A stretch of DNA of 64,000 bases. It comes from Arthrobacter sp. SLBN-100 (GTDB taxonomy: Bacteria; Actinomycetota; Actinomycetes; Actinomycetales; Micrococcaceae). The notes below the pieces were generated by a model. That model saw only the letters and a list, made by a program, of their open reading frames with translations. It was not told where the DNA came from and ran no database searches. This document shows, in pieces, positions 1 through 64,000 of this stretch. A program made the translations under genes and the position numbers. The stretch covers positions 434,001 to 498,000 of the forward strand of contig NZ_VFMY01000001.1 in assembly GCF_006715305.1 (NCBI RefSeq). Reading direction: 5' to 3'. Position 1 is the stretch's first letter; each line of letters starts with the position of its first letter.

Positions 1-2
1 CT

Positions 3-1673
3 TTCATCTGCACCGATAAGACCGGGACATTGACACAGAACAGGATGAACGCCGTCGAGGTTTTTACCACTGAAGGCCGTGTCAGGATCAGCGGGGCGGG
101 CTACGAGCCTGCCGCGGCCATAGAGGGAACCGGTGTTGCGCTCGCCGCCCGGACAGCACTCGCGGCTCGCGCCGCTTCCCAGGGCCGCGCAGTCCTGCAC
201 GGGGATGAGTGGAAGGCCGACGGCGACCCGATGGAGGCCGCCATCGACGTCCTCGCCCGCCGGCTAAACGGAAGCGCACCAGAGAGCGCCAAGCCTTCGC
301 GGCGCTTTGCCTTTGATCCCGGCCGCCGGCGGGAATCGGTGATCATCGGAAGCACGCTCTTCGTTAAAGGTGCACCGGAATCCGTGCTGCCCCTTTGCGG
401 CGAGTCCGCTGGTGCCGCCGCTGCGGAAGTTGATGACATGGCCTCGCATGGTCTGCGCATCATCGCCGTTGCAGAGCGGGAACTTCCTGGCCCGCCGGAT
501 GTCTGGCTGGACCGGCCAGCGGCAGAAGTCGAAGCCGGCCTGGCCCTGCTTGGGCTGATAGCGCTTCATGACCCGCCCAGGCCCGACGTGTCCGCTGTGA
601 TTCAGGCTGCCCGGCGTGCGGGGATACGGATCGCAATGATTACCGGGGACCATCCTGCCACCGCTGCTGCGATAGCCCGTGAGATCGGCCTGGCCGGAAC
701 TCCTGAAGTGGTCCTGGAGGGGGCGGACCTGCCCGCCGATGAGCAGATGCTGGGCGCACTGCTGGACCGCGACGGCGTCGTGGTCAGCCGGGTGTCCCCT
801 GAGCAGAAACTGCGTGTTGCCAAGGCCCTGCAAAGCCGCGGACATGTCGTGGCCATGACGGGGGACGGCGTCAACGATGGCCCGGCGCTGCAGGAGGCGG
901 ACATCGGGGTGGCCATGGGGCTCAGCGGAACGGACGTTGCCCGCGAAGCAGCGGACCTTGTCCTCCTCGATGACCATTTCGGCACAATCGTCGCAGCCAT
1001 TGAACAAGGGCGGGCGACGTACTCGAACATCCGCCGGTTCCTTACCTACCATCTCACTGACAACGTCGCCGAACTGACTCCCTTCATGATCTGGGCGCTC
1101 TCCGGTGGCCAGTTTCCCCTCGCCCTGGGGGTGCTTCAAATCCTGGCACTGGACATCGGGACGGACCTGCTCCCCGCCTTGGCCCTCGGTGCGGAACCAC
1201 CGGGCAAGCGGGTTCTGAACCGGCCGCCGGAGCGGCGCCACCTGATGGATCGCGCGCTGATGATCCGCGCTTTCTTCGTCCTGGGCCCGGTGGAGGCGGC
1301 CCTGGAAATGACGGCATTCTCCGTGGTCCTTTTCGGCGGAGGCTGGAGCCGGGGGAACCCGGGGGATCCGGCACTGCTGATGGCCGCGTCCGGAGCGGCC
1401 TTCACCGCCGTCGTGCTCGGCCAGTTGGCCAATGCCTTCGCCTGCCGCAGCGCTACCGTGCCGCCCTGGCGCCAGGGCTGGCTGACCAACCCGTTGCTAG
1501 TGTGGGCGGTGATCGCAGAGCTGGCCGTCCTCGCCGCCTGTCTGTACATGGTTCCGCTGGCAGCGCTGCTGGGGCAACGGCCGCCGACACCTCTTGGCTT
1601 TGCCATAGCGTTTCTCGCGATTCCCGCGGTCTTTGCAGCTGACTGGCTCTACAAGACAGGGAAGCGGATCTAA
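3..1673 (+). CDS. Cation-transporting P-type ATPase, C-terminal part (5' end outside window)
   Basis: The open frame enters from the left edge and already contains the phosphorylation motif DKTGTLT (Asp codon 15-17), so the N-terminal actuator and first membrane helices lie outside the window. Visible parts are a short nucleotide-binding domain with KGAPE, the hinge TGDGVNDGPAL, and a C-terminal block of about six membrane segments including LDIGTDLLPALALG. This layout is that of P2-type (Ca2+/Mg2+/cation) pumps such as mycobacterial CtpF, MgtA or PMR1. The ion cannot be read from this part. CtpF belongs to the DosR regulon, which fits the neighbours. The gene is followed 81 bp later by ppsA on the same strand. 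Confidence 0.9.
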   Translation, partial: FICTDKTGTLTQNRMNAVEVFTTEGRVRISGAGYEPAAAIEGTGVALAARTALAARAASQGRAVLHGDEWKADGDPMEAAIDVLARRLNGSAPESAKPSRRFAFDPGRRRESVIIGSTLFVKGAPESVLPLCGESAGAAAAEVDDMASHGLRIIAVAERELPGPPDVWLDRPAAEVEAGLALLGLIALHDPPRPDVSAVIQAARRAGIRIAMITGDHPATAAAIAREIGLAGTPEVVLEGADLPADEQMLGALLDRDGVVVSRVSPEQKLRVAKALQSRGHVVAMTGDGVNDGPALQEADIGVAMGLSGTDVAREAADLVLLDDHFGTIVAAIEQGRATYSNIRRFLTYHLTDNVAELTPFMIWALSGGQFPLALGVLQILALDIGTDLLPALALGAEPPGKRVLNRPPERRHLMDRALMIRAFFVLGPVEAALEMTAFSVVLFGGGWSRGNPGDPALLMAASGAAFTAVVLGQLANAFACRSATVPPWRQGWLTNPLLVWAVIAELAVLAACLYMVPLAALLGQRPPTPLGFAIAFLAIPAVFAADWLYKTGKRI

Positions 1674-1705
1674 ACGCCACTTGCAGCTCCTGCCGGTGGC
1701 AGCGC

Positions 1706-1719
1706 GGGACCAAAGCCTC
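1706..1719. promoter_or_regulatory. DosR-like box upstream of ppsA
   Basis: GGGACCAAAGCCTC matches the mycobacterial DosR core GGGACTWWAGTCCC at 11 of 14 positions. It ends 35 bp before the ppsA start codon, a normal place for an activator site. It is the most degenerate right half of the set found in this island, so it is a candidate only. Confidence 0.4.
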
Positions 1720-1754
1720 TGCTGCCGTTGCCCCGGAACCGCGAGGATCGATCC

Positions 1755-4157
1755 ATGGATGCAAGAACGATGATGACTGACGTTCACGTGCGGTGGTTCG
1801 ACGAGGTGGGGATGGAGGATGTTCCCGCTGTGGGCGGCAAGAATGCATCGCTGGGCGAGCTTACCCGTTCCCTGCTTTCCGCCGGCGTGCGCGTGCCCGA
1901 AGGCTTCGCCACCACGGCCAGCGCGTACCGGGCCTTCATTGCCGAGAACGGACTCGAACCCGGCATCAGGGCCGCCATCGACGGATACCGTGAGGGTCAC
2001 CTCGGCCTGCGTAACGCCGGTGAGAAGATCCGGGAGCTCATTCTCGAAGGTGAGTTCCCGCCGGACATCGCCGCCGGTATCCGCGAACATTACCGGGCGC
2101 TGTCGGCACGCACCGGGCAGGAGCGGGTTTCCGTTGCCGTCCGCAGCAGCGCCACCGCCGAGGACCTTCCGGACGCGAGCTTTGCCGGACAACAGGAGAC
2201 TTTCCTCAACGTGGCCGGAGAGCGGGGACTGATGGACGCCTGCAGGCGTTGTTACGCCTCGTTGTTCACCGACCGCGCCATCAGTTACCGGGAAATCAAG
2301 GGATTCGACCACCTGCAGGTTGCCCTGTCCGTCGGCGTACAGAGGATGGTGCGCTCGGATATCGGCGCCTCCGGGGTCATGTTCTCCATCGACACGGAAT
2401 CAGGTTTCCCCAGGAGCGTGCTGATCAGCGCCGCCTGGGGGCTCGGGGAGACCGTGGTCCAAGGCAGCATCAACCCCGATAAGTACCAGGTGTTCAAGCC
2501 CCTGCTCTCATCCAATGGCTTTGAACCCATCATCGAAAAGACCCTCGGGTCCAAGGAACGCAAAATGGTCTACAACCAGGGCGGCCACGCGCGGACCCGG
2601 ACCATCACTACAACCGACCAGGAGCGCCGTTCCTTCGTTCTGGCGGACGCTGACATCCTGGCCCTCGCCCGTTGGGCAGTGGCCGTGGAGAACCACTACG
2701 GCCGGCCCATGGACATGGAATGGGCTAAGGACGGGTCAACCGGCGAGCTCTTCCTGGTTCAGGCGAGGCCTGAGACCGTTCAGGCGCAGCGCAGCAGCTC
2801 CGCCTTCCGCGTGTACCACCTCCAGGAGACAGGCAAGGTTCTGGCATCCGGCGCCGCCATTGGTGAATCGATTGCCCAGGGGACCGCGTGTGTCGTCCGG
2901 GACGCACAGGACATCGACGATTTCCGGGACGGGGCCATCCTTGTCACCCGGATGACCGATCCGGACTGGGTACCCATCATGAAGCGGGCAGCCGGGATCG
3001 TCACGGACCACGGCGGTCCGACAAGCCACGCCGCGATCGTCAGCAGGGAACTCGGGGTGCCTGCCGTGGTGGGAACCGGCAACGCGACCTCCGTGATTGG
3101 GGACGGGACGGCGATCACGCTTTCATGCGCTGGCGGCGAAGAAGGCAACGTCTACGAGGGGACGTTGGGGTTCGACGTCGAAGAAGTGGACATCGGTGCG
3201 CTCCCGGCCACGCGGACTGCGGTGATGGTCAATATAGCCAGCCCGGCGGCGGCGTTCCGCTGGTGGCGCCTCCCGGCGGCCGGGGTGGGGCTGGCGCGGA
3301 TGGAATTCATCATCAGCAACCTCATCCGCATCCACCCGATGGCCCTGGTCCGTCCGGATCTGGTGAAGGACCCCGGCGAAGCTGACCTGATCCGGGAACT
3401 CACCTATGGGTACGTGGACCTGGAGGAATACTTTGTCGAGGTCCTCGCCAGGGGAATCGGGAAGATCGCCGCGCCGTACCATCCGCACCCGGTCATCGTG
3501 CGCTTGAGCGACTTCAAGAGCAACGAGTACGCCCACCTGATCGGGGGCCGCTCCTTCGAGGTGCCGGAGGAGAATCCGATGCTGGGGTTCCGCGGAGCCT
3601 CCCGCTACTACCACGAACGATACCGGGACGGGTTTGCCCTGGAGTGCCGTGCCGTGAAACGGGTGCGTGACCTGCTTGGTTTCTCAAATCTCATTGTCAT
3701 GGTTCCGTTTTGCCGGACGCCGCACGAGGCGGACCAGGTCATCAGCGTCATGGCGGACAACGGCCTGGTCCGCGGGGAGGCAGGACTGCAGATCTATGTC
3801 ATGTGCGAAATTCCCTCCAACGTCATCCTTGCCTCCGAGTTTGCGCAGCGCTTCGACGGGTTCTCCATCGGTTCCAATGACCTGACCCAGCTTGTGCTGG
3901 GCGTGGACAGGGATTCGGAGCTGCTGGGCGGCCTTTTTGACGAGCGGGACGAGGCGGTCACGACGATGATCGGCCAGGTTATCGAAAAGGCCCATGCCGC
4001 CGGCGTGAAAATTGGCATCTGTGGCCAAGGGCCCAGCAACCACGCAGACTTTGCGGAGTTCCTGGTGCGGCGAGGCATCGACTCCATTTCCCTCAACCCG
4101 GATACCTTCCTCAGGACTGTTCCGATCATCGCCGCTGCCGAGAATCTCCGCCGGTGA
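1755..4157 (+). CDS. ppsA: Phosphoenolpyruvate synthase
   Basis: An 800-residue PEP synthase (pyruvate + ATP to PEP + AMP + Pi), the usual length for the family. The N-terminal ATP-grasp nucleotide-binding domain opens with VGGKNASLGEL. The central swivelling domain carries the phosphohistidine in GGPTSHAAIV (His425), and the PEP/pyruvate-binding TIM barrel has SNLIRIHPMAL, GSNDLTQLVLGVDRD and the catalytic Cys of ICGQGPSNH (Cys756). ATG 1755 is chosen because GAGG lies 8 nt upstream. An in-frame TTG at 1728 has no better support. The stop overlaps the pfkA start by 4 nt (GTGA), so the two are translationally coupled. Pyruvate phosphate dikinase is the alternative, but the C-terminal motifs fit PEP synthase better. 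Confidence 0.95.
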   Translation: MDARTMMTDVHVRWFDEVGMEDVPAVGGKNASLGELTRSLLSAGVRVPEGFATTASAYRAFIAENGLEPGIRAAIDGYREGHLGLRNAGEKIRELILEGEFPPDIAAGIREHYRALSARTGQERVSVAVRSSATAEDLPDASFAGQQETFLNVAGERGLMDACRRCYASLFTDRAISYREIKGFDHLQVALSVGVQRMVRSDIGASGVMFSIDTESGFPRSVLISAAWGLGETVVQGSINPDKYQVFKPLLSSNGFEPIIEKTLGSKERKMVYNQGGHARTRTITTTDQERRSFVLADADILALARWAVAVENHYGRPMDMEWAKDGSTGELFLVQARPETVQAQRSSSAFRVYHLQETGKVLASGAAIGESIAQGTACVVRDAQDIDDFRDGAILVTRMTDPDWVPIMKRAAGIVTDHGGPTSHAAIVSRELGVPAVVGTGNATSVIGDGTAITLSCAGGEEGNVYEGTLGFDVEEVDIGALPATRTAVMVNIASPAAAFRWWRLPAAGVGLARMEFIISNLIRIHPMALVRPDLVKDPGEADLIRELTYGYVDLEEYFVEVLARGIGKIAAPYHPHPVIVRLSDFKSNEYAHLIGGRSFEVPEENPMLGFRGASRYYHERYRDGFALECRAVKRVRDLLGFSNLIVMVPFCRTPHEADQVISVMADNGLVRGEAGLQIYVMCEIPSNVILASEFAQRFDGFSIGSNDLTQLVLGVDRDSELLGGLFDERDEAVTTMIGQVIEKAHAAGVKIGICGQGPSNHADFAEFLVRRGIDSISLNPDTFLRTVPIIAAAENLRR

Positions 4158-5179
4158 CAAGACTTGGAATCCTCACCAGCGGCGGTGACTGCCCCGGGCT
4201 GAATGCCCTCATCCGCGGAGCAGTGCTGAGCGGCATAATTTCCCACGGGTACGACTTCGTCGGTTTCCGCGACGGCTGGCGGGGCGTACTCGTGGGGGAC
4301 ATGATGCCGCTGCCGCGGCCCGCCGTCCGGGGGATTGCACGACTTGGCGGCACCATGCTGGGCACCTCCCGGACCAATCCCCTGAAGGATGGGGGAGTCG
4401 AAGCCGTCCGAGGAAGTCTTCAGCGCCTCGGCGTCGACGGCATCATCGCCGTCGGGGGAGAGGGGACGCTGGCAGCTGCGAAGATCCTGTCAGAGCGCGG
4501 CATAAAAGTGATCGGCGTCCCGAAGACCATTGACAACGACCTGAACGCCACCGATTTTACCTTCGGCTTCGATACGGCGGTCCAGACCGCTACGGAGGCA
4601 ATCGATCGGCTTCGCACCACAGGCGAATCCCATCACCGCTGCATGATCGCCGAGGTCATGGGCAGAAATGCCGGCTGGATCGCACTCCATGCCGGAATGG
4701 CGTCGGGTGCGCATGCCATTCTGACTCCCGAGCAACCGGTGTCGTTGGCGCAGGTCGTCCGCTGGGTCGAATCAGCCCGTGACCGGGGCCGGGCGCCCCT
4801 GGTGGTCGTCGCGGAAGCTTTCGTCCCCGAAGGGCAGGACGCGCCCTATGCCCCCAGGGGTCTGGATACGTTCGGCAGGCCTCGCCTCGGTGGCATCGGA
4901 CTCTACCTTGAGCAGGAATTGCAGTCCCTGACGGGGATCGAAACCCGGGCAACCATCCTCGGATACATCCAGCGGGGCGGTGCCCCAACGGCGTTCGACA
5001 GGATCCTCGCCACCCGGCTGGGAATAGCAGCCGTTGAATCTGCCGCCAACAACCGCTGGGGAACCATGGTCTCCTTGCGGGGCACTGACATCGTGAACGT
5101 CGGGTTCGAAGCAGCGCTGGGAAGGCTCAAGACGGTGCCCGAGGAGCGGTACCGGGAGGCGGCGGTCCTGTTCGGGTGA
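4154..5179 (+). CDS. pfkA: 6-phosphofructokinase, PfkA family
   Basis: A 341-residue PfkA-type phosphofructokinase. Motifs are the nucleotide loop GGDCPGLNALIR at residues 10-21, GGEGT at 101-105, PKTIDNDL around 123-130 with the catalytic Asp of TIDND, MGRNAGWIA, and the C-terminal sugar-phosphate loop YIQRGGAP. Residue 104 is Gly, which in the family goes with ATP rather than pyrophosphate use. Residue 124 is Lys, typical of the actinobacterial/PPi-type clade. ATP use is therefore the better guess, as in Streptomyces enzymes. The GTG start overlaps the ppsA stop (GTGA) and has no separate Shine-Dalgarno that stands out, which indicates coupling with PEP synthase. Confidence 0.93.
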   Translation: MTRLGILTSGGDCPGLNALIRGAVLSGIISHGYDFVGFRDGWRGVLVGDMMPLPRPAVRGIARLGGTMLGTSRTNPLKDGGVEAVRGSLQRLGVDGIIAVGGEGTLAAAKILSERGIKVIGVPKTIDNDLNATDFTFGFDTAVQTATEAIDRLRTTGESHHRCMIAEVMGRNAGWIALHAGMASGAHAILTPEQPVSLAQVVRWVESARDRGRAPLVVVAEAFVPEGQDAPYAPRGLDTFGRPRLGGIGLYLEQELQSLTGIETRATILGYIQRGGAPTAFDRILATRLGIAAVESAANNRWGTMVSLRGTDIVNVGFEAALGRLKTVPEERYREAAVLFG

Positions 5180-5282
5180 AACAGGGACGATCAGCCCCCG
5201 TCGCCCGGATCATCGCCCACCAGGAACAAGTGAGCATCGAGCCGGCCTTGGCCGCGTCCTTGCCGACGCTAGGATCATTGAC

Positions 5283-5747
5283 ATGAGCAGCGCATCATCA
5301 GGGTCGCAAACGGAATTTCTTGCGCCGGCAGAATGCTGGGGCTATCTGAGAGCGTCGTACATCGGGCGGCTGGCTGTTATCAACGGCAATATTCCTGAGA
5401 TTTTCCCGGTGAATTTCATGACTGTCGGGCAGACGCTGGTGATCCGCACCGGCCCCGGAACCAAACTGCGTGCCCTGCTCAAGGGCGGGACTGCGGCTTT
5501 TGAGGCAGATGGGATGAATGCCTACTCCAACAAGGTCTGGAGCGTGGTGGTAAAGGGAGTCCCCGGACCTTTCCAGGGAGACGAGGCAGACCTTGAGGCG
5601 GCCGGTCCCGACCGTGAGCCGTGGCAGCAGGGGCTCAAAGAGCATTTGGTGCAGATCACGCCGTCGGAGGTCAGCGGACGCAGGTTTGCCGTCAGCCCGA
5701 GGACCCGGTGGTGGCCGCCACAGGATTTTTCGGCCGACTGGCTGTAA
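5283..5747 (+). CDS. Pyridoxamine 5'-phosphate oxidase-like flavoprotein (FMN split barrel)
   Basis: A 154-residue member of the pyridoxamine-phosphate-oxidase-like fold, which binds FMN or F420. The pattern ECWGYLR, GRLAVI, EIFPVNF, RTGPGTKL, WSVVVKG and SGRRF runs along the whole protein and recurs in the paralogues at 20242-20700 (full length) and 12590-12907 (truncated). Such proteins accompany DosR-type dormancy genes in actinobacteria, but the substrate is not known. ATG 5283 gives the same N-terminus as the 20242 paralogue. The gene converges with the ATPase gene that ends at 5777. Confidence 0.85.
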   Translation: MSSASSGSQTEFLAPAECWGYLRASYIGRLAVINGNIPEIFPVNFMTVGQTLVIRTGPGTKLRALLKGGTAAFEADGMNAYSNKVWSVVVKGVPGPFQGDEADLEAAGPDREPWQQGLKEHLVQITPSEVSGRRFAVSPRTRWWPPQDFSADWL

Positions 5748-5776
5748 GCGGCTGCCTGCCCGCGGAGCTCCCCCGG

Positions 5777-8212
5777 CTACCGGCGGAAAGGCCCGCCGGA
5801 TGAAGATGGATCCGGGGCGGGAAACCTCCGCGCATGCGCCCGTCTCAGCAGCTCCATCGCTAGCATGCCCCCAGCTGCCGCGAGCAACGAGGCCGCGGCC
5901 AGCGGGGGCGGGGGCCATTCGAGGAGGAGGAACTCCTGGAGGGCCGGGATGGTGAGCACCAGGCCCAGCGTCAGGCACATCGCAGCAATGATCCCCAGTC
6001 GCGCGAGGTTAAGGGGCCGGCTCACCGCCCCGAGCACAGTGAGGGCAACGAGGGACAGGGTGATGACCGACGCCGTCCGGCTGGCCTCGGCGCTGAATCC
6101 GCCGGCTGCGCGGGAGAAAAGCTCCACTGCAACCACTGCCAAGGTGATGATGATGCCAGCGGGGACCGCCATGGCAAGCGAGCGTTTCAGGAAGCCCGGG
6201 GTGTAGCGGCGCGAATTGCCCATCAGTGCCAGGAAGAAGGCCGGTACGCCGATGGTGATGCCGTCCGTAACCGAGAGCTGGCGCGGAAGGAACGGAAAGT
6301 TCCACATCAGCGCCCCAAATGTCACGGACAGCGCCAGTGCGTATGTTGTCTTACTCAGGAACAGCACCGAGACCCGTTCAATGTTGGCAATCACTTGGCG
6401 GCCTTCGGCGAGGACAGCCGGAAGCCTCTCAAACCGGCCGTCCAGCAGGACCAGCCGGGCCACGGCCTTGGTGGCGGGCGCAGCCGAATCCATCGCTATA
6501 CCGAGATCCGCTTCCTTCAGTGCCAAGGCATCGTTGACGCCGTCGCCTGTCATGGCGACGGTGTGGCCGCTTCTTTGCAGCGCGTGGACCATCTCTTTTT
6601 TCTGTTGCGGTGTGACGCGGCCGAATATGGAGTAGGCGTTGAGAATTTCAGCCAACTTGTCCGGGTCTGAGGGCAGGAGCCGGGCATCGTAGCCGCTACC
6701 CGCGTTAAGGCCCACCTCCCGTGCCACCGCAGCGACTGTCCGATGGTCGTCGCCGGAGAGGACCTTCAGTACGACACCCTGTTGGCGAAAGAAGGACAGA
6801 GTCCGGGCGGCGTCGGGGCGGACCTTTTCGCGGAAGGTCAGCAGCACCACGGCGTTGAGCATTCGGGGCAGTTCCTCCCGGCCTGCCGCGTCCTTGTTCA
6901 TCACCTGCCAGGCGTGGGCCAGGAGCAGTGTCCGCAGGCCCTTCCGGGATAGCTCGGCGGAAGCGGCTTTGACCGCTGCACCGGCGTCATCCGGCCCCAG
7001 CAACAGTTCCGGAGCGCCAAGAATCCAGGTGCCGGCCGCTGGATGAGGCTCCTCGAAGGCTGCCGCACTCCACTTCCTGGCCGATGAGAAGGGAACGACG
7101 ACGGCGGGATCCTGGCCGGCGAGGCCAGGGAAATTGCCTGCCAGGCACCTCGCGGTGGAGTTGGCATGGGGATCGTTGCCGAACCAGCCCAGGGCCTCCT
7201 CCCAACCTGCGGGCGAAGGCGCTGCGAGGGCGTGGACGGCGTCGAAGACCATCCGGCCCTCCGTCAAGGTGCCTGTTTTGTCGATGCAGAGAACATCCAC
7301 CCTCGCGAGTCCCTCGACCGCCGCCAACTCCTGTACCAGCACATTTTGGCGCGCCAGCCGTACCCCGCCGATGGCGAAGGCGACGCTTGACATCAGGAGA
7401 AGTCCCAGCGGAATCATGGCAATGATGCCACCGGTAGCCCCAACCAGTGCACCCCGCCAGGCGCCCGTGGCCAGGGCCTGGTTCCAGCCGCCTTGCGCCT
7501 GCATCTGCCCATTTACCACTATCGCCATCACCGGAAGGAGCGCCCAGGTGATGAACCGCAGAACGCGGCCTATCCCGTTCCGTATTTCGGAGTTGACCAA
7601 GGAAAACCGCTTGGCTTCGGCGGTCAGACGCCGTGCATACGAGTCCGGACCTACACGGGTTACCAGTACCGTCCCCTGGCCCCCCATGACAGTGGCCCCC
7701 GACAGCACTTCCGACCCCCGGACCTTGGCGACCGGTTCGGACTCTCCCGTCAGCAACGACTCGTCCAGTTCGAGGCCGTCGCCCTGCAGAACCACAGCGT
7801 CAGCAACCACCTGGTCACCCGCTTGGAGTACCACGATGTCGTCGCGCACCACGTCGGCCACGGCAATTTCTCGGACCAGGCCCTCGCGGAGGGCTCTGGC
7901 ACGGGGGGCGTTAAGGACCGCCAGCCTGTCCAGCAGTCTCTTTGCGCGGTATTCCTGGGCCACGCCGATGATGGCGTTGCTCAGCGCGGCGAAGCCGAAG
8001 AGTGCGTCCCGCCACTGCCCTAAAAAAAGGAGCAGGATGAAGCAGCCACCCACGATTGCGTTGAAGAGTGTGAAAACATTCGCGCGGATAATCAGCCACA
8101 GGCTCCTGGTCTGGTCATCCGGGGCTTCATTGGACAGCCCCGCGAGAGTGCGTTCCCGGACGTCAGCCGCTGACAGGCCGGTTCCTGCCGGTGAGCCAGC
8201 CCCGGAAAGCAT
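5777..8212 (-). CDS. Cation-transporting P-type ATPase, CtpE-like
   Basis: An 811-residue complete P-type ATPase. It has N-terminal membrane pairs, the actuator motif TGES, the phosphorylation motif CIDKTGTLT with Asp311, a short nucleotide-binding domain, the hinge TGDGVNDALALKEADLGIAM, and a C-terminal membrane block starting VSVLFLSKTTYALALS. The short N-domain and these motifs resemble mycobacterial CtpE, a calcium exporter/importer candidate, rather than heavy-metal pumps: there is no CPC-type motif in the membrane region and no N-terminal metal-binding domain. It is the last gene of an operon with the flavodoxin-like gene (3-nt gap) and the alcohol dehydrogenase, transcribed from the DosR-like box at 9611. 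Confidence 0.92.
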   Translation of the reverse strand: MLSGAGSPAGTGLSAADVRERTLAGLSNEAPDDQTRSLWLIIRANVFTLFNAIVGGCFILLLFLGQWRDALFGFAALSNAIIGVAQEYRAKRLLDRLAVLNAPRARALREGLVREIAVADVVRDDIVVLQAGDQVVADAVVLQGDGLELDESLLTGESEPVAKVRGSEVLSGATVMGGQGTVLVTRVGPDSYARRLTAEAKRFSLVNSEIRNGIGRVLRFITWALLPVMAIVVNGQMQAQGGWNQALATGAWRGALVGATGGIIAMIPLGLLLMSSVAFAIGGVRLARQNVLVQELAAVEGLARVDVLCIDKTGTLTEGRMVFDAVHALAAPSPAGWEEALGWFGNDPHANSTARCLAGNFPGLAGQDPAVVVPFSSARKWSAAAFEEPHPAAGTWILGAPELLLGPDDAGAAVKAASAELSRKGLRTLLLAHAWQVMNKDAAGREELPRMLNAVVLLTFREKVRPDAARTLSFFRQQGVVLKVLSGDDHRTVAAVAREVGLNAGSGYDARLLPSDPDKLAEILNAYSIFGRVTPQQKKEMVHALQRSGHTVAMTGDGVNDALALKEADLGIAMDSAAPATKAVARLVLLDGRFERLPAVLAEGRQVIANIERVSVLFLSKTTYALALSVTFGALMWNFPFLPRQLSVTDGITIGVPAFFLALMGNSRRYTPGFLKRSLAMAVPAGIIITLAVVAVELFSRAAGGFSAEASRTASVITLSLVALTVLGAVSRPLNLARLGIIAAMCLTLGLVLTIPALQEFLLLEWPPPPLAAASLLAAAGGMLAMELLRRAHARRFPAPDPSSSGGPFRR

Positions 8213-8215
8213 CGT

Positions 8216-8485
8216 TTAGTCCGCAGGTTCCTGATGAGCCTTCATGAGGGTCCTGGCCCAGGCAGCCGCCTTTTCTGTTTCTCCCTGGCGCAGGGGCCCT
8301 TCGGTTCCGCTGACACAGAAGGGGACCGGGCTGGAAACAATGTGGGCACCGGCGTTTTTCAGCAGCTTCGTCGTCTTCTTCCCAGCGTCACCGTGAATGA
8401 AGAAGCGGACGCGGGTGTCAAAGGCGGCGGCCTTCACCCCCTTGAGTGCGCCATACGCCGAGTCATAGACGATGTGCGCTTTCAT
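8216..8485 (-). CDS. Flavodoxin-like protein with a large internal deletion
   Basis: Only 89 residues. The first dozen, MKAHIVYDSAYG, are a typical flavodoxin first strand and the start of the phosphate-binding loop. The sequence then jumps directly to LKGVKAAAFDTRVR, which in full-length actinobacterial flavodoxin-domain proteins of about 160 residues lies near residue 95. It continues with the normal C-terminal half (GAHIV, FCVSGTEGPLRQGE, AAAWA). The region that would hold most of the FMN site is absent, so flavin binding is doubtful. The frame is intact and coupled on both sides: its ATG overlaps the dehydrogenase stop by 4 nt and the ATPase follows after 3 nt. The deletion is inferred from knowledge of the family. 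Confidence 0.7.
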   Translation of the reverse strand: MKAHIVYDSAYGALKGVKAAAFDTRVRFFIHGDAGKKTTKLLKNAGAHIVSSPVPFCVSGTEGPLRQGETEKAAAWARTLMKAHQEPAD

Positions 8486-9537
8486 GCCGTAATGACCACC
8501 TTCAGTGCATTCGTTTCAGCAGCACGGGCAAAAGTATCGTAGGCGTCCATGAACTCGTCAAATTTGAAATGGTGGGTAGCGAACTTTTCCGCCGGAAGCT
8601 TTTTCTGCGCAACGAGCTTGAGCAGCATCGGTGTGGTGTTGGCGTTTACCAGACCCATGCTGATGTTGATGTTCTGAATCCAGAGATTCTCAAGGTGCAG
8701 TTCAACGGACTTGCCGTGGACACCGACGTTCGCGACGTTTCCGCCAGGACGAACAATCCCGGTGCACATCTCGAAGGTGGCAGGAATGCCGACAGCCTCG
8801 ATGGCAACGTCCACGCCCTGGCCGTCCGTCAGGGCCAGGACCTGCTCTTTCCAGTCGCCGCTGCCCGACAGGACAATGTCCGTGGCGCCGAACTCCCGCG
8901 ACTTTTCCAGACGGTTCGGGTCGAGGTCGACGGCGATGATGGCTGCTGCACCGTACAGCCCGGCGGTGGCGATTGCCGCCAGCCCGACAGGACCCGCCCC
9001 GACCACTGCTACAGTGTCGCCGGGCTTGACCCGCCCGTATTGGACCCCGATCTCGAACCCGGTCGGAAGAATGTCAGAGAGCATGACCGCCTGCTCATCA
9101 CTGACGTTGTCCGGCAGGAGGTGCAGGGAATTCTCCGCATAGGGGACCCGCACGAATTCGGCCTGCGTCCCATCGATCAGGTGACCGAAAACCCATCCGA
9201 TTCCCGAAGCTCCTTCATCACCCATGCAGTGCGAATACAGGCCTGTCTTGCAGTTGGCGCAATGGCCGCAGGACTTGATGCAGGAGATGATCACCCGATC
9301 ACCCGGCTTTAAGCCTGTTACAGATGATCCGACCTCAGTGATGGTGCCTACCCCTTCGTGGCCGAGGATGCGTCCTTCCGTAACGGCTGGCACATCTCCC
9401 TTGAGGATATGCAGATCGGTTCCGCAGATGGTGGTGGTGTCGACCCTGACGATGGCGTCCGCGGGGTTTTGAAGTGTGGGATCTGGTACGTCCGTCCAGG
9501 ATTTCCTGCCGGGGCCTCCGTAAACTACGGCCTTCAT
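8482..9537 (-). CDS. Zinc-dependent alcohol dehydrogenase (MDR family)
   Basis: A 351-residue medium-chain dehydrogenase. The catalytic-zinc cysteine is in TICGTDLHI and the zinc ligand pair in GHEGVG. The structural-zinc loop is CGHCANCKTGLYSHC, and the Rossmann motif is GAGPVG near residue 170. The acidic residue following IIAVDLDPNR suggests NAD rather than NADP. It probably reoxidises NADH by reducing an aldehyde, which fits fermentation or hypoxia, but the substrate is unknown. It is the first gene of the operon running to 5777, with the DosR-like box 74-87 bp upstream of its ATG. Confidence 0.92.
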   Translation of the reverse strand: MKAVVYGGPGRKSWTDVPDPTLQNPADAIVRVDTTTICGTDLHILKGDVPAVTEGRILGHEGVGTITEVGSSVTGLKPGDRVIISCIKSCGHCANCKTGLYSHCMGDEGASGIGWVFGHLIDGTQAEFVRVPYAENSLHLLPDNVSDEQAVMLSDILPTGFEIGVQYGRVKPGDTVAVVGAGPVGLAAIATAGLYGAAAIIAVDLDPNRLEKSREFGATDIVLSGSGDWKEQVLALTDGQGVDVAIEAVGIPATFEMCTGIVRPGGNVANVGVHGKSVELHLENLWIQNINISMGLVNANTTPMLLKLVAQKKLPAEKFATHHFKFDEFMDAYDTFARAAETNALKVVITA

Positions 9538-9610
9538 AACCGCTCCCTCCTTTGATGCTGTTCGGATACCGACGCACTTCCACCATGAGCGTGCGGCCGC
9601 TTCGCGGTAA

Positions 9611-9624
9611 GGGACGAAAGTCCC
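9611..9624. promoter_or_regulatory. Near-perfect DosR box upstream of the adh-flavodoxin-ATPase operon
   Basis: GGGACGAAAGTCCC matches the DosR core GGGACTWWAGTCCC at 13 of 14 positions, with perfect 5-bp arms GGGAC/GTCCC. It lies between a universal stress protein gene (ending at 9643) and the alcohol dehydrogenase start at 9537, so only the minus-strand operon is placed to use it. This is the strongest regulatory site in the window. Confidence 0.75.
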
Positions 9625-9642
9625 GGAAACTGATCGTTGGCC

Positions 9643-10527
9643 TTATGCCCCTGGGCCCATGCCTTGGATTTTGGCTATCGGGCGTTCCCGGGAAATCAAT
9701 ACGGGGCCAGTTGCGTGATGCAGGACCGCGTGCGCCGTTGAACCGATTGTTCCGCGGGCCAGTCTTTGGCTTTTGGTTCCGACGACGGTTATTCCCGCGC
9801 CCCGCGAGCTGTTGAGCAGGGCGCGGGGAACGGAAGTTTCTTCAATGAGTTCTTCATGGATGCTGCCGCCCGGAGACAAAGTCCGGGCGCTTGCCGCCGC
9901 TGCCCCGAGCAGAGCCCGGGCTTCGCGCCGGGCGCGGGGAGCGGCGGCATCCCGTCCCCCGCTAAAGGGTAGGCGCAGGACGTGAACGATAACCACATCC
10001 GTTCTCATGGCTTCGGCGAGGACGCAAGCATCGTGCAGGGCCACCGGGGAACCGGTGGAGTCGATGCCCACGACTATGGGCCCTTCAGGGGCAGGGTCGA
10101 GCCTAACGACGGCAACGGGGCAGTTCGCCGTCGCGGCCAGTTCCAGGCTCACAGAACCTACGAGAAGTCCCAGGAAGCCACCGGTGCCCCGGCTCCCCAG
10201 AACCAGCATCGCCGCCTCATTGGACAGCCGACGCAACTGGGCTGTCGGCAATCCGTCGAGCAGCACTGTTCGGATCCGCAGGGTGGGTTCGACAGTCAAT
10301 GCCTCAGCAGCGCCCTGATCCAGGACTGCCTGGGCGTGGTGGCGGAGGCCGCTATCGGAGATTCCTTGGACCGGCCCCAGATCCTGGGTGAACAAAGGCC
10401 ACAAGGAGCAGTGAACCACCAACAGTTCTGCATCCAGAAGGGGGGCGTGTTGTGCTGCCCAGCGGACGGCCAGGGATGATCCAGCGGAGCCATCATAGCC
10501 CGCCACCAGACGCTTAGCTTCCTGCAC
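9643..10527 (-). CDS. Universal stress protein, two UspA domains
   Basis: A 294-residue tandem UspA protein. The first domain starts LVAGYDGS and has the ATP-binding pattern GSRGTGGFLGLLVGSVS. The second starts IVVGIDSTGSP, and its nucleotide motif is degenerate (GTKSQRLARGTIGSTA). Tandem Usp proteins of this kind belong to the dormancy response of mycobacteria. The GTG start overlaps the preceding Usp gene by 14 nt, so it is the last of a three-gene usp run transcribed leftwards. Confidence 0.9.
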   Translation of the reverse strand: MQEAKRLVAGYDGSAGSSLAVRWAAQHAPLLDAELLVVHCSLWPLFTQDLGPVQGISDSGLRHHAQAVLDQGAAEALTVEPTLRIRTVLLDGLPTAQLRRLSNEAAMLVLGSRGTGGFLGLLVGSVSLELAATANCPVAVVRLDPAPEGPIVVGIDSTGSPVALHDACVLAEAMRTDVVIVHVLRLPFSGGRDAAAPRARREARALLGAAAASARTLSPGGSIHEELIEETSVPRALLNSSRGAGITVVGTKSQRLARGTIGSTAHAVLHHATGPVLISRERPIAKIQGMGPGA

Positions 10528-11029
10528 GGGCTGGACTAGGATGGTTGCCCCCGACGGTCAATGCCGTAGCAACTGCATCCGGAAACGCCGGCGGGAGATC
10601 TGAACCGTGAGCGATAAGGACAGGGCACTTCGCGTGCTCCGCGACAGCGGCGCTGACCGAACCAAGCAGCAGGCCCTCAAACCCCCCATGACCACGGCTG
10701 CCGACAACTACAAGCCGGGCGCGCCTGCTTTCCTCAACCAGCACTTTCGCAGGCGGACCCTGCGAGATCACCATCTGGATGTCAACCGGAGTGGAGTCAC
10801 CGAAAGCCTTGGAGACGGCCGCTGCACAGATTTCGCGCGCATCCTTTTCGGGGTCCCAGACCAGCGGGGTAAACGTGCCGACGGCGATCTGGAACTGCCA
10901 GCAGGTTACAGCCCGGATGGACGCTTGAAACAACGGTGCCAACGCCCCTGCCCAGCGGAGGGCAAGGATTGATTGCTCACTCCCGTCGACGCCGACAACA
11001 ATCGCCGAAACGCCGCTGGACTCACTCAC
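10514..11029 (-). CDS. Universal stress protein, single UspA domain
   Basis: A 171-residue single-domain UspA protein beginning with IVVGVDGSEQS and carrying the ATP-binding motif GSRGHGGFEGLLLGSVS, which predicts an ATP-binding member. GTG 11029 is preferred over the upstream in-frame start at 11056, because GAGGA precedes it at a normal distance and it removes an unlikely nine-residue extension. The CDS overlaps the upstream Usp stop by 8 nt and the downstream Usp start by 14 nt. Confidence 0.88.
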   Translation of the reverse strand: MSESSGVSAIVVGVDGSEQSILALRWAGALAPLFQASIRAVTCWQFQIAVGTFTPLVWDPEKDAREICAAAVSKAFGDSTPVDIQMVISQGPPAKVLVEESRRARLVVVGSRGHGGFEGLLLGSVSAAVAEHAKCPVLIAHGSDLPPAFPDAVATALTVGGNHPSPARAGS

Positions 11030-11480
11030 CGTGTTCCTCGGGATCCTGGCCAACAACCAGCACCGGGCAATGGGCGTGCGCCACGCAGGCGGAACTTACC
11101 GAGCCCATGAGCTGTCCAAGCAGGCCGCCGCGGCCCCGCCGGCCCACAACCAGAAGCTGCGCACTCTTACTTTCCTCGACCAGGACCTTCGCAGGCGAAC
11201 CCGTCCTGACGGTTGTCGACAGGTGCTGCGGCCGTGCGTCCCCGAAGGCCCGCTCGATTGCCTGCTCCATCAGACGCTTGGCGATTGCCTCGAGCTCTGC
11301 AGCGCTGTCGATATAGCCTGCCGGCAGGTGCGCCGGCAGATAGAAGTCAGAGAACCCCAGGCAGGTGATGACCTCTATCCGTGTGCCCAGCGCCGAAGCC
11401 AGACGACCTGCCAAGCGCAGCGGAGCCGGGGAGTATTCGGAGCCGTCGATCCCAACAATGATCCGTTCGAAGTCAGTCAT
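11022..11480 (-). CDS. Universal stress protein, single UspA domain
   Basis: A 152-residue UspA protein starting MTDFERIIVGIDGS, with GRRGRGGLLGQLMGSVS and the cysteine-rich end CVAHAHCPVLVV typical of actinobacterial members. ATG 11480 has AAGG 7 nt upstream. It is the first gene of a three-gene usp operon. A DosR-like box lies 36-49 bp upstream. Confidence 0.9.
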   Translation of the reverse strand: MTDFERIIVGIDGSEYSPAPLRLAGRLASALGTRIEVITCLGFSDFYLPAHLPAGYIDSAAELEAIAKRLMEQAIERAFGDARPQHLSTTVRTGSPAKVLVEESKSAQLLVVGRRGRGGLLGQLMGSVSSACVAHAHCPVLVVGQDPEEHGE

Positions 11481-11515
11481 AAAAGTACCTTGCCCCCCAG
11501 CGGTTCTGCGGCCTA

Positions 11516-11529
11516 GGGCCGAAGGTCAC
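11516..11529. promoter_or_regulatory. DosR-like box upstream of the usp operon
   Basis: GGGCCGAAGGTCAC, 36-49 bp before the ATG at 11480. It matches the DosR core at 10 of 14 positions. Its arms GGGCC and GTCAC are shared exactly with the sites at 15581 and, on the other strand, 16592. Confidence 0.5.
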
Positions 11530-11552
11530 TCAAAGGAGCGATCCATCCCCGG

Positions 11553-12566
11553 TTAGGTCGCGACGCCGGGGCGTACCAGTACTGCAGCGCCGGCAAAACG
11601 ATCACGTGAGAGGTCCAGCAACGCCTGGTCTGCCCTGTCCCAGGGGTATGGGACTGTGGTGGGCCGCAAGGGGATTTTTGCGGCCAGCGCCAGGAACTCC
11701 TCCCCATCAGCCCGCGTGTTGGCTGTCACGCTGCGCAGCTGCCGTTCCTGGAAGAGATCCTCCTGGTAATTCAAAGCCGGGATGTCGCTCAAGTGGATCC
11801 CTGCTACGGCCAGGGTTCCTCCCCGGTCAAGGGCCCGCAGGGCAACGGGTACCAGTTCACCCGCGGGCGCAAACAGGATGGCCGCATCCAAGGGCACGGG
11901 CGGGCTGTCCTCAACGCCTCCGGCAAATGTCGCTCCGAGCTCCAGGGCCAGCGACTGCGCTGCGCGTGAACGGGTCATGACGTGCACCTTCGCGCCCTGG
12001 AACTTGGCCATCTGCGCTGTCAGGTGGGCGGAGCCGCCGAACCCGTAGATACCCAGGTTTCCGCCCGGCGGCAGTTCTGAGCGCCGAAGAGCACGATATC
12101 CGATGATGCCCGCGCACAGCAGCGGTGCTGCCTCTTCATCCGTGAAGACAGCAGGAATCCGGTAGGCATAATCCTCGTTGACCGTCATCATCTCCGCGTA
12201 ACCGCCGTCGACATGCCAGCCGTTAAAGAGCGGCCGGAGGCAAAGATTCTCATCCCCGCGAAGGCAAAAACGGCAGGAACGGCATGTCCGGGCGAGCCAG
12301 GCTGCTCCCACACGTTCACCCAAGCTGAACCGGGTGCTCCCGGGCCCCAACGCAATGACCTCCCCGACGACCTCGTGTCCCGGTATCCTGGCGGGGCCGC
12401 GCGGCTGGAGGTCTCCCTCGGCAAGATGAAGATCGGTGCGGCAGACACCGCAGACGCGCACCGCCAGAAGGATCTCGTGGGAGCCAGGAGATGGATCCGG
12501 ACGATTACCTGAGCGCAGCGGCCCGTCAGTGATGGGCCCCGGCTTCTCCACCCACCATGCCTGCAT
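11553..12566 (-). CDS. Zinc-binding alcohol dehydrogenase, AdhA/CAD2-like
   Basis: A 337-residue medium-chain dehydrogenase of the group often annotated zinc-binding alcohol dehydrogenase family. The catalytic zinc site is CGVCRTDLH with GHEVVG. The structural-zinc cysteines are in CRSCRFCLRGDENLC, and the nucleotide loop is GIYGFGGSAH instead of the usual GxGxxG, which is normal for this subgroup. The Pro-rich opening WWVEKPGPI is also typical. The substrate is unknown. It follows the truncated flavoprotein gene by 23 nt and so probably shares its transcript. Confidence 0.88.
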   Translation of the reverse strand: MQAWWVEKPGPITDGPLRSGNRPDPSPGSHEILLAVRVCGVCRTDLHLAEGDLQPRGPARIPGHEVVGEVIALGPGSTRFSLGERVGAAWLARTCRSCRFCLRGDENLCLRPLFNGWHVDGGYAEMMTVNEDYAYRIPAVFTDEEAAPLLCAGIIGYRALRRSELPPGGNLGIYGFGGSAHLTAQMAKFQGAKVHVMTRSRAAQSLALELGATFAGGVEDSPPVPLDAAILFAPAGELVPVALRALDRGGTLAVAGIHLSDIPALNYQEDLFQERQLRSVTANTRADGEEFLALAAKIPLRPTTVPYPWDRADQALLDLSRDRFAGAAVLVRPGVAT

Positions 12567-12589
12567 GATCCCGCCTCAGTTCCTGCACG

Positions 12590-12907
12590 TCACTCCAGCC
12601 CGGACCGGATTGCATCATCCAGGGGCCCGTCCCAGGCCAACGGGGCGGCGATCTTGAATCGACGCCCGCTGACGCTGTCCGGCACGATACGGATGAAGTG
12701 GTCCTTCCGGCCGGGCTCCCATGGGAAAAGCCATTGCCCCATTGAGTCCATAAGCTCCGGAGTGCGGTCCAGCGCCGTAGCCTGGCCCTTCACCATGACG
12801 CTCCAGGCGCCCCCGTTGGTGTCTGTGCCGTCGGTCTCCAGGGCGACCCGCTGGCCCAACGCAGTGGCGAGCTTGGTGCCCGGGCCGGTTCGGAAAACCA
12901 GGGTCAT
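12590..12907 (-). CDS. N-terminally truncated PNPOx-like flavoprotein
   Basis: A 105-residue paralogue of the proteins at 5283 and 20242, starting where those have TVVFRTGRGTKL (here TLVFRTGPGTKL) and continuing through WSVMVKG and SGRRF to the end. The first 45-50 residues, with the ECW, GRIAV and EIFPVNY segments, are missing. Upstream in the same frame a stop occurs after seven codons, and nothing resembling the lost part is visible. It may be a decaying copy or a shortened protein still translated ahead of the dehydrogenase gene. Confidence 0.65.
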   Translation of the reverse strand: MTLVFRTGPGTKLATALGQRVALETDGTDTNGGAWSVMVKGQATALDRTPELMDSMGQWLFPWEPGRKDHFIRIVPDSVSGRRFKIAAPLAWDGPLDDAIRSGLE

Positions 12908-12999
12908 GCTCTCGATGCTATGAAGTCAGCCAAGCCACCAACAGGGCACAAAGACCGTAGTGGAAAGCAGCCACCCCTAGTCCGGCCCTCCTGGCAAAG

Positions 13000-13018
13000 G
13001 TAGTCTGTTGCGGACTAC
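13000..13018. promoter_or_regulatory. Inverted repeat upstream of the sensor kinase
   Basis: Perfect 6-bp arms GTAGTC and GACTAC separated by 7 nt, about 50 bp before the devS-like start. The arms differ from the DosR-like boxes, so this may be a separate operator or chance. Confidence 0.3.
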
Positions 13019-13068
13019 ATCAACCGGCATGACGGTCCGGCTGGAACTTCGCTCGAGAGGCTGCCCAA

Positions 13069-14787
13069 ATGAGCGAGCCAATGCATGCCTCCGGAACTGG
13101 TGACCGGCCGATCTTTGCCGGGGCCAGGATGAATGAGCTTCTCACTGGCTTTGTTGACCAGGCCGGTGAACTGGTGAATGCGCAGCAACGGATGCGCGGC
13201 CTCCTGGAAGCGGTCGTCGCCCTCGCGGAGGACCTAAGCCTGGAGGCCGTACTTCAAAGGGTGGTCAACTCCGCGTGCACTCTCCTCGGGGCAGGGTTTG
13301 GAGCGCTGGGAGTCATCAGTGAAGAGCATGATGCTTTGAGCCACTTCATCACCGTTGGCATCGATGACGCAACGGCGCGGAAGATTGGTCCCCTGCCCAC
13401 CGGGCATGGCGTTTTGGGTTTGTTGATCCGTGATCCGAAGCCGCTGAGGCTGCATGACCTCAGCCGGCACCCGGAAGCGTATGGATTTCCGAAAAACCAT
13501 CCGCCCATGACGTCGTTCCTGGGCGTGCCGATCCGGGTGCGTGACTCTGTGTTCGGCAATCTCTATCTGACGCAGAAGGAAGGCGGTGGAGACTTTACCG
13601 ACGAGGATGAAGACTTGGCGCAGGCACTGGCCGCGGCGGCCGGCGTCGCTATCGAAAACGCCAGGCTTTACGACGACTCCCGCCGAAGAACGAGGTGGCT
13701 GGAAGCTTCGATGGAAGTAACCAGAAGGATGATGGACGGGGACACGCAGGAGGGCGAGGAAGGGGCCCCGGACATGATTGCCGGACGGGCGCTCCGGGAA
13801 TCCGCTTCGGAGCTGGCCCTGCTCCTTGTCCAGGAGCATGCGTCCGAGCTATTTCACGTCGCGGGGGCCGCCGGGGAAAGGTCCTCCGATTGGGCGGGAC
13901 GCTTTCTGGCCCTGACTTGCCCGGAGATCCGGGCGGTTATTGACACAGGCAAAGCGGCGGTGATTGAAGACGCTGCGACGATCTTGGGGCAGGATGCGGC
14001 TGCAATGCCAGGGCGCCTCCTGGCCATGGATCTGAGCACCCACGGCACCCATCACGGGCTCCTTGTCCTGGTCCGGAAGCGAACGGAAGGCGCATACCGG
14101 CCGGCAGATGTTGAGATGGGAACAGTTTTCTGTTCCCATGTCGCCATGGGGCTGGAACTTGCCCGGGCACGCCGGATGCGCGAACAGCTTGCCGTGTTTA
14201 CGGACCGGGACCGGATCGCCCGGGATCTCCATGACCTCGTGATCCAGCGGCTGTTCGCTACAGGGCTCAGTATCCAGAGTCTTCAACGTTTCAGCTCCAG
14301 GGAGTCGCAGGCCGGGACGATTGCGAAAGTCACGGCTGAACTCGACGAAACTATCCGTGAACTGCGCAACACGATCTATTCGTTAAGCAGATCCTCGGGC
14401 GAGGTGGAACTGCTCAGCAGCCGGATTCTGCAAACGGTAAGGTCTGCCACGCAATCCCTGCCGTTCGTACCCCACCTGACGCTGACCGGGCCGATCGACG
14501 CCATCCGGGACGAGTCGACGGTGTCAAATGTGCTGGCAGTTCTCACGGAAGGTTTGAGCAACGCGGTCCGGCATTCGGGGGCAGCGTCGATCAGCGTGTC
14601 GATTGCCGTTAGCGAAGGAAGGCTTGCCGTTCGCATCAAAGACGACGGCCGGGGCTTCTCCGCTCCGGGGACAGGCAACGGCCTGTCGAACATGTTGCAC
14701 AGGGCAAATGCCCTCGGCGGCAACTTCGAGATGCACAGCCCGCCGGGGGCGGGAACCGAAGTGGAGTGGACCGCCCCGGTCTTCTGA
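13069..14787 (+). CDS. devS: DevS/DosT-type two-GAF sensor histidine kinase
   Basis: A 572-residue soluble kinase, close to the 578 residues of mycobacterial DevS. The first GAF domain (about 50-200) keeps GVLGLLIRDPKPLRL and GFPKNHPPM. His144 in the latter aligns, by family knowledge, with the haem-ligating His of DevS/DosT. A second GAF follows (about 215-365). The HisKA_3 dimerisation helix DRIARDLHDLVIQRLF carries phospho-acceptor His388, and the HATPase_c domain has EGLSNAVRHS and DDGRGF. The likely role is sensing O2, NO, CO or redox state and phosphorylating DevR. It is convergent with devR, 21 bp apart. No membrane segment is seen. Confidence 0.92.
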   Translation: MSEPMHASGTGDRPIFAGARMNELLTGFVDQAGELVNAQQRMRGLLEAVVALAEDLSLEAVLQRVVNSACTLLGAGFGALGVISEEHDALSHFITVGIDDATARKIGPLPTGHGVLGLLIRDPKPLRLHDLSRHPEAYGFPKNHPPMTSFLGVPIRVRDSVFGNLYLTQKEGGGDFTDEDEDLAQALAAAAGVAIENARLYDDSRRRTRWLEASMEVTRRMMDGDTQEGEEGAPDMIAGRALRESASELALLLVQEHASELFHVAGAAGERSSDWAGRFLALTCPEIRAVIDTGKAAVIEDAATILGQDAAAMPGRLLAMDLSTHGTHHGLLVLVRKRTEGAYRPADVEMGTVFCSHVAMGLELARARRMREQLAVFTDRDRIARDLHDLVIQRLFATGLSIQSLQRFSSRESQAGTIAKVTAELDETIRELRNTIYSLSRSSGEVELLSSRILQTVRSATQSLPFVPHLTLTGPIDAIRDESTVSNVLAVLTEGLSNAVRHSGAASISVSIAVSEGRLAVRIKDDGRGFSAPGTGNGLSNMLHRANALGGNFEMHSPPGAGTEVEWTAPVF

Positions 14788-14808
14788 ACCACCAATGTTC
14801 TGGCGGTT

Positions 14809-15495
14809 CTACTGCGCCTGTCCTGCGTTGTATGCGACATGAACGGCCGCCTGGGTCCGCCTCTCAAATCCCAGCTTTGCCAGCAGGGATGACACGTAGT
14901 TCTTCACCGTCTTTTCCGCGAGCTGCATGCGTTCCCCGATCTGGCGGTTCGTCAGCCCTTCCCCTACGAGTTCCAACACGCGCCGTTCCTGCGGCGTCAG
15001 CGACTCCAGCCTGGGATCCACTCTTTCGGGCTTCGCCAGTCCTTGGATAATCCGAGCCTTGAGGTCGGCGCTGAACAAGGACTCCCCGCGCGCTGCCCGG
15101 CGCAGCGCCCCAATCAGATCCGTGCCGCCGATCTCTTTCAGAACGTAGCCGGAGGCCCCGGCAATGACCGCGCCCCTGAGTGCCTGTTCGTCGTCATAGC
15201 TCGTCAGGATCACGCAGTTCAGGGTCCCATCGATGGAACGGACATCACGGCAGACTTCGATCCCGGTCCCGTCGGGCAACCGGGCATCCAGCACGGCAAC
15301 GTCGGGACGAAGGGCAGGAATGCGACGCACCGCTTCGGCAGCTGAGCCGGACATTCCGACGACGACGAATCCTTCGCTCTCCAACAGGTCCTGAAGCCCG
15401 CGCCGGACCAGCTCATGGTCATCGAGGATGAACACCCGGATGCCGGTGCCCGGCGCTGCAGCACTGCCCGCTGATGCTTCCGACTTCATTTTCAT
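14809..15495 (-). CDS. devR: DevR/DosR-type NarL-family response regulator
   Basis: A 228-residue regulator with a receiver domain (acidic pair DDHE near residue 25, phospho-acceptor Asp70 in VLDARLPDGTGIE, LTSY, Lys of GYVLKEI) and a C-terminal LuxR-type helix-turn-helix. The recognition region LAEKTVKNYVSSLLAKLG followed by ERRTQAAV is nearly the same as in mycobacterial DevR, so similar DNA boxes are expected, and similar boxes are found here. About 19 extra residues precede the receiver domain compared with mycobacterial DevR. Upstream lies the shared intergenic region with two DosR-like boxes. The partner kinase is convergent, not in an operon as in mycobacteria. Confidence 0.93.
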   Translation of the reverse strand: MKMKSEASAGSAAAPGTGIRVFILDDHELVRRGLQDLLESEGFVVVGMSGSAAEAVRRIPALRPDVAVLDARLPDGTGIEVCRDVRSIDGTLNCVILTSYDDEQALRGAVIAGASGYVLKEIGGTDLIGALRRAARGESLFSADLKARIIQGLAKPERVDPRLESLTPQERRVLELVGEGLTNRQIGERMQLAEKTVKNYVSSLLAKLGFERRTQAAVHVAYNAGQAQ

Positions 15496-15580
15496 TCCTT
15501 ATGGTTCGGGGCCTGTCCGAGGGGACGGCCGTGCAAATCCTCGTACCACTCATCCTTGAGGAACCGTATCGGGTGCACAA

Positions 15581-15594
15581 GGGCCCTTAGTCAC
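15581..15594. promoter_or_regulatory. DosR-like box between devR and a usp gene
   Basis: GGGCCCTTAGTCAC matches the DosR core at 11 of 14 positions. It lies 86 bp upstream of the devR start (minus strand) and 120 bp upstream of the proposed usp start at 15714 (plus strand), so it could serve either or both and allow devR autoregulation. Confidence 0.5.
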
Positions 15595-15634
15595 CGCTCA
15601 TGGGAAGAGCCGACCTGAAGGCCGATGACGATCG

Positions 15635-15648
15635 GGGACTAATGGCAC
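15635..15648. promoter_or_regulatory. Second DosR-like box upstream of a usp gene
   Basis: GGGACTAATGGCAC matches the DosR core at 11 of 14 positions. It lies 66-79 bp before GTG 15714, and 54 bp from the box at 15581, which is about five helical turns. Confidence 0.5.
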
Positions 15649-15713
15649 TGGGCGCTGGCTCTCCACCGGGCACACTGAAGATATTCCGTGGTTCACTGGA
15701 GGGGAGCAAGGTT

Positions 15714-16565
15714 GTGTCTGGTCGGGAGGTGCTGGCAGGCGCGGACGGTTCAACCAGTGGCCAAAGGGCCCAGGAGTGGGCAGCGCAACGGGCGGTCGAC
15801 CTGGCACTCCGGCTGCATCTGGTAAGGGCAGTCCCGGAGCCCGGGTACTTCAGGGTTCCGTCCGAATATCGTCAAGCGGCCACGCAGGCCGAAGGTCTAC
15901 TGGACGCTGAAAGCCGCAGGATTGCCGCCCTTCACCCCGGGCTGGAGATCGTCACCAGCTGCCGGGCCGGTGAGACGGTGGCAGTGTTGCTCGTGCTGTC
16001 CCAAGCGGCAGAAGCCGTGGTTCTGGGCTCGGACCGCCGGCCGGACCGCAGGGGAGAAGGATTCGGATCCATAAGCTTTCAGGCAGCAGTCCTGTGCCGG
16101 AGTCCGGTGGTTGTCGTGCCGGATGTTGATCCGGCCGTACCAACGGCGGACAGCGTGGGCGTTCTGGTCGGCGTTGACGGCTCACAAGAATCCGAACTCG
16201 CGCTGAAGGCGGCCGGGGAGGAGGCCCTCCGAACGGGAGCCGTCTTGACGGTCCTGCACGCTGTGGCCGGGGGAGATCTTTCGGGAAGGGCATTTCCGGG
16301 TGATGCTGGACGCACCCATCAGGCCGACCCGGAAGAACTCCTGTCCGCTGCTGTCCGTAGGGTCACGACCTCCTGCCCCGGGCTGGAGGTGCACCAGGCG
16401 CTCAAAACGGGCGTCCTCCCTGCCGACGCACTGATACGGGCAGCCATGCATGCCAAGTTGCTGGTGATCGGCTGCAGGGGCCGGGGCGGTCTCCGGAAAC
16501 CAGTGGGCTCCATCGCCGAAAAGGTGCTGCTGGAGTTGCCCTGCCCCACCATGATCGCCCGTTGA
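15714..16565 (+). CDS. Universal stress protein, two UspA domains
   Basis: A 283-residue tandem UspA protein. Domain one starts VLAGADGSTSG and domain two VGVLVGVDGSQES, and the second ATP-binding motif GCRGRGGLRKPVGSIAEK is present. GTG 15714 is chosen: GGAGGGGAG lies just upstream and the protein then begins like other Usp proteins. The in-frame ATG at 15600 would add 38 residues without family support and would place a DosR-like box inside the coding sequence. It is divergent from devR. Confidence 0.85.
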   Translation: MSGREVLAGADGSTSGQRAQEWAAQRAVDLALRLHLVRAVPEPGYFRVPSEYRQAATQAEGLLDAESRRIAALHPGLEIVTSCRAGETVAVLLVLSQAAEAVVLGSDRRPDRRGEGFGSISFQAAVLCRSPVVVVPDVDPAVPTADSVGVLVGVDGSQESELALKAAGEEALRTGAVLTVLHAVAGGDLSGRAFPGDAGRTHQADPEELLSAAVRRVTTSCPGLEVHQALKTGVLPADALIRAAMHAKLLVIGCRGRGGLRKPVGSIAEKVLLELPCPTMIAR

Positions 16566-16591
16566 GCTCCTCGGCAGCCGTGGACCCTGGA

Positions 16592-16605
16592 GTGACTTTT
16601 GGCCC
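16592..16605. promoter_or_regulatory. DosR-like box upstream of the DUF4389 gene
   Basis: GTGACTTTTGGCCC (minus-strand reading GGGCCAAAAGTCAC) matches the DosR core at 11 of 14 positions. It ends 60 bp before ATG 16666. Confidence 0.5.
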
Positions 16606-16665
16606 TACTCCATCCCTCTTCGAGAACCCACCCTTAAGAAGCACTGGCACCTAAGGAGGACATCC

Positions 16666-18228
16666 ATGAAGGCCCGTTCCATAGTCATGCTCATACTTGG
16701 TATCTTGCTGTCGATGGCAGGTGCAGGACTCCTGTTCTGCGGCATCGGTGCATCCTGGCTGAACCTCGTCCAGAACGACGACGGGTACCTCACCTCACCT
16801 CAGGAACGCTTCGCCGTCGACACCCATGCGATTGTGTCTGCCAGTACGGAAGGCATGCGCGACGACGTGGGGCCCGCCCCATTGCCCTTCGACGTGGGCA
16901 GCCTCCGTATTAGCGGGGAATCAGCAAACCCAGCCAAGGAAGTCTTCATCGGGATTGCGGCGAGGGCCGACGTCGAGCGCTATCTGGGCGGATCAAACTA
17001 TTCGGAGCTGCGGGAGGTGGATTTCAGGCCCTTCCGGGCCGAATATCGGGAAGTGGCAGGTACGGAGCCCCTCTCACCGCCGGCGGAACAGGAATTCTGG
17101 GTAGCTTCTGCCGCCGGCCCTGGCCAACAGGAGGTCAACTGGAATATCGAGTCCGGGAACTGGTCGGTGGTGATCATGAACACCGACGCCTCCCCTGGGC
17201 TTGCGGTGGACCTGCAGGCCGGTTTCAGGTCAGAGCTGTTCGGGCCGATCGCGGCCGGGCTTCTGGCAGCGGGTGTGATTCTGCTGGTCATTGGCGTCCC
17301 GTTGCTGGTTTTTGGTGCCCGCGGGTTGGGGCGGCGGACCGGCCCTCCCACCGGGTCCGGAACTCCGGCGTTGGCGTCTGCTGCCTATCCCGGGCAGAGA
17401 AGCGGCTCGGCGCCGGTAGTGGTTCAGGGGCAGGCTCAAGGCTCAGTTACGGGACGGGATTCAACTCCGGGGTCTTTGGAGGCTGTCGAGGCGGCGCCGT
17501 ACCCCGCACGGCTCAGTGGTGAAATCGACCCGTTGCTGTCCAGGTGGATGTGGCTGGTCAAATGGTTCCTCGCCATCCCGCACCTGATTGTCCTCTTCTT
17601 CCTGTGGTTCGCGTTCGCAGTGGTCACTATCGTGGCCGGGTTCGCGATTCTGTTCACCGGCCGCTATCCCCATTCGCTCTTCGTCTTCAACGTGGGCGTC
17701 CTGCGCTGGAACTGGCGCGTGGCCTTCTATGCGTACGCCGCGGTGGGAACGGACAGGTATCCGCCCTTCACGCTGTCCCGGACGGATTATCCCGCCGATT
17801 TTGAAGTGGATTATCCGGAACGGCTTTCCCGCGGGCTTGTCCTGGTCAAGTGGTGGCTGCTGTCGATTCCGCACTTGCTGGTTGTCGCCGCCTTCACAAG
17901 TGCCAGCGCCATCCGCTGGAGCAACCCCGAAACCCCCGCCGTCAGATACGAAACGGGCTCGGGGATCTCCCTGCTGGGGTTGCTGGTATTGATCGCCGCC
18001 GTAATTCTCCTGTTCAGCGGACGCTACCAGCGGCCGCTTTTTGGGCTGATCCTGGGCATCAATCGCTGGATTTACCGGGTCATCACGTACGTGGCCCTGC
18101 TGCGGGATGAGTACCCGCCGTTCCGCCTGGACCAGGGCTCCAGCGACAACCACCGGCAGCAGATCAGTGTGGATGACGGGCCGGGCCGGCCTCCTGCCCC
18201 GCCCCGGCCCACTGCAGGGCTCGGTTGA
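16666..18228 (+). CDS. DUF4389 membrane protein with two DUF4389 repeats
   Basis: A 520-residue membrane protein preceded by a perfect AAGGAGG at 16653-16659. It has an N-terminal helix (residues about 5-30), a periplasmic/extracellular stretch, a second helix (about 187-210), a Pro/Gly/Ser linker, and then two copies of the DUF4389 unit. Each unit has the pattern YPxxL, a WxLxIPH membrane pair, an FSGRY or FTGRYP turn, R-W-x-YRV-x-YxxL and YPPF. Function is unknown in the family, and proteins of this type often sit with stress genes in actinobacteria. A DosR-like box lies upstream. Confidence 0.85.
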   Translation: MKARSIVMLILGILLSMAGAGLLFCGIGASWLNLVQNDDGYLTSPQERFAVDTHAIVSASTEGMRDDVGPAPLPFDVGSLRISGESANPAKEVFIGIAARADVERYLGGSNYSELREVDFRPFRAEYREVAGTEPLSPPAEQEFWVASAAGPGQQEVNWNIESGNWSVVIMNTDASPGLAVDLQAGFRSELFGPIAAGLLAAGVILLVIGVPLLVFGARGLGRRTGPPTGSGTPALASAAYPGQRSGSAPVVVQGQAQGSVTGRDSTPGSLEAVEAAPYPARLSGEIDPLLSRWMWLVKWFLAIPHLIVLFFLWFAFAVVTIVAGFAILFTGRYPHSLFVFNVGVLRWNWRVAFYAYAAVGTDRYPPFTLSRTDYPADFEVDYPERLSRGLVLVKWWLLSIPHLLVVAAFTSASAIRWSNPETPAVRYETGSGISLLGLLVLIAAVILLFSGRYQRPLFGLILGINRWIYRVITYVALLRDEYPPFRLDQGSSDNHRQQISVDDGPGRPPAPPRPTAGLG

Positions 18229-18301
18229 GGCTGCGCGGAAGCACGATAGCGGATCCGGAGGCCTCTAGCTGCAACTGTCGGACGGACCTAAGGTCGAGAT
18301 C

Positions 18302-20203
18302 ATGGACCAAGCAGCTCTGAGGGCGGTAATTGGGCGGTTTCCGCTGGTGGCGGCCACGGTAGCAGCGGGAATTGTCGTCGCGGTGTTGCTGGGGCTGGGG
18401 GAGGACCTGGCGGCCCGATGGACTGCAAGCGCCTATGCCATGGTGGTTGCCGTTGTCCGGTCCGGCTCGATGTTCAAGGCGCTGCTGCGGGGCCGGTGGG
18501 GGATTGACCTCCTGGCCGTGACAGCCATCGCCGCGACGGTGGTCGTCGGGGAGTATGTGGCCGCTCTGATCATTGTGCTGATGCTGGCCGGGGGAGAAGC
18601 CCTGGAAGACATTGCCGAAGGACGGGCTACCCGCGAGCTCAGGTCGCTGCTGGAGCGAACCCCGCAAACTGCCCACCGGGAACGGAACGGCGGTCCGCCG
18701 GAGGACATCCCGGCCGACGCCGTCTGCCCCGGCGACGTCCTCCTGATCAAACCCTCAGAAGTGGTCCCCGTTGACGGGATGCTGCTGACCGCTGCCGGCA
18801 GCTTCGATGAATCCACATTGACAGGCGAGAGCCTGCCGGTGGAACACGTGAAGGGCGATGCGTTGCTCAGCGGATCCGTCAATGGTGACAACGCTGTACA
18901 CATGAAGGCCGCATCGACGGCCAAGGACTCGCAGTACAGCCAGATCGTTGCCTTGGTCCAGGAGGCGGCAGCCAGCCGGGCGCCGGTGGTCCGGCTCGCT
19001 GACAGGTACGCCGTTCCCTTCACGCTCCTCGCCTTCGCCTTGGCGATGGTGGGCTGGTATATGAGCCAGGACCCGGCGCGGTTCGCCCAGGTTCTTGTCG
19101 TGGCTACCCCTTGTCCGCTACTCATCGCAGCCCCGGTGGCGTTCCTCGCCGGCACAAGCCGGGCAGCCCGCTCGGGAATCATCATTAAGAACGGGGGCAC
19201 CCTCGAACAGCTGGCCCGGGTGCGGACGGCCGTTTTCGACAAGACGGGCACGCTCACCCACGGCCGGCCCACGCTGGAGGAGACCAGGATCTCAACGGAA
19301 GCCGCAGGGCTAATCACCGCGGACCGGCTGCTACAGCTTGCCGCGTCGGCCGAGCAGTACTCCTCCCATGTCCTTGCTTCATCCGTCATTGACGCGGCCC
19401 GCCAACATGGTCTGGACCTGCTGCCGGGCAGCAACGCGACTGAACACGCCACGCAGGGTGTCACCGCAACATGCGGCCATCACGCGGTGGTGGTCGGCAA
19501 ACCCGGCTTCGTGCGTTCCGTCACCACCGGTTTTGAGGAAGCCGATACGGCAGGGGGACAACTGGCGGTCTACGTCGGTGTTGACGGACACTTCGTTGGC
19601 GCGCTGGTCATGCGCGACCCGCTGCGGAACAATGCGGTGCGCACACTGGATGCCCTGCGCAGGCTGGGCGTCCAGGAAACCCTCCTCCTGACGGGTGATG
19701 CCCAAGGGACGGCCGAACAAATTGCATCCCAGGCCGGGATCGCCCGGGTCAAGTCAGGATGCCTGCCCGGTGACAAAGTCTCCATCGTCGCAGGACTGCG
19801 GAAACGCCCGGTCATGATGGTGGGCGACGGAGTCAACGACGCTCCTGTCCTGGCGGCAGCGGATGTCGGCGTCGCCATGGGCGCAAAAGGATCAACCGCG
19901 GCGAGCGAGTCAGCCGACGTGGTCATCCTGCTCGACGATCTATCCAAGGCAGCGTTGGCGGTCGACATCGGCCAACGAACCATCAGGATAGCGCTGGCAA
20001 GCATCTGGACCGGGATCCTGCTGAGCATCGGCCTAATGATTGCGGCAGTATTCGGCTACATTCCTGCTGTGGCCGGTGCGCTCCTTCAGGAGCTGGTGGA
20101 CTTGGCCACCATCCTGAACGCGCTCCGTGCCCTGCGAAGCGGCGGCCGGGGCAGCACGACGGCGATGGGCGGCAGCCCAGTCATCGCCGCCGGCCTGAGG
20201 TGA
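18302..20203 (+). CDS. P1B-type heavy-metal-transporting ATPase (TPC type)
   Basis: A 633-residue P1B ATPase with no N-terminal metal-binding domain. It has TGES in the actuator, the intramembrane motif TPCP at residues 269-272 in place of CPC, phosphorylation motif FDKTGTLTHGRP with Asp313, the GDGVNDAPVLAAADVGVAMG hinge and a final membrane pair. In P1B pumps the HP and CPx motifs mark metal transport, and TPC is a minority variant, so copper, zinc or cobalt cannot be chosen. The gene ends 38 bp from the convergent flavoprotein gene. No DosR-like box was found directly upstream. A GACCTAAGGTC palindrome overlaps the leader. Confidence 0.9.
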   Translation: MDQAALRAVIGRFPLVAATVAAGIVVAVLLGLGEDLAARWTASAYAMVVAVVRSGSMFKALLRGRWGIDLLAVTAIAATVVVGEYVAALIIVLMLAGGEALEDIAEGRATRELRSLLERTPQTAHRERNGGPPEDIPADAVCPGDVLLIKPSEVVPVDGMLLTAAGSFDESTLTGESLPVEHVKGDALLSGSVNGDNAVHMKAASTAKDSQYSQIVALVQEAAASRAPVVRLADRYAVPFTLLAFALAMVGWYMSQDPARFAQVLVVATPCPLLIAAPVAFLAGTSRAARSGIIIKNGGTLEQLARVRTAVFDKTGTLTHGRPTLEETRISTEAAGLITADRLLQLAASAEQYSSHVLASSVIDAARQHGLDLLPGSNATEHATQGVTATCGHHAVVVGKPGFVRSVTTGFEEADTAGGQLAVYVGVDGHFVGALVMRDPLRNNAVRTLDALRRLGVQETLLLTGDAQGTAEQIASQAGIARVKSGCLPGDKVSIVAGLRKRPVMMVGDGVNDAPVLAAADVGVAMGAKGSTAASESADVVILLDDLSKAALAVDIGQRTIRIALASIWTGILLSIGLMIAAVFGYIPAVAGALLQELVDLATILNALRALRSGGRGSTTAMGGSPVIAAGLR

Positions 20204-20241
20204 GCGCCGGCGTCGTGAGCTGGTTTTGCCCTGCCGGGGCG

Positions 20242-20700
20242 TCACTGCCGTTGGGTGTCCAGGGGCGGCCACCAGCGGGCCGCCGGGTTGATGACAAAAC
20301 GCCGGCCGCTGACCTCCGTCGGCGTTACCCGCACCAGGTGGTCTTTGCTTCCCGCTTCCCAGGGCGAAAGCCCTGCGTCTGCTGCTTCCTGGAAATCCGC
20401 TTCGGTGTCCACAACGGCGGCAGTTCCCTTGACGACGACGCTCCACGCAATGGTGCCGTAGGTATTCAGTCCATCGGCTTCCAATGCGACCGGACTTCCC
20501 CCCAGCACGGCATCCAGTTTGGTTCCCCGGCCCGTCCTGAAGACCACCGTGCCGTAGTCGGGGACGTAATTCACCGGGAAGATTTCAGGCTCCCCGCCTG
20601 TGGTGACTGCTATCCGGCCTACTGAAGCCGAACGGAGGTATTTCCAGCAGTCATGAGTGCTGAGGACTTCCGTGTCCGGTCCTGAAGAGTTGTTTTGCAT
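20242..20700 (-). CDS. Pyridoxamine 5'-phosphate oxidase-like flavoprotein (FMN split barrel)
   Basis: A 152-residue full-length paralogue of the 5283 protein, with CWKYLRSASVGRIAV, EIFPVNYV, FRTGRGTKL, WSVVVKG, KDHLVRVTP and SGRRF. It probably binds FMN or F420 and reduces an unknown substrate. It lies 10 nt downstream of a tandem universal stress protein gene and forms an operon with two usp genes. Confidence 0.85.
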   Translation of the reverse strand: MQNNSSGPDTEVLSTHDCWKYLRSASVGRIAVTTGGEPEIFPVNYVPDYGTVVFRTGRGTKLDAVLGGSPVALEADGLNTYGTIAWSVVVKGTAAVVDTEADFQEAADAGLSPWEAGSKDHLVRVTPTEVSGRRFVINPAARWWPPLDTQRQ

Positions 20701-20710
20701 TCCTGTGCGC

Positions 20711-21577
20711 CTACTTCCCGTGCTTCATACGCCGGATAGGGGTTATCACCGTGGGACAGGGCAAACGCGTCAGCACCGCGTGTGCGGTGGAGCCGAGAAG
20801 CAGCCGTTTGAAGCCGCCCCGGCCACGGCTTCCCACCACGAGCATTTGTGCGCCGGCCGCGGCCTGGACGAGTGCCGCTGCGGGTTCCTTCTCGGTGTCC
20901 AGGACCTGGTGCACCACAAGGTCCGGGTAGTCCTCTCGAAGTCCGGAGATGGTTTCTGCGAGCACGATCCGCTCCTCGTCCTCCATCAACTGGGGGAGGT
21001 TTTCGGTCAGGAGGCCGCTGTCAGTGAACCGGTCGGGCGGGCTGAAAGCATAAAGGACTGTCAGTTCCTGTCCCTCGCGGTCTGCCTCAGCAGCACCGAA
21101 GGCAACGGCCTGGGTGGCTTCTTCCGAGCCGTCAACCCCTACAACCACACCTCGGCCGCCTTCTGTCCCAGTGTCTCCGATCACGGCCACCGGACATTTC
21201 GCCGCGGCAGCGACCTGCAGGGCGCGATCGGTCAGTGATCCACCCAGATGGGGGGCGCCGGACCCCACCACAAGCATCGACACCTTGCCGGAATACCTGC
21301 GCAACTCGCCCGCGATGCTTCCCTCGAGGACCTTGGTAGTGATGTCAATCGGAACGGTGCCGCGAACCCGTTTGGCCGCCACATCCAGCAGTTCGCTGCC
21401 CTTCTCCAGCAGAATCCCGGTCCACGAGACAGGCTCCGCCACCCAGCGGTCGTCAACAACATGAAGGATGACCAGCGGCACACCGGCACGTGCGGCCCGG
21501 GCTGCAGCCCACCTCACAGCCGCCTGGCTTTGGGCAGACTCATTGGTTGCAACGGCGATCGGCTTAGAATTTCTCAC
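20711..21577 (-). CDS. Universal stress protein, two UspA domains
   Basis: A 288-residue tandem UspA protein. The first domain begins IAVATNESAQS and the second VVVGVDGSEEA, and the ATP motif GSRGRGGFKRLLLGSTA closes domain two. GTG 21577 is chosen because the purine run AAGGAAAGGAAG lies 7 nt upstream, while the start at 21634 would extend far into the preceding gene. It overlaps the upstream usp gene by 14 nt and is followed by the flavoprotein gene after 10 nt. Confidence 0.88.
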   Translation of the reverse strand: MRNSKPIAVATNESAQSQAAVRWAAARAARAGVPLVILHVVDDRWVAEPVSWTGILLEKGSELLDVAAKRVRGTVPIDITTKVLEGSIAGELRRYSGKVSMLVVGSGAPHLGGSLTDRALQVAAAAKCPVAVIGDTGTEGGRGVVVGVDGSEEATQAVAFGAAEADREGQELTVLYAFSPPDRFTDSGLLTENLPQLMEDEERIVLAETISGLREDYPDLVVHQVLDTEKEPAAALVQAAAGAQMLVVGSRGRGGFKRLLLGSTAHAVLTRLPCPTVITPIRRMKHGK

Positions 21578-22034
21578 TGCTGGTCTTCCTTTCCTTATTG
21601 GGGCTATGTACCACCAGGACGGGACAGTGCGCATGGGCTACGCAGGCGGAGCTGACGGACCCCAGGAGCATGCCGCCGAATCCACCATGACCGCGCCTGC
21701 CGACGATGAGCATGTCGGCATGCCGACTGGCGTCTATTAGCGACTCACGGGCATGGCCCCGGACCACCTGCGGTATGACATTCGGCGGAGTCTCCTGGCC
21801 GAAGGCCTGTCTCAAGGCGTCCGTGAGGACCATCATCACTCGTTCCTCGAAGCGGTCGATCCCCATCGCCACGTAGCCCGCATAGACTTGCGGATCCTCC
21901 CAGTAGGCGGTGGCCAGTACCTTGGCCCCAAGAGGGAGAGCCAGCCGCTGGGCCTGCCGGAGGGCTTCCACCGACGCCTCCGATCCGTCCACCCCCACCA
22001 CGAACCTGCCACCCTCTGACGCTGACTCCTCCAT
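21564..22034 (-). CDS. Universal stress protein, single UspA domain
   Basis: A 156-residue UspA protein with VVGVDGSEAS near the N-terminus and the ATP motif GRRGHGGFGGMLLGSVS, ending in CVAHAHCPVLVV like the protein at 11022. It is the first gene of a usp-usp-flavoprotein operon. A DosR-like box lies 65-78 bp upstream of its ATG. Confidence 0.9.
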   Translation of the reverse strand: MEESASEGGRFVVGVDGSEASVEALRQAQRLALPLGAKVLATAYWEDPQVYAGYVAMGIDRFEERVMMVLTDALRQAFGQETPPNVIPQVVRGHARESLIDASRHADMLIVGRRGHGGFGGMLLGSVSSACVAHAHCPVLVVHSPNKERKTSSEKF

Positions 22035-22098
22035 GGCCGCTTCCCTTCATCGCTCCGTTGCTGCTATCAGCCTGCGGGGTTCCACCGGGCGCCGATAG

Positions 22099-22112
22099 GG
22101 CCAAAAGCCACC
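22099..22112. promoter_or_regulatory. DosR-like box upstream of the usp-usp-flavoprotein operon
   Basis: GGGCCAAAAGCCAC matches the DosR core at 10 of 14 positions and differs from the minus-strand reading of the 16592 site at one base. It lies between the Usp start at 22034 and the end of the next gene. Confidence 0.5.
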
Positions 22113-23584
22113 TAAAAGCTGGACGAACTGCCCGATCCGGAAAAGCTTCCCCCGCTGCTCCCATATCCTGTGGTTGCCCCGCCGCCCCTCGCTGTACTGA
22201 CGCTGCCAACGCCGGTGCTGAGGCCGGAGTTGAAGGCGGGAACCGAGAAGAAGTAGTAGGAGGGATAGACCGTTCCCAGGATGCTGGGTTCGTACCGCCG
22301 CCCCCGGTGGCGGTCCAGGCCATCCTCGGCGTTCTCCATCTCCGCGCGCATGAGCTTCGCTTCCCGCTCGGTCCTGGCAAAACCTTCGATGACCGTTTCG
22401 GCATGGCTTTTCAAGAGCTCTGACAGCTGGGTCCGGGCATCACGTAACCGGTCGAGCGCAGCTTCCGGCGTGATGGAGCCGTCGGAGAGTTCGGCGGTCC
22501 AGCGCTCGATGTTGTGCAGGCTCTCGGCCCGGAAGGACCTGAGTGCTGCGGCCGTGGCCGAGCCGCCTTGCCCGTGACGCTTGGTGAGCAGTTGTTCCAG
22601 CCCGGCGAGGTCGGTGCGGAACGGTGCCAGTTGTCGGTCCCAAGCCGTGGGCCAGGTACTGGCCAGGTTCAGCAAAGCGTTGCTGTCCGCGATGACGTCA
22701 TCCAGGGCGTCCAGTTCGGCCGCCGCATTTGCGTACTCCTGTACCAGCTTGAGGCTGGACCTGCGGCCCAGCGCCTTCGGGCTGAGGGCGTGCACCCGGT
22801 TGGCCAATCCAGTAGCGGCGTTGTACCGGTTGAGGAAGGTGCGATGTTTTTCCAGGACGTTGCTGCCATAGCGGGAGGACTCGGGGATGGTGCTGGCATT
22901 GAGTTCAGTGACGTCCAGGTCCGTACTCACGTTGACGTAACTCCGGTCCCCCCGCTCCAACTCCTTACGGCTGCCGGCCCTGGTCACTACCTGGACAATC
23001 AACCATGCGGCAGCGGCCAGCGCGGCGAGTGAACCGGCTATCCAGGCGGTGATGACGAAGGCAGCCGACTGGTACCAGGGCTGGTTAATCAGTTCAGCGC
23101 CACGTCGGACACCGGCTATGGTTCCCTCTGTCCATTGGGCGTCCCGCAGGAGGTCCTTTGCAGCGTTCTGGATGTCGTCACGTTGTTCCAGGGAAACCTT
23201 TCGGTCTTCGCCCATGTAGGTGCCCACGTGCCGTCCCACGGGGTCGAGGGCGAAGATGAAGAGCCCGTTTGCCCACTTCTGCCCGTCCGAGCTGATCCAT
23301 TCCGGGTGTTCGGCGCGGGCGAAGCGAAGAACTTCTTCGTTCAGATTGTCAGCGGCGCTGCCGTTGTAGGTGTACACGGCCACCTTGGTGGGCTCATGAA
23401 ACTCGACCGCGCTGATGGCCGGGTCGAGGGTATTGCGGTCAAGAACTCCTGCCCGGTCCTCGACAACCACATCCCCCGGTGCAGCTGCCAAGGCTGTTGG
23501 GCCAGCCACAACCAGCAGAGCAGCCAGCAGCAGCAGCGCGGTACTTTTCCACCAAGGTGCCTGAAGCAGAAACCGCCCACGCAT
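22112..23584 (-). CDS. TPM/DUF5129-like membrane protein with Gly/Ser-rich tail
   Basis: About 490 residues. A signal peptide or signal anchor (ALLLLAALLVVAG) is followed by an extracytoplasmic domain starting VVVEDRAGVLD, with KVAVYTYNG and GTYMGEDRKVS, as in TPM-related DUF5129 proteins. A membrane helix around 170-195 follows, then a long helical, probably cytoplasmic region and a Gly/Ser-rich end. Function is unknown, and TPM domains are linked to membrane or photosystem maintenance elsewhere. ATG 23584 gives a normal signal peptide and touches the upstream stop (TGATG). ATG 23617 is possible and has GGAGG 13 nt upstream. Confidence 0.7.
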   Translation of the reverse strand: MRGRFLLQAPWWKSTALLLLAALLVVAGPTALAAAPGDVVVEDRAGVLDRNTLDPAISAVEFHEPTKVAVYTYNGSAADNLNEEVLRFARAEHPEWISSDGQKWANGLFIFALDPVGRHVGTYMGEDRKVSLEQRDDIQNAAKDLLRDAQWTEGTIAGVRRGAELINQPWYQSAAFVITAWIAGSLAALAAAAWLIVQVVTRAGSRKELERGDRSYVNVSTDLDVTELNASTIPESSRYGSNVLEKHRTFLNRYNAATGLANRVHALSPKALGRRSSLKLVQEYANAAAELDALDDVIADSNALLNLASTWPTAWDRQLAPFRTDLAGLEQLLTKRHGQGGSATAAALRSFRAESLHNIERWTAELSDGSITPEAALDRLRDARTQLSELLKSHAETVIEGFARTEREAKLMRAEMENAEDGLDRHRGRRYEPSILGTVYPSYYFFSVPAFNSGLSTGVGSVSTARGGGATTGYGSSGGSFSGSGSSSSF

Positions 23585-24054
23585 CAGGCGACCGGCCACA
23601 CGATTCTTGTCTGCCATTTCAAGGGATCGACCTCCGTCGATGGACCGTTTAAGTAGTATTCCCACATCGTGTCCAAAGGGGTTCGTCCTGCCACTTTTAT
23701 CTGTTCCTGAAGGGCCGCGTAGGTCCTGTTCAACGTCTCGTAGGGCCCGGTGTGCAGCGCCTCGAAAGCGTCGGCCTCCGGAAGGTTGCTGGTGACGACA
23801 TTCCCAGCGCCTGCTAGGTTGCCTGCGATCGGAAAACCGGCCTCGACGTCGACTGTCCGGGTGGGTGCGCCGCGGTAGAGCGCAAAAGGCGGACCGGCGA
23901 GTTGGACGTTCTGCGCCTCGGCCTCCGCTGCGACGGCAGCGAACGCACGACCGAAGAAATCAGTCAGGGCAGCCATCGGAACGCTTTCGCGAAGCACAGC
24001 AGTCTGCTGCTCAGCTATGTGAACCATTCTCGGTTCTGTGTGCACGGTATTCAC
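23584..24054 (-). CDS. GyrI-like / AraC effector-binding-domain protein
   Basis: A 156-residue stand-alone GyrI-like small-molecule-binding domain. Features are VPMAALTDFFGRAF, GPPFALYRG, FPIAGN, LPEADAFEALHTGPYETL, and a closing PLDTMWEYYLNGPSTEVDPLKW, in which the acidic Glu is typical of the ligand pocket. There is no DNA-binding domain. It may bind or hydrolyse a cationic or hydrophobic compound. The GTG start at 24054 lacks a clear Shine-Dalgarno, and ATG 24027 is an alternative. It is coupled to the following membrane protein gene. Confidence 0.75.
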   Translation of the reverse strand: MNTVHTEPRMVHIAEQQTAVLRESVPMAALTDFFGRAFAAVAAEAEAQNVQLAGPPFALYRGAPTRTVDVEAGFPIAGNLAGAGNVVTSNLPEADAFEALHTGPYETLNRTYAALQEQIKVAGRTPLDTMWEYYLNGPSTEVDPLKWQTRIVWPVA

Positions 24055-24447
24055 AAGGAGAAGATCTCACTTGGAACTGGTCTGCGACAGGGCCGAATGG
24101 CACAGGGCGTGAGCTAAAGAATGCGTTGCGGAGGTACGCGGCCACGGTCAGGGACGAGAGCTGGAAAATGCCAGGAAGTCCTTGGCTCTATGGTGCCGGC
24201 GGGGTAGATGGATTCGGCGTTGATTCCGCCGGTTTGGGTGGGTGCGGCGATGGTGGCGGCGTGCGGTTTGGGAGCCGTCGCATATTGTCGCGATCATCGA
24301 ACTCGTCAAGCGATACCGCTCTCTCCGGACCAGCGATGCCGCTCTCTGACCGTCACAGATCCTTCCTATGGGCCCCTTCGGGGGCTTTTTCAGCTGGCGG
24401 CGGATGTCGCATATATCTGCCTCCCGACGGGTTCGCACCGCTGGCCT
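24055..24447. other. Intergenic stretch without a recognised gene
   Basis: About 390 bp between two minus-strand genes. Short open frames occur on both strands (one plus frame from 24208 begins MDSALIPPVWVG), but none could be assigned to a family. The only clear element is the plus-strand hairpin at 24372-24390. Confidence 0.4.
24372..24390 (+). terminator. Rho-independent terminator-like hairpin
   Basis: GCCCC-TTCG-GGGGC followed by five T on the plus strand: a stable UUCG tetraloop with a T tract. There is no recognisable plus-strand gene upstream, so it may be left from a lost gene or end an unidentified small RNA. Confidence 0.6.
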
Positions 24448-25239
24448 TCAGCCCGTGAGTCCCTGGCTGAATGAGACGAGGCGCGATTGCATCTCCCAGT
24501 ACGGAGTGGCGGCCGGCAGCGGCTTGCCGTCACGCAGGGCGTTCGCGACGTTCACAGCCGCGTCAACTGCTGCACGGTACGGCAGGGAGCCGGAACTCAC
24601 CCGTCGGACCCCCAGCTCACCAAGTTCGGTAACAGTCAGCGAGGGATGTGCCAGCACGTTGACCGGCAGCCGCATACCGGCGGTGATGATCTGGATGTCC
24701 TCCGGAACCACGAGTCCGGGGACAAAGATCCCGTCCGCCCCGGCGTCGGCGTAGACACGGCCTCGGAGCAGGACGGCTTCCAAAGTGGCCTGCTCGCCGA
24801 ACCATATGTTGTCGACTCGGGCGTTGATGAACATAGCCGGGCTTCGTCGCTTAACGGCGGCGAGCTTGTCGGCAAAGGCTGTTGGATCGATTAGGTGCCC
24901 CGCCTTGCTGTCCTCAAGGTTGACCCCGGCCACACCCAGGGCAGCCAGTTGGGCGACAAATTCCGCGACCTCGGCGGGGTCGTCGGAGTAACCGTCCTCG
25001 ATGTCTACCGTGACGTGGACAGGCAGTCGGCACAGCTGCGCCACCAGTGCGGCGGTTACCGCCTTGCTGGACCGGCCTCCGTCAGGCAGGCCAGCACTGG
25101 CCGCAATGCCGAAGCTGGTGGTGCCGACGGCCGGGAATCCCGCCGTCACAAATGCCAAGGCGGATCCGATGTCCCAGGCATTGGGCAGGAGCAGTGGCGC
25201 CACAGCGTGGTGGAGTTCCCGAAAAGTAGCCATTTTCAT
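24448..25239 (-). CDS. Isocitrate lyase/PEP-mutase superfamily protein
   Basis: About 263 residues with the PEP-mutase/isocitrate-lyase barrel: LLLPNAWDIGSA at the start, TTSFGIAAS, DIEDGYSDDPAEV carrying the Mg2+-binding acidic residues, GVNLEDS, and INARVDN. Members include carboxyphosphonoenolpyruvate mutase, methylisocitrate lyase and oxaloacetate hydrolases. The isocitrate-lyase catalytic cysteine motif KKCGH is not present, so a C-C lyase or hydrolase of unknown substrate is the safe call. It starts 5 nt after the P450 stop (ATG 25239, or 25233), so both are probably one transcript. Confidence 0.85.
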   Translation of the reverse strand: MKMATFRELHHAVAPLLLPNAWDIGSALAFVTAGFPAVGTTSFGIAASAGLPDGGRSSKAVTAALVAQLCRLPVHVTVDIEDGYSDDPAEVAEFVAQLAALGVAGVNLEDSKAGHLIDPTAFADKLAAVKRRSPAMFINARVDNIWFGEQATLEAVLLRGRVYADAGADGIFVPGLVVPEDIQIITAGMRLPVNVLAHPSLTVTELGELGVRRVSSGSLPYRAAVDAAVNVANALRDGKPLPAATPYWEMQSRLVSFSQGLTG

Positions 25240-25244
25240 TCCGA

Positions 25245-26411
25245 TCAGGCCGGCTGCCACTTGACCGGGAGCGCCTTCAGCCCATAGACGATAGTGCTTT
25301 CCATTCGTTCCAGATTGGCTCCCTCAACCAGAGAAAGCCCGGGCAATCGGGACAGCAGGGCCTCCAGCGCGATCCTGGCCTCGAGCCGGGCCAGCGGCGC
25401 GCCGAGGCAGAAGTGAATGCCGTGGCCGAAAGCCAAATGCCGGTTCTGGCCGCGGTCGACGTCGAACTCACCAGGCCGCTGGAACTGCCGCTCGTCGCGG
25501 TTGGCGGAGCCGATCCAAGCCACGATCGGCGCACCCGCGGGAATCCGTTCGTCTCCCAGGGTTGTCCCTGCGACCGTTACCCGGTACATGGACTGGACCG
25601 GCGACCGAAAGCGCAGCACTTCTTCGATGGTCTGGGGAAGCAAGGCGGGTTCCTGCCGGAGACGGTCGATGGTGCCGGGCGACTCAGCGAGGCACAAAAC
25701 GGCGTTGCCAATCAGGTTGGTGGTGGTCTCATTGCCGGCAACAAGCAGCAAACTGCAAAAACCGAGCAGTTCGGGCACCGTCAGATTTTGGCCGTCAATC
25801 TTGGCGGAAAGCAGGTTGCTGATCAGGTCCTTACCGGGCCGGCTCCTGCGCTGTTCGATCAGGGCCAGGAAGTACTCCGTCATCTCGGAGTTGGTGGCGT
25901 AGTGCTCCTCACTGGTCGAACCAGTCCGCGTTTGGCTGACAATCACATCGGACCAGTACTTGAAGTGCTCACGGTCCTGGGCAGGAATGCCCATAAGTTC
26001 GGAGATCACTATGACCGGCAACGGGTACGCCAGTTCCCTAATCAAGTCGGCGCTCCCGCGGGCCGCAATCCCCTCCAGAAGCTCGTCCGCGAGCCCGGCG
26101 ATACGGGGAGCCAGGGCATCCACAGCTTTCGGCGTGAACGCCTGGGTGACCAGGGAGCGTAGCTGCCGGTGCCGTGGAGGATCGGTGGTGATCAGGCTCG
26201 AGGCGAACAGTTGGCCGGTCCCTGATGGATCCTCACCGCCGATGCGCGACGAGAACGTAGCATGCTCTGACAGGACCCGTTGAACGTCGTCGTACCGGAA
26301 GACGTGCCAACTTCCCGATTGTTCGTCGTGAAAGACAGGGGCTTTTTCCCGCATTCGTTCATACCCGGGAAAGGGGTCGAGCTGATGTTCGCCGAACTGG
26401 GTGAAGTCCAT
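25245..26411 (-). CDS. Cytochrome P450
   Basis: A 388-residue soluble bacterial P450. Features are DPPRHRQLRSLVTQAFTP in the C-helix region, the I-helix oxygen-activation motif AGNETTTN, the ExxR motif in EEVLR, and haem-binding FGHGIHFCLGAPLAR with Cys335 as thiolate ligand. The pattern resembles CYP107-type enzymes, which hydroxylate macrolides, steroids or xenobiotics. The substrate is unknown, and no ferredoxin or reductase gene is adjacent. The PEP-mutase family gene follows directly. Confidence 0.93.
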   Translation of the reverse strand: MDFTQFGEHQLDPFPGYERMREKAPVFHDEQSGSWHVFRYDDVQRVLSEHATFSSRIGGEDPSGTGQLFASSLITTDPPRHRQLRSLVTQAFTPKAVDALAPRIAGLADELLEGIAARGSADLIRELAYPLPVIVISELMGIPAQDREHFKYWSDVIVSQTRTGSTSEEHYATNSEMTEYFLALIEQRRSRPGKDLISNLLSAKIDGQNLTVPELLGFCSLLLVAGNETTTNLIGNAVLCLAESPGTIDRLRQEPALLPQTIEEVLRFRSPVQSMYRVTVAGTTLGDERIPAGAPIVAWIGSANRDERQFQRPGEFDVDRGQNRHLAFGHGIHFCLGAPLARLEARIALEALLSRLPGLSLVEGANLERMESTIVYGLKALPVKWQPA

Positions 26412-26575
26412 GGATGGCCTCTCTGCCCGCCTGGCGCTCTGTCGGCCTGACGGACGCCCGGGCTTCGGTTGACTGACCCTTGAGCCTTGATTTTATCCAT
26501 CGCCTGCTCCTGGGTCATTAGCAGGCGACGAACCCGGGTCTGCTCGGCGGGCGGCAGCGGCCACGGCGGCATCTT

Positions 26576-26800
26576 TCAGTACGGTCGGCCAAGCATTTCC
26601 CCTTGTGGGGTCGTTTTGCCGGTCGATACCGGTGCTTGCTCCGTGAACTGGGTGAATGGTATCCATCCCAGCAGATTGGGGCCGAGCACGATTCCGAGGA
26701 CTATTTCGAACACCTCGGCTGGTTCCAAGGAAAGAGTTCCAAAGCTGCAGCCATCGTCAGCGGTGGCCCCATAGCAGCCCGTTCCGCGAGGAATCACCAA
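26576..26800 (-). pseudogene. Probable fragment of a cation/proton antiporter
   Basis: The minus-strand frame contains PAEVFEIVLGIVLGPNLLGW, which looks like the second membrane helix region of Kef/NhaP-type CPA antiporters. Nothing antiporter-like follows, and the frame stops after about 75 residues. The rest of the 26412-26839 gap shows no gene. This call rests on one short motif and is tentative. Confidence 0.4.
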
Positions 26801-26839
26801 GTTGGGTTAAGAAAGCCCATCCTCTAAGGTTGGTGCTCG

Positions 26840-27361
26840 ATGAAAGCCCCTAACGAGACGTCCGATCAGCCGCGCGCCGCGTCGCCACATGGTCCTGTAT
26901 TTGTTGATGCGTCGGGCCGGCGGTTGCGGCGGGTCAAGCTTTTGGGTTTGGGGGCCCTCGGGATCGTGGCAGGGTACGTGGTCCTCCTCCTGGTTGCGCT
27001 CATGGGCGGTTCCAACGTGGCTGCACCCTACCTGCCCCTCCCCGCCGCCGCGGGGACGGGCAATCTGCCGTCTTCCCCACCGGCACCGGCTTCCCACGCC
27101 GGTAACCTCCAAGGCGCTGAAGGCCCCGCTGCTGTCCCGGCAGCGCCAGCCGCCTTCCAGGTCCCGGTAGCAGCGCCCCAGGCCGTTCCCGTAGCACCGC
27201 CTGCTGCTGCCGCGCTCCCGCCTGCGGCCCCCGCCGGAGCCGTAGTTGCGCCAGCGGCCACTGGGAAGCCGACGGCCCCCGGAATGAGCAGCTCCGTGCA
27301 GGGCGCGAACGAGTTGGCGCCAGGCCAGGCAACACGGCCCTCGTCACCGCCGCGCCCGTGA
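26840..27361 (+). CDS. Single-pass membrane protein with Ala/Pro-rich extracellular tail
   Basis: A 173-residue protein: about 30 cytoplasmic residues, a membrane helix (LLGLGALGIVAGYVVLLLVALM, about 34-55), then about 115 residues of low-complexity Ala/Pro/Val that probably cross the cell wall. No enzymatic domain is present. The stop overlaps the start of the deacetylase-glycosyltransferase by 4 nt (GTGA), so it is probably an accessory or scaffold for that enzyme. Confidence 0.75.
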   Translation: MKAPNETSDQPRAASPHGPVFVDASGRRLRRVKLLGLGALGIVAGYVVLLLVALMGGSNVAAPYLPLPAAAGTGNLPSSPPAPASHAGNLQGAEGPAAVPAAPAAFQVPVAAPQAVPVAPPAAAALPPAAPAGAVVAPAATGKPTAPGMSSSVQGANELAPGQATRPSSPPRP

Positions 27362-29544
27362 GTTATCCTCGCCCGAGCAGAGACGGCGTCCGCACCGAAG
27401 GCCCTCGTCCTGCCAAGGTGCGGGCCCACTGGCTGGTCCTCATGGCCACCCTGTTGGCCTTGGGCCTTGCCCTGGTGGTACAGGGGTACATGCACCACCA
27501 GGGTCGGGTCGGTGATAACCCGGTAGCGGCAGCCGAATCTGCCGGTGAAGTCCCGAAGGCCGTATCGCAGGGCGGTCCGGTGGTGGATTCCCGTGGCGGG
27601 GCGGTCCGTGCGGCCGGCCCTCCGGACCGCACCGTGGCCCTGACTTTCGACGACGGACCGGACCCCGTTTGGACGCCGCGGATCCTCGACATCCTTCGGA
27701 AGCACCAGGTCCATGCAACCTTCTTCGTCATCGGTTCCGCGGCAGCGGACAACCCCGATATTTTGCGCCGTATTGTCGCTGAAGGCCACGAAGTGGGCGT
27801 CCATACGCTCACCCACGCTGATCTCGGCACTGCCGAGGCGTGGCGCACGCAACTCGAGGTGCAGGGTGCCCAGGATGTAATTGTGGGCATCACGGGTCAA
27901 TCCGCGTCCCTGTTGCGTCCGCCGTACAGTTCCGGCAACGCGGCGCTCACCAATGGCACGTGGTCCGCGATGCAGGAACTGGCGGACGATGGTTACCTCA
28001 CCGTGCTCAGCAGCATGGACAGCGAGGACTGGCGGCTCCCAGGCGCGGCGGCGATCCAGGGCAACCTCGATCCTTCAGGCCCGCAGGGGCAGGTGGTCCT
28101 GATGCACGACGGCGGAGGCGACCGGGAGCAGACCGTCGCCGCCCTCGACTCCGCCCTGACGAAGTTCGAGGACCAGGGCTTCCGGGTCACCACCGTGGGT
28201 GACTCAATAGGCATTGACAGCACGCGGCCAGCCTCCAGCATGGAAAAGGTCAGCGGGACAGCCTTCCTGTGGGGCATCCGCCTCAGTGACTTCGTGGTCA
28301 CGGCCATCTCGTGGGCGCTCGTTGCTGCCGGAGTCGTAACCTTCATCCGCGCCGTCCTCGTGGTCTTCTTTGCCGCGCGCCACAGCCGCGCCGCTCGCCG
28401 CATCACGGCGGCCGGCCGTGGCCGGCGCAGGGTGGACGTGATGGTCCGGCCCGAGATTACTGAACCGGTCACCGTGATCGTGCCCGCGTACAACGAGTCG
28501 GCCGGCATCGAGGCCGCGGTCCGGTCCATTGTGGCCTCGACCCACCCCGTTGAGATCATCGTGGTGGACGACGGTTCAACCGACGGAACGGCGGACATCG
28601 TGGACGTGCTCGGACTGCCGGGCGTCACGGTGATCCGTAAGGAGAACGGCGGCAAACCGTCTGCGCTGAACGCGGGGCTGCAAGCTGCCACCCACGAGCT
28701 TGTGGTGATGGTGGACGGCGACACCGTCTTCGAACCGGACACGGTCCATGCCCTCATCCAGCCCTTCGCCGACCCGCGCGTGGGCGCCATTTCCGGGAAC
28801 ACGAAGGTCGCCAACCGCGGGGGCATCCTCGGCGCCTGGCAGCACATCGAGTACGTCGTCGGCTTCAACCTGGACCGAAGGCTGTTCGACGTCGCCGAAT
28901 GCATGCCGACTGTCCCCGGCGCTATCGGTGCTTTCCGCCGTGAGGCCCTCCTCCGGGTCGGTGGCGTCAGTGACGACACACTCGCCGAGGACACCGACCT
29001 GACCATGTCCCTGTGCCGTGATGGCTGGCGTGTGGTGTATCAGGAGGATGCGCGGGCCTGGACCGAGGCGCCGGCAAGCCTCGCAGCGCTCTGGAAACAG
29101 CGCTACCGCTGGTGCTACGGCACTTTGCAGGCCATGTGGAAGCACCGGGGCGCGGTGGTGCAGGGAGGCGCTGCGGGCAAGCTCGGCCGGCGCGGACTTG
29201 GTTACCTGCTGGTCCTGCAGGTGCTGCTGCCCCTGTTCGCGCCCGTCGTCGATGTCTTTGCTGTCTACGGCCTGATCTTCCTCGATCCACTCCGGATTGC
29301 CGCGCTCTGGCTCATCTTCCTGGCCGTTCAGTTCCTGATGGCTGCCTACGCGTTCAGGCTCGACAATGAACGGCTACGGCCGCTGTGGACGCTTCCGCTT
29401 CAGCAGTTCGTCTACCGGCAGCTGATGTATCTCGTGGTCATCCAGGCAGTGGTTACGGCGCTGGCCGGCGTGCACCTTCGGTGGCACCGCATGGAAAGGT
29501 ACGGCAGCCTGGGCGACGCCCCGATTGGCCAGGGCCAAGCCTAG
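27358..29544 (+). CDS. Polysaccharide deacetylase - family 2 glycosyltransferase fusion
   Basis: A 728-residue fusion. After an N-terminal signal anchor (about 25-45), a NodB deacetylase domain has metal motif TFDDGPDP, the HTLTHADLG histidines, RPPYSSGN and LMHDGG. A membrane helix (about 310-340) leads to a GT2 domain with VPAYNE, VVDDGSTDGT, DGDT, EDTD and the QRYRW motif of processive synthases, then about four C-terminal helices. Both active sites look intact. It probably polymerises and N-deacetylates an aminosugar exopolysaccharide, joining in one chain what PgaC and PgaB do separately. Which face each domain occupies is inferred from helix placement. Confidence 0.9.
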   Translation: MSYPRPSRDGVRTEGPRPAKVRAHWLVLMATLLALGLALVVQGYMHHQGRVGDNPVAAAESAGEVPKAVSQGGPVVDSRGGAVRAAGPPDRTVALTFDDGPDPVWTPRILDILRKHQVHATFFVIGSAAADNPDILRRIVAEGHEVGVHTLTHADLGTAEAWRTQLEVQGAQDVIVGITGQSASLLRPPYSSGNAALTNGTWSAMQELADDGYLTVLSSMDSEDWRLPGAAAIQGNLDPSGPQGQVVLMHDGGGDREQTVAALDSALTKFEDQGFRVTTVGDSIGIDSTRPASSMEKVSGTAFLWGIRLSDFVVTAISWALVAAGVVTFIRAVLVVFFAARHSRAARRITAAGRGRRRVDVMVRPEITEPVTVIVPAYNESAGIEAAVRSIVASTHPVEIIVVDDGSTDGTADIVDVLGLPGVTVIRKENGGKPSALNAGLQAATHELVVMVDGDTVFEPDTVHALIQPFADPRVGAISGNTKVANRGGILGAWQHIEYVVGFNLDRRLFDVAECMPTVPGAIGAFRREALLRVGGVSDDTLAEDTDLTMSLCRDGWRVVYQEDARAWTEAPASLAALWKQRYRWCYGTLQAMWKHRGAVVQGGAAGKLGRRGLGYLLVLQVLLPLFAPVVDVFAVYGLIFLDPLRIAALWLIFLAVQFLMAAYAFRLDNERLRPLWTLPLQQFVYRQLMYLVVIQAVVTALAGVHLRWHRMERYGSLGDAPIGQGQA

Positions 29545-29678
29545 GACGTGCGGAAGCCCGCCATGGAGTCTTGGGGCCAGGAAACCCGGTATCCAACACC
29601 TATCCCACCGGGTGCGCGGTTTGCCTGTCCAGGATCAGCGCCGTGAATCACTGTCGGTGCCTCAAGACATCAGGAAGT

Positions 29679-29691
29679 TCAGACAGTCTGA
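29679..29691. promoter_or_regulatory. Palindrome upstream of the lactonase/aldo-keto reductase genes
   Basis: TCAGAC-A-GTCTGA, perfect 6-bp arms around one base, about 157 bp upstream of ATG 29848. It has the size and symmetry of a GntR-family operator. No regulator gene is adjacent. The remaining roughly 300-bp gap (29545-29847) holds no recognised gene. Confidence 0.4.
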
Positions 29692-29847
29692 TCGGGCACC
29701 GACCAAGAGTCCGGAGCATGGTTGATATTGTGGAATTCGGGTGCTGGAACAGGAAGTGCGACGGGAGTTGCCTTTCCGGCGGCTCGGGCGTTCCACTGGC
29801 GGATGTCGTGCAGGAAATGCGCGAGAACTGGATGCAAAGGGGCTCGG

Positions 29848-30750
29848 ATGGTTGCTGCACTGACAATCGGCGGGCTGGACTGCCTGTTCACGGGCTCGGC
29901 ATGGGCCGAGGGTCCCTTGTGGGTGCCATCGTCCCAGGCAGTTCGCTGGAGCGATATCCCGAATGACCGCATCCTCGAGTTCGACCCCGCCGCGGGGAGG
30001 ACCCGCGAATACGCGCTTGGGGTCGAATTCACAAACGGCCGTACCCTCGACGCCGACGGCAGTGTGGTGCAGTGCAGCCACGGGCGCCGCAGGATTGAGC
30101 GTGACCGCGGGGGAGTGGTGACAGGACTGGTTGATTCCTACCGGGGCCGCCGGCTGAACTCGCCCAACGACGTCGTGATTGCACGTGACTCCAGCATCTG
30201 GTTCACGGACCCGCCGTACGGGATCCTTCCAGGCACTAAGGAAGGGCACGAGGGGGAGCAGGAGTACGGCGGCTGCTACGTTTTCCGGTTCGAGCCCGCT
30301 TCAGGAACACTGACAGCAATGATCACTGACCTCGTCCACCCCAACGGGCTGGCCTTCTCACCGGATGAGTCCGTTCTCTATGTTGCGGACACAGCAGGTC
30401 CTCATTATGGGGTTCCGTTGAGGATCGCCGCCTACGATGTGGCGGACGGCACCTGCCGCCCCAGCGGAATGGTTCTCGAGCTGGAAGAAGGCAATGCTGC
30501 TGACGGTTTGCGGGTTGATGTGCAAGGCAGGATCTGGACCTCTGCCGGCCCCGCCGTCCGGGTCTATTCACCGTCCTTCGAACTCCTGGCTACCGTGGCA
30601 GTGCCTGAGCGGGTGTCGAACTTGTGCTTTGGCGGCCCGGACGGCCAGGACCTTTACATCACAGCCACCGCCAGCCTGTACTGCATCCGCAGCACCACGC
30701 GGGACGCGGCGGCCAAGGATTTTAACACCCGCAACCGAACACGAGGATAA
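29848..30750 (+). CDS. SMP-30/gluconolactonase family protein
   Basis: A 300-residue six-bladed propeller lactonase. The metal site is visible as the Glu in SAWAEGPLW, Asn in NSPNDVV, and Asp in FSPDESVLYVAD, and blade motifs such as WFTDPPYG and GLRVDVQGRIW recur. It probably hydrolyses a sugar lactone. ATG 29848 is chosen because AAGGGG lies 6 nt upstream. The frame upstream is open for another 42 codons, but these have no family similarity. It is followed 2 nt later by the aldo/keto reductase, so it is probably a sugar oxidation pair. Confidence 0.88.
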   Translation: MVAALTIGGLDCLFTGSAWAEGPLWVPSSQAVRWSDIPNDRILEFDPAAGRTREYALGVEFTNGRTLDADGSVVQCSHGRRRIERDRGGVVTGLVDSYRGRRLNSPNDVVIARDSSIWFTDPPYGILPGTKEGHEGEQEYGGCYVFRFEPASGTLTAMITDLVHPNGLAFSPDESVLYVADTAGPHYGVPLRIAAYDVADGTCRPSGMVLELEEGNAADGLRVDVQGRIWTSAGPAVRVYSPSFELLATVAVPERVSNLCFGGPDGQDLYITATASLYCIRSTTRDAAAKDFNTRNRTRG

Positions 30751-30752
30751 CA

Positions 30753-31784
30753 GTGGAATACAGGACCCTGGGCCGCAGCGGCGCCGTCGTTTCCAACTAC
30801 TCGCTGGGAACCATGACCTTCGGTGCGGAGGCCACCGAGGAGACCTCACACGCCATCCTGGACAGGTACTTTGCGGCAGGCGGGAATTTCATCGACACTG
30901 CCGATGTCTACAGCGCCGGTATTTCGGAAGAAATCATCGGCCGCTGGCTGGCCAAGCGTCCGGACGTCAGGGATACAGCGGTGATAGCCACGAAGGGCCG
31001 CTTTCCGATGGGGACAGCACCGAACGACGTCGGAACATCCCGCCGGCATTTGACGCGCGCCCTGGATGATTCCCTCCGACGTCTTGGCGTGGAACAGATC
31101 GACCTGTACCAGATGCACGCGTGGGACCCGATTACTCCATTGGAGGAGACCCTGCGCTTCCTGGACGAATCAGTCAGCCGGGGCAAGATTGCCTATTACG
31201 GCTTTTCCAACTTTCTGGGATGGCAACTGACCAAGGCCGTCCATGTCGCCCGGGCGAGCGGCTGGAATCCGCCGGTGACCCTGCAGCCCCAGTACAGCCT
31301 GCTGGTCAGGGACATCGAATCCGAGATTGTTCCGGCGGCGCTCGACGCCGGCATCGGCCTGCTGCCCTGGTCGCCGCTGGGCGGTGGGTGGCTATCGGGC
31401 AAGTACAAGCGGGACCAGCCTCCTGCAGGTGCCACGAGGCTCGGTGAAAACCCCGAACGCGGAATGGAGGCCTGGAAGGCGCGCAACGACAACCCGCGTA
31501 CCTGGGCCGTCATCGATGCGGTGGAAGACATTGCCGCTGCCCGGGGAGTCAGCCCTACCCAAGTGGCGCTGGCCTGGCTGGTCGACAGGCCGGCGGTCAC
31601 GTCAGTGATCCTGGGTGCCCGGAGCAAGGAGCAGCTTGCCGACAACCTCGCTGCGGCCGAACTGCAGCTCAGTCCTGACGACGCGAATCAGCTGACTCAG
31701 GTCAGCCAGCCCGAGACGGGGGTCTATCCCTACGGGCCGATGGCGCAGGAGCAGCGCAGCCGCAAGATTGAGGGTGGACGGTAG
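30753..31784 (+). CDS. Aldo/keto reductase
   Basis: A 343-residue NADPH-dependent aldo/keto reductase. The barrel carries the catalytic tetrad as Asp and Tyr in FIDTADVYS, Lys in ATKGRFP and His in YQMHAWD. The C-terminal cofactor site includes LGARSKEQLADNL. The GTG start has GAGGA at a good distance. As the second gene after the SMP-30 lactonase it probably oxidises an aldose to the lactone or reduces a ketose in the same route. Confidence 0.92.
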   Translation: MEYRTLGRSGAVVSNYSLGTMTFGAEATEETSHAILDRYFAAGGNFIDTADVYSAGISEEIIGRWLAKRPDVRDTAVIATKGRFPMGTAPNDVGTSRRHLTRALDDSLRRLGVEQIDLYQMHAWDPITPLEETLRFLDESVSRGKIAYYGFSNFLGWQLTKAVHVARASGWNPPVTLQPQYSLLVRDIESEIVPAALDAGIGLLPWSPLGGGWLSGKYKRDQPPAGATRLGENPERGMEAWKARNDNPRTWAVIDAVEDIAAARGVSPTQVALAWLVDRPAVTSVILGARSKEQLADNLAAAELQLSPDDANQLTQVSQPETGVYPYGPMAQEQRSRKIEGGR

Positions 31785-31786
31785 CT

Positions 31787-31820
31787 GGGCGCCGGACCCT
31801 CCGACCAGGGCCCGGCGCTC
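31787..31820. terminator. Hairpin between convergent genes
   Basis: Arms 31787-31799 and 31808-31820 pair at 11 of 13 positions (GGGCGCCGGACCC with GGGCCCGGCGCTC). It lies between the aldo/keto reductase stop and the convergent FAD oxidase. There is no strong T tract. Confidence 0.5.
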
Positions 31821-31843
31821 AAAGTCCGTCGCTCGAAGTCCAT

Positions 31844-33346
31844 TCAGGAAGTCGGAGCAGCTTCAGGAGGGACAGCCTCCGGGGGTGCTGTTTCCGATGG
31901 CAGTGCCTCTGCTGGGGCGGCTTCAGGCTGCAGGCTCACTTGCTCCCGGGAAGGAACGGCGGCGGCTCCGGCAACGGCGGGCTTGATGTTCTGGTTGACG
32001 TGGAAGAAGTTGTCAGGATCATACTTCGCCTTGAGCTCGGCGAGCCGAGCGTAGTTCGAGCCGAGAGTGTCCTCGATCCTGGACTGGTCGTCGGCGTCCT
32101 GGAAATTGATGTAGCCGCCCGGCTCGGAATACTCGTGGAGCGCGGCCCAGTACGCGCGGACCCAGGCAATGTTATTAGCGTTCTCTGCAGGCTCGGGCCA
32201 CTGCCCGGCGATGACCGGCGCGAACTTCACATCGCGGTAGGCAAAGGCAGTGGCTTCGGGCGCAACCCGGTTGACGGCCCCATCGATGGGATAGAAGTGG
32301 TTGGCCGTGTGGATGCTGGGAATTCCCGGGGCGAATTCGACGGCGGTGCGGAGCGCATCGTCACTGAGGGTGCGAAGGAAATCGGCCTTCCAGTAGCCCT
32401 GAAGTCCGGCGGCATTGAGCCCGTCGAACATGACGTTGAGTGCCGGGTACGGCATCGGCGAAAAGAAGCTCCCCAGCGCCGGCCCGGCGTCCAGCATGGT
32501 CTGCCAGTGTGCAGGCCCGGCGTCAAGATCGCCCGTCCACATGCCGGCGATCACAGCTACTGGCCGCCCATGCCATTCCTCAGGCAGGAAGGGGACCGGG
32601 GGACCTTGGTGGAATCCGAGGAAGGCGCCCATCTCCTCGGGTTCGGAGGCAATCCATTCCCGGTACGCCGCGCCGATGTCAACTCCCCTGGCAGCATCAA
32701 AGAACATGATCCCCACATGGACCATGTCCACAGGGTGCAGGCGGAACTCCATCGACGTAACCACGCCGAAATTGCCACTGCCGCCGCGGAGTGCCCAGAA
32801 GAGGTCAACGTTCCCGGCCTCGCTGGCCGTCACGAATGTTCCGTCCGCAAGAACCACGTCCGCCGAGGCCAGGTTGTCGCAGGCGAGCCCGTACTTGCGG
32901 GAAAGGTAACCGATGCCGCCACCCAGCGTGAGGCCTGTTACACCGGTGGAGCCGACGATGCCGCCCGTGCTTGCGAGGCCGAACCCGTGAGTCGCGTGGT
33001 TGTAGTCAGCCCACGTGGCGCCCGGTTCCACACGCGCAGTCCTCGCGACGGGGTCGACGCGGACCCCGCGGCGGGCCGAGAAGTCAAGGACGAGGCCGCC
33101 GTCGACCGTTCCGAAGCCCGCCGCACTGTGCCCGCCGCCTCTCACGGCGACCTCAATTCCCAGGCCCCGGGCAAAGCGGACGGCGGCCAGGACGTCTGCC
33201 ACCTGGGACACCCGCAGCACGGCTGCAGGACGACGGTCAATCATGCCGTTGTGCACGAGGCGCGCCGCCTCGTACTCGGCGTCGTCTTCCTCGATAACCT
33301 GCCCGCGGACCTGCTCGCGGAGTACGTCAAACCGATCGCTACCCAT
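31844..33346 (-). CDS. FAD-linked oxidase, berberine-bridge-enzyme type
   Basis: A 500-residue flavoprotein. The N-terminal FAD-binding (PCMH) domain has RGGGHSAAG, where the His commonly forms the covalent FAD link, followed by GGIVGSTGVTGLTLGGGIG and GSGNFGVVTS. The substrate domain follows, and a BBE motif NYARLAELKAKYDPDNFFHVNQNI closes the core near residue 455. An unusual tail of about 40 residues rich in Glu-Ala-Pro repeats follows. It is probably a carbohydrate or alcohol oxidase making H2O2, with unknown substrate. No signal peptide is seen. Confidence 0.9.
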   Translation of the reverse strand: MGSDRFDVLREQVRGQVIEEDDAEYEAARLVHNGMIDRRPAAVLRVSQVADVLAAVRFARGLGIEVAVRGGGHSAAGFGTVDGGLVLDFSARRGVRVDPVARTARVEPGATWADYNHATHGFGLASTGGIVGSTGVTGLTLGGGIGYLSRKYGLACDNLASADVVLADGTFVTASEAGNVDLFWALRGGSGNFGVVTSMEFRLHPVDMVHVGIMFFDAARGVDIGAAYREWIASEPEEMGAFLGFHQGPPVPFLPEEWHGRPVAVIAGMWTGDLDAGPAHWQTMLDAGPALGSFFSPMPYPALNVMFDGLNAAGLQGYWKADFLRTLSDDALRTAVEFAPGIPSIHTANHFYPIDGAVNRVAPEATAFAYRDVKFAPVIAGQWPEPAENANNIAWVRAYWAALHEYSEPGGYINFQDADDQSRIEDTLGSNYARLAELKAKYDPDNFFHVNQNIKPAVAGAAAVPSREQVSLQPEAAPAEALPSETAPPEAVPPEAAPTS

Positions 33347-33476
33347 GACAACTCCAGATACCTTCAGAGACCAAAGGGCAGCCGGCTCCGTCTCGAGTCC
33401 CAGCGAGGGCCAGCGCTATGACCCTCCCGGTATACGCCTGGGCCTCATGCGGGTCAAGAGCGCAGCAGCACTTCAG

Positions 33477-34079
33477 TTACCCCAGTTCGTGCACCCGGTA
33501 GCGGATGTGTGTCACCAGGGGTGTGCCGCTCACTTCCGTCGGCTCAAGCTGAAGGTTTCCCACGCCGTCCAGGAGCCGTTCGCCCGCTCCGAGGAGAAGG
33601 GGTGCGATGTGGAGCCGCAACTCATCGATCAGCCCGGCGGAAAGATATTGCCGGGCAGTTTCCGCCCCACCGGCTATGGCGACGTCCTTTCCGGCCGCGG
33701 CCTCCCGCGCCCTGGCCAGCGCGGATTCGATGCCGTCGTTCACGAAATGAAATGTGGTGCCGCCCTGCATCTCCAGCGGCGGGCGGGGATGATGCGTGAG
33801 GACAAAGACGGGGGCGTGGTACGGCGGTTCCTCGCCCCACCAGCCGCGCCAGTCCTCGTCCCAAGGTCCTGGCCCGGGGCCGGCAAACATGTTGCGGCCC
33901 ATGATGTAGGCGCCGGCGGCGAGGATGCCCTCAAGCGCTGCGGCATTGGCCTCGGGTTCTTCGAACTGCCACCGGTGCAGGTCCTCGCCGCCCTCGCCCA
34001 GGGGATTGTCAGGGGTCTGGTTGGGGCCGGCGAGGAAGCCGTCAAGGGATACGGTGAGATCACAGGTGACGCTGTTCAT
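33477..34079 (-). CDS. RibD C-terminal domain / dihydrofolate-reductase-family protein
   Basis: A 200-residue RibD-C fold protein. It has TVSLDGFLAGPNQ at the start, GAYIMGRNMF, FVLTHHPRPPL, the nucleotide-binding AGGAETARQYLSAGLIDELRLHIAPLLLGAGERLL and a short end. It probably uses NADPH to reduce a small substrate. True riboflavin or folate synthesis roles are unlikely, as no such genes are near. A related protein lies at 34861-35496 on the opposite strand. Confidence 0.88.
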   Translation of the reverse strand: MNSVTCDLTVSLDGFLAGPNQTPDNPLGEGGEDLHRWQFEEPEANAAALEGILAAGAYIMGRNMFAGPGPGPWDEDWRGWWGEEPPYHAPVFVLTHHPRPPLEMQGGTTFHFVNDGIESALARAREAAAGKDVAIAGGAETARQYLSAGLIDELRLHIAPLLLGAGERLLDGVGNLQLEPTEVSGTPLVTHIRYRVHELG

Positions 34080-34169
34080 GGCTTCCCTTTTACGGTGGCA
34101 GGGGTGTTCAGGACGTGGATGGGCTAGGGGCCATGCTAATGGCGTCCGACGGCGGCCGGAAGGGATCTC

Positions 34170-34186
34170 CTTAAGGTCGCCTTAAG
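34170..34186. repeat. Short inverted repeat
   Basis: CTTAAGG-TCG-CCTTAAG, perfect 7-bp arms, in the gap (34080-34308) between the RibD-like and RidA-like genes. It is AT-rich compared with its surroundings. The rest of the gap shows no gene. Confidence 0.4.
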
Positions 34187-34308
34187 CATGCGGCAGGCAG
34201 GATCGGCGGCATGGAATCCGTTGGCAACGGTCCTGAGTGGGACCCCGTGCGCTTCGCGTAGCCGTACCGGCTCCGGGCGTTGGTCGCGGCACCCGGCAGC
34301 CCGCGGAA

Positions 34309-34722
34309 CTAAGGCGCCGCTGATGGGAGCACGGCAGCGACCGCGCTGATCTCCACGAGGGCACCGGGCACCCCCAGCCCGGCCACAAGGGCAGCGGTCA
34401 CCAAAGCCGGCTCGTCGGACGCGAGTTCCGCAGCGATGGCCCGGTACCCGCCGGCGATGTCGGCGCCGTCGACGAACAGCACAGTCCACTGCACCACGTC
34501 GCCGAGGGTTGCGCCGGCCGCGGCGAGGGCGGTCTTCGCGTTCGCCAGGGCGCGGGCGGACTGCACGGCGGCGTCGCCTGCGCCGACAAGGGAACCGTTG
34601 GCATCAACCGCGTTCTGGCCGCCGACATAGATGGTGGTGGCGCCCGGAGGCACAACAGCAACATGGCTAAAGGCAGGACTCGCAACGAGTCCTTTGGGGC
34701 GGAGGCGCTGTATGGGCGACAT
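34309..34722 (-). CDS. RidA family protein (YjgF/YER057c/UK114)
   Basis: A 137-residue RidA-like protein: SPAFSHVAVVPPGATTIYVGGQNAVDANG, ALANAKTALAAAGATLGDVVQWTVLFVD and a C-terminal VAGLGVPGALVEISAVA. In canonical RidA the segment before EI/EV carries an Arg that hydrolyses enamine/imine intermediates. Here it is VPGALVEI without that Arg, so classical deaminase activity is uncertain. Single gene, with no operon partner. Confidence 0.82.
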   Translation of the reverse strand: MSPIQRLRPKGLVASPAFSHVAVVPPGATTIYVGGQNAVDANGSLVGAGDAAVQSARALANAKTALAAAGATLGDVVQWTVLFVDGADIAGGYRAIAAELASDEPALVTAALVAGLGVPGALVEISAVAAVLPSAAP

Positions 34723-34860
34723 GTCCGTATGCTCTCATGCAGGCTGCTGGACGGATAGACCCGGCAGCCTTCCAGGGATAGCATGGCCGGCACCGGAACC
34801 TGCGGCGTCTTAGCACCTTGCTGCCGGTCCGGAATCCGCCGATTCAACGAGGGGACGGCC

Positions 34861-35496
34861 ATGGGTGACCCAACCGGAAAAGCACCAGCAGCAAACCTGA
34901 TGGTCGACCTCATCATTTCTTTGGACGGGTATGCGTCCGCCGAGGGATGGCCAGGCTGGTGGGGACTGGAAGGCCCGGAATACCTTGCCTGGCTCGAGGA
35001 GGAGGGGCAGAAGAACTACACCTTCCTGCTCGGGGCCAACACCTATCGGCTGATGTCCAGCATGTCGCAGGAGGCCGCGGGCGGCGGTTCGGAATTCTCC
35101 GACAACGAGGGGGCCAGCCTCACCGGCCTGGCCGCCGTGCCCAAGGTGGTCTTCTCCTCCACCCTGAAGGCTCCTTTGACATGGCCAAACTCCCGGCTTG
35201 TGGCTGGGGACGCGGTGGAGGCAGTGGCGGAGATGAAACTTACCGCGGCCGGGCCCATGGCCACGCTGGGCAGCCTCAGCCTCTCCCGGTCGCTGCTGAC
35301 TTCCGGCCTGGTGGACAGGTTCCGGTTGGTGCTCTTCCCGGTGATCACAGGCCGGACGGGACGCGAGCGGATCTATGACAGTTACCCCGACGTCTTGCTG
35401 GAGATGGTGAACAGCCGGACGTTCGACGGCCGGCTCCAGCTGCTCGAATACATCCCCACCGTGCTTGACGGGCCACCCGGCACGGGCGTTTCGTGA
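34861..35496 (+). CDS. RibD C-terminal domain / dihydrofolate-reductase-family protein
   Basis: A 211-residue RibD-C fold protein with VDLIISLDGYASAEGWPGWWG, LLGANTYRLMSSM, KVVFSSTL, and LGSLSLSRSLLTSGLVDRFRLVLFPVITGRTGRERIYD. It is probably an NADPH-dependent reductase of unknown substrate. ATG 34861 has GAGGGGA 7 nt upstream and matches the family N-terminus. The start at 34783 would add 26 unrelated residues. Confidence 0.85.
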   Translation: MGDPTGKAPAANLMVDLIISLDGYASAEGWPGWWGLEGPEYLAWLEEEGQKNYTFLLGANTYRLMSSMSQEAAGGGSEFSDNEGASLTGLAAVPKVVFSSTLKAPLTWPNSRLVAGDAVEAVAEMKLTAAGPMATLGSLSLSRSLLTSGLVDRFRLVLFPVITGRTGRERIYDSYPDVLLEMVNSRTFDGRLQLLEYIPTVLDGPPGTGVS

Positions 35497-35532
35497 GGGG
35501 CCGGACCCCCGCCAAAGAGATTCATTATTGTG

Positions 35533-35561
35533 CATCCACAGAGGACGCTCCGCCGGTAGTA
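35533..35561 (+). promoter_or_regulatory. ECF-sigma-type promoter in front of the DUF4397 relic
   Basis: CATCCA (35533-35538), 16 nt, GGTAGTA (35555-35561). The same two elements at the same spacing precede the intact DUF4397 gene of the SigK operon (61516-61488, minus strand), while the sequence between them differs. Conservation of only the two elements marks them as the likely -35 and -10. Confidence 0.65.
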
Positions 35562-35616
35562 GAGGTGCAAGCACAAGCACAGCCCGTCCCCCGGGCGTCC
35601 CTCTGAGGAGTTTGAA

Positions 35617-35985
35617 ATGCGCAAAACAACCTCCGCCGCCGGAGCACTGTAACTCGCGGCCCGCTCTGACCTTTGCGGCTCCGGCCCAGGCCGGCGGCCG
35701 GAACCACCACGGCGATGACCCAGGCACGCTCTCGGTTCTGCATGGTGTGCCCGGGTTGACCGTGGACGTATGGGTCGACGGCAACCTCACCCTTGATGAC
35801 TTCAAATCCTGACGAGGCCACCCTGAAGCTGACGGCCGGAACCATTTCGGCCTCCGTTGCCGCGGCCGGGACCACCGTTCCTGATCGAGCCGGCCGACAT
35901 CACCGTCGAGGGCGGCAAAAACACGATCGTATATGCCTGGGGCAGTCTGGCTGAAGGCACCCTGGCCACCGCGGTCCAGTTGTTG
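35617..35985 (+). pseudogene. DUF4397-domain protein relic
   Basis: A degraded copy of the protein at 60605-61438. ATG 35617 opens MRKTTSAAGAL and stops at 35650. In another frame come the signal-peptide end (LTFAAPAQA) and LSVLHGVPGLTVDVWVDG, ending in a stop at 35810. After a deletion of about 120 codons, the remaining part has TLKLTAGTISASVAAAGTT and, after a frameshift, ADITVEGGKNTIVYAWGSL. So there are at least two frameshifts, two stops and one large deletion. The upstream promoter is still intact. Confidence 0.85.
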
Positions 35986-36042
35986 ACTCCGGGAACCAAG
36001 CGGGTAGCCCCGCTGCCGTGTGTGTGCGTAGGTTGGGTGACT

Positions 36043-37074
36043 ATGAAAGCCATCGTCTACCGCGCCACCGGCGATCCGTCAGTTCTTGAGCTCGTTCACC
36101 GGCAGGTCCGCGACCCGGGGCCCGGGGAGGTGCGGGTACGCGTGGTGGTCTCCGCGGTGAACCCTACAGACTGGAAGTCACGCAGAGGCGCCAGACCTGG
36201 TGCACCCTTGGCCTTCCCGGAAGTCGTGCCGAACCAGGACGGCGCGGGCACGGTGGACGCGGTGGGCCCCGGAACCAGCGGGTTCGAGATCGGAGACCGC
36301 GTATGGGTGGCCCTCGCCGCCTACCAGAGGGCTGATGGCGGAACCGCCCAGGAGTTCACGGTCCTCCCGGTTGAGCGTGTCTTTGCACTGCCGGACAACG
36401 CCGGGTTCGACGTCGGCGCAAGCCTTGGTGTTCCGGCCATCACTGCCCACCGGGCCCTGACTGTTGCCGAGGACGGCCCGCGGCGGCTCCACCCCGGAGC
36501 CCTCGCCAGCAAGGTAGTGCTCGTCGCCGGAGGGGCTGGTGCTGTCGGTCATGCCGCGGTTCAGCTCGCCAAGTGGGCCGGCGCCGTCGTGATCACCACC
36601 ATCAGCAGTCCCGAAAAGGAGGCGCTGGTCCGGAGCGCCGGAGCCCACCACGTCATCAATTACAAGGAAAGCGATCCAGCGGCGGAAATCCGTCGAATCG
36701 CTCCGGACGGCGTTGATGTGATCGTGGAGGTGGCACCTGCACAGAACGCCGAACTCGACCTGGCCGTCATCCGCAACCGCGGCTCCGTCGCCGTGTATGC
36801 CAACAACGGCGGCGACTTTGTGAACCTGGACGTGCGGAAGAATTTCAGCCTGAACGTCCGGTACCAGTTTGTGCTGCTGTATACCGTGGGCATGGAGGCG
36901 GTACGCGCCGCCGCCGAGGACATCAAGGCGGCGCTAGCTGACGGGGCGCTCCCTGTGGGAGGGCCTGCAGGACTTCCGCTGCACCGCTTCGGACTGGCTG
37001 ACACGGCTGCCGCCCACGCCGCCGTGGAAGGCAGCATCGTCGGCAAGGTGCTGATTGACGTCTCTGACGAGTAG
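36043..37074 (+). CDS. NADPH:quinone oxidoreductase (zinc-free MDR)
   Basis: A 343-residue quinone-oxidoreductase-type MDR. It opens MKAIVYRATGDPSVLEL, has VNPTDWK, QDGAGTVDAVG, the nucleotide loop VAGGAGAVGHAAVQLAKWAGA and ends with KVLIDV. No zinc-ligand cysteines are present. It reduces quinones or alkenals with NADPH. The frame is open upstream through the DUF4397 relic, but the family start is ATG 36043, so the 62 upstream codons are not part of the protein. Confidence 0.9.
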   Translation: MKAIVYRATGDPSVLELVHRQVRDPGPGEVRVRVVVSAVNPTDWKSRRGARPGAPLAFPEVVPNQDGAGTVDAVGPGTSGFEIGDRVWVALAAYQRADGGTAQEFTVLPVERVFALPDNAGFDVGASLGVPAITAHRALTVAEDGPRRLHPGALASKVVLVAGGAGAVGHAAVQLAKWAGAVVITTISSPEKEALVRSAGAHHVINYKESDPAAEIRRIAPDGVDVIVEVAPAQNAELDLAVIRNRGSVAVYANNGGDFVNLDVRKNFSLNVRYQFVLLYTVGMEAVRAAAEDIKAALADGALPVGGPAGLPLHRFGLADTAAAHAAVEGSIVGKVLIDVSDE

Positions 37075-37106
37075 CCGGCGCCCGGGCTACGCCTGGCGCC
37101 GGCTAC
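37071..37106. terminator. Strong hairpin between convergent genes
   Basis: Perfect 12-bp arms (37071-37082 GTAGCCGGCGCC, 37095-37106 GGCGCCGGCTAC) with a 12-nt loop. It overlaps the stop codon of the quinone oxidoreductase and the end of the minus-strand small gene, so it probably terminates both. Confidence 0.6.
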
Positions 37107-37354
37107 GGCTGGTGCGGGGCCTCGGTTTGCGTGTGGAGCCAGCGGCGTACCGCATTCACCACTTCGTCCGGATCAACGGTGTAGATGGTTTTCGGCCCGG
37201 AAGCCGGGGAATCGCTGTAGGTCATCCGTGCCCGAAAGCCGGGACTCTGGTTTGGTTCGTTCCAGGTTCGGATGACCATAGTTCCCATCCAAGGCGCAGG
37301 ATGGTCAGGCTCGTCGTCGCGAGGAATTCCTGACGGTGGAGCGTCCTCTGCCAA
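37103..37354 (-). CDS. Small hypothetical protein
   Basis: Up to 83 residues. The core MVIRTWNEPN, GFRARMTYSDSP, TVDPDEVVNAVRRWL has the look of a folded small domain: a short sheet plus a terminal helix. The frame starts with TTG at 37354, with AAGG about 9 nt upstream. ATG 37288 or 37279 would give a shorter form. The shared hairpin terminator with the convergent neighbour supports it being a real gene. No function is known to me. Confidence 0.55.
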   Translation of the reverse strand: MAEDAPPSGIPRDDEPDHPAPWMGTMVIRTWNEPNQSPGFRARMTYSDSPASGPKTIYTVDPDEVVNAVRRWLHTQTEAPHQP

Positions 37355-37487
37355 GCCGTTTCACCTTGCTCTCCTTCAGTGGGTACCCAATCTGCCTTGA
37401 TCCTCCTGCAGAACAATCAGGAATCAGCATGGTGTACGCCCAAAATCTGCTCAAGTTCGGCCGAAGAAGTGGGGGACAATGGGTGCC

Positions 37488-38186
37488 ATGGCTGATTCTG
37501 AAGCGGTGACGACCCAGGATTCGACGGTTGAAGCATGGACCCGGGCGCTGGCGGAGTCCAAGGGTTCGCCGGGAGGAGGGGCCGGGACGGGAGTCATGCT
37601 GGCCATCGCCGCGTCGCTCGCGTCCATGGTGGCCGGCTACACCGAACCCGGTGAAGAGCGGCGGAAGGAACTGGCGGATGTCCACGCACGGGCGCACACG
37701 CTGCGCAGGACGGCCCTCACACTTGCCGACGACGATGCTGCCGCTTCCAAGGCGTTTGGCGCCGCGTTCCGCCTGGAACCAGGGCCGGGACGCGACGACG
37801 CCATCCACCGGGCCTCGGTGAACGCCGCCAAAGCATCGGCCGTGCTGGGCGAACGTGCCATTGAAGCCATTGAAGACCTCGGCTGGCTTGCTGCCAACGG
37901 CAACCCTGCGCTCATTGCCGATGTGGTGGTCGCGTTCGGCGCCCTGCGGGCAGCGGTGGCAGGGGCGCGCACCAACATCAGCTTCGACCTCGCAACCCTT
38001 CGATCCGCCGGCGCCACACTCGAACAGATCCGCGACGAGCAGCCGGTCCTGTGGGCAACGGTCCAGCAGCTCAACTCAGCGCTGGAAAGGATCGACGAAC
38101 TGGCAGCCGGGGTGGATCACCGCGCCGCGCCGACAGACACCGATGCTGCGGTTGAGCCGGCGGCGCCCAGGGTTAGTGCTGATTAA
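37488..38186 (+). CDS. Cyclodeaminase/cyclohydrolase family protein (FTCD_C)
   Basis: A 232-residue all-helical protein of the formiminotransferase-cyclodeaminase C-terminal family. It has SPGGGAGTGVMLAIAASLASMVAGYT at the start, LADDDAAASKAF, and LGWLAANGNPALIADVVVAFGALRAAVAGARTNI. In serine-cycle and formate-using bacteria this domain alone (FchA) converts methenyl-THF or formimino-THF. A folate role is therefore possible, but there is no folate gene nearby. ATG 37488 is chosen over 37479, which leaves no room for a ribosome site. Confidence 0.85.
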   Translation: MADSEAVTTQDSTVEAWTRALAESKGSPGGGAGTGVMLAIAASLASMVAGYTEPGEERRKELADVHARAHTLRRTALTLADDDAAASKAFGAAFRLEPGPGRDDAIHRASVNAAKASAVLGERAIEAIEDLGWLAANGNPALIADVVVAFGALRAAVAGARTNISFDLATLRSAGATLEQIRDEQPVLWATVQQLNSALERIDELAAGVDHRAAPTDTDAAVEPAAPRVSAD

Positions 38187-38238
38187 CCGGTTTCGCGCCC
38201 AATCCGCACCAGGCTCCTTAGGGTAGCGACGTGGCACT

Positions 38239-38372
38239 CGATGGGGATGTCCCAACGGCTTCTGGGCCCTGACCGCTTTCACGCTGCAGATTGCCCTGGT
38301 GCTGCTCACCGGTTACGTGCTGGCAACCTCCCCGCCGGTGGCCAGGCTCATCAACCGGCTGGTGCTCATCCT
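38239..38372 (+). pseudogene. Fragment of a short-chain fatty-acid transporter (AtoE family)
   Basis: The plus frame reads RWGCPNGFWALTAFTLQ followed by IALVLLTGYVLATSPPV. In AtoE-type transporters the same order (MWG.GFW.LLAF.MQMALI..TGHALASS.PV) occurs near residue 50. Only this piece of about 40 residues remains and no start is evident. It lies between two unrelated genes. Confidence 0.65.
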
Positions 38373-38396
38373 GATGGCGATTTCTCCCGTGTTGTA

Positions 38397-39167
38397 TCAG
38401 TCTTGGCGGCGGAGGGCCGCCAAGGCGTCCGCAAGGTTCATCTGCAGGGCCGGACCATGGCCGGGAAGTATCACTGATGCGGAGACGTCGTCGAACCGGT
38501 GCGTTGCCTCCAGGGCCGCGGCCGGGTCCGAGTGGTACATGTGGTGGAGCATCTGGGGTCCGCCCTTCCGGCTCAGCGGATGGCCGGTGACAAAGGAATC
38601 CCCTACGGCGATAGCGCCGGCTTTTGCGAGGAGTATCGCGGCGTTCCCGGGCGTGTGTCCCGGCACCGGGATTGCTTCGGGGCGGCCGGGCAGGCTGCGA
38701 AGCGTCTCCGCGTCCCATTCACGGGCCTGGGTTGCCGGCTGTGCCGTCAGGGCGCCGGCTTTAATGACGTGGAGCATCCAGCGGAAGACCCGGGGACGCC
38801 AGGCGCGGACGATGACCTGGCCGAAAGTGACCTGGTGCTTTTCCCTGCCCTGGACGTGGGCCAGCTCTTCCGGCCCGCAGAGGATGGGGGTGCCGAAGGT
38901 GTTGGCGAAGTAGGCCGCGGACCCGGTGTGGTCCACGTGGCCGTGCGTGATGAGCACAGCCCGGGCGTCAGCGGGCTCCAGTCCCAGGTGGCGGATGGAC
39001 TCCAGAACCAGGGGCCGGTCGGACGGGTAGCCGGAGTCGATGAGCATAAAGCCCGTCAGGTCGCGGACCACGATCCAGTTCGAGGCCGGGCCCTGGACGT
39101 GATAGACGCCTGGTGCCGCCTCGGAAACACGGGATGCGGGTTGCCAGTCAGTGGCTTCGGGTTGCAC
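38397..39167 (-). CDS. MBL-fold metallo-hydrolase
   Basis: A 256-residue metallo-beta-lactamase-fold protein. The metal motif is THGHVDHTG (HxHxDH), with later ligands His in PVPGHTPGN, Asp in VGDSFVTGHP and the C-terminal His in PGHGP. It starts PGVYHVQGPASNWIVV. This is the glyoxalase-II/lactonase/RNase-Z superfamily pattern, so it probably hydrolyses a thioester or lactone, with unknown substrate. Confidence 0.9.
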   Translation of the reverse strand: MQPEATDWQPASRVSEAAPGVYHVQGPASNWIVVRDLTGFMLIDSGYPSDRPLVLESIRHLGLEPADARAVLITHGHVDHTGSAAYFANTFGTPILCGPEELAHVQGREKHQVTFGQVIVRAWRPRVFRWMLHVIKAGALTAQPATQAREWDAETLRSLPGRPEAIPVPGHTPGNAAILLAKAGAIAVGDSFVTGHPLSRKGGPQMLHHMYHSDPAAALEATHRFDDVSASVILPGHGPALQMNLADALAALRRQD

Positions 39168-39253
39168 GGGTAAAGCGTAGCTGGCGTAAATCGCAGCTGG
39201 CGTAAATCGTGCCTGCCCGCCGGTCCTGTCACTGGCCGAATGCCTTTGGTGAC

Positions 39254-39955
39254 CTATACCAGCGGCCAGGGGTAACGCATGCCCGTGGGGTCAACCGGCA
39301 GGACACCGCTGTCCAGTACGCGCTGGACCCGGCGCCGCAGCGCACGGACCTCCGCAGGATCCAGCAGCTCCGCCACCTCAGGCGGGACGTCCTCTGCGAG
39401 CGGGGCGATATCCTGCAGCAGGGCGTCCGGGACCGGTTCGCCGGCGAAGTCCCAGATGACAGTGCGGAGTTTGAAGTCTGCAGCAAAGCACAGCCCGTGG
39501 TCGATGCCCCACACGCGTCCGTCGCGGTCCCGCAGGACATGCCCGCTCTTGCGGTCGGTGTTGTTGGTAACGAAATCGAACAGGGCAATCCGGGACAGGA
39601 CGCTGTGCGTTTCAGGCGCGTCCTCGTACAGGATGAAGTAATGCTCCCGGTAGTCGCAGGCTACAAACCATTGCAGCGAGCCGACACCCAAGGGTGGGTC
39701 ATCGCGGATCACCGTGGGCGGCACGAGGCCCCACCGCAGGTATTCGCTCAGCAGGTACGCCGCGCGCTCGCGCCGGTACAGCCCGGGCTCAAAGTCCCGC
39801 AACGGCCGTTCCCCGGACTCGGGTTTATACACACCATGGGCCGAGTCGTCGCCGCAGGAGACCCTGACCAGGAAGGTTGCGTTGCTGCTGCGGGGGATGC
39901 GCGCAATGAGTTCCACGCGGCCTTCGCCCAGCAGCGTCAGTTCCCGCCCGGACAC
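39254..39955 (-). CDS. SCO1664 family protein (PI3/4-kinase-like fold)
   Basis: A 233-residue member of the SCO1664 family. It has LIARIPRSSNATFLV, GVYKPESGERPL, YLLSEYLRWGLVPPT, and the kinase-like catalytic region FDFVTNNTDRKSGHVL followed by VWGIDHGLCF, matching the D-x-x-x-x-N and DHG pattern of PI3/4-kinase-like proteins. In many actinobacteria it stands next to the MSMEG_4193-type phosphatase, a DUF3090 gene and mshC. Here only the phosphatase is present, 31 bp upstream. The biochemical role is unknown. Confidence 0.88.
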   Translation of the reverse strand: MSGRELTLLGEGRVELIARIPRSSNATFLVRVSCGDDSAHGVYKPESGERPLRDFEPGLYRRERAAYLLSEYLRWGLVPPTVIRDDPPLGVGSLQWFVACDYREHYFILYEDAPETHSVLSRIALFDFVTNNTDRKSGHVLRDRDGRVWGIDHGLCFAADFKLRTVIWDFAGEPVPDALLQDIAPLAEDVPPEVAELLDPAEVRALRRRVQRVLDSGVLPVDPTGMRYPWPLV

Positions 39956-39986
39956 CGGCCGTCCCTTTGTTTGGTGCCCGGAAATA

Positions 39987-40658
39987 TCATGGCGCCCTCA
40001 GCCCGCTCAGGGGTTCCGCCGTCGAATTCACCATCAGCACGGCTGGCGGACGGCCCTCCACATACTCGATGGCCGACACCGAAGCAGGGCTGATCATGAT
40101 CCGCTGGAACAGGTCCAGGTGCGTGCCCATGGCGTGCGCCACGGCGGCCTTGATGGGGTCGGCATGGGAGAAACATACGACGACGGCGCCGGGATGTGCG
40201 GCGCGCAGCAGCTCAAGTGCGCCAACCATTCTTGCCTGCATCTGCGTGAAGCTTTCCCCGTTGGGAAAGCGGAACGTCGACGGGCTGTACTGCACGCCCT
40301 GCCACTGCGGCAAGGCTGCCAGGTCGGCGAGTGCCTCGCCCGTCCAGTCGCCGAAGTCGCATTCGATCAGCCCGTCGTCGTGATTCAGCGGCAGGCCGGC
40401 GCGGGATGCGGTGGGGGCAGCAGTCTCAGTGGTCCGCTCCAGGGGTGAGGAGTAGATGGCGCCCACGGGCAAACCCGTGAGGCGTTCGGAGACCCGTTCA
40501 GCCTGGGCAAGGCCCCGTTCGGAGAGGTGCAGTCCCGGCGCACGGCCGGGCAGCACCTTCCCGGTGGTAGGCGTCTCCCCGTGGCGCACCAGTAGAAGGA
40601 GTGTCCGCCCGGGCGCCAGGAGCGCACGCGAAGGCATCGTCCCTGTGGCTCCATTCAT
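39987..40658 (-). CDS. MSMEG_4193 family histidine phosphatase
   Basis: A 223-residue histidine phosphatase (phosphoglycerate-mutase-like). The catalytic LVRHGET is near residue 24, with LSERGLAQAERV, YSSPLERTTETA, the acid ECDFGDWTG and the second His in CFSHADPIK. ATG 40658 gives the family length. The frame is open upstream through the 53-bp tandem repeats, which would add 59 repetitive residues. It is followed by the SCO1664 family gene. Confidence 0.9.
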   Translation of the reverse strand: MNGATGTMPSRALLAPGRTLLLLVRHGETPTTGKVLPGRAPGLHLSERGLAQAERVSERLTGLPVGAIYSSPLERTTETAAPTASRAGLPLNHDDGLIECDFGDWTGEALADLAALPQWQGVQYSPSTFRFPNGESFTQMQARMVGALELLRAAHPGAVVVCFSHADPIKAAVAHAMGTHLDLFQRIMISPASVSAIEYVEGRPPAVLMVNSTAEPLSGLRAP

Positions 40659-40670
40659 CAGCACTAAGCG

Positions 40671-40813
40671 TAGCGGCAGGGGCCCCACCCGAGCTTGCGA
40701 GGGATGGGGGAGGCGCGTAGCGGTAGCGGCAGGGGCCCCCGCCCGAGCTTGCGAGGGATGGGGGAGGCGCGTAGCGGTAGCGGCAGGGGCCCCGCCCGAG
40801 CTTGCGAGGGGAT
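40671..40813. repeat. Tandem direct repeat, about 53-54 bp, 2.7 copies
   Basis: Copies start at 40671, 40724 and 40778 (third partial). Each contains AGCGGCAGGGGCC followed by CCCGAGCTTGCGAGGGA and a G-rich run. Copies differ at only a few bases. It fills the intergenic region between divergent genes starting at 40658 and 40859. Confidence 0.9.
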
Positions 40814-40858
40814 TCTGAGAATTCCCTCGATTCATGGCAGGGGTAGGGCTACCGTGGA

Positions 40859-42250
40859 GTGGTGACTGACCGACCCGAAATCTTCACTGTTGGCGAATTG
40901 CGTGCAGCCGGCCATCTCCAGAAAGACCTGCGCCACGAAATCCGCGACAACCTGCTCGCCGCGCTCGCGGAAGGCCGCGATCCCTGGCCGGGACTGTACG
41001 GCTTCAGCCGCACAGTCCTTCCCCAGCTTGAGCGCGCCCTGATCGCGGGCCACGACGTGGTCCTGCTGGGTGAGCGGGGGCAGGGCAAGACACGGCTCCT
41101 GCGCACACTGGCCGGGCTGCTGGACGAATGGTCGCCCGTGATCGAGGACTCGGAACTGAACGAGCACCCGTACGAGCCCATTACCGAGCAATCGCGGGCC
41201 CGTGCCCTCGCTGAAGGGGACAGGCTGCGGGTGGCGTGGCGCCACCGCTCCGAACGGTACGTGGAAAAGCTTGCCACCCCTGATACCAGCGTCGCCGACC
41301 TCATCGGCGACGTCGACCCGATGCGCGTGGCCGAGGGCCGGCGCCTGGGCGACCCCGAAACCATCCACTACGGCCTGGTCCCGCGCTCCAACCGCGGCAT
41401 CATCGCCATCAACGAACTGCCGGACCTGGCCGAACGGATCCAGGTGTCGATGCTCAACGTGATGGAGGAGCGCGATATCCAGATCCGCGGCTACGTGCTG
41501 CGGCTGCCGCTGGACGTGCTCGTCGTCGCATCCGCGAACCCGGAGGACTACACCAACCGCGGGCGGATCATCACACCCCTGAAGGACCGCTTCGGCGCCG
41601 AGATCCGAACGCACTACCCCATCGAACTCGATGACGAGGTGGCTGTGGTCCGGCAGGAGGGACAGCTGGTGGCCGACGTTCCGCCGGTGATCCTTGAAAT
41701 CCTGGCCCGCTATACCCGTGCCCTGCGGCAGTCGCCCGCGATCAACCAGACCTCCGGCGTATCGGCACGGTTTGCCATCGCGGGTGCCGAAACGGTCGCG
41801 GCAGCTGCACTGCGCCGCGCCAGCGTCCGCGGGGAAAGCGAGGCCGTGGCACGGATCGTGGACCTCGGCACCGCAGTGGACGTCCTCTCGGGGAAGATCG
41901 AATTCGAATCCGGCGAGGAAGGCCGGGAACAGGCGGTCCTCGACCACCTCCTGCGGACGGCCACGGCAGAAGCGGTGCGCGCCCACTACCACGGCATCGA
42001 CCTGGGACCGCTCGTCGCTGCACTGGACGGCCACCGGACAGTGACCACCGGGGAGCAGATTACGGCGCAGGAATTCCTCGAGAACCTGCCCTCGCTCAAC
42101 GGGTCGGGGCTTTACGACGAGATCAGCGGGCGCCTGGGCGCGACGAACCAGGGGCAGCGCGCCGCCGCCATCGAACTTGCCTTGGAAGGCTTGTACCTCG
42201 CCCGCCGGATCTCCAAGGAGTCCGACGACGAGGAAACCATTTACGGCTAG
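40859..42250 (+). CDS. MoxR/magnesium-chelatase-type AAA+ ATPase
   Basis: A 463-residue AAA+ ATPase. Walker A is GERGQGKTRLL near residue 72, the Walker B/ELPDLAE segment is RGIIAINELPDLAERIQVSMLNVMEERDIQIRG-like, sensor-1 is VVASANPEDYTNRGR and the Arg-finger region is PLKDRFGAEI. It is the ChlI/sigma-54-like helical-insert type. It stands 53 bp before a VWA-domain gene. Such MoxR-VWA pairs act as chaperones that load metals or activate protein complexes. The target here is unknown. Confidence 0.9.
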   Translation: MVTDRPEIFTVGELRAAGHLQKDLRHEIRDNLLAALAEGRDPWPGLYGFSRTVLPQLERALIAGHDVVLLGERGQGKTRLLRTLAGLLDEWSPVIEDSELNEHPYEPITEQSRARALAEGDRLRVAWRHRSERYVEKLATPDTSVADLIGDVDPMRVAEGRRLGDPETIHYGLVPRSNRGIIAINELPDLAERIQVSMLNVMEERDIQIRGYVLRLPLDVLVVASANPEDYTNRGRIITPLKDRFGAEIRTHYPIELDDEVAVVRQEGQLVADVPPVILEILARYTRALRQSPAINQTSGVSARFAIAGAETVAAAALRRASVRGESEAVARIVDLGTAVDVLSGKIEFESGEEGREQAVLDHLLRTATAEAVRAHYHGIDLGPLVAALDGHRTVTTGEQITAQEFLENLPSLNGSGLYDEISGRLGATNQGQRAAAIELALEGLYLARRISKESDDEETIYG

Positions 42251-42303
42251 CCGCACGGCTGGAAGCAGTACAGCCAGGAACAGGGGCCGGAACAGGAGGC
42301 GTC

Positions 42304-44319
42304 ATGGCCAGCCACAACCACTCCGCCAGGTACGGCCGGTACACGGGCGGTCCGGACCCGCTCGCGCCGCCGGTTGACCTTGCCGAGGCGCTGGACGCCG
42401 TGGCCGAGGACGTGATGGCAGGCTACTCACCCCGGCATGCGCTGCAGGAGTTCCTGCGCCGCGGCGGCCGGGACCGGGAGGGCCTGGATGATCTTGCGCG
42501 GCGTGTCCAGCAGCGCCGCAGCGAACTGCTGGGCCGGCACCGGCTGGACGGCACCCTGGACGAGGTGCAGAAGCTCTTGGAGACGGCGGTGCTGGAGGAG
42601 CGCAAGCAGCTCGCCCGCGACGCCATGATGGACAACAACGATCGCGCCTTCCGGGAGATGCAGCTGCAGAACCTGCCGCAGTCCACACCGGCTGCGGTCA
42701 ACGAACTGGCCTCCTATGACTGGCAGTCGAGTACCGCCCGGGAGGCTTACGAGCGGATCAAGGACCTCCTGGGCCGCGAGGTCCTGGACCAGCGGTTCGC
42801 CGGTATGAAGCAGGCACTCGAAAACGCCACGGACGAAGACAAGGCAGCCGTGGCCGGGATGCTGCGGGACCTCAACGAACTGTTGGACAAACACCGGCGC
42901 GGCGAGGACACGAAGGCGGACTTCCAGGAGTTCATGGCCAAGCACGGCGACTACTTTCCGGAGAATCCCCAGTCCGTCGAGGAGCTGATCGACGCCCTCG
43001 CCAAGCGTGCAGCCGCGGCCCAACGGCTCCTGCAATCGATGTCTCCGGAACAGCGTGATGAGCTGATGCGGCTCTCCGCCCAGGCTTTCGGCTCCCCGGA
43101 ACTGATGGCGCAGCTTGACCAGCTCGATTCAAGCCTGCGTGCCCTGCGGCCGGGCGAGGACTGGACCGGCTCGGAGCGTTTCGAGGGCCAGGAGGGCCTG
43201 GGGCTGGGCGACGGCACCGGCGTGCTCCAGGACATCGCTGAGCTGGACGGGCTGGCCGACCAGCTGTCCCAGTCCTACAACGGCTCCAACCTGGATGACC
43301 TGGACCTCGATGCCCTCGCCCGCCAGCTCGGGCAGAACGCCGCCGTCACCGCCCGCACCCTGGCTGAGATTGAACGGGCCATGCAGGACGGCGGCTACCT
43401 GCGGCGGGGAAGCGACGGCGACCTGCGGCTGTCCCCGCAGGCCATGCGGCAACTCGGGAGGTCCCTGCTGCGGGACACCGCAAAGCAGCTGTCCGGCCGG
43501 CAGGGGCGGCGGGACACGCGCGTCGCCGGCGCAGCCGGCGAGCAGACCGGTTCGAGCCGCCAGTGGGAGTTCGGGGACGCCGAGCCCTGGGACGTCACTC
43601 GCACCCTGACCAACGCGCTCAGCCGCACCGTGGCCGGCGGCGGCAACCCGGCCCAAGGGATCCACCTCACCGCTGCCGACATCGAAGTCAGCGAAACGGA
43701 GGCCCGTACCCAGGCCGCCGTCGTCCTGCTTGTTGACGTGTCCTTCTCCATGGCCGCCGAGGGACGCTGGGTGCCGATGAAGCGCACCGCGCTGGCCCTG
43801 CACCACCTCATCTCCACGCGCTTCCGGGGAGACCGGCTGGAGCTGGTCACGTTCGGGCGCTACGCACGGTCCATGGACATCGGCGAGCTGACCGCCCTGC
43901 CGTCCCGCCGGGAACAGGGAACCAACCTCCATCACGGCCTGTTGCTGGCCGGCCGTTTCTTCCGCCGCCATCCATCAATGCAGCCCGTCCTCCTGCTGGT
44001 GACCGACGGCGAACCCACCGTCCACCTGCTTCCGGACGGCGAGGCCTGGTTCTGCTGGCCCTCCGACCCGGAAACCATCCGGGCCACCGTGGCCGAGCTC
44101 GACCGGCTGGGGCGTGCCGGCACGCAGGCCACGTTCTTCCGGCTCGGGAACGACCCCAGCCTCGAGCGGTTCGTGCAGCGCATGGCCCGGCGGGTGGGGG
44201 CCAGGGTGGTGGCGCCCGACGTCGGCGGCCTGGGCGCTGCAGTGGTGGGGGAGTACCTGCGTGCCCACTTCCGCGGCCGGGCATTCGACGACGCCGACTG
44301 GGCTTCCTGGGACCGCTGA
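42304..44319 (+). CDS. VWA-domain protein, partner of the upstream MoxR ATPase
   Basis: A 671-residue protein. A long charged helical N-terminal region (residues 1-440, many Glu/Arg/Gln and probable coiled coil) is followed by a C-terminal von Willebrand A domain. The MIDAS motif is DVSFSM near residue 479, with TNLHHGLL supplying the Thr and VTDGEPT the final Asp. No signal peptide, so it is cytoplasmic. It should form the substrate-recognition half of the MoxR-VWA pair with the preceding gene. Confidence 0.88.
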   Translation: MASHNHSARYGRYTGGPDPLAPPVDLAEALDAVAEDVMAGYSPRHALQEFLRRGGRDREGLDDLARRVQQRRSELLGRHRLDGTLDEVQKLLETAVLEERKQLARDAMMDNNDRAFREMQLQNLPQSTPAAVNELASYDWQSSTAREAYERIKDLLGREVLDQRFAGMKQALENATDEDKAAVAGMLRDLNELLDKHRRGEDTKADFQEFMAKHGDYFPENPQSVEELIDALAKRAAAAQRLLQSMSPEQRDELMRLSAQAFGSPELMAQLDQLDSSLRALRPGEDWTGSERFEGQEGLGLGDGTGVLQDIAELDGLADQLSQSYNGSNLDDLDLDALARQLGQNAAVTARTLAEIERAMQDGGYLRRGSDGDLRLSPQAMRQLGRSLLRDTAKQLSGRQGRRDTRVAGAAGEQTGSSRQWEFGDAEPWDVTRTLTNALSRTVAGGGNPAQGIHLTAADIEVSETEARTQAAVVLLVDVSFSMAAEGRWVPMKRTALALHHLISTRFRGDRLELVTFGRYARSMDIGELTALPSRREQGTNLHHGLLLAGRFFRRHPSMQPVLLLVTDGEPTVHLLPDGEAWFCWPSDPETIRATVAELDRLGRAGTQATFFRLGNDPSLERFVQRMARRVGARVVAPDVGGLGAAVVGEYLRAHFRGRAFDDADWASWDR

Positions 44320-44333
44320 CTGTCTGGCGGGTG

Positions 44334-45110
44334 TTACTTCTGCGTAGGCAGGGTGAGGATTTCCGCACCGTCGTCGGTGATGGCGATCGTGTGCTCGCTG
44401 TGGGCCGTCAGGCAGCCTGTGGCGCTGCGCAGCGTCCAACCGTCGGGATCGGTGACGAGTTCTGCGGTGTCCGCCATCACCCAGGGCTCCAACGCCAGCA
44501 GGAGCCCGGGGCGCAGCGTGTACCCGCGGCCGGGACGGCCGGTGTTGGGAACGTGCGGGTCCTGGTGCATGGTTGATCCGATGCCGTGGCCGCCGAACTG
44601 GGTGTTGACCGGGTAGCCGGCTTCGCTGAGGACGGAACCGATGGCATGGGAGATGTCGCCGATGCGCGCTCCGGGACCGGCCACTGCGATCCCGGCATAC
44701 AGGGCGCGTTCGGTCGCGTCGATCATGGTGATGCCCTCCAACGGCTTGGCGTCGCCGACGAGGAAGCTGATGGCGGAGTCCGCAGCCACTCCGTCTTTGG
44801 AGACGGCAAGGTCGAGTGTCAGCAGGTCGCCGTCGGCCAGTGCGTAGCCGTAGGGCATCCCGTGCAGCACGGCGTCGTTGACGGCTGTGCAGATGTAGTG
44901 GCCGAACGGCCCGCGTCCGAAGGACGGCTCGTAGTCGATGTAGCAGGACGAGGCTCCGGCGCCGAGGATCATCTCCCCGGCCCACCGGTTAATGTCCAGG
45001 AGGTTGGTTCCCACTGCCGCCCGGCTCTTCAGGGCCTGCAGGATATCAGCGACCAAGGCTCCTGTTTCCCTTGCCCGGGAGATTTCGGTGGGGCTCAGGA
45101 TCTCGATCAT
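44334..45110 (-). CDS. map: Methionine aminopeptidase, type I
   Basis: A 258-residue type I enzyme with all metal ligands in place: Asp100 (LTLDLAV), Asp111, His175 (GGHGIGS), Glu208 (LALEPW), Glu239 (SEHTI), plus the substrate-binding His83 (LHGMP). It removes the initiator Met. ATG 45110 has GGAAGG 7 nt upstream. No N-terminal SH3-binding extension. It is not next to secY/adk, so it is probably the accessory copy and not the ribosomal-operon one. Confidence 0.93.
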   Translation of the reverse strand: MIEILSPTEISRARETGALVADILQALKSRAAVGTNLLDINRWAGEMILGAGASSCYIDYEPSFGRGPFGHYICTAVNDAVLHGMPYGYALADGDLLTLDLAVSKDGVAADSAISFLVGDAKPLEGITMIDATERALYAGIAVAGPGARIGDISHAIGSVLSEAGYPVNTQFGGHGIGSTMHQDPHVPNTGRPGRGYTLRPGLLLALEPWVMADTAELVTDPDGWTLRSATGCLTAHSEHTIAITDDGAEILTLPTQK

Positions 45111-45151
45111 GCGGCGCCTTCCTGGGGAGACCAACAACTATACCCACCGTG

Positions 45152-46438
45152 TCAGGCGCGGGAATCTTCGGCGGATCCCTTGTCCTGGGCCTTAGTAGTG
45201 GACGCGTTGGCCTCATCGGCCGGGGCGCCCTGCCGCCGGCTGGCCAGCAGGAACGGAATCGCCAGGCTCTGGAAAACACCGGCCAGCGCCAAAGACGCCG
45301 GATAACCGAACAGGTCGGCGCTCCGGCCGAGCAGCGGCTGAACTACCGCGCCCCCGCTCGATCCCATCAGCGAGTCGAAGCTGAGGACCGTGGCCCGCTC
45401 TTTCGAAGGGATCATGTCGTTGATGTACGCCGGCCGCACCGGCCTTGCCGAGGAGTCGACAACGGCCCAGATCGCCAGCAGGACCAAGGCCACCCAGAAC
45501 ACCCGCGTAAACCCCAACACCACAAAAATCAACGTACTGATACAGCCGCTGGCGATCAGCACCGAAGTCCGTTTGCGGAACAGGCTTCGGGTGTAGGGCG
45601 CAAGCCAACCGCCAACGACCTGCGCGCCCGCTGCAATTGCCGCAGCGAGCCCGGCCACCGAATAGGCACTGGGGTCACCGAAGAGCTCCAGCAGGTACGG
45701 CTGCAGGGCGTAGAAGACATAAATCCCGACGCCGGCGCTGAAGGGCGCGGCCAGCATCACGTAACGGACGGGCCTGACTTTCAGTCCGTTATCGATCGAC
45801 GCGGACAGGACAGCCCGGGTCGCCCCAAGCGGGTGGGTGGAGCGCGCGGGGGTGAACCCGACGTCGTGCATGAGCCACATCGCTACGCCGAACATTGCCA
45901 GCAACACCCCTGCGCGCACCAGGAACGGCACGCCAAGGTTCGTGGCCTGGGCAATCGCCCCGCCGGATGCAGACCCGGCCAGCATGGCCGCCCCCGCCAC
46001 CATTTGTCCGCGGCCGAATACTGCCTCCAGCCCGCCCTCATATCCGGAGTAGCGGAGTGCATCGACAAGCCAGGCCTCAACAGCGCCGGAGAAGAAGGTG
46101 AAACCCAGGCCGAGCAGGACCGACACCACCGCCCACAGCGGGAACGGGGCCGAGAACTGCCACAGGAGGTAATAGAGGAAGGTGGAGCCGGCGAGGGTTA
46201 CGGTGCCCAGCAGGAACGACACCCGGCGGCCCCAGCCGTCGGCGACCACCCCGGTGGGAATTTCGAAAATCACCATGCCCACCGTGAAGAACGCGTTGGC
46301 GGCGAACGCCTCAAAGTTGCTGAGGCCCGCGTCCAGCAGGAACAGCGTGTTGACGCCCCAGATGAAGGAGGCCGCAAGGGTATTGCCCAGCGTCAATGTC
46401 AGGTAGATGCGCTGGATCCTTCGGGCGGCGGCGTTCAT
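45152..46438 (-). CDS. MFS transporter
   Basis: A 428-residue major facilitator with twelve predicted helices. The loop-2/3 motif VVADGWGRRVSFLLG is the diagnostic motif A (GxxxDxxGRR). The second half has PYTRSLFRKRT at the equivalent place and a C-terminal Ser/Thr/Asp-rich cytoplasmic tail. It is probably a drug or metabolite exporter. An in-frame GTG at 46474 would extend it by 12 residues. Confidence 0.88.
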   Translation of the reverse strand: MNAAARRIQRIYLTLTLGNTLAASFIWGVNTLFLLDAGLSNFEAFAANAFFTVGMVIFEIPTGVVADGWGRRVSFLLGTVTLAGSTFLYYLLWQFSAPFPLWAVVSVLLGLGFTFFSGAVEAWLVDALRYSGYEGGLEAVFGRGQMVAGAAMLAGSASGGAIAQATNLGVPFLVRAGVLLAMFGVAMWLMHDVGFTPARSTHPLGATRAVLSASIDNGLKVRPVRYVMLAAPFSAGVGIYVFYALQPYLLELFGDPSAYSVAGLAAAIAAGAQVVGGWLAPYTRSLFRKRTSVLIASGCISTLIFVVLGFTRVFWVALVLLAIWAVVDSSARPVRPAYINDMIPSKERATVLSFDSLMGSSGGAVVQPLLGRSADLFGYPASLALAGVFQSLAIPFLLASRRQGAPADEANASTTKAQDKGSAEDSRA

Positions 46439-46569
46439 CGGTTCGCTGCCCGCGCTGCGGAGAGCGGGGAACACGAGGCCATTCTCGCGCCGTTCACCCC
46501 GCTATGCCAGAGGCCCCTACCAGGGCCGGTGTGTTCCGGACCCTCTGTTCCGGACCCGCTGTTCAGCCG

Positions 46570-47757
46570 CTAAGGCTCGTGCGTGGCGGGAATATCGTGC
46601 GACGCGGCCCATTCGCCCACATCCCGCCGCTCAATGGCCGCCGCCATGAGGTCCGGGAACAGGTCCGGCGTGCAGGCGAACGCGGGGACGCCGATGCCGG
46701 CGAGGGCGGCGGCGTGGTTGGAGTCGAACGACGGGTGGCCGCTGTCGCTCAGGGCCAGCAGCGCGATCAGGGCGGTACCGGATCCGACGATGCTCGCGGC
46801 GCGCCGCAGCATCTCCTCGGCAATGCCGCCCTCATAGAGGTCGCTGATGAGCACCAGGATGGTCTCGGCGGGCTGGGTGATCCGGTCCTGGCAGTAGGCC
46901 AGGGCACGGTTGATGTCCGTGCCGCCGCCCAGCTGCACGCCGAACAGCACATCAACCGGATCATCCAGCTCGTCCGTCAGGTCAACCACTTCGGTGTCGA
47001 AGACCACCAGCCGGGTGCGCACCGACCGCAGCGAGCCGAGCACCGCGCCGAACACGCTGGAGTACACCACGGATTCGGCCATGGAGCCGGACTGGTCGAT
47101 GCACAGGATGATGTCGCGCTGGATCTCGGTGCTGCGCCGGGCATGGCCCACCAGCCGCTCGGGAATAATGGTGCGGTGCTCGGGCTGGTAGTGCTTGAGG
47201 TTCGCGGCGATAGTCCTGTTCCAATCGATGTCCTGGTGCCGGGGCCGCCTGGTCCGGGCGGCCCGGTTCAATGCGCCGGTAACCGCCTGGATGGTCCGGG
47301 CACGCAGCCGCTCCTCCAGCTCGTCCGTCACCTGCCGCACCACGGTCCGAGCCGTCTCCCGGGAGTGCTCGGGAATCACCCGGCCGAGGCCGATCAGCGT
47401 ACTGACAAGGCCGACGTCGGGCTGTACAGTCCGCAGCATCTCCGGCTCCAGGAGCAGTTGCCGCAGGCCCAGCCGGTCCATGGCGTCCGCCTGCATCACC
47501 TGCACCACGCTGGACGGGAAGTACCCGCGGATGTCGCCCAGCCAGCGGGACACCCGGGGGCTGGACGCGCCCAGTCCGCCGCGGCGGCGCTGATCGTCCC
47601 CGTACAGGTCCTCCAAGGCCTGGTCCCGCCGGGCGTCGGCGGCCGAAAGCTCCACCCGGTTGCCGTTGCCGTCGGTAACCCCGTCCGCGTCGTGGCCGCC
47701 AAGCACCAGCCGCCAGCGGCCCAGGCGGTTGCGGCTCTTGTTATCCGGTTCTGTCAC
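46570..47757 (-). CDS. VWA-domain protein of the SWIM-DUF5691-MoxR-DUF5682-VWA cassette
   Basis: About 395 residues. A helical N-terminal half (with RRPRHQDIDWNRTIAANLKHY) is followed by a VWA domain with MIDAS DQSGSM, GGGTDINRAL carrying the Thr, and LISDLYEGG with the Asp. This is the CoxE-like arrangement. GTG 47757 overlaps the DUF5682 stop by 4 nt (GTGA), so it is translationally coupled as the last gene of the cassette. Confidence 0.88.
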   Translation of the reverse strand: MTEPDNKSRNRLGRWRLVLGGHDADGVTDGNGNRVELSAADARRDQALEDLYGDDQRRRGGLGASSPRVSRWLGDIRGYFPSSVVQVMQADAMDRLGLRQLLLEPEMLRTVQPDVGLVSTLIGLGRVIPEHSRETARTVVRQVTDELEERLRARTIQAVTGALNRAARTRRPRHQDIDWNRTIAANLKHYQPEHRTIIPERLVGHARRSTEIQRDIILCIDQSGSMAESVVYSSVFGAVLGSLRSVRTRLVVFDTEVVDLTDELDDPVDVLFGVQLGGGTDINRALAYCQDRITQPAETILVLISDLYEGGIAEEMLRRAASIVGSGTALIALLALSDSGHPSFDSNHAAALAGIGVPAFACTPDLFPDLMAAAIERRDVGEWAASHDIPATHEP

Positions 47758-50090
47758 GCCACCACGTCCCATCCGAGATACCGGGCCATCGTCCGGACCG
47801 CCGGCCCGGCCGCAGCCAGGTCCATCGTTTCGTCGCTTCCGGCCTGGACGGTGCCGCCCATCCGGCTGACTTGTTCGCCGATCTCCCGCCGTTCGGGTTG
47901 GCTGAACGCCGAAAACGTCCTGCGCAGCAGCGGCAGGACATCGGCGAAGATGTCCTCGTCAACGCCTGCCACCCAGCCGTCCACGAGCTGCAGGAGGCGC
48001 CGGTCGTAGATCAGCAGTGTCGCATCGCCGGAGACCAGGCCGTCCAGCCAGGCGGCGGCTTCCCTGGCGGGGGCGGCGATGGACAGGCGTCGGCTGAGCC
48101 GGGCGGCAACCTCATCAGTTTCCACCAGTCCCGCGTCCAGCAGCAGCCGGGTGGCCCTTCCTGCCACTGATCCGTGGACCACGTCCGAGCCTGCGACGGC
48201 GGCCAGCGCCCTGTGCCAGTCATCCAAGGGCAGGTCCGGCACCAGGGACAGGCCCTGCTGGGCCGAGTCAACGGCGCGCCGCATCTCCTCCGCTGCTTCG
48301 TCATCCAGGCCTGCGCATGCAGTGGGCAGGCCCACGCAGGCCCGCACTACGGTGGTGTCCAGGATCTTCCGCACGCCCGTGACGTCAACCCCGCGAACGT
48401 TGCCGTACCGGCAGGTGCGGGCGAGGGGTGCGATGGTTTCCAGAAGCGGGGCGACATCCTGCTGCAGGGCGGTACGCTCGGCGAGGACCGCCACAACCGC
48501 TGTAAGTCCCTCGGGCAGGTCGGCCAGGAGGCAGTTCGCGAGCAGTTCGCCCAGGGTGGCCAGGCTGCCGTCTTCCCGGGCGTTTTCGGATACGCAGGCT
48601 GCCGCAGCCGCGGCCACGGTGGTGCCGTACCGGCTGGCCTCCACCACTGCGATGGCCAGTTCCGGCTTCCACTGCAGCGTCCACGCCTCCTTGAACGTAC
48701 CCAGGGTCCGGCCCGTTTCGGTGGGGATTCCCCAGTCCACTCCGAGCAGTGCCAGCCGGTGCAGCAGCACGGAGCGGGCCAGTTGGGCGGGCTTGCGCAG
48801 GTCGAGGGTCAGGATCTCCTCCATGGCACTTGGCTTCCACCGCAGCCTGCGCTGGGTGGCGGCAAGATCGGCGGCGAGGGGGACGGTGGGGGCGGAATCC
48901 GGGACGCTTCCCAGCTCGAGCCCCACTGTCAGTTCCCGGTGCACCAGGGCCAGCGGGAGTGGCGACCCGTCACACAGCACCGACTGCGCGGCATCATCAA
49001 GTTCTGCCAGCCCCGGGCTGGGGCGGCCGCGGACGGCGGCGAGCGCGTTTGCCATCCGGTTCGCCTCCACCACGGAGGCCGTGGACGCGTCCAGGTTCTC
49101 GTGGCGCAGGGCATGCGCTACCCGGACCAGCCAGGTGGTGGCTACGTCCGTGCCGGGATCCTGGCCCATCCAGTGGGTGAAAAGATGCTGGTACCAGCCG
49201 GGCGCCGTGACTCCGGCACCGTAGCTGCTGGCCAGGCTGAGCCGGCCGGAGGTCCACGGAACCCAGGTTGCCGCGACCTTTGTTTTGGGCAGGCCGGCCA
49301 GCACCTTGTTGTCAGCCGAGGCCGGAGGGAAGTCGGCAGGCACCAGCGCCGGGGCATGGAAGGCTCCACACACCACAACAATCCGGGCGTGCCCCTCGCG
49401 GAGCGCGGCCCGCAGCAGCCGCCGCATCCAAGCCTCCCGCCGGTTGTTCTCCACCACATCGGGATGGTGGGCGGGCCTGTCATCGGCGGCCCGGATCTCC
49501 GCAATCGCGTCCGTGAGCGCCGCGAACCGTTCGACCGGGTCGCTGTGGCGGTGCTCCATGGCGTCCTCCCACCAGCGCTCGGCGTCGCTGTATCCGGCGG
49601 CGCGGGCAAGGATACCTATGGCGTCCGGCCGGTAGGGGCGTGACCGCGTGGCGGAGGTGCCGTCGTCGTCCTCCGCTGACGGCGCCGAGCCTGGCAGTGC
49701 CTCCTCTGGCAGCTGCTCCTCTGGCAGCGCCCCGCCTGGCAGCTGCACGGCAGGCTCAGCCGCCAGCTGCAGGGCAAAAGTATGTGCCGCGGGAAGGTCG
49801 ATGGCCCGTACCGGGGTACCGGTGGACAATGCCCAGCGCATGGCCACCCATTCGGGGGAGAACGCGGCCAGCGGGTAGAAGGAGGCCAGCCGGGGTTCAT
49901 CGGGGACGTAGATCAGCCCTGCCACCGGCGGGAGCATCTCCGGGTCGTTGAGCAGGGGGATCACCTGGTCCAGTTCCGGCGGCGCCTCCACGAGCACCAG
50001 GTCCGGCCGGAGGGCGGCGAGTGCCTCGGCCACGGAGTGCGCCGAGCCGGGACCGTGGTGCCGGATCCCAAGGACATGGACCTCTGTCAT
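47754..50090 (-). CDS. DUF5682 family protein
   Basis: A 778-residue protein of the uncharacterised DUF5682 family. The N-terminal region has VHVLGIRHHGPGSAHSV and LVLVEAPPELDQ, and later RREAWMRRLLRAAL with VVVCGAFHAPALV. The order GxxHxGPGS, acidic E, R..WM, V-GAxH resembles the TraB/EreA/ChaN-like hydrolase fold, which is my inference. A long helical C-terminal part follows. ATG 50090 starts MTEVHVLGIRHHG. It follows the AAA gene by 17 nt and overlaps the VWA gene. Confidence 0.82.
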   Translation of the reverse strand: MTEVHVLGIRHHGPGSAHSVAEALAALRPDLVLVEAPPELDQVIPLLNDPEMLPPVAGLIYVPDEPRLASFYPLAAFSPEWVAMRWALSTGTPVRAIDLPAAHTFALQLAAEPAVQLPGGALPEEQLPEEALPGSAPSAEDDDGTSATRSRPYRPDAIGILARAAGYSDAERWWEDAMEHRHSDPVERFAALTDAIAEIRAADDRPAHHPDVVENNRREAWMRRLLRAALREGHARIVVVCGAFHAPALVPADFPPASADNKVLAGLPKTKVAATWVPWTSGRLSLASSYGAGVTAPGWYQHLFTHWMGQDPGTDVATTWLVRVAHALRHENLDASTASVVEANRMANALAAVRGRPSPGLAELDDAAQSVLCDGSPLPLALVHRELTVGLELGSVPDSAPTVPLAADLAATQRRLRWKPSAMEEILTLDLRKPAQLARSVLLHRLALLGVDWGIPTETGRTLGTFKEAWTLQWKPELAIAVVEASRYGTTVAAAAAACVSENAREDGSLATLGELLANCLLADLPEGLTAVVAVLAERTALQQDVAPLLETIAPLARTCRYGNVRGVDVTGVRKILDTTVVRACVGLPTACAGLDDEAAEEMRRAVDSAQQGLSLVPDLPLDDWHRALAAVAGSDVVHGSVAGRATRLLLDAGLVETDEVAARLSRRLSIAAPAREAAAWLDGLVSGDATLLIYDRRLLQLVDGWVAGVDEDIFADVLPLLRRTFSAFSQPERREIGEQVSRMGGTVQAGSDETMDLAAAGPAVRTMARYLGWDVVA

Positions 50091-50107
50091 GGTTGAGGAA
50101 TCCCGGC

Positions 50108-51214
50108 CTAGTTCGACGATTCGAGGTCGCGGCAGGCCCGGTACAGGTCCTTCCACTCCGGCCGGTTCCGCACCACGGTTTCCAGGTATTCCTGCCAGAT
50201 CACCCGGTCCTGCACAGGATCCTTGACCACGGCGCCCACCAGGCTGGCCGCCACGTCCTGCGCCCGGACGGTTCCATCCCCGAAGTGCGCGGCCAGGGAG
50301 AGTCCGTTGGTCATCACCGAGATGGCTTCCGCGGTGGACAGCGTGGCGGAGGGCGATTTGATGGTGGTCCGCTGGTCCTGCGTCACGCCGGCACGGAGCT
50401 CCCGCATCACTGTCACCACCCGGCGGACCTCGGAGAGAGCGGCCAGGTCCGCCGGCAGTTCAAGGGCCTCGCCAAGGCTGCGGACGCGGGTGGTGACGAT
50501 CTCCACCTCCTGTTCCATGCTGTCCGGGAGCGGCAGCACCACGGTGTTGAACCGGCGGCGGAGTGCCGAGGAGAGGTCATTGACGCCTTTGTCCCGGTTG
50601 TTGGCCGTGGCGATGATGTTGAATCCCTTCCGTGCCTGCACCTCCTCATTGAGTTCCGGAATGGGCAGGCTCTTTTCGCTGAGGATCGTGATGAGGGAGT
50701 CCTGCACATCCGAGGGGATCCGGGTGAGTTCCTCCACCCGTACCAGGCTCCCGGCCTCCATGGCGCGCATCACCGGCCCGGGAACGAGGGCAGCGCGGGA
50801 CGGTCCGTCGGCGAGCAGGCGGGCATAGTTCCAGCCATAGCGCAGTGCCTCTTCGGGGGTGCCGGCGGTGCCCTGCACCACCAGGGTGGAGGTTCCCGAG
50901 ATGGCCGCCGCAAGGTGTTCTCCGAGCCAGGTCTTGGCCGTGCCCGGCACGCCGAGCAGCAGCAGGGCCCGGTCCGTGGCCAGTGATGCCACCGCGATTT
51001 CCACGAGCCGTTCCGAGCCCAGGTACTTGGGGGTGATGCGGACACCGCTGGGCAGCTGGCCGCCGAGGATGTAGGTGGTGACGGCCCAGGGGGACAGCCG
51101 CCAGCTGGGCGGCCTGGGCCGCTCGTCTGCAGCGGCGAGGGCTGCGAGCTCCCCGGCGTAGGCGTTTTCGGCGTGGGCGCGGAGCACGTCCTGGGCGGGC
51201 TGGGCGTCGGTCAT
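50108..51214 (-). CDS. MoxR-family AAA+ ATPase of the cassette
   Basis: A 368-residue AAA+ ATPase. Walker A is GVPGTAKTWLGEHL around residue 90, the sensor-1 segment is NIIATANNRDKGVNDLS, and the Arg-finger region is SALRRRFNTVVLP. Walker B lies in VRVEELTRIPSDVQDSL, where the usual acidic pair is EE. ATG 51214 has GGAGG upstream. The long open frame above it (to 51442) is not supported. It starts inside the DUF5691 stop (ATGA). It is probably the motor acting with the VWA and DUF5682 proteins. Confidence 0.9.
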   Translation of the reverse strand: MTDAQPAQDVLRAHAENAYAGELAALAAADERPRPPSWRLSPWAVTTYILGGQLPSGVRITPKYLGSERLVEIAVASLATDRALLLLGVPGTAKTWLGEHLAAAISGTSTLVVQGTAGTPEEALRYGWNYARLLADGPSRAALVPGPVMRAMEAGSLVRVEELTRIPSDVQDSLITILSEKSLPIPELNEEVQARKGFNIIATANNRDKGVNDLSSALRRRFNTVVLPLPDSMEQEVEIVTTRVRSLGEALELPADLAALSEVRRVVTVMRELRAGVTQDQRTTIKSPSATLSTAEAISVMTNGLSLAAHFGDGTVRAQDVAASLVGAVVKDPVQDRVIWQEYLETVVRNRPEWKDLYRACRDLESSN

Positions 51215-52686
51215 TGGAAAGCCTCCGTCAGGGATTGTCGGAACGATTGGTATTGCACGGCGTCGCGGAGCACGCGGCGCCGGCCGGCGTCGTCGTCGGA
51301 GCGCTCCAGCAGCTGCCGGCACTGTCCGGCCGCCTCGGGCGGAAGCGCCGCGGGAAGGATGCCGGCCAGCATGACCGCCAGCTGGCCGCCGTTTTTGGCG
51401 GTGATTTGCTCCAGCACTGCGGCAGCCAGTGGTGGTCCCCACGGGCGGGGAAGGCTGCGGAGCGGTTCAACCAGCGTGAAGGGCTGCACCGGGCCGCTCC
51501 GCAGATACCGCAGCAGCCTCTCCTCGCGTTCGGCCGGCGGGAGGCAAGCCAGCAGGCGCAGGTCCAGGTGGTCATCCAGCAGCGCACGCACCCACTCAAG
51601 GTCGGCCCGCAGGGCGGCGATTGACGCGATGGCCTCCAGCACCCGCGTTTCTCCCTTGAGCAGCGCAAGCGTCGACGCCGGGCTTCCGGCGGCAAGCGAT
51701 GTCCAGGTATCGAGGGGGGCCCCGCGGATGATGGCGTCAAGCCGGACCAGCCGGTCGGGTTCACCGATGTGGGAATCCGCGGGGATTCCGTCCCGGAGTG
51801 CGGCAGTGTCCGGTTCGGGCGGGAGGTCGATGTCGAGGTGTTTGCGCAGGACGCCGCCCAGCCGGAGCAGCGGGCGGAGCCTGGCGGCCATCCGGGCGGC
51901 ACGGGCGCTGTCCGGCAACCGGTCGAGCAGTCCGGCGGCGGTGTCACGCACGCTTTTGGCTTTGCTGTCCAGGGCGCGCTCCAGCAGTTCCTCGTCGTCG
52001 GGCCCGAGGTTTGTGGCAAACGTGGCAAGGTGGGCTGCACGCTCCCGGGCGGCCAGGCCCTCCCAGTGCTCGCCAAGCTGCCTGCGCGCGGCGGCAGGAT
52101 CAGTGCGGCGGAGCCTCTCCAGTTCGGTGGTGGCGTCAGCGCTAGCCAGCTCCGCCCAGTCATCCACCGCCGGAGCCTGCTGATCTCCACCCGGTATATC
52201 GTTGCCCCCTTGAGTACCGGCCGGCAGGCCCTGCAGCCAGCGGCCCCGCATTCCAATGGCCGGGTTTAAGTGTTCCGCCACGGATGGTTTGGAATCCGCC
52301 ACCGCGAGGAGTGGCGGGAGGAGCCGGTGCGGGACCCGCAACCCGGACGCTGCGGCGGACTGCAGCCAGTCCGCCACCAGTTGGGTCCGCAGCTCCGCCC
52401 CCACCGGCGGCTGGGTGAGCAGGAGGTCCAGCAGCCTGGCGGCCTCGCCTGCTGCCTGGGGGCAATCGTCCGTTGGCGCCGGCTCGGCCAGTGCGGCGGG
52501 GTCCGGGCGGCGGGGGTGCCGGGCGGAGCGGGTGATGGCGTCGGCGAGCGCGGCCTGGTCCAGGAGTAACTCCTCGGCCGGCACAGCTTGCGGCGGGAGG
52601 ACGCCCAGCTCCGCGGGCGGGGAAGGCGCCGCGTGCCTGGCGGTCCCTACCAGGGCGGCAACCCGCAGCTCTTCCCTCCATGTCAT
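51211..52686 (-). CDS. DUF5691 family protein
   Basis: A 491-residue, almost fully helical protein of the DUF5691 family: MTWREELRVAALVGTAR at the start, many Leu/Ala/Arg-rich repeats, and LVRLDAIIRGAPLDTWTSL. HEAT-like repeats are possible. No catalytic motif was recognised. It overlaps the SWIM gene at its start and the MoxR gene at its end by 4 nt each (ATGA), so all three are co-translated. Confidence 0.82.
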   Translation of the reverse strand: MTWREELRVAALVGTARHAAPSPPAELGVLPPQAVPAEELLLDQAALADAITRSARHPRRPDPAALAEPAPTDDCPQAAGEAARLLDLLLTQPPVGAELRTQLVADWLQSAAASGLRVPHRLLPPLLAVADSKPSVAEHLNPAIGMRGRWLQGLPAGTQGGNDIPGGDQQAPAVDDWAELASADATTELERLRRTDPAAARRQLGEHWEGLAARERAAHLATFATNLGPDDEELLERALDSKAKSVRDTAAGLLDRLPDSARAARMAARLRPLLRLGGVLRKHLDIDLPPEPDTAALRDGIPADSHIGEPDRLVRLDAIIRGAPLDTWTSLAAGSPASTLALLKGETRVLEAIASIAALRADLEWVRALLDDHLDLRLLACLPPAEREERLLRYLRSGPVQPFTLVEPLRSLPRPWGPPLAAAVLEQITAKNGGQLAVMLAGILPAALPPEAAGQCRQLLERSDDDAGRRRVLRDAVQYQSFRQSLTEAFQ

Positions 52687-53981
52687 GGCGTCACCACTGC
52701 CCCATCGACGACGGCGGACAGCGGCCGCACGCGGCCCTCCTCCAGCTCGCCGAAAAGGTCGACGGGATGGCCGCCGGTGAGCGCGAGCAGGGAGTGCAGG
52801 GGCGCATCGACCAGGGGGAGGGCATCACCGGCTTGGTCCAGAAGCCAGCCGGAGCCGCCGGTGCAGACGCGCACTCCGGCCAGCAGCACCGGGTGGCGGT
52901 CCCGCCACGGGGACAGGGCGACGGCGGCTGACTCGTCGGCGAGCGCCTGCAAAATACTGCTTCCCCCGCCCAGTGATCCGGCCGTTCCACGCGTGCCCAC
53001 CGTGCCGGTGAACCTCGCCCGCTGGGGTGCCGATCCGGGGTACCGGGCCACCGAGGCATCCAGCACCGCACCGGCGAGCTGGGGTGTCGCCAGGGACTCG
53101 CTGCGGGCAGCGAAATCCAGGAGGAGCACCACCCTTCCGTCCGGCCCGCGCAGCCAGGTCCGCTGCTGCTGGAGCCGCCCGTCGTCGCTGCGGTGGGCGC
53201 CGAGCACCAGCCACGGACCGGGCAGTGCCTCTGTTCCCTCGACTTCCGCAGCAGGAACCGTCCAGCCGACGGCAACGCGGAGGTCGGCAAGCTCCCCGGG
53301 GGTCAGCTGGTCCCGCATCCGCCAGGCTTTGGTGAGCGCCCACCACCGGCCCGCCCGGTGGAGGAGGTGATCGGTCCAGTCGGTGCGGGCGTGGATGTCC
53401 GAGCCCATGGCGCGCACTTGTTCGGCCAGTCCAGGCAGTTGGGCGTCCACCAGGCGGGCAGCCGCCCCGTCCCACCAGGAATACGGCTGCGTCCGGGCGG
53501 ACGCCATGCCGGTCCGCACCAGGTCGGCCAACCATCGGGAGAAGTCGCTGATGCCGGCGTCCATCAGTGCCAGCCGGTCGGCCAGCCTTTTGGCCTGCGC
53601 CGCAGGATCGGCCGGCTGGTCAGGCTGGCGCCGCTCACGCACCGTTGCCCGGTCCGCGCGCTGGGCCGCCCATTCCTGGGCGAAACCGGCAGCCTCCGTG
53701 CCGCCGTCGGCCGCTTCTCCCCGTGACCACAGCAGCAGGAGGGCGAGTGCGTGCTTGCAGGGGAACTTCCGGCTGGGGCAGGAGCACCGGTAGGCCGGGG
53801 CGGCGATGTCAACGCTCACCTGGTAGGGCGTCTTTCCGCTGCCCTGGCATTTGCCCCAAACCAGCACGTCGTTGCTGCCTGTGCCGGACCAGGGGCCCGG
53901 GCGGGCAAGCTTGCGGGCAGCAGCCAGGGAGGCTGCGTCGGGCGCGGCGCCGGCCACCCTGTCCTCGCTCCAACGCCCCAT
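52683..53981 (-). CDS. SWIM zinc-finger protein
   Basis: About 432 residues. The SWIM finger lies near the N-terminus as YRCSCPSRKFPCKHALALLLLW (CxCxnCxH), a motif that usually binds DNA or protein. The remainder is of unknown fold. ATG 53981 (MGRWSEDRV) is preferred, and ATG 53990 is possible. It is the first gene of the five-gene cassette and divergent from the exonuclease gene, with about 105 bp between them. Confidence 0.85.
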   Translation of the reverse strand: MGRWSEDRVAGAAPDAASLAAARKLARPGPWSGTGSNDVLVWGKCQGSGKTPYQVSVDIAAPAYRCSCPSRKFPCKHALALLLLWSRGEAADGGTEAAGFAQEWAAQRADRATVRERRQPDQPADPAAQAKRLADRLALMDAGISDFSRWLADLVRTGMASARTQPYSWWDGAAARLVDAQLPGLAEQVRAMGSDIHARTDWTDHLLHRAGRWWALTKAWRMRDQLTPGELADLRVAVGWTVPAAEVEGTEALPGPWLVLGAHRSDDGRLQQQRTWLRGPDGRVVLLLDFAARSESLATPQLAGAVLDASVARYPGSAPQRARFTGTVGTRGTAGSLGGGSSILQALADESAAVALSPWRDRHPVLLAGVRVCTGGSGWLLDQAGDALPLVDAPLHSLLALTGGHPVDLFGELEEGRVRPLSAVVDGAVVTP

Positions 53982-54085
53982 AAACCACATTGTGCCCGAT
54001 GTTCCGGGCGGCGCAAGACGCACCGACGGCGTGGCGGCCGCCCGGTCCTGCGCCGGGCCGCCCTCTTCCATGTCAGGATCAGGGT

Positions 54086-55030
54086 ATGCCTGACCGCCTG
54101 ATGCTGCTGGACACCGCCTCGCTGTACTTTCGTGCCTTCTACGGCCTGCCCGATTCGATCCGCCGCCCGGACGGAACGCCCGTCAACGCAGTCCGGGGCC
54201 TCCTGGACATGATCGCCCGGCTCACCACCGATTACGGGGCCACCCACCTCATCGCCTGCTGGGACGACGACTGGCGGCCGCAATGGCGCGTGGACCTTCT
54301 CCCAACCTATAAGGCCCACCGCGTGGCCGAGGCCCATACTGACGCTCCTGACGTGGAGGTGGTGCCGGATGCGCTCGACGCGCAACTGCCCATGATCCGG
54401 ACAGTGCTGGGGCTGGCCGGCATCGCCATCGTCGGTGCGGCCGAGCACGAGGCCGACGACGTCATAGGCACCTACGCCAGCCATGCCGGCATCCCGGTAG
54501 ACGTGGTCACGGGGGACCGCGATCTTTTCCAGGTTTGCGATGACGAGCGCAAGGTGCGCGTCATCTACACCGCCAGGGGCATGAAGAACCTGGAGGTGAT
54601 GACCGAAGAAGTGGTGGTGGGAAAGTACCGGGTCCTGCCCCAGCAGTATGCCGATTACGCCACACTGCGCGGTGACGCCTCGGACGGGCTGCCAGGTGTG
54701 GCGGGAATAGGTGAAAAAACGGCATCATCGCTGCTGCTGAAATACGGATCCCTCGAAAACCTTCTCCAGGCAACAGCAGATGCGCACAGCGGACTCTCCT
54801 CACCAGTCCGGGCCAAGCTGGAGGCCGCCGCGGACTACCTCACGGCCGCGCCCGCCGTCGTGCGCCTGGTCCGGGACCTTGACCTGCCCACTTTGGAGGA
54901 GGCCGGCGCCCGGCTGCACCCCGTCACGGGGGAAGCCCGTACCGGACTGGAACGCCTCGGCGTGGACTGGAACCTGGGCGGCTCTGTGCGGCGGCTGCTC
55001 GACGCACTGGACCGGCCCCGGCCGGCCTGA
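54086..55030 (+). CDS. 5'-3' exonuclease (PolI exonuclease-domain type)
   Basis: A 314-residue free-standing 5'-3' exonuclease or flap endonuclease. Acidic metal ligands are visible in LLDTASLYFRAFYG, ACWDDDWRP, EHEADDVIGTYA and VTGDRDLFQV. The helix-hairpin-helix is in GDASDGLPGVAGIGEKTA. There is no polymerase domain, as is common in actinobacteria that also keep a full PolA. ATG 54086 matches the family start. It processes RNA primers or flaps. Confidence 0.92.
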   Translation: MPDRLMLLDTASLYFRAFYGLPDSIRRPDGTPVNAVRGLLDMIARLTTDYGATHLIACWDDDWRPQWRVDLLPTYKAHRVAEAHTDAPDVEVVPDALDAQLPMIRTVLGLAGIAIVGAAEHEADDVIGTYASHAGIPVDVVTGDRDLFQVCDDERKVRVIYTARGMKNLEVMTEEVVVGKYRVLPQQYADYATLRGDASDGLPGVAGIGEKTASSLLLKYGSLENLLQATADAHSGLSSPVRAKLEAAADYLTAAPAVVRLVRDLDLPTLEEAGARLHPVTGEARTGLERLGVDWNLGGSVRRLLDALDRPRPA

Positions 55031-55191
55031 ACATGGCCGCCCCTGCCCGGCCGGGACTGCCTGGCCGAAAGTGAGCGGAAACTGCCCATTTCTTGAGCAA
55101 AAGTGACATCAAAGGACGGCTCCCCTGCGGCTAGGGTGGGCTTCAGTGGTTCAAGCAGCCGGACCTCTTCGTCGGGGGATGGGAGTGGGTC

Positions 55192-55398
55192 ATGGCTGAT
55201 AGCCCGCACAGGGGCGGCAGCGGCAAAGACGAAGGCCGGAAGAAACGCCCGCCGTCCGACGCGGGGGAGGCAGAGGACGTGCAGCAGGAAGAAACCGCGG
55301 CTGCCGGGCCGGAGGAAGAGGAAGCCGGGCCGGAGGAGGCGCACCGCCCGCCACGACTTTACGGCTACGACCCCGACCAATGGCCGGAACCGAATTGA
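55192..55398 (+). CDS. Small acidic hypothetical protein
   Basis: A 68-residue protein rich in Glu, Gly and Pro, with a distinct end RLYGYDPDQWPEPN. A GGGAG run precedes ATG 55192. Low-complexity middle, probably disordered. No function recognised. Confidence 0.55.
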   Translation: MADSPHRGGSGKDEGRKKRPPSDAGEAEDVQQEETAAAGPEEEEAGPEEAHRPPRLYGYDPDQWPEPN

Positions 55399-55530
55399 TG
55401 GACGGTTCCGGGTCAAAGCTTCCGGGAAGTTTCCCGCCGGCCTCTGCACGCAGACAAGCAAAGCAGGGCGTGGCTAAGCTGGGTGTGTTCTGCCATGATC
55501 AGTCTTGCTGACGAAAGTACGGTGGGTGCC

Positions 55531-55956
55531 ATGCCGAAGACGGGAAAGAACGATCACGCCCGCAAGGACGAGCTTCCCTCGACCCTGCAGCGCTCGGACC
55601 AGAAGGCACAGGACACCTTCGCCAAAACCTACGATTCCGCGATGGAGTCCTACAACAACGACGAAAGCCGTGCCGCCCGGGCCGCTTACGCATCCTTGAA
55701 GCACAGCTACGAAAAGGTGGGTGACCACTGGGAGCCCAAGGAGAAGCGCGGGCCTTCGGACGAGCGGGCGGAAAAGGGACTTGGCGCGGCCGAGCCCACC
55801 GCGGGAGGTGTGGACGCCAATGCCTCCAAGAAGCACCTGATGGAGCGGGCCCGGGAACTGAATATCAGCGGCCGCTCCGCGATGGACAAAGAAGAACTGG
55901 TCAGAGCGCTGCAAAAGGCGAACGACGCCGCAACCCGCAAGGCACGCGGCCGGTAA
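55531..55956 (+). CDS. ChaB domain protein with Rho-N (SAP-like) domain
   Basis: A 141-residue protein. An N-terminal ChaB domain (residues about 8-70: LPSTLQRSDQKAQDTFAKTYDSA, SYEKVGDHW) joins a C-terminal Rho N-terminal/SAP-like helix-turn (KKHLMERARELNISGRSAMDKEELVRAL), which usually binds nucleic acid. ChaB was first linked to cation transport, but its biochemical role is unclear. ATG 55531 is chosen, as the frame start at 55483 adds 16 residues without similarity. Confidence 0.85.
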   Translation: MPKTGKNDHARKDELPSTLQRSDQKAQDTFAKTYDSAMESYNNDESRAARAAYASLKHSYEKVGDHWEPKEKRGPSDERAEKGLGAAEPTAGGVDANASKKHLMERARELNISGRSAMDKEELVRALQKANDAATRKARGR

Positions 55957-56019
55957 CAACAGCGGCCCGGTAAAACAGCGGCCAGTAAAACAACCAGGCA
56001 AAGAGGCCAGGAGGTTCCG

Positions 56020-58185
56020 ATGTCGGTGAAAGGCACCAAGGACGCAGCAGGCCGGGGCGGACCGGAAGGACGCCAGGGCACTGGCGCCGCCGCTATCTCG
56101 CCCAGGGACCCTGCCCTGGTCCGGAATGTGGCGCTCGTAGGCCGTTCCGGTGCCGGCAAAACCACCCTCATCGAGGCGCTGCTTGAGGCGAACGGGATGA
56201 TCACGCGGAAGGGCTCGGTAGTTGACGGAACCACCGTGAGCGATTCCGATCCCGCCGCCATCCACCAGCAGCGCTCCGTGGCGTTGTCGGTGGTGCCGCT
56301 GCCGGTGGCAGGCATGAAGATCAACCTCCTGGATACGCCCGGCTATCCGGACTTCATCGGCGAACTCCGCGCGGGCCTGCGCGCTGCTGACGCCGTCCTG
56401 TTCGCCGTCTCCGCCGTGGACGGGGTGGATGCGGGCACCACGGCCATCTGGCAGGAGTGCCAGTACCTGGAAATTCCCCGTGCCGTGGTCATCACCCGGC
56501 TGGACCATCCCCGGGCGGACTACGACGGCGTCCTGGCCGCCTGCCGCGAAGCGTTCGGCGACACGGTGCTGCCGTTGTACGTCCCGCTCCCGGGCGGCGG
56601 GGAGGTCACCGGCCTGCTCGGCCTGCTGTCCGGGAGGGTCTTTGAGTATCCGGCGGAGAATTCCGGCCCGCGGGCACGGCCGGCGGAACCGGGGGAGCTG
56701 GCGGCAGCGGAGTCTGCCAGGGCCGAGCTGATCGAGGGAATCATCGCCGAAAGCGAAGACGAGACGCTGATGGACCGTTACCTCGGCGGCGAGGACATCG
56801 CTGCCGATGTCCTCATCCCGGACCTGGAAACGGCCGTCGCCCGCGGGTCCTTTTTCCCGGCGGTGCCCGCCTCGGCGCTCACGGGGCTCGGAACCGCCGA
56901 ACTGCTGGAGCTCCTGACAAAGGCGTTCCCGTCCCCCCCGGAGCGCAGCCTGCCGCCGGCCACGGACCTGTCCGGATCCCCGGTCCGCGCCCTTACCTGC
57001 GACCCCGACGGGCCGCTCGCGGCGGAGGTGGTCCGCACGACGGTGGACGCTTTCCTGGGCCGGGTCTGCCTGGTCCGGGTCTTCTCCGGAACGCTGAGCG
57101 GGGACACGCCGATACACGTCAGCGGGCACGGGCTCGCGGACCGCGGGCACCAGGACCATGACACCGACGAGCGGCTCACGCATCTTTACTCGCCGCTGGG
57201 AGCCAATCTTCGCCCCGTCCCATTTTGTATCGCCGGTGACATCGCAGCCGTCGCCAAGCTGGGCACTGCCGAGACCGGGGACACCATCTCGGCGAAGGAG
57301 CAGCCCTTGCTGCTGGCCACCTGGGAGATGCCGGAGCCGCTGATGCCTGTCGCCATCGAAGCCGATTCCCACAGCGACGAGGATGCCCTTGCCCGCAGCC
57401 TGGGGAAAGTGGCGGCGGGAGACCCGACGCTTCGGGTGGAACGGAACGCCGAGACCCACCAGCTGATCCTCTGGTGCATGGGGGAAGCACACGCGGAAGT
57501 GGTGCTGGACAGGCTGCGCGACCAGGGAGTGAAGCTGCACACCATGGAGGTGGTGACACCGTTGCGGGAAACCTTCGCAACTCCGGCCGCCGGTCACGGG
57601 CGCCACGTCAAACAGTCCGGCGGCCACGGCCAGTACGCGGTGTGCGACATCGAGGTGGAACCCTTGGCCAGGGGCGCCGGTTTCGAATTCGTGGACAAAA
57701 CAGTGGGCGGCGTGATTCCGGGAACGTTCATTTCGTCCGTGGAAAAGGGCGTCCGCGCGCAGATGCAGAAAGGCGTTGCCTCCGGCTTTCCCGTGGTGGA
57801 CCTCCGCGTGACCCTGGTGGGAGGCAAAGCACACAGTGTTGATTCCTCGGACGCAGCCTTCCAGGCGGCCGGGGCCCTGGCACTGCGGGAGGCGGCCGCG
57901 GCGGGAAGCATCCAGCTGCTCGAGCCCGTCTCGTCGGTGGTGCTCAGCGTTCCGGACGAGCACGTGGGAACAGTGATGAGCGACCTTTCCGGGCGCCGCG
58001 GCCGGCTCACGGGGACCTCGTCATCCGGCGGGGACCGGACCGAAATCACAGCGGAGGTCCCGGACCAGGAGCTCCTGAAATACGCTGTGGAACTGCGCGC
58101 CCTGACGGCCGGCACGGGTACTTTCAGCCGCAGCTACCTCCGGCATGATCCCGTGCCGGGCAACCTTGCCGCCGCCGGCCGCTGA
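56020..58185 (+). CDS. EF-G-like translational GTPase
   Basis: A 721-residue EF-G-type GTPase with all five EF-G domains. G1 is GRSGAGKTTLIE near residue 42 and G3 DTPGYPDFIGE. The G4 position reads TRLDH instead of NKxD, so guanine recognition may be altered. GGEDIAADVL and the domain IV/V motifs (GHGRHVKQSGGHGQYA, DFTDGAxHxVDSS-like) follow. It is of the second EF-G-like class in actinobacteria, whose function in translation is unsettled. A strong GGAGG stands 6 nt before ATG. It converges with rskA. Confidence 0.9.
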   Translation: MSVKGTKDAAGRGGPEGRQGTGAAAISPRDPALVRNVALVGRSGAGKTTLIEALLEANGMITRKGSVVDGTTVSDSDPAAIHQQRSVALSVVPLPVAGMKINLLDTPGYPDFIGELRAGLRAADAVLFAVSAVDGVDAGTTAIWQECQYLEIPRAVVITRLDHPRADYDGVLAACREAFGDTVLPLYVPLPGGGEVTGLLGLLSGRVFEYPAENSGPRARPAEPGELAAAESARAELIEGIIAESEDETLMDRYLGGEDIAADVLIPDLETAVARGSFFPAVPASALTGLGTAELLELLTKAFPSPPERSLPPATDLSGSPVRALTCDPDGPLAAEVVRTTVDAFLGRVCLVRVFSGTLSGDTPIHVSGHGLADRGHQDHDTDERLTHLYSPLGANLRPVPFCIAGDIAAVAKLGTAETGDTISAKEQPLLLATWEMPEPLMPVAIEADSHSDEDALARSLGKVAAGDPTLRVERNAETHQLILWCMGEAHAEVVLDRLRDQGVKLHTMEVVTPLRETFATPAAGHGRHVKQSGGHGQYAVCDIEVEPLARGAGFEFVDKTVGGVIPGTFISSVEKGVRAQMQKGVASGFPVVDLRVTLVGGKAHSVDSSDAAFQAAGALALREAAAAGSIQLLEPVSSVVLSVPDEHVGTVMSDLSGRRGRLTGTSSSGGDRTEITAEVPDQELLKYAVELRALTAGTGTFSRSYLRHDPVPGNLAAAGR

Positions 58186-58212
58186 CACCGGGTTGATCCA
58201 CGCGGCCGGCAT

Positions 58213-58980
58213 TCAGGAGCTGAGCGTACCCCGGACGATGCTGACGCTTGAGTGCGCCGGGTTGCCGTCGAGCGGTTCATCGGAAACATCGACGATGGGG
58301 TACCCGGACAAATCCAGGCCGGCCGGAACCTCAAAGCGGCCGGACGGCGAGTTCATGATCCCCAGGCTGACCAGGCGGGACAGGTCCGGGGCAATCAGCC
58401 AGACTTCCTGGTAACCCCGGGCCTCTGCCTTATTGAGCTGCACCTCGATAGTCCGCGAACCGTCACTGGCCTCCGTGACCGTGGCCGAACCGGTGGCAGT
58501 GAACTGCTCCAGAGGTTCCAGCCGGGCCGAGGCGAGGGTCACCGGGGCGGCAGTCTGGTTAACGGCCAGCACCACGCCGGTGGTGATGAGCACGGCGGCT
58601 GCGGCGGCGGCGAGCCACGTCACCGGCCGGCGCAGCCAGGTCACATTGCTGCGCGGTTTTTCAGCCGAGGGTCCTGCATCATGAGGTTCGTCCGGCCGTA
58701 CTTTTTGGGCGTCTGCAGCCTGCCCGCCGGCGGGGCCCAGTGGATCCGTCGCCACTGCGTCAGTAAGCCCAAGCTCCCGGTGGATTGCTTCCCAGACATT
58801 CGCGCCCGGGGCCGCCAGGCCGGCGGTGTCCGGGACGGTCCGTGCTGCACTGACGGCGCGGCGCAGCGCGGCAACCTCGGCAGCGCACTCGGGGCAGGAG
58901 CGGAGGTGGTTCGTGCTCTCGGCGTCGATTGGCTCGTCCAGGGCGAACAGGCTCAGGACTTCAGGGTCAAGGTGCTGCAT
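58213..58980 (-). CDS. rskA: Anti-sigma factor RskA-like
   Basis: A 255-residue anti-sigma factor. The N-terminal zinc anti-sigma motif has His25, Cys29, Cys32 (NHLRSCPECA). A single membrane helix VTWLAAAAAAVLITTGVVLA lies at about residues 117-137. The extracytoplasmic RskA domain includes SDGSRTIEVQLNK and GFEVPAGLDLSGYPIVDVSDEPLDG-like segments. It should hold the sigma factor inactive and release it by regulated cleavage. Its start overlaps the sigma gene by 14 nt. Confidence 0.9.
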   Translation of the reverse strand: MQHLDPEVLSLFALDEPIDAESTNHLRSCPECAAEVAALRRAVSAARTVPDTAGLAAPGANVWEAIHRELGLTDAVATDPLGPAGGQAADAQKVRPDEPHDAGPSAEKPRSNVTWLRRPVTWLAAAAAAVLITTGVVLAVNQTAAPVTLASARLEPLEQFTATGSATVTEASDGSRTIEVQLNKAEARGYQEVWLIAPDLSRLVSLGIMNSPSGRFEVPAGLDLSGYPIVDVSDEPLDGNPAHSSVSIVRGTLSS

Positions 58981-59665
58981 GATCCACCTCCAATCGGTGT
59001 CTCAGGTGGCTTAGGCTGCGGCGGATGTGACTCTTGACCGTACCAAGGGGAAGGTTGAGTTGCCGTGAAATCTGGTCGTGGGTCAGATCGTCGTAAAAGG
59101 CCAGGCGCATGATGGAGCACTGGGGTTCGCCCAGGCGGGCCAACTCGCCGGCCAGGAGCAGCCGGTCCGCCAGGACTTCGGTGGACGGCGGTGCCACTGC
59201 GTCTTCTGCCTGGGGCTGCAGTCCCGCCGCCGCCACCACCTTGCTGGATTCCCGCGCGGAGGCGCCCAGAGCATCGGAGATAGCGTTCCGGGTGATGCCG
59301 ACAATCCAGGCGGGCAGTGCCGCCTTCTCCGGATCGAACGCGGACCGTGACTTCCATACCCGGATAAACACTTCCTGGGTGACATCATCCGCGGCGCTGC
59401 GGTTCCGCAGCGCCCGGAGCGCCAGTGTGTACACAAGCGGCGAGAACTGGCGGTAGGCCTCAGCCAAAGCCTTCTCATCCCCCTCGGAAAACGAGTGGTC
59501 GAGCTGCAGGTTCCAGCTGCTGCCGGCAGGGGGCCGGTGCGGTGATCCACCAGTGGGCTGCCCGTCGCCCAAAGGCGGCTGGCCGGAAGGCGACTGGCCA
59601 GAAGGTGCCAAACCGGCCTCCTTCCCCTCCTCGGCAGTGAGTGTCAGGGCTGACTCGCGGCTCAT
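58967..59665 (-). CDS. sigK: ECF sigma factor, SigK-like
   Basis: A 232-residue ECF sigma factor. An N-terminal extension of about 55 Pro/Gly-rich residues precedes region 2 (YRQFSPLVYTLALRAL, DDVTQEVFIRVWKS) and region 4 (LAFYDDLTHDQISRQLNLPLGTVKSHIRRSLSHLR, helix-turn-helix). The adjacent RskA-type anti-sigma makes SigK the best assignment. Its ATG overlaps the sortase stop by 4 nt. No separate promoter is visible, so it is expressed with the upstream genes from 61.5 kb. Confidence 0.9.
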   Translation of the reverse strand: MSRESALTLTAEEGKEAGLAPSGQSPSGQPPLGDGQPTGGSPHRPPAGSSWNLQLDHSFSEGDEKALAEAYRQFSPLVYTLALRALRNRSAADDVTQEVFIRVWKSRSAFDPEKAALPAWIVGITRNAISDALGASARESSKVVAAAGLQPQAEDAVAPPSTEVLADRLLLAGELARLGEPQCSIMRLAFYDDLTHDQISRQLNLPLGTVKSHIRRSLSHLRHRLEVDHAAP

Positions 59666-60441
59666 TCCAGTTCCGCAGTGACAATGACATTGTCACTGTA
59701 GTCCTGTTTCTCGTCCAGCCATCGGCCGCCGCACGTCACGAGCCGGAGCTGGTGCGGCCCGTCACGGCGGAACAGGGAACCGCCGTCGAACTTGTCCTTA
59801 GCCATCAGCTCGACCGAACGCACCCGGTAGTTCAGCGCAGGCGCGCCGTAGCGCTCAATGGTGACGAGCGTTCCCGCCGCAAGGCCCTTCAACTGCGAAA
59901 ACGGCGCCCGGTCCGAAGTGGTGTCCACGTGGGCGGCAACCACCGCTGCCCCCGACCCTGCGCCTGGTGCCGGTCCATATCGGTACCAGCCCGCCAGGTT
60001 GAAAGGTTCGGGGATCTCCATCGCCCCGTCCGGCGAGACGCCCACTTCCACGATCTCCATGCTGATGGCGGTGCCCTCCACCGTCAGGAAGCGCGGTGCC
60101 GGGTCGCGGGGCGCAGCGGGTGCAGCGGGTGCAGCAGTGGCCTGGCGGAGGGGCACGTCGGGTAGCGCGGACGGTGCAGGTGAGACTGCGGCGGCAGAAG
60201 CCGGCGCAGGCGGAAGGGCAGTTATCGGCTCTGCAGCGGAAATCGTCCCGGAGGGGACGGCCTCGGATGGGGGCGGCGCCGGTGTACCGCATGCGGAGAG
60301 GATGGCCGTGGCAAGGACGACGACGGCACCCACCACCCGCGCGCGGGGTGGACGGCCCGCCGTGGCCACCTGCGCAGGGCTCATCTGTGCTCGGACCTTC
60401 CAGGAGCCTCGGAACCATGCCGCCGGCGTCGTGCTGCCCAT
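59662..60441 (-). CDS. Sortase (class E/F-like), possible lipoprotein
   Basis: A 259-residue sortase. The N-terminal hydrophobic stretch VVVLATAILSACG resembles a lipobox. A Pro/Ala/Ser linker follows, and the catalytic domain has His171 in AAHVDTTSD, Cys237 in LRLVTCGG and a nearby Arg. ATG 60441 has GGAGGG 6 nt upstream, while the start at 60594 is rejected. The likely substrate class is a cell-wall-linked protein. The upstream DUF4397 protein has a membrane helix and a basic tail at its C-terminus, but no clear LPxTG motif, so it is not shown to be the substrate. Confidence 0.85.
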   Translation of the reverse strand: MGSTTPAAWFRGSWKVRAQMSPAQVATAGRPPRARVVGAVVVLATAILSACGTPAPPPSEAVPSGTISAAEPITALPPAPASAAAVSPAPSALPDVPLRQATAAPAAPAAPRDPAPRFLTVEGTAISMEIVEVGVSPDGAMEIPEPFNLAGWYRYGPAPGAGSGAAVVAAHVDTTSDRAPFSQLKGLAAGTLVTIERYGAPALNYRVRSVELMAKDKFDGGSLFRRDGPHQLRLVTCGGRWLDEKQDYSDNVIVTAELE

Positions 60442-60513
60442 GTCAAACCCTCCTTCAAACCCAACCTGAAGTTCAATGCCACAGTGCTTCAGCTGACCTC
60501 TGAAAGGCCGGAA

Positions 60514-60549
60514 GACCGGCCGCCCGGCGGGAAATCCGGGCGGCCGGTC
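60514..60549. terminator. Very stable hairpin between the DUF4397 and sortase genes
   Basis: Perfect 14-bp arms (60514-60527 and 60536-60549, GACCGGCCGCCCGG) with an 8-nt loop. No strong T tract follows on the minus strand, so it may be a leaky terminator or an mRNA-stabilising structure that gives more DUF4397 than sortase-sigma messages. Confidence 0.6.
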
Positions 60550-60604
60550 TCTTACGTCAGGGCTCGCACGCGGTGAGCACCCGGGCCCTAACACTTACGG
60601 CCGG

Positions 60605-61438
60605 CTAGTTGCGGCCGGCCCTGCGCAGGGCCACGGCGCGGGAAGCAGCCAGTGCGCCCAGCACCAGTGCGAGGCCTGCCGCTCCGATGCCGGCAACTGC
60701 GGTGGCTTGCCCTGCGGCACCCTCATCCGCCGCACCTGAGCGGCCGCCCGGGACTGCTCCCGGAGCCGAATGCAGCCCTTCGATGGTCTGCACGGCAAGC
60801 TGCAGGTTCTTGTCCGTCAGGCTGCCCCAGGCGTACACGATGGTGTGCGTGCCTTCGGCGACCGTCACGTCAGCCGGGCCGATGACGGGCTGCGTGGTTC
60901 CCGCCGCCGCCACTGCTGCCGGGATAGTGCCCGGGTCCAGTGTGAGGGTCTGCTCGTTTGGGTTCGCCAGGTTGGAAATGACCGCGGACCCGGCAGCCAG
61001 GACGTCGACGGCGGGTGCGGCAGCGGTGTGCCTGACGGTCAGCTTGCCCTTGCCGGCTGGAATCGGCGAGACATCGTTGGTGAACAGATTGGCGGTGGGC
61101 TTCCCCGAAGCATCCAGGTTTGCCACCGCAGTGTAGTTTCCGTTGGCGGCAAGGGTCACGTTGACCGGGCCGATCACCGCGGCGGAGGCGTCTGCGGCAT
61201 CAGCGGCAGTGATCGCAAGGGCGTAGTTTCCTGCCGGAAGTGCCAGGGGACCGGCCAGGGTGCCGGGAGTGAAGTCGTCCAGGGTCCGTTCACCGTTAAC
61301 CCAGACGTCGACGGTGAGGCCGGGAACACCGTGCAGGACGGACAGCCGGGCATCTCCCTCGGCAGCCTGGGCGGGGCCGGCGAAAGCCAGTGCCGCCGCG
61401 ATTGCCACTGCTCCTGATGCGAAAATGCTGGTGCGCAT
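60605..61438 (-). CDS. DUF4397-domain secreted protein, first gene of the SigK operon
   Basis: A 277-residue exported protein. The signal peptide MRTSIFASGAVAIAAALAFA with AQA cleavage is followed by two DUF4397 units (LSVLHGVPGLTVDVWVNG, LTVRHTAAAPAVDVLAAG, ending TIVYAWGSL). A C-terminal membrane helix and Arg/Lys tail (ASRAVALRRAGRN) follow, suggesting cell-surface anchoring. ATG 61438 has GGAG and a good distance, while the start at 61486 lies inside the leader. SigK of mycobacteria controls the secreted antigens MPT70/MPT83, and this protein probably fills the comparable place. Confidence 0.9.
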   Translation of the reverse strand: MRTSIFASGAVAIAAALAFAGPAQAAEGDARLSVLHGVPGLTVDVWVNGERTLDDFTPGTLAGPLALPAGNYALAITAADAADASAAVIGPVNVTLAANGNYTAVANLDASGKPTANLFTNDVSPIPAGKGKLTVRHTAAAPAVDVLAAGSAVISNLANPNEQTLTLDPGTIPAAVAAAGTTQPVIGPADVTVAEGTHTIVYAWGSLTDKNLQLAVQTIEGLHSAPGAVPGGRSGAADEGAAGQATAVAGIGAAGLALVLGALAASRAVALRRAGRN

Positions 61439-61487
61439 GATTTCTCCTTCTTCGGCCCGCGGTGCGGGCGGTTTTTGCTTACACACC

Positions 61488-61516
61488 TACTACCGCCGCG
61501 GGCCGCCATCTGGATG
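61488..61516 (-). promoter_or_regulatory. ECF-sigma-type promoter of the DUF4397-sortase-sigK-rskA operon
   Basis: Minus strand: CATCCA (61516-61511), 16 nt, GGTAGTA (61494-61488), about 50 bp before ATG 61438. Identical elements and spacing occur in front of the DUF4397 relic at 35533-35561. It is probably recognised by the sigma factor of this operon. Confidence 0.65.
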
Positions 61517-61749
61517 CACCTGCATGAAAGATTTTTGGAGGAAGTTCTTTGGGCGCTGCCGCGCTCAGCGGAAAGCCGGCAGCCGCACGCAGGCCGCCGG
61601 GGCATCTGAGGGCTTAGGAGCCGTTTTCCATGACGGCGGATGTACGGGCATGACTCCCCGTTTCTGTCCGTGTCGATACATTGAGGGCCAGTTGAATCCG
61701 GGTAAAGGCGATGGTTTGGTGAGGTAACGATCCAACGAGAGGCCAATCC

Positions 61750-62265
61750 ATGACAGCCACATCAGATCTTGCTCCGCGCCGGCTTCGCGATATTTTTGGA
61801 AACTTTGCCAGCGGGCTGACGGTGATCACCAGTTCCACCGCAAACGGGCGTGCCGGCTTCACGTGCCAGTCCTTCGCTTCGCTTTCCCTGGACCCTGCGC
61901 TGGTGACGTTCAGCCCGGCGCGGACCTCCAGCACCTGGCCGGCGTTGAGGGAGGCGGGTTCCTTCACGGTCAACATCCTTCCCGCTGAGCACCAGCACCT
62001 GGCCGGCCAGTTCGCCCGCTCGGGGGCGGACAAGTTCGCCGGCGTGAGCCACTCGTCCTCGCCCCTGGGTAACCCGGTCCTGGATGACGCGCTGGCCTGG
62101 ATCGACTGTGAGTTGCACGCAGAGTACGACGGCGGCGACCACACCATTGTGGTGGCCGCAGTGCGCCACCTCAGCGCACGGCAGGACGCGGAACCATTGC
62201 TGTTTTTCAAGGGCCGGTACGCGGAACTGGCGCCTGCCGGACGCCTGCTGGAGGCTGCCGGCTGA
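61750..62265 (+). CDS. Flavin reductase family protein
   Basis: A 171-residue flavin reductase-like FMN-binding split barrel: FGNFASGLTVITS, GFTCQSFASLSLDPALVTFSPARTSSTW, FTVNILPAEHQHLAGQFA, and YDGGDHTIVVAAV with FFKGRYAEL. Members reduce FMN or FAD for a two-component monooxygenase. No oxygenase gene is adjacent. GAGAGG precedes the ATG. Confidence 0.9.
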   Translation: MTATSDLAPRRLRDIFGNFASGLTVITSSTANGRAGFTCQSFASLSLDPALVTFSPARTSSTWPALREAGSFTVNILPAEHQHLAGQFARSGADKFAGVSHSSSPLGNPVLDDALAWIDCELHAEYDGGDHTIVVAAVRHLSARQDAEPLLFFKGRYAELAPAGRLLEAAG

Positions 62266-62334
62266 CACTGGTTCGGGCCTGGCACGGCACCGGACCTCAA
62301 AGGCCTGCCGTCACCATCCGGAGTTGGCATTAAA

Positions 62335-62379
62335 AAGCAGGTTGCCGGCCCGCCGTTACGGCGAAGTGGCAACCTGCTT
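62335..62379. terminator. Bidirectional rho-independent terminator
   Basis: A 12-bp stem AAGCAGGTTGCC/GGCAACCTGCTT (62335-62346, 62368-62379) with an inner CGCCG/CGGCG stem, between convergent genes. On the minus strand it is followed by TTTTTAA, so it is a good terminator for the CBS gene. Confidence 0.75.
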
Positions 62380-62436
62380 GATGTTTATCTAGTCCCGTTG
62401 TGGCTTGCCGGCATCGTTGACAGGGCAATACCGGCA

Positions 62437-62850
62437 TCAATATGAAATGAAGGCAACGAGTTCGCCCACCCGGTCCTCCGGATAGTTCCGGGCAATGTCG
62501 GCCTGGCTGACGACGCCCACCAGGTTGTGCCCGTCAATGACCGGCAACCTCCGGACCTGGTGGTCCTGCATGGTCCTGATGGCCTCCTCGATCGAATCAT
62601 CGGCCCCGATAGTCACGGGCTTGCCTTCAGCGAATTGACCGGCCGTGGCCGTCCGTGGATCTCCACCCTCCGCCAGGCACTTAACCACGATGTCCCGGTC
62701 CGTCAGCATGCCCTTGAGGCGGTTGTCCTCGCCGCAGATGGGCAGTGAGCCGACGTCAAGATCCTTCATCTTCCGCGCGGCCGCTTCCAGGGTTTCGTTT
62801 TCACCCACGCACTCCGCGCCCCCGGTCATGATTTCCCGTGCCGTTGCCAT
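62437..62850 (-). CDS. hrp1: CBS-pair protein, Hrp1-like
   Basis: A 137-residue protein made of two CBS domains. MATAREIMTGGAECVGENETL, GSLPICGEDNRLKGMLTDRDIVVK, DPRTATAG and DHQVRRLPVIDGHNLVGVVSQADIAR follow mycobacterial Hrp1 (Rv2626c, 143 residues, strongly DosR-induced) motif by motif, including the CxGE and ICGEDNR/LTDRDIV cysteine-bearing segments. ATG 62850 has AAGGAG at the right distance. No clear DosR-like box was found upstream. It lies away from the dormancy island. Confidence 0.9.
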   Translation of the reverse strand: MATAREIMTGGAECVGENETLEAAARKMKDLDVGSLPICGEDNRLKGMLTDRDIVVKCLAEGGDPRTATAGQFAEGKPVTIGADDSIEEAIRTMQDHQVRRLPVIDGHNLVGVVSQADIARNYPEDRVGELVAFISY

Positions 62851-62959
62851 AATCGCTCCTTGGTCCATGATGTGGTGCCGACTCTGCGGCCTGTTCGGAT
62901 GGCCTTCGGGACATGGCTTGCAGTGGACGGCCCGGAGAACCCGCCGATGACCAAAATGC

Positions 62960-63093
62960 TAAGCCTGCTGATTATCTGTGTCCAGCGCTGCCGGATCGCA
63001 GCACACTGGCGGGCCGCATTCTTCTGGAGATCCGTTCTTGCTTCGCTGCGATCAGGTAGTAAGCTTGCTGACCAATACTAGTAAGCCTGCTGA
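62960..63093. repeat. Three direct copies of TAAGCYTGCTGA
   Basis: Copies at 62960-62971, 63060-63071 and 63082-63093. The last two start 22 bp apart, two helical turns. They lie upstream of the gene at 63119, so they may be operator sites. The rest of 62851-63118 shows no gene. Confidence 0.55.
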
Positions 63094-63118
63094 TTAATTT
63101 GACGACAGGAGTAGGGCT

Positions 63119-63532
63119 ATGGGAACCATTTTTGCTGCCACCTCGGCACTGGTGGTCGCCGCTGCCGGTGCGGCCGCGGCTCTCAGCGCTCCCTTTGGTG
63201 CTGCCGGCCACGGAGGCCAGTACCTTGCCGGCCACGTGCTCCTGGGGTTGGGCCTCGGGCAGTCGATCGCCATCCTGCTGCGGATCGCAGTCAAGCGGCT
63301 GGTAGCACGGCGGGCAGTCGGCAATGCCCCTGCGGCTCCGGGGCAGACGGCTCCGGAGCGAGTACTGCCGGCCCGTCCGGCAACAATGGCCCCCGCAGCA
63401 GTGGCCTCCGGAGCAGTGACCTCCAGAGCAGTGGCTCAGGCACCCGCTGCCCGGGCAGCTACTGCTCCGGTAACCGTACTGCCGGCACCGCCTGCCGCGC
63501 TGGGTTCGCTGCGGGGCAGGCATGCCGCCTGA
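63119..63532 (+). CDS. Small membrane protein with Ala/Pro-rich tail
   Basis: A 137-residue protein with two probable membrane helices (about 5-25 and 38-60), then about 75 Ala/Pro/Thr-rich low-complexity residues. AGGAGTAGGG precedes ATG 63119. No family recognised. It overlaps the following gene by 11 nt. Confidence 0.6.
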   Translation: MGTIFAATSALVVAAAGAAAALSAPFGAAGHGGQYLAGHVLLGLGLGQSIAILLRIAVKRLVARRAVGNAPAAPGQTAPERVLPARPATMAPAAVASGAVTSRAVAQAPAARAATAPVTVLPAPPAALGSLRGRHAA

Positions 63533-64000
63533 AGCGTCGGCGCCCCCCGGGGTCATTGCCGGCAGACCTGGCCGGAAGGCCTTCCGGCTGTGGCGGGCGG
63601 CGGCCCTGGCAGGTGCCGCGTGCGTTGCCTTGGCCCTATATGCCGCCTCCCCGCTGCTGCGGCCCCCGGATTCCGATGAGGGGACGCTTCGGGGCCTGCA
63701 GATCAGGGTCCTGAACATCAGCCAGGCGGCAGCAGAAAACAGAATGGACGGTGCCCTCGCGGCACTGGAAGCGCTGGAGAAGGACCTGAACGACGCCGCC
63801 GGCCAAGGTTTGATCTCCCTGTCCCGCTACCGCGGAATCGAAGCTGCAGTTGAGGACGTGCGGGCAGACATCGCCGGCCAGCTCGCGGCAGCATCCGCGG
63901 ACACTGCCGCAACCGCATCGGATACGTCCACACCCGACGAACCGGCGCAAACGCAACAGGCACCCGGGACCGGACCCGAACAGCCTGCCGTTGTTCCGGT
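63522..64000 (+). CDS. Membrane-anchored protein, C-terminus outside window
   Basis: Open frame from ATG 63522 to the window edge, with no stop in 159 codons. About 20 residues precede one membrane helix (WRAAALAGAACVALALYAAS), then a helical extracytoplasmic stretch (LQIRVLNISQAAAENRMDGALAALEALEKDL) and a Thr/Ala/Pro/Gln-rich tail. It overlaps the preceding gene by 11 nt and should be co-translated. Function unknown. Confidence 0.65.
   Translation, partial: MPPEASAPPGVIAGRPGRKAFRLWRAAALAGAACVALALYAASPLLRPPDSDEGTLRGLQIRVLNISQAAAENRMDGALAALEALEKDLNDAAGQGLISLSRYRGIEAAVEDVRADIAGQLAAASADTAATASDTSTPDEPAQTQQAPGTGPEQPAVVP

Follow-up and report, generated by a model that had tools for sequence, protein, structure and literature searches.

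The DNA analysed here, a 64,000-nucleotide stretch of the Arthrobacter sp. SLBN-100 genome (the window), carries a devR-like regulator gene among universal stress protein (Usp) genes, with short palindromes in front of several genes. Are these palindromes operators of a DosR-type regulon, and would such a regulon be new outside mycobacteria? We consider it highly probable, from sequence and by analogy with characterised systems, that DevR (DosR/OsdR) uses these sites as operators for a dormancy/stress regulon that responds to oxygen, because the boxes cluster, because they precede devR in 30 of 59 held-out loci, and because DevR and its kinases keep the relevant residues.

Regulator, kinases and island

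The devR gene (14809–15495, minus strand) encodes a protein of NarL-type architecture (Response_reg plus GerE) that matched 3c3w with E = 1.6 × 10−62. In the 3c3w alignment the receiver aspartate (D54 of DosR) is kept and the recognition helix, AEKTVKNY, is identical to that of DosR. The residues K179, K182 and N183, named as core DNA contacts of DosR in PMC5999986, are all kept. The devS/dosT-like gene (13069–14787, plus strand) encodes a haem-GAF histidine kinase that matched DevS GAF-A structures with E down to 10−51, and a second, DosT-like haem-GAF kinase is encoded 12.6 kb outside the left edge of the window. Both have a HisKA_3 plus HATPase_c kinase core (Pfam), and with the HPP and NLYLT residues aligned both keep the haem-ligand histidine and the distal tyrosine, which are His149 and Tyr171 of GAF-A in PMC4082495. 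At the position of DosS Glu87 both kinases align a glycine, like DosT (Gly85 in PMC4082495), as do 61 of the 63 relatives covered, and this argues for a gas-type sensor.

The genes devR and devS are convergent, with 21 bp between their stop codons, and a convergent adjacent pair was present in 19 of 21 training loci, which come from close relatives, and in 17 of 59 others. The island continues about 32 kb beyond the left edge of the window, where further Usp genes, hemerythrin, Hsp20 and the second kinase are found; it holds 13 of 24 Usp domain matches. Gene calls without a Pfam check rest on a heuristic (GC by codon position) that errs at some points, and the Usp calls at 9643–11056 were corrected by hand before boxes were scored. 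The initial annotation had described a DosR/DevR-type box array in a non-mycobacterium, with regulator, sensor and box-bearing targets together in one island. Both descriptions are borne out by devR, devS and the box array, and the nearest devR relatives are those of Pseudarthrobacter/Arthrobacter.

Enrichment of the palindrome

A palindromic matrix of 20 columns was trained on intergenic DNA of the devR loci of 21 relatives, with the window excluded and symmetry imposed in the fit; its consensus is A-GGG-MC-N-WW-N-GK-CCC-T. A de novo motif search returned mostly GC-repeat motifs, and apart from these the GGGNC palindrome was the sole family whose sites were rich in information. With a cut-off of 13 bits, the matrix found 15 sites in the 56.5-kb island, whose limits were chosen after the hits were known, 0 in 46.5 kb of flanking DNA and 3 in 200 kb elsewhere (ten evenly spaced stretches of the genome). 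The contiguous 103 kb that includes the window gave 15 sites v 3 in the 200 kb (P = 2 × 10−5), and the window alone 7 v 3 (P = 0.003). Thirteen of the 15 island sites fall in non-coding DNA, which by the heuristic gene caller makes up 10% of the island. When 500 column-permuted palindromic matrices were applied, the mean was 1.08 sites of at least 13 bits and the maximum 6, so that 0/500 reached the island's 15.

It could be argued that GC-rich DNA gives GGGNC/GNCCC palindromes everywhere and that those near attractive genes were picked. The simple pattern GGGMCN4GTCMC, which the initial annotation had put forward as a motif of the island's own, seems to favour this: it occurs at 70 distinct places in the genome, 6 in the island (P = 1 × 10−4) and 64 outside, and its 80 strand hits are fewer than the 161 of the reversed control, so no genome-wide enrichment was found with it. 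In the genome-wide set of palindrome matches, 8 of 31 fall in the island region, which is 1% of the genome (P = 6 × 10−10). Given the counts from the independent matrix and its permutations, together with the held-out devR loci described below, chance is refuted for the set of sites as a whole, and we give it next to no credence as a general account.

The GTCMC half-site is not a private motif, since the symmetric matrix from relatives covers the sites and gives the mycobacterial DosR consensus 19.7 bits; such a half-site falls within the usual variation among symmetric boxes. Published S. coelicolor sites scored a median of just 8.6 bits on the same matrix. A matrix built from the 26 published sites separated the regions moderately at 10 bits, with 8 hits in the island (56.5 kb), 2 in the flanking 46.5 kb and 5 in the 200 kb; at 6 bits it separated them poorly (35, 14 and 71, respectively) and was set aside.

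Predicted boxes and the genes behind them

Seven 14-mers had been listed initially. Six are exactly where they were placed, the one at 16592 as its reverse complement, and the seventh starts at 22098 rather than 22099. Six score 13.6–17.3 bits on the independent matrix; the remaining one, at 1706, is a weak DevR-box-like site (1703–1722) of 10.3 bits upstream of the PPDK gene. Sites of at least 10 bits number 17 in the 200-kb background, and no box was present in 2/2 relatives with a PPDK gene in the fetched flanks. Chance is the likely account of this site, and PEP synthase (PPDK) is not supported among the dormancy-type genes said to follow boxes; Usp, adh, DUF4389 and devR are, together with PNPOx and devS.

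The predicted box TAAGGGACGAAAGTCCCGGA (9608–9627, 16.9 bits) precedes a minus-strand zinc-type alcohol dehydrogenase gene (8482–9537; Pfam ADH_N/ADH_zinc_N), the head of a putative operon continuing through a small minus-strand ORF with no Pfam match (8216–8485) to a P-type ATPase of the E1-E2 type as third gene (5777–8212; Pfam), on the same strand after a 3-bp gap. The best-hit homologue of this dehydrogenase was preceded by a box scoring 11 bits or more in 4 of the 8 training loci possessing it. The predicted box CTAGGGCCGAAGGTCACTCA (11513–11532, 16.6 bits) stands upstream of a run of three minus-strand Usp genes (PF00582), namely 11022–11480, 10514–11056 and the two-domain 9643–10527, and the homologue behind it was boxed in 4/5 training loci. 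An alcohol dehydrogenase family gene (11553–12566; Pfam) and a pyridoxamine 5'-phosphate oxidase-like (PNPOx) gene (12590–12907; PF12900) follow towards devS, both on the minus strand. Between the latter and devS lies ACAGGGCACAAAGACCGTAG (12941–12960, 14.5 bits), a good extra predicted box that is absent from the original seven. Upstream boxes were found for devS in 11/20 training loci and 7/41 others.

The divergent region between devR and a plus-strand two-domain Usp gene (15714–16565, start inferred; PF00582) holds two predicted boxes 54 bp apart, CAAGGGCCCTTAGTCACCGC (15578–15597, 13.7 bits) and TCGGGGACTAATGGCACTGG (15632–15651, 14.0 bits). All sites had been called intergenic; the second of these, at 15635, falls within the mechanically longest Usp ORF and would be intergenic if the gene starts near the GTG at 15714, which looks like the real start because the RBS-like GGAGGGGAGC precedes it. 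Another box, GGAGTGACTTTTGGCCCTAC (16589–16608, 17.3 bits), is predicted upstream of the DUF4389 gene (16666–18228, plus strand; PF14333), downstream of which is a P-type ATPase gene (18302–20203, plus strand; Pfam). The predicted box ATAGGGCCAAAAGCCACCTA (22095–22114, 13.6 bits) precedes a minus-strand Usp-Usp-PNPOx run, consisting of a Usp gene (21564–22034; PF00582), a two-domain Usp gene (20711–21634; PF00582) and a PNPOx-like gene (20242–20700; PF12900), and the homologue behind it was boxed in 3/3 training loci. Some boxed island genes had unboxed homologues in the training loci: a beta-CASP gene (boxed in 0/2) and one Usp gene (0/1). A possible weaker box (24087–24106, 11.5 bits) lies upstream of a GyrI-like gene (23584–24054) that had no homologue in the fetched flanks.

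Conservation of the box with devR

A box upstream of devR itself was found in 17/21 training loci and in 30/59 held-out loci, the held-out count requiring at least 12 bits in the 330 bp that precede the match to devR; the other 29/59 had no box at 12 bits within the 330 bp scanned. These 59 are not 59 independent cases, because several are mutual close relatives (e.g. Micromonospora). With 200 permuted matrices the mean number of boxed held-out loci was 0.52 and the maximum 4. At 11 bits within 250 bp of a start extrapolated from DevR's longer N-terminus, the count was 19/59. In the 53 of 59 held-out loci of at least 10 kb, there were 43 hits in 108 kb of non-coding DNA v 31 in 927 kb of coding DNA.

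These loci bear on whether the palindromes might instead be operators of a different regulator, of NarL/LuxR type or unrelated, while DevR is a mere passenger in the island. Short palindromes are bound by many dimers of the NarL family, and the genome has 24 further matches to DevR, mostly partial and the best 37% identical. Against this stand the boxes before devR in the held-out loci, the score of the DosR consensus on the matrix and the DNA-contact helix shared with DosR, and we regard a different regulator as improbable. Across genomes, co-occurrence of box and regulator held in part. Usp loci had an intergenic box in 8/30 cases in DevR genomes v 0/30 where the genome had no match to DevR at 10−50 (P = 0.005); with six devR-adjoining loci dropped the counts were 3/24 v 0/30 (P = 0.08), so that co-occurrence outside devR neighbourhoods was not significant, as another regulator would allow. 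The raw pattern was denser in 11 DevR genomes than in 11 DevR-less ones (5.9 v 3.2 per Mb, P = 0.002). The reversed control was denser there too (18.0 v 11.8 per Mb), and the ratio of pattern to control did not differ (0.33 v 0.27, P = 0.34, 11 genomes each). We therefore rejected raw pattern counts as a confounded measure of co-occurrence.

Proposed working of the switch

By analogy with M. tuberculosis and S. coelicolor, the DevR regulon would be induced by hypoxia. DevS and the DosT-like kinase would hold O2 on their haem and stay silent in air; as oxygen falls, both would autophosphorylate and pass phosphate to the receiver aspartate of DevR. Phosphorylated DevR dimers would then bind the 20-bp palindrome, centred about 40–150 bp upstream of target start codons, and activate the Usp, alcohol dehydrogenase, PNPOx-like, ATPase, hemerythrin and Hsp20 genes. 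DevR would also activate devR and devS, giving positive feedback. A reading otherwise compatible with this one replaces oxygen limitation as the main signal by redox state, NO, CO or growth phase. In its favour, NO and CO are further ligands of DevS-type sensors (PMC4082495), and the genes under OsdR control in S. coelicolor include those for stress and development (PMC5069765); against it, the glycine at the Glu87 position argues for a gas-type sensor, with which NO and CO are still compatible. We think it rather unlikely that oxygen is not the main signal.

More tentatively, the dormancy switch may have been rebuilt in Micrococcaceae, with devS and devR uncoupled as convergent genes 21 bp apart and a DevR box in front of each, with a further haem kinase of DosT type in the island, and with nearly the whole regulon collected within some 55 kb; the tail-to-tail transcripts may restrain each other. 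This we hold as possible, on the doubtful side.

Comparison with known systems

The initial annotation had presented the island as something new outside mycobacteria. It is not the first there, because the OsdR/OsdK regulon of S. coelicolor (SCO0167–SCO0219 region; Urem et al. 2016, PMC5069765) is of the same kind. There, a DevR orthologue is accompanied by a DevS/DosT-like kinase; the regulator has a box of its own, and others precede Usp, Zn-dehydrogenase, PPDK and PNPOx-like genes; hemerythrin is among the genes; targets are grouped around the regulator; and A..T lies just outside GGG..CCC (AGGGCCGATCGGCCCT), all as in Arthrobacter, where the PPDK site is the weak one at 1706. However, the Streptomyces box core is GC-richer, and its island has nitrate reductase genes, whereas none was found among the Arthrobacter island genes put through Pfam. 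In addition, osdR-osdK is an operon whereas devR and devS converge, so the pair here is not co-transcribed; a shared transcript for regulator and kinase is a matter of gene layout that the regulon does not require.

The likeness to the M. tuberculosis DosR system extends to the box core GGGAC-N4-GTCCC with its A/T centre, to two haem-GAF kinases (DosS and DosT) serving one regulator, as the two kinases here are predicted to do, and to Usp and HspX-type genes among the targets. A further likeness is that the DosR targets of M. tuberculosis include genes for a cation ATPase, PNPOx and a HAD-GH65 fusion. Mycobacterial DosR targets are spread across several genome regions, whereas Arthrobacter has its 15 strong sites in one 56-kb island, and the flank preference is A..T here v TTS..SAA in mycobacteria. 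For Arthrobacter and Micrococcus, a search by paper title, which scarcely covers subscription journals, returned nothing on a regulon of the DevR/DosR kind.

The island seems to add one more case to a type of regulon already known, with a Streptomyces precedent, rather than to be a new system. It extends DevR-type regulons to common soil Micrococcaceae, for which a box matrix is now available, and provides a model among soil bacteria for a dormancy-type regulon that may lie mostly in a single block. Set beside S. coelicolor and mycobacteria, it suggests that the box, haem kinase, Usp genes and self-regulation are old, and that gene order, flanking bases and nitrate genes are variable.

Sites outside the island

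A large off-island regulon was considered and rejected: in 20 further stretches, picked because they contained Usp genes or matches to the pattern, ten sites reached 13 bits and 6 of these lay inside called genes. Of the other four, one precedes a TetR gene and one a PqqD gene, one separates two genes that match nothing in Pfam, and one falls at the start of another such gene. Six off-island Usp regions, a subset of the off-island Usp genes, were sampled; five were without an upstream site at 12 bits, and the sixth (C1:2275k) had one of 12.5 bits.

Derivation of the predicted DevR box from relatives

The initial annotation had drawn a consensus, GGGMC-N4-GTCMC, from seven palindromic sites in the window. 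Because such an IUPAC consensus proves little alone, the motif was rebuilt without the window. Eighty loci from named genomes, the best 80 among the matches listed to the DevR protein, were fetched, and the 21 closest devR loci (20 Micrococcaceae, such as Pseudarthrobacter, Arthrobacter, Paenarthrobacter and Sinomonas, and one Cryobacterium) served for training. De novo expectation-maximisation on the training DNA (206 non-coding stretches, 39.6 kb including flanks) returned one high-information palindrome family, GGGcCctagGgCCC, plus GC repeats. A 20-column matrix seeded with this palindrome core, with symmetry imposed in the fit, gave approximately 78 expected sites at 13.1 bits per site, and its strongest columns read A-GGG-MC-N-WW-N-GK-CCC-T. 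Matches to this relatives' matrix are called boxes (predicted DevR operators) below.

Concentration of boxes in one island

We define the island as C1:401701-458200 on contig NZ_VFMY01000001.1 (C1), 56.5 kb with limits chosen after the hits had been seen; it comprises window 1-24200 and, to its left, the adjoining stretches L082 and L081:6701-20000. The island contained 15 sites of at least 13 bits. The 46.5 kb next to it had none, and a background of ten evenly spaced own-genome stretches (200 kb in total) had three. With 500 column-permuted palindromic matrices, island sites averaged 1.08 and never exceeded 6. Enrichment over background was also found for the contiguous 103 kb without the post hoc island limits (P = 2e-5) and for the window alone (P = 0.003). 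Thirteen of the 15 sites were non-coding, with a non-coding share of only 10% in the island.

The consensus GGGMC-N4-GTCMC itself did not stand out in the 4.94-Mb genome, with 80 strand hits versus 161 for the reversed control; these fell at 70 distinct places, six inside the island. When up to one mismatch was allowed, a palindromic pattern occurred at 31 places, eight of them within 49 kb (P = 6e-10), and was still rarer genome-wide than its reversed control (31 vs 85). Six of the seven original 14-mers (1706, 9611, 11516, 15581, 15635 and, on the minus strand, 16592) lie exactly where first placed, and the seventh starts one base earlier, at 22098. Six of the seven score 13.6–17.3 bits as boxes; the site at 1706, assigned to the PPDK gene, reaches only 10.3 bits, and neither of that gene's two homologues in the training loci has a box. 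The list had also missed a 14.5-bit site at 12941-12960, between a PNPOx gene and devS.

The off-island sites inspected were few and mostly not ahead of stress genes. Boxes at L105:3400 (C1:377900; 16.8 bits, between two genes without a Pfam match), L103:3249 (C1:2012749; 15.6 bits, ahead of a TetR gene) and L094:13654 (C1:1813654; 17.6 bits, in or beside ORFs of unknown function) are possible outlying regulon members.

Genes behind the boxes

By Pfam, the genes behind the window boxes encode an alcohol dehydrogenase and a P-type ATPase; three overlapping Usp; PNPOx and a second dehydrogenase; devS; devR; a two-domain Usp; DUF4389 and a P-type ATPase; and Usp-Usp-PNPOx. If same-strand gaps of up to 73 bp mark operons, all 16 called genes at 5777-22034 would lie behind a box of at least 13 bits. 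The second box of the devR/Usp region, at 15632, falls within the longest Usp ORF, and the sequence GGAGGGGAGCAAGGTTGTG near 15700 suggests a Usp start at about 15714.

The left-hand part of the island carries eight more sites of at least 13 bits, with Usp genes, a hemerythrin, Hsp20, a second haem-GAF kinase, a beta-CASP nuclease, a WS/DGAT fragment, a calcium-type ATPase and a HAD/GH65 fusion. Of the genome's 24 Usp domain matches, 13 are inside the island. The Hsp20 gene (L082:4069-4689) adjoins the second kinase and has a 16.6-bit box just within its called start, which was therefore probably called too early. The HAD and glycosyl hydrolase 65 fusion lies at L082:14901-18044, and the preceding gene has a box in front of it at L082:13962 (12.4 bits); a HAD-GH65 gene is among the members of the mycobacterial DosR regulon. 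Two island proteins had no Pfam match, L081:12001-12852 (283 aa, divergent from a boxed Usp gene) and L081:14484-15230 (248 aa). At the island's right edge, a weaker box (24087-24106, 11.5 bits) lies 42 bp upstream of a GyrI-like gene. Beyond it, window 24448-33346 encodes PEP mutase-like, cytochrome P450, polysaccharide deacetylase/glycosyltransferase fusion, SMP-30-like, aldo-keto reductase and BBE-type FAD oxidase proteins, and the matrix scan found no box of at least 13 bits there.

Conservation of the box

A box of at least 12 bits lay within 330 bp upstream of devR in 30 of the 59 held-out loci, several of which come from close relatives, so that the 59 are not all independent; 200 permuted matrices gave a mean of 0.52 (maximum 4). 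In the 53 of these 59 loci of at least 10 kb, there were 43 hits in 108 kb of non-coding versus 31 in 927 kb of coding DNA. For single genes, best-hit homologues were scored for a box of at least 11 bits in 250 bp upstream. In the training loci, boxes preceded the homologues of devR (17/20), devS (11/20), ADH (4/8) and Usp genes L081:11421 (10/10), 11022-11480 (4/5) and 21564-22034 (3/3), against permuted expectations below 0.4. On this narrower measure, 19/59 devR and 7/41 devS were boxed in held-out loci. Training homologues of the beta-CASP gene (0/2) and of Usp L081:7017 (0/1) had no such box, despite strong boxes at both genes in SLBN-100.

DevR matched at E ≤ 1e-50 in 109 of 295 family genomes (own one counted) and 14 of 32 genera. 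Intergenic boxes occurred at eight of 30 Usp loci from 20 genomes with a DevR match at 1e-50, versus none of 30 from 20 genomes without (P = 0.005); with six devR-adjacent loci dropped, the comparison was 3/24 versus 0/30 (P = 0.08). Pattern density was 5.9 versus 3.2 per Mb in 11 DevR and 11 DevR-less genomes, but the reversed control shifted likewise (18.0 vs 11.8), and the pattern/control ratio did not differ between the groups (0.33 vs 0.27, P = 0.34).

Regulator, kinases and relation to known systems

The best structure match of DevR was M. tuberculosis DevR (3c3w, E = 1.6e-62), with the next chain, VraR, far behind (E = 4e-32), and its best other match in the own genome was 37% identical. 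DevR shares its receiver aspartate and AEKTVKNY helix with 3c3w; K179, K182 and N183 are described as the three core DNA-contact residues of DosR (PMC5999986). Both the window DevS and the second DevS/DosT-like kinase (L082:4739-6439; C1:419739-421439) match DevS and DosT GAF-A structures. Both keep the haem histidine and distal tyrosine (described as His149 and Tyr171 in PMC4082495), and have Gly at the DosS Glu87 position, as in DosT. Among 64 GAF-A domains from 64 of the 80 fetched loci, 63 had the His and 64 the Tyr; the Gly was present in 61 of the 63 domains covered there.

Urem et al. (2016, PMC5069765) showed binding of S. coelicolor OsdR to DevR targets, and eight predicted sites around osdR cover 20 of 22 genes, SCO0198-SCO0219; among the genes in their Table 1 are those for Usp, Zn-dehydrogenase, PPDK, PNPOx and hemerythrin. 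The island looks like the Micrococcaceae counterpart of this system. Its box is intermediate between the two known types, sharing an A/T centre with mycobacteria and the outer A..T and GGCC tendency with Streptomyces. Whereas osdR-osdK is described as an operon in S. coelicolor (PMC5069765), devR (14809..15495, minus strand) and devS (13069..14787, plus strand) are convergent, with stop codons 21 bp apart (14787-14809). Given this likeness and the differing gene order, the island very probably belongs to a known type of system, with a variant gene arrangement. The two genes adjoin each other in this convergent order in 19 of 21 training loci and in 17 of the 59 others.
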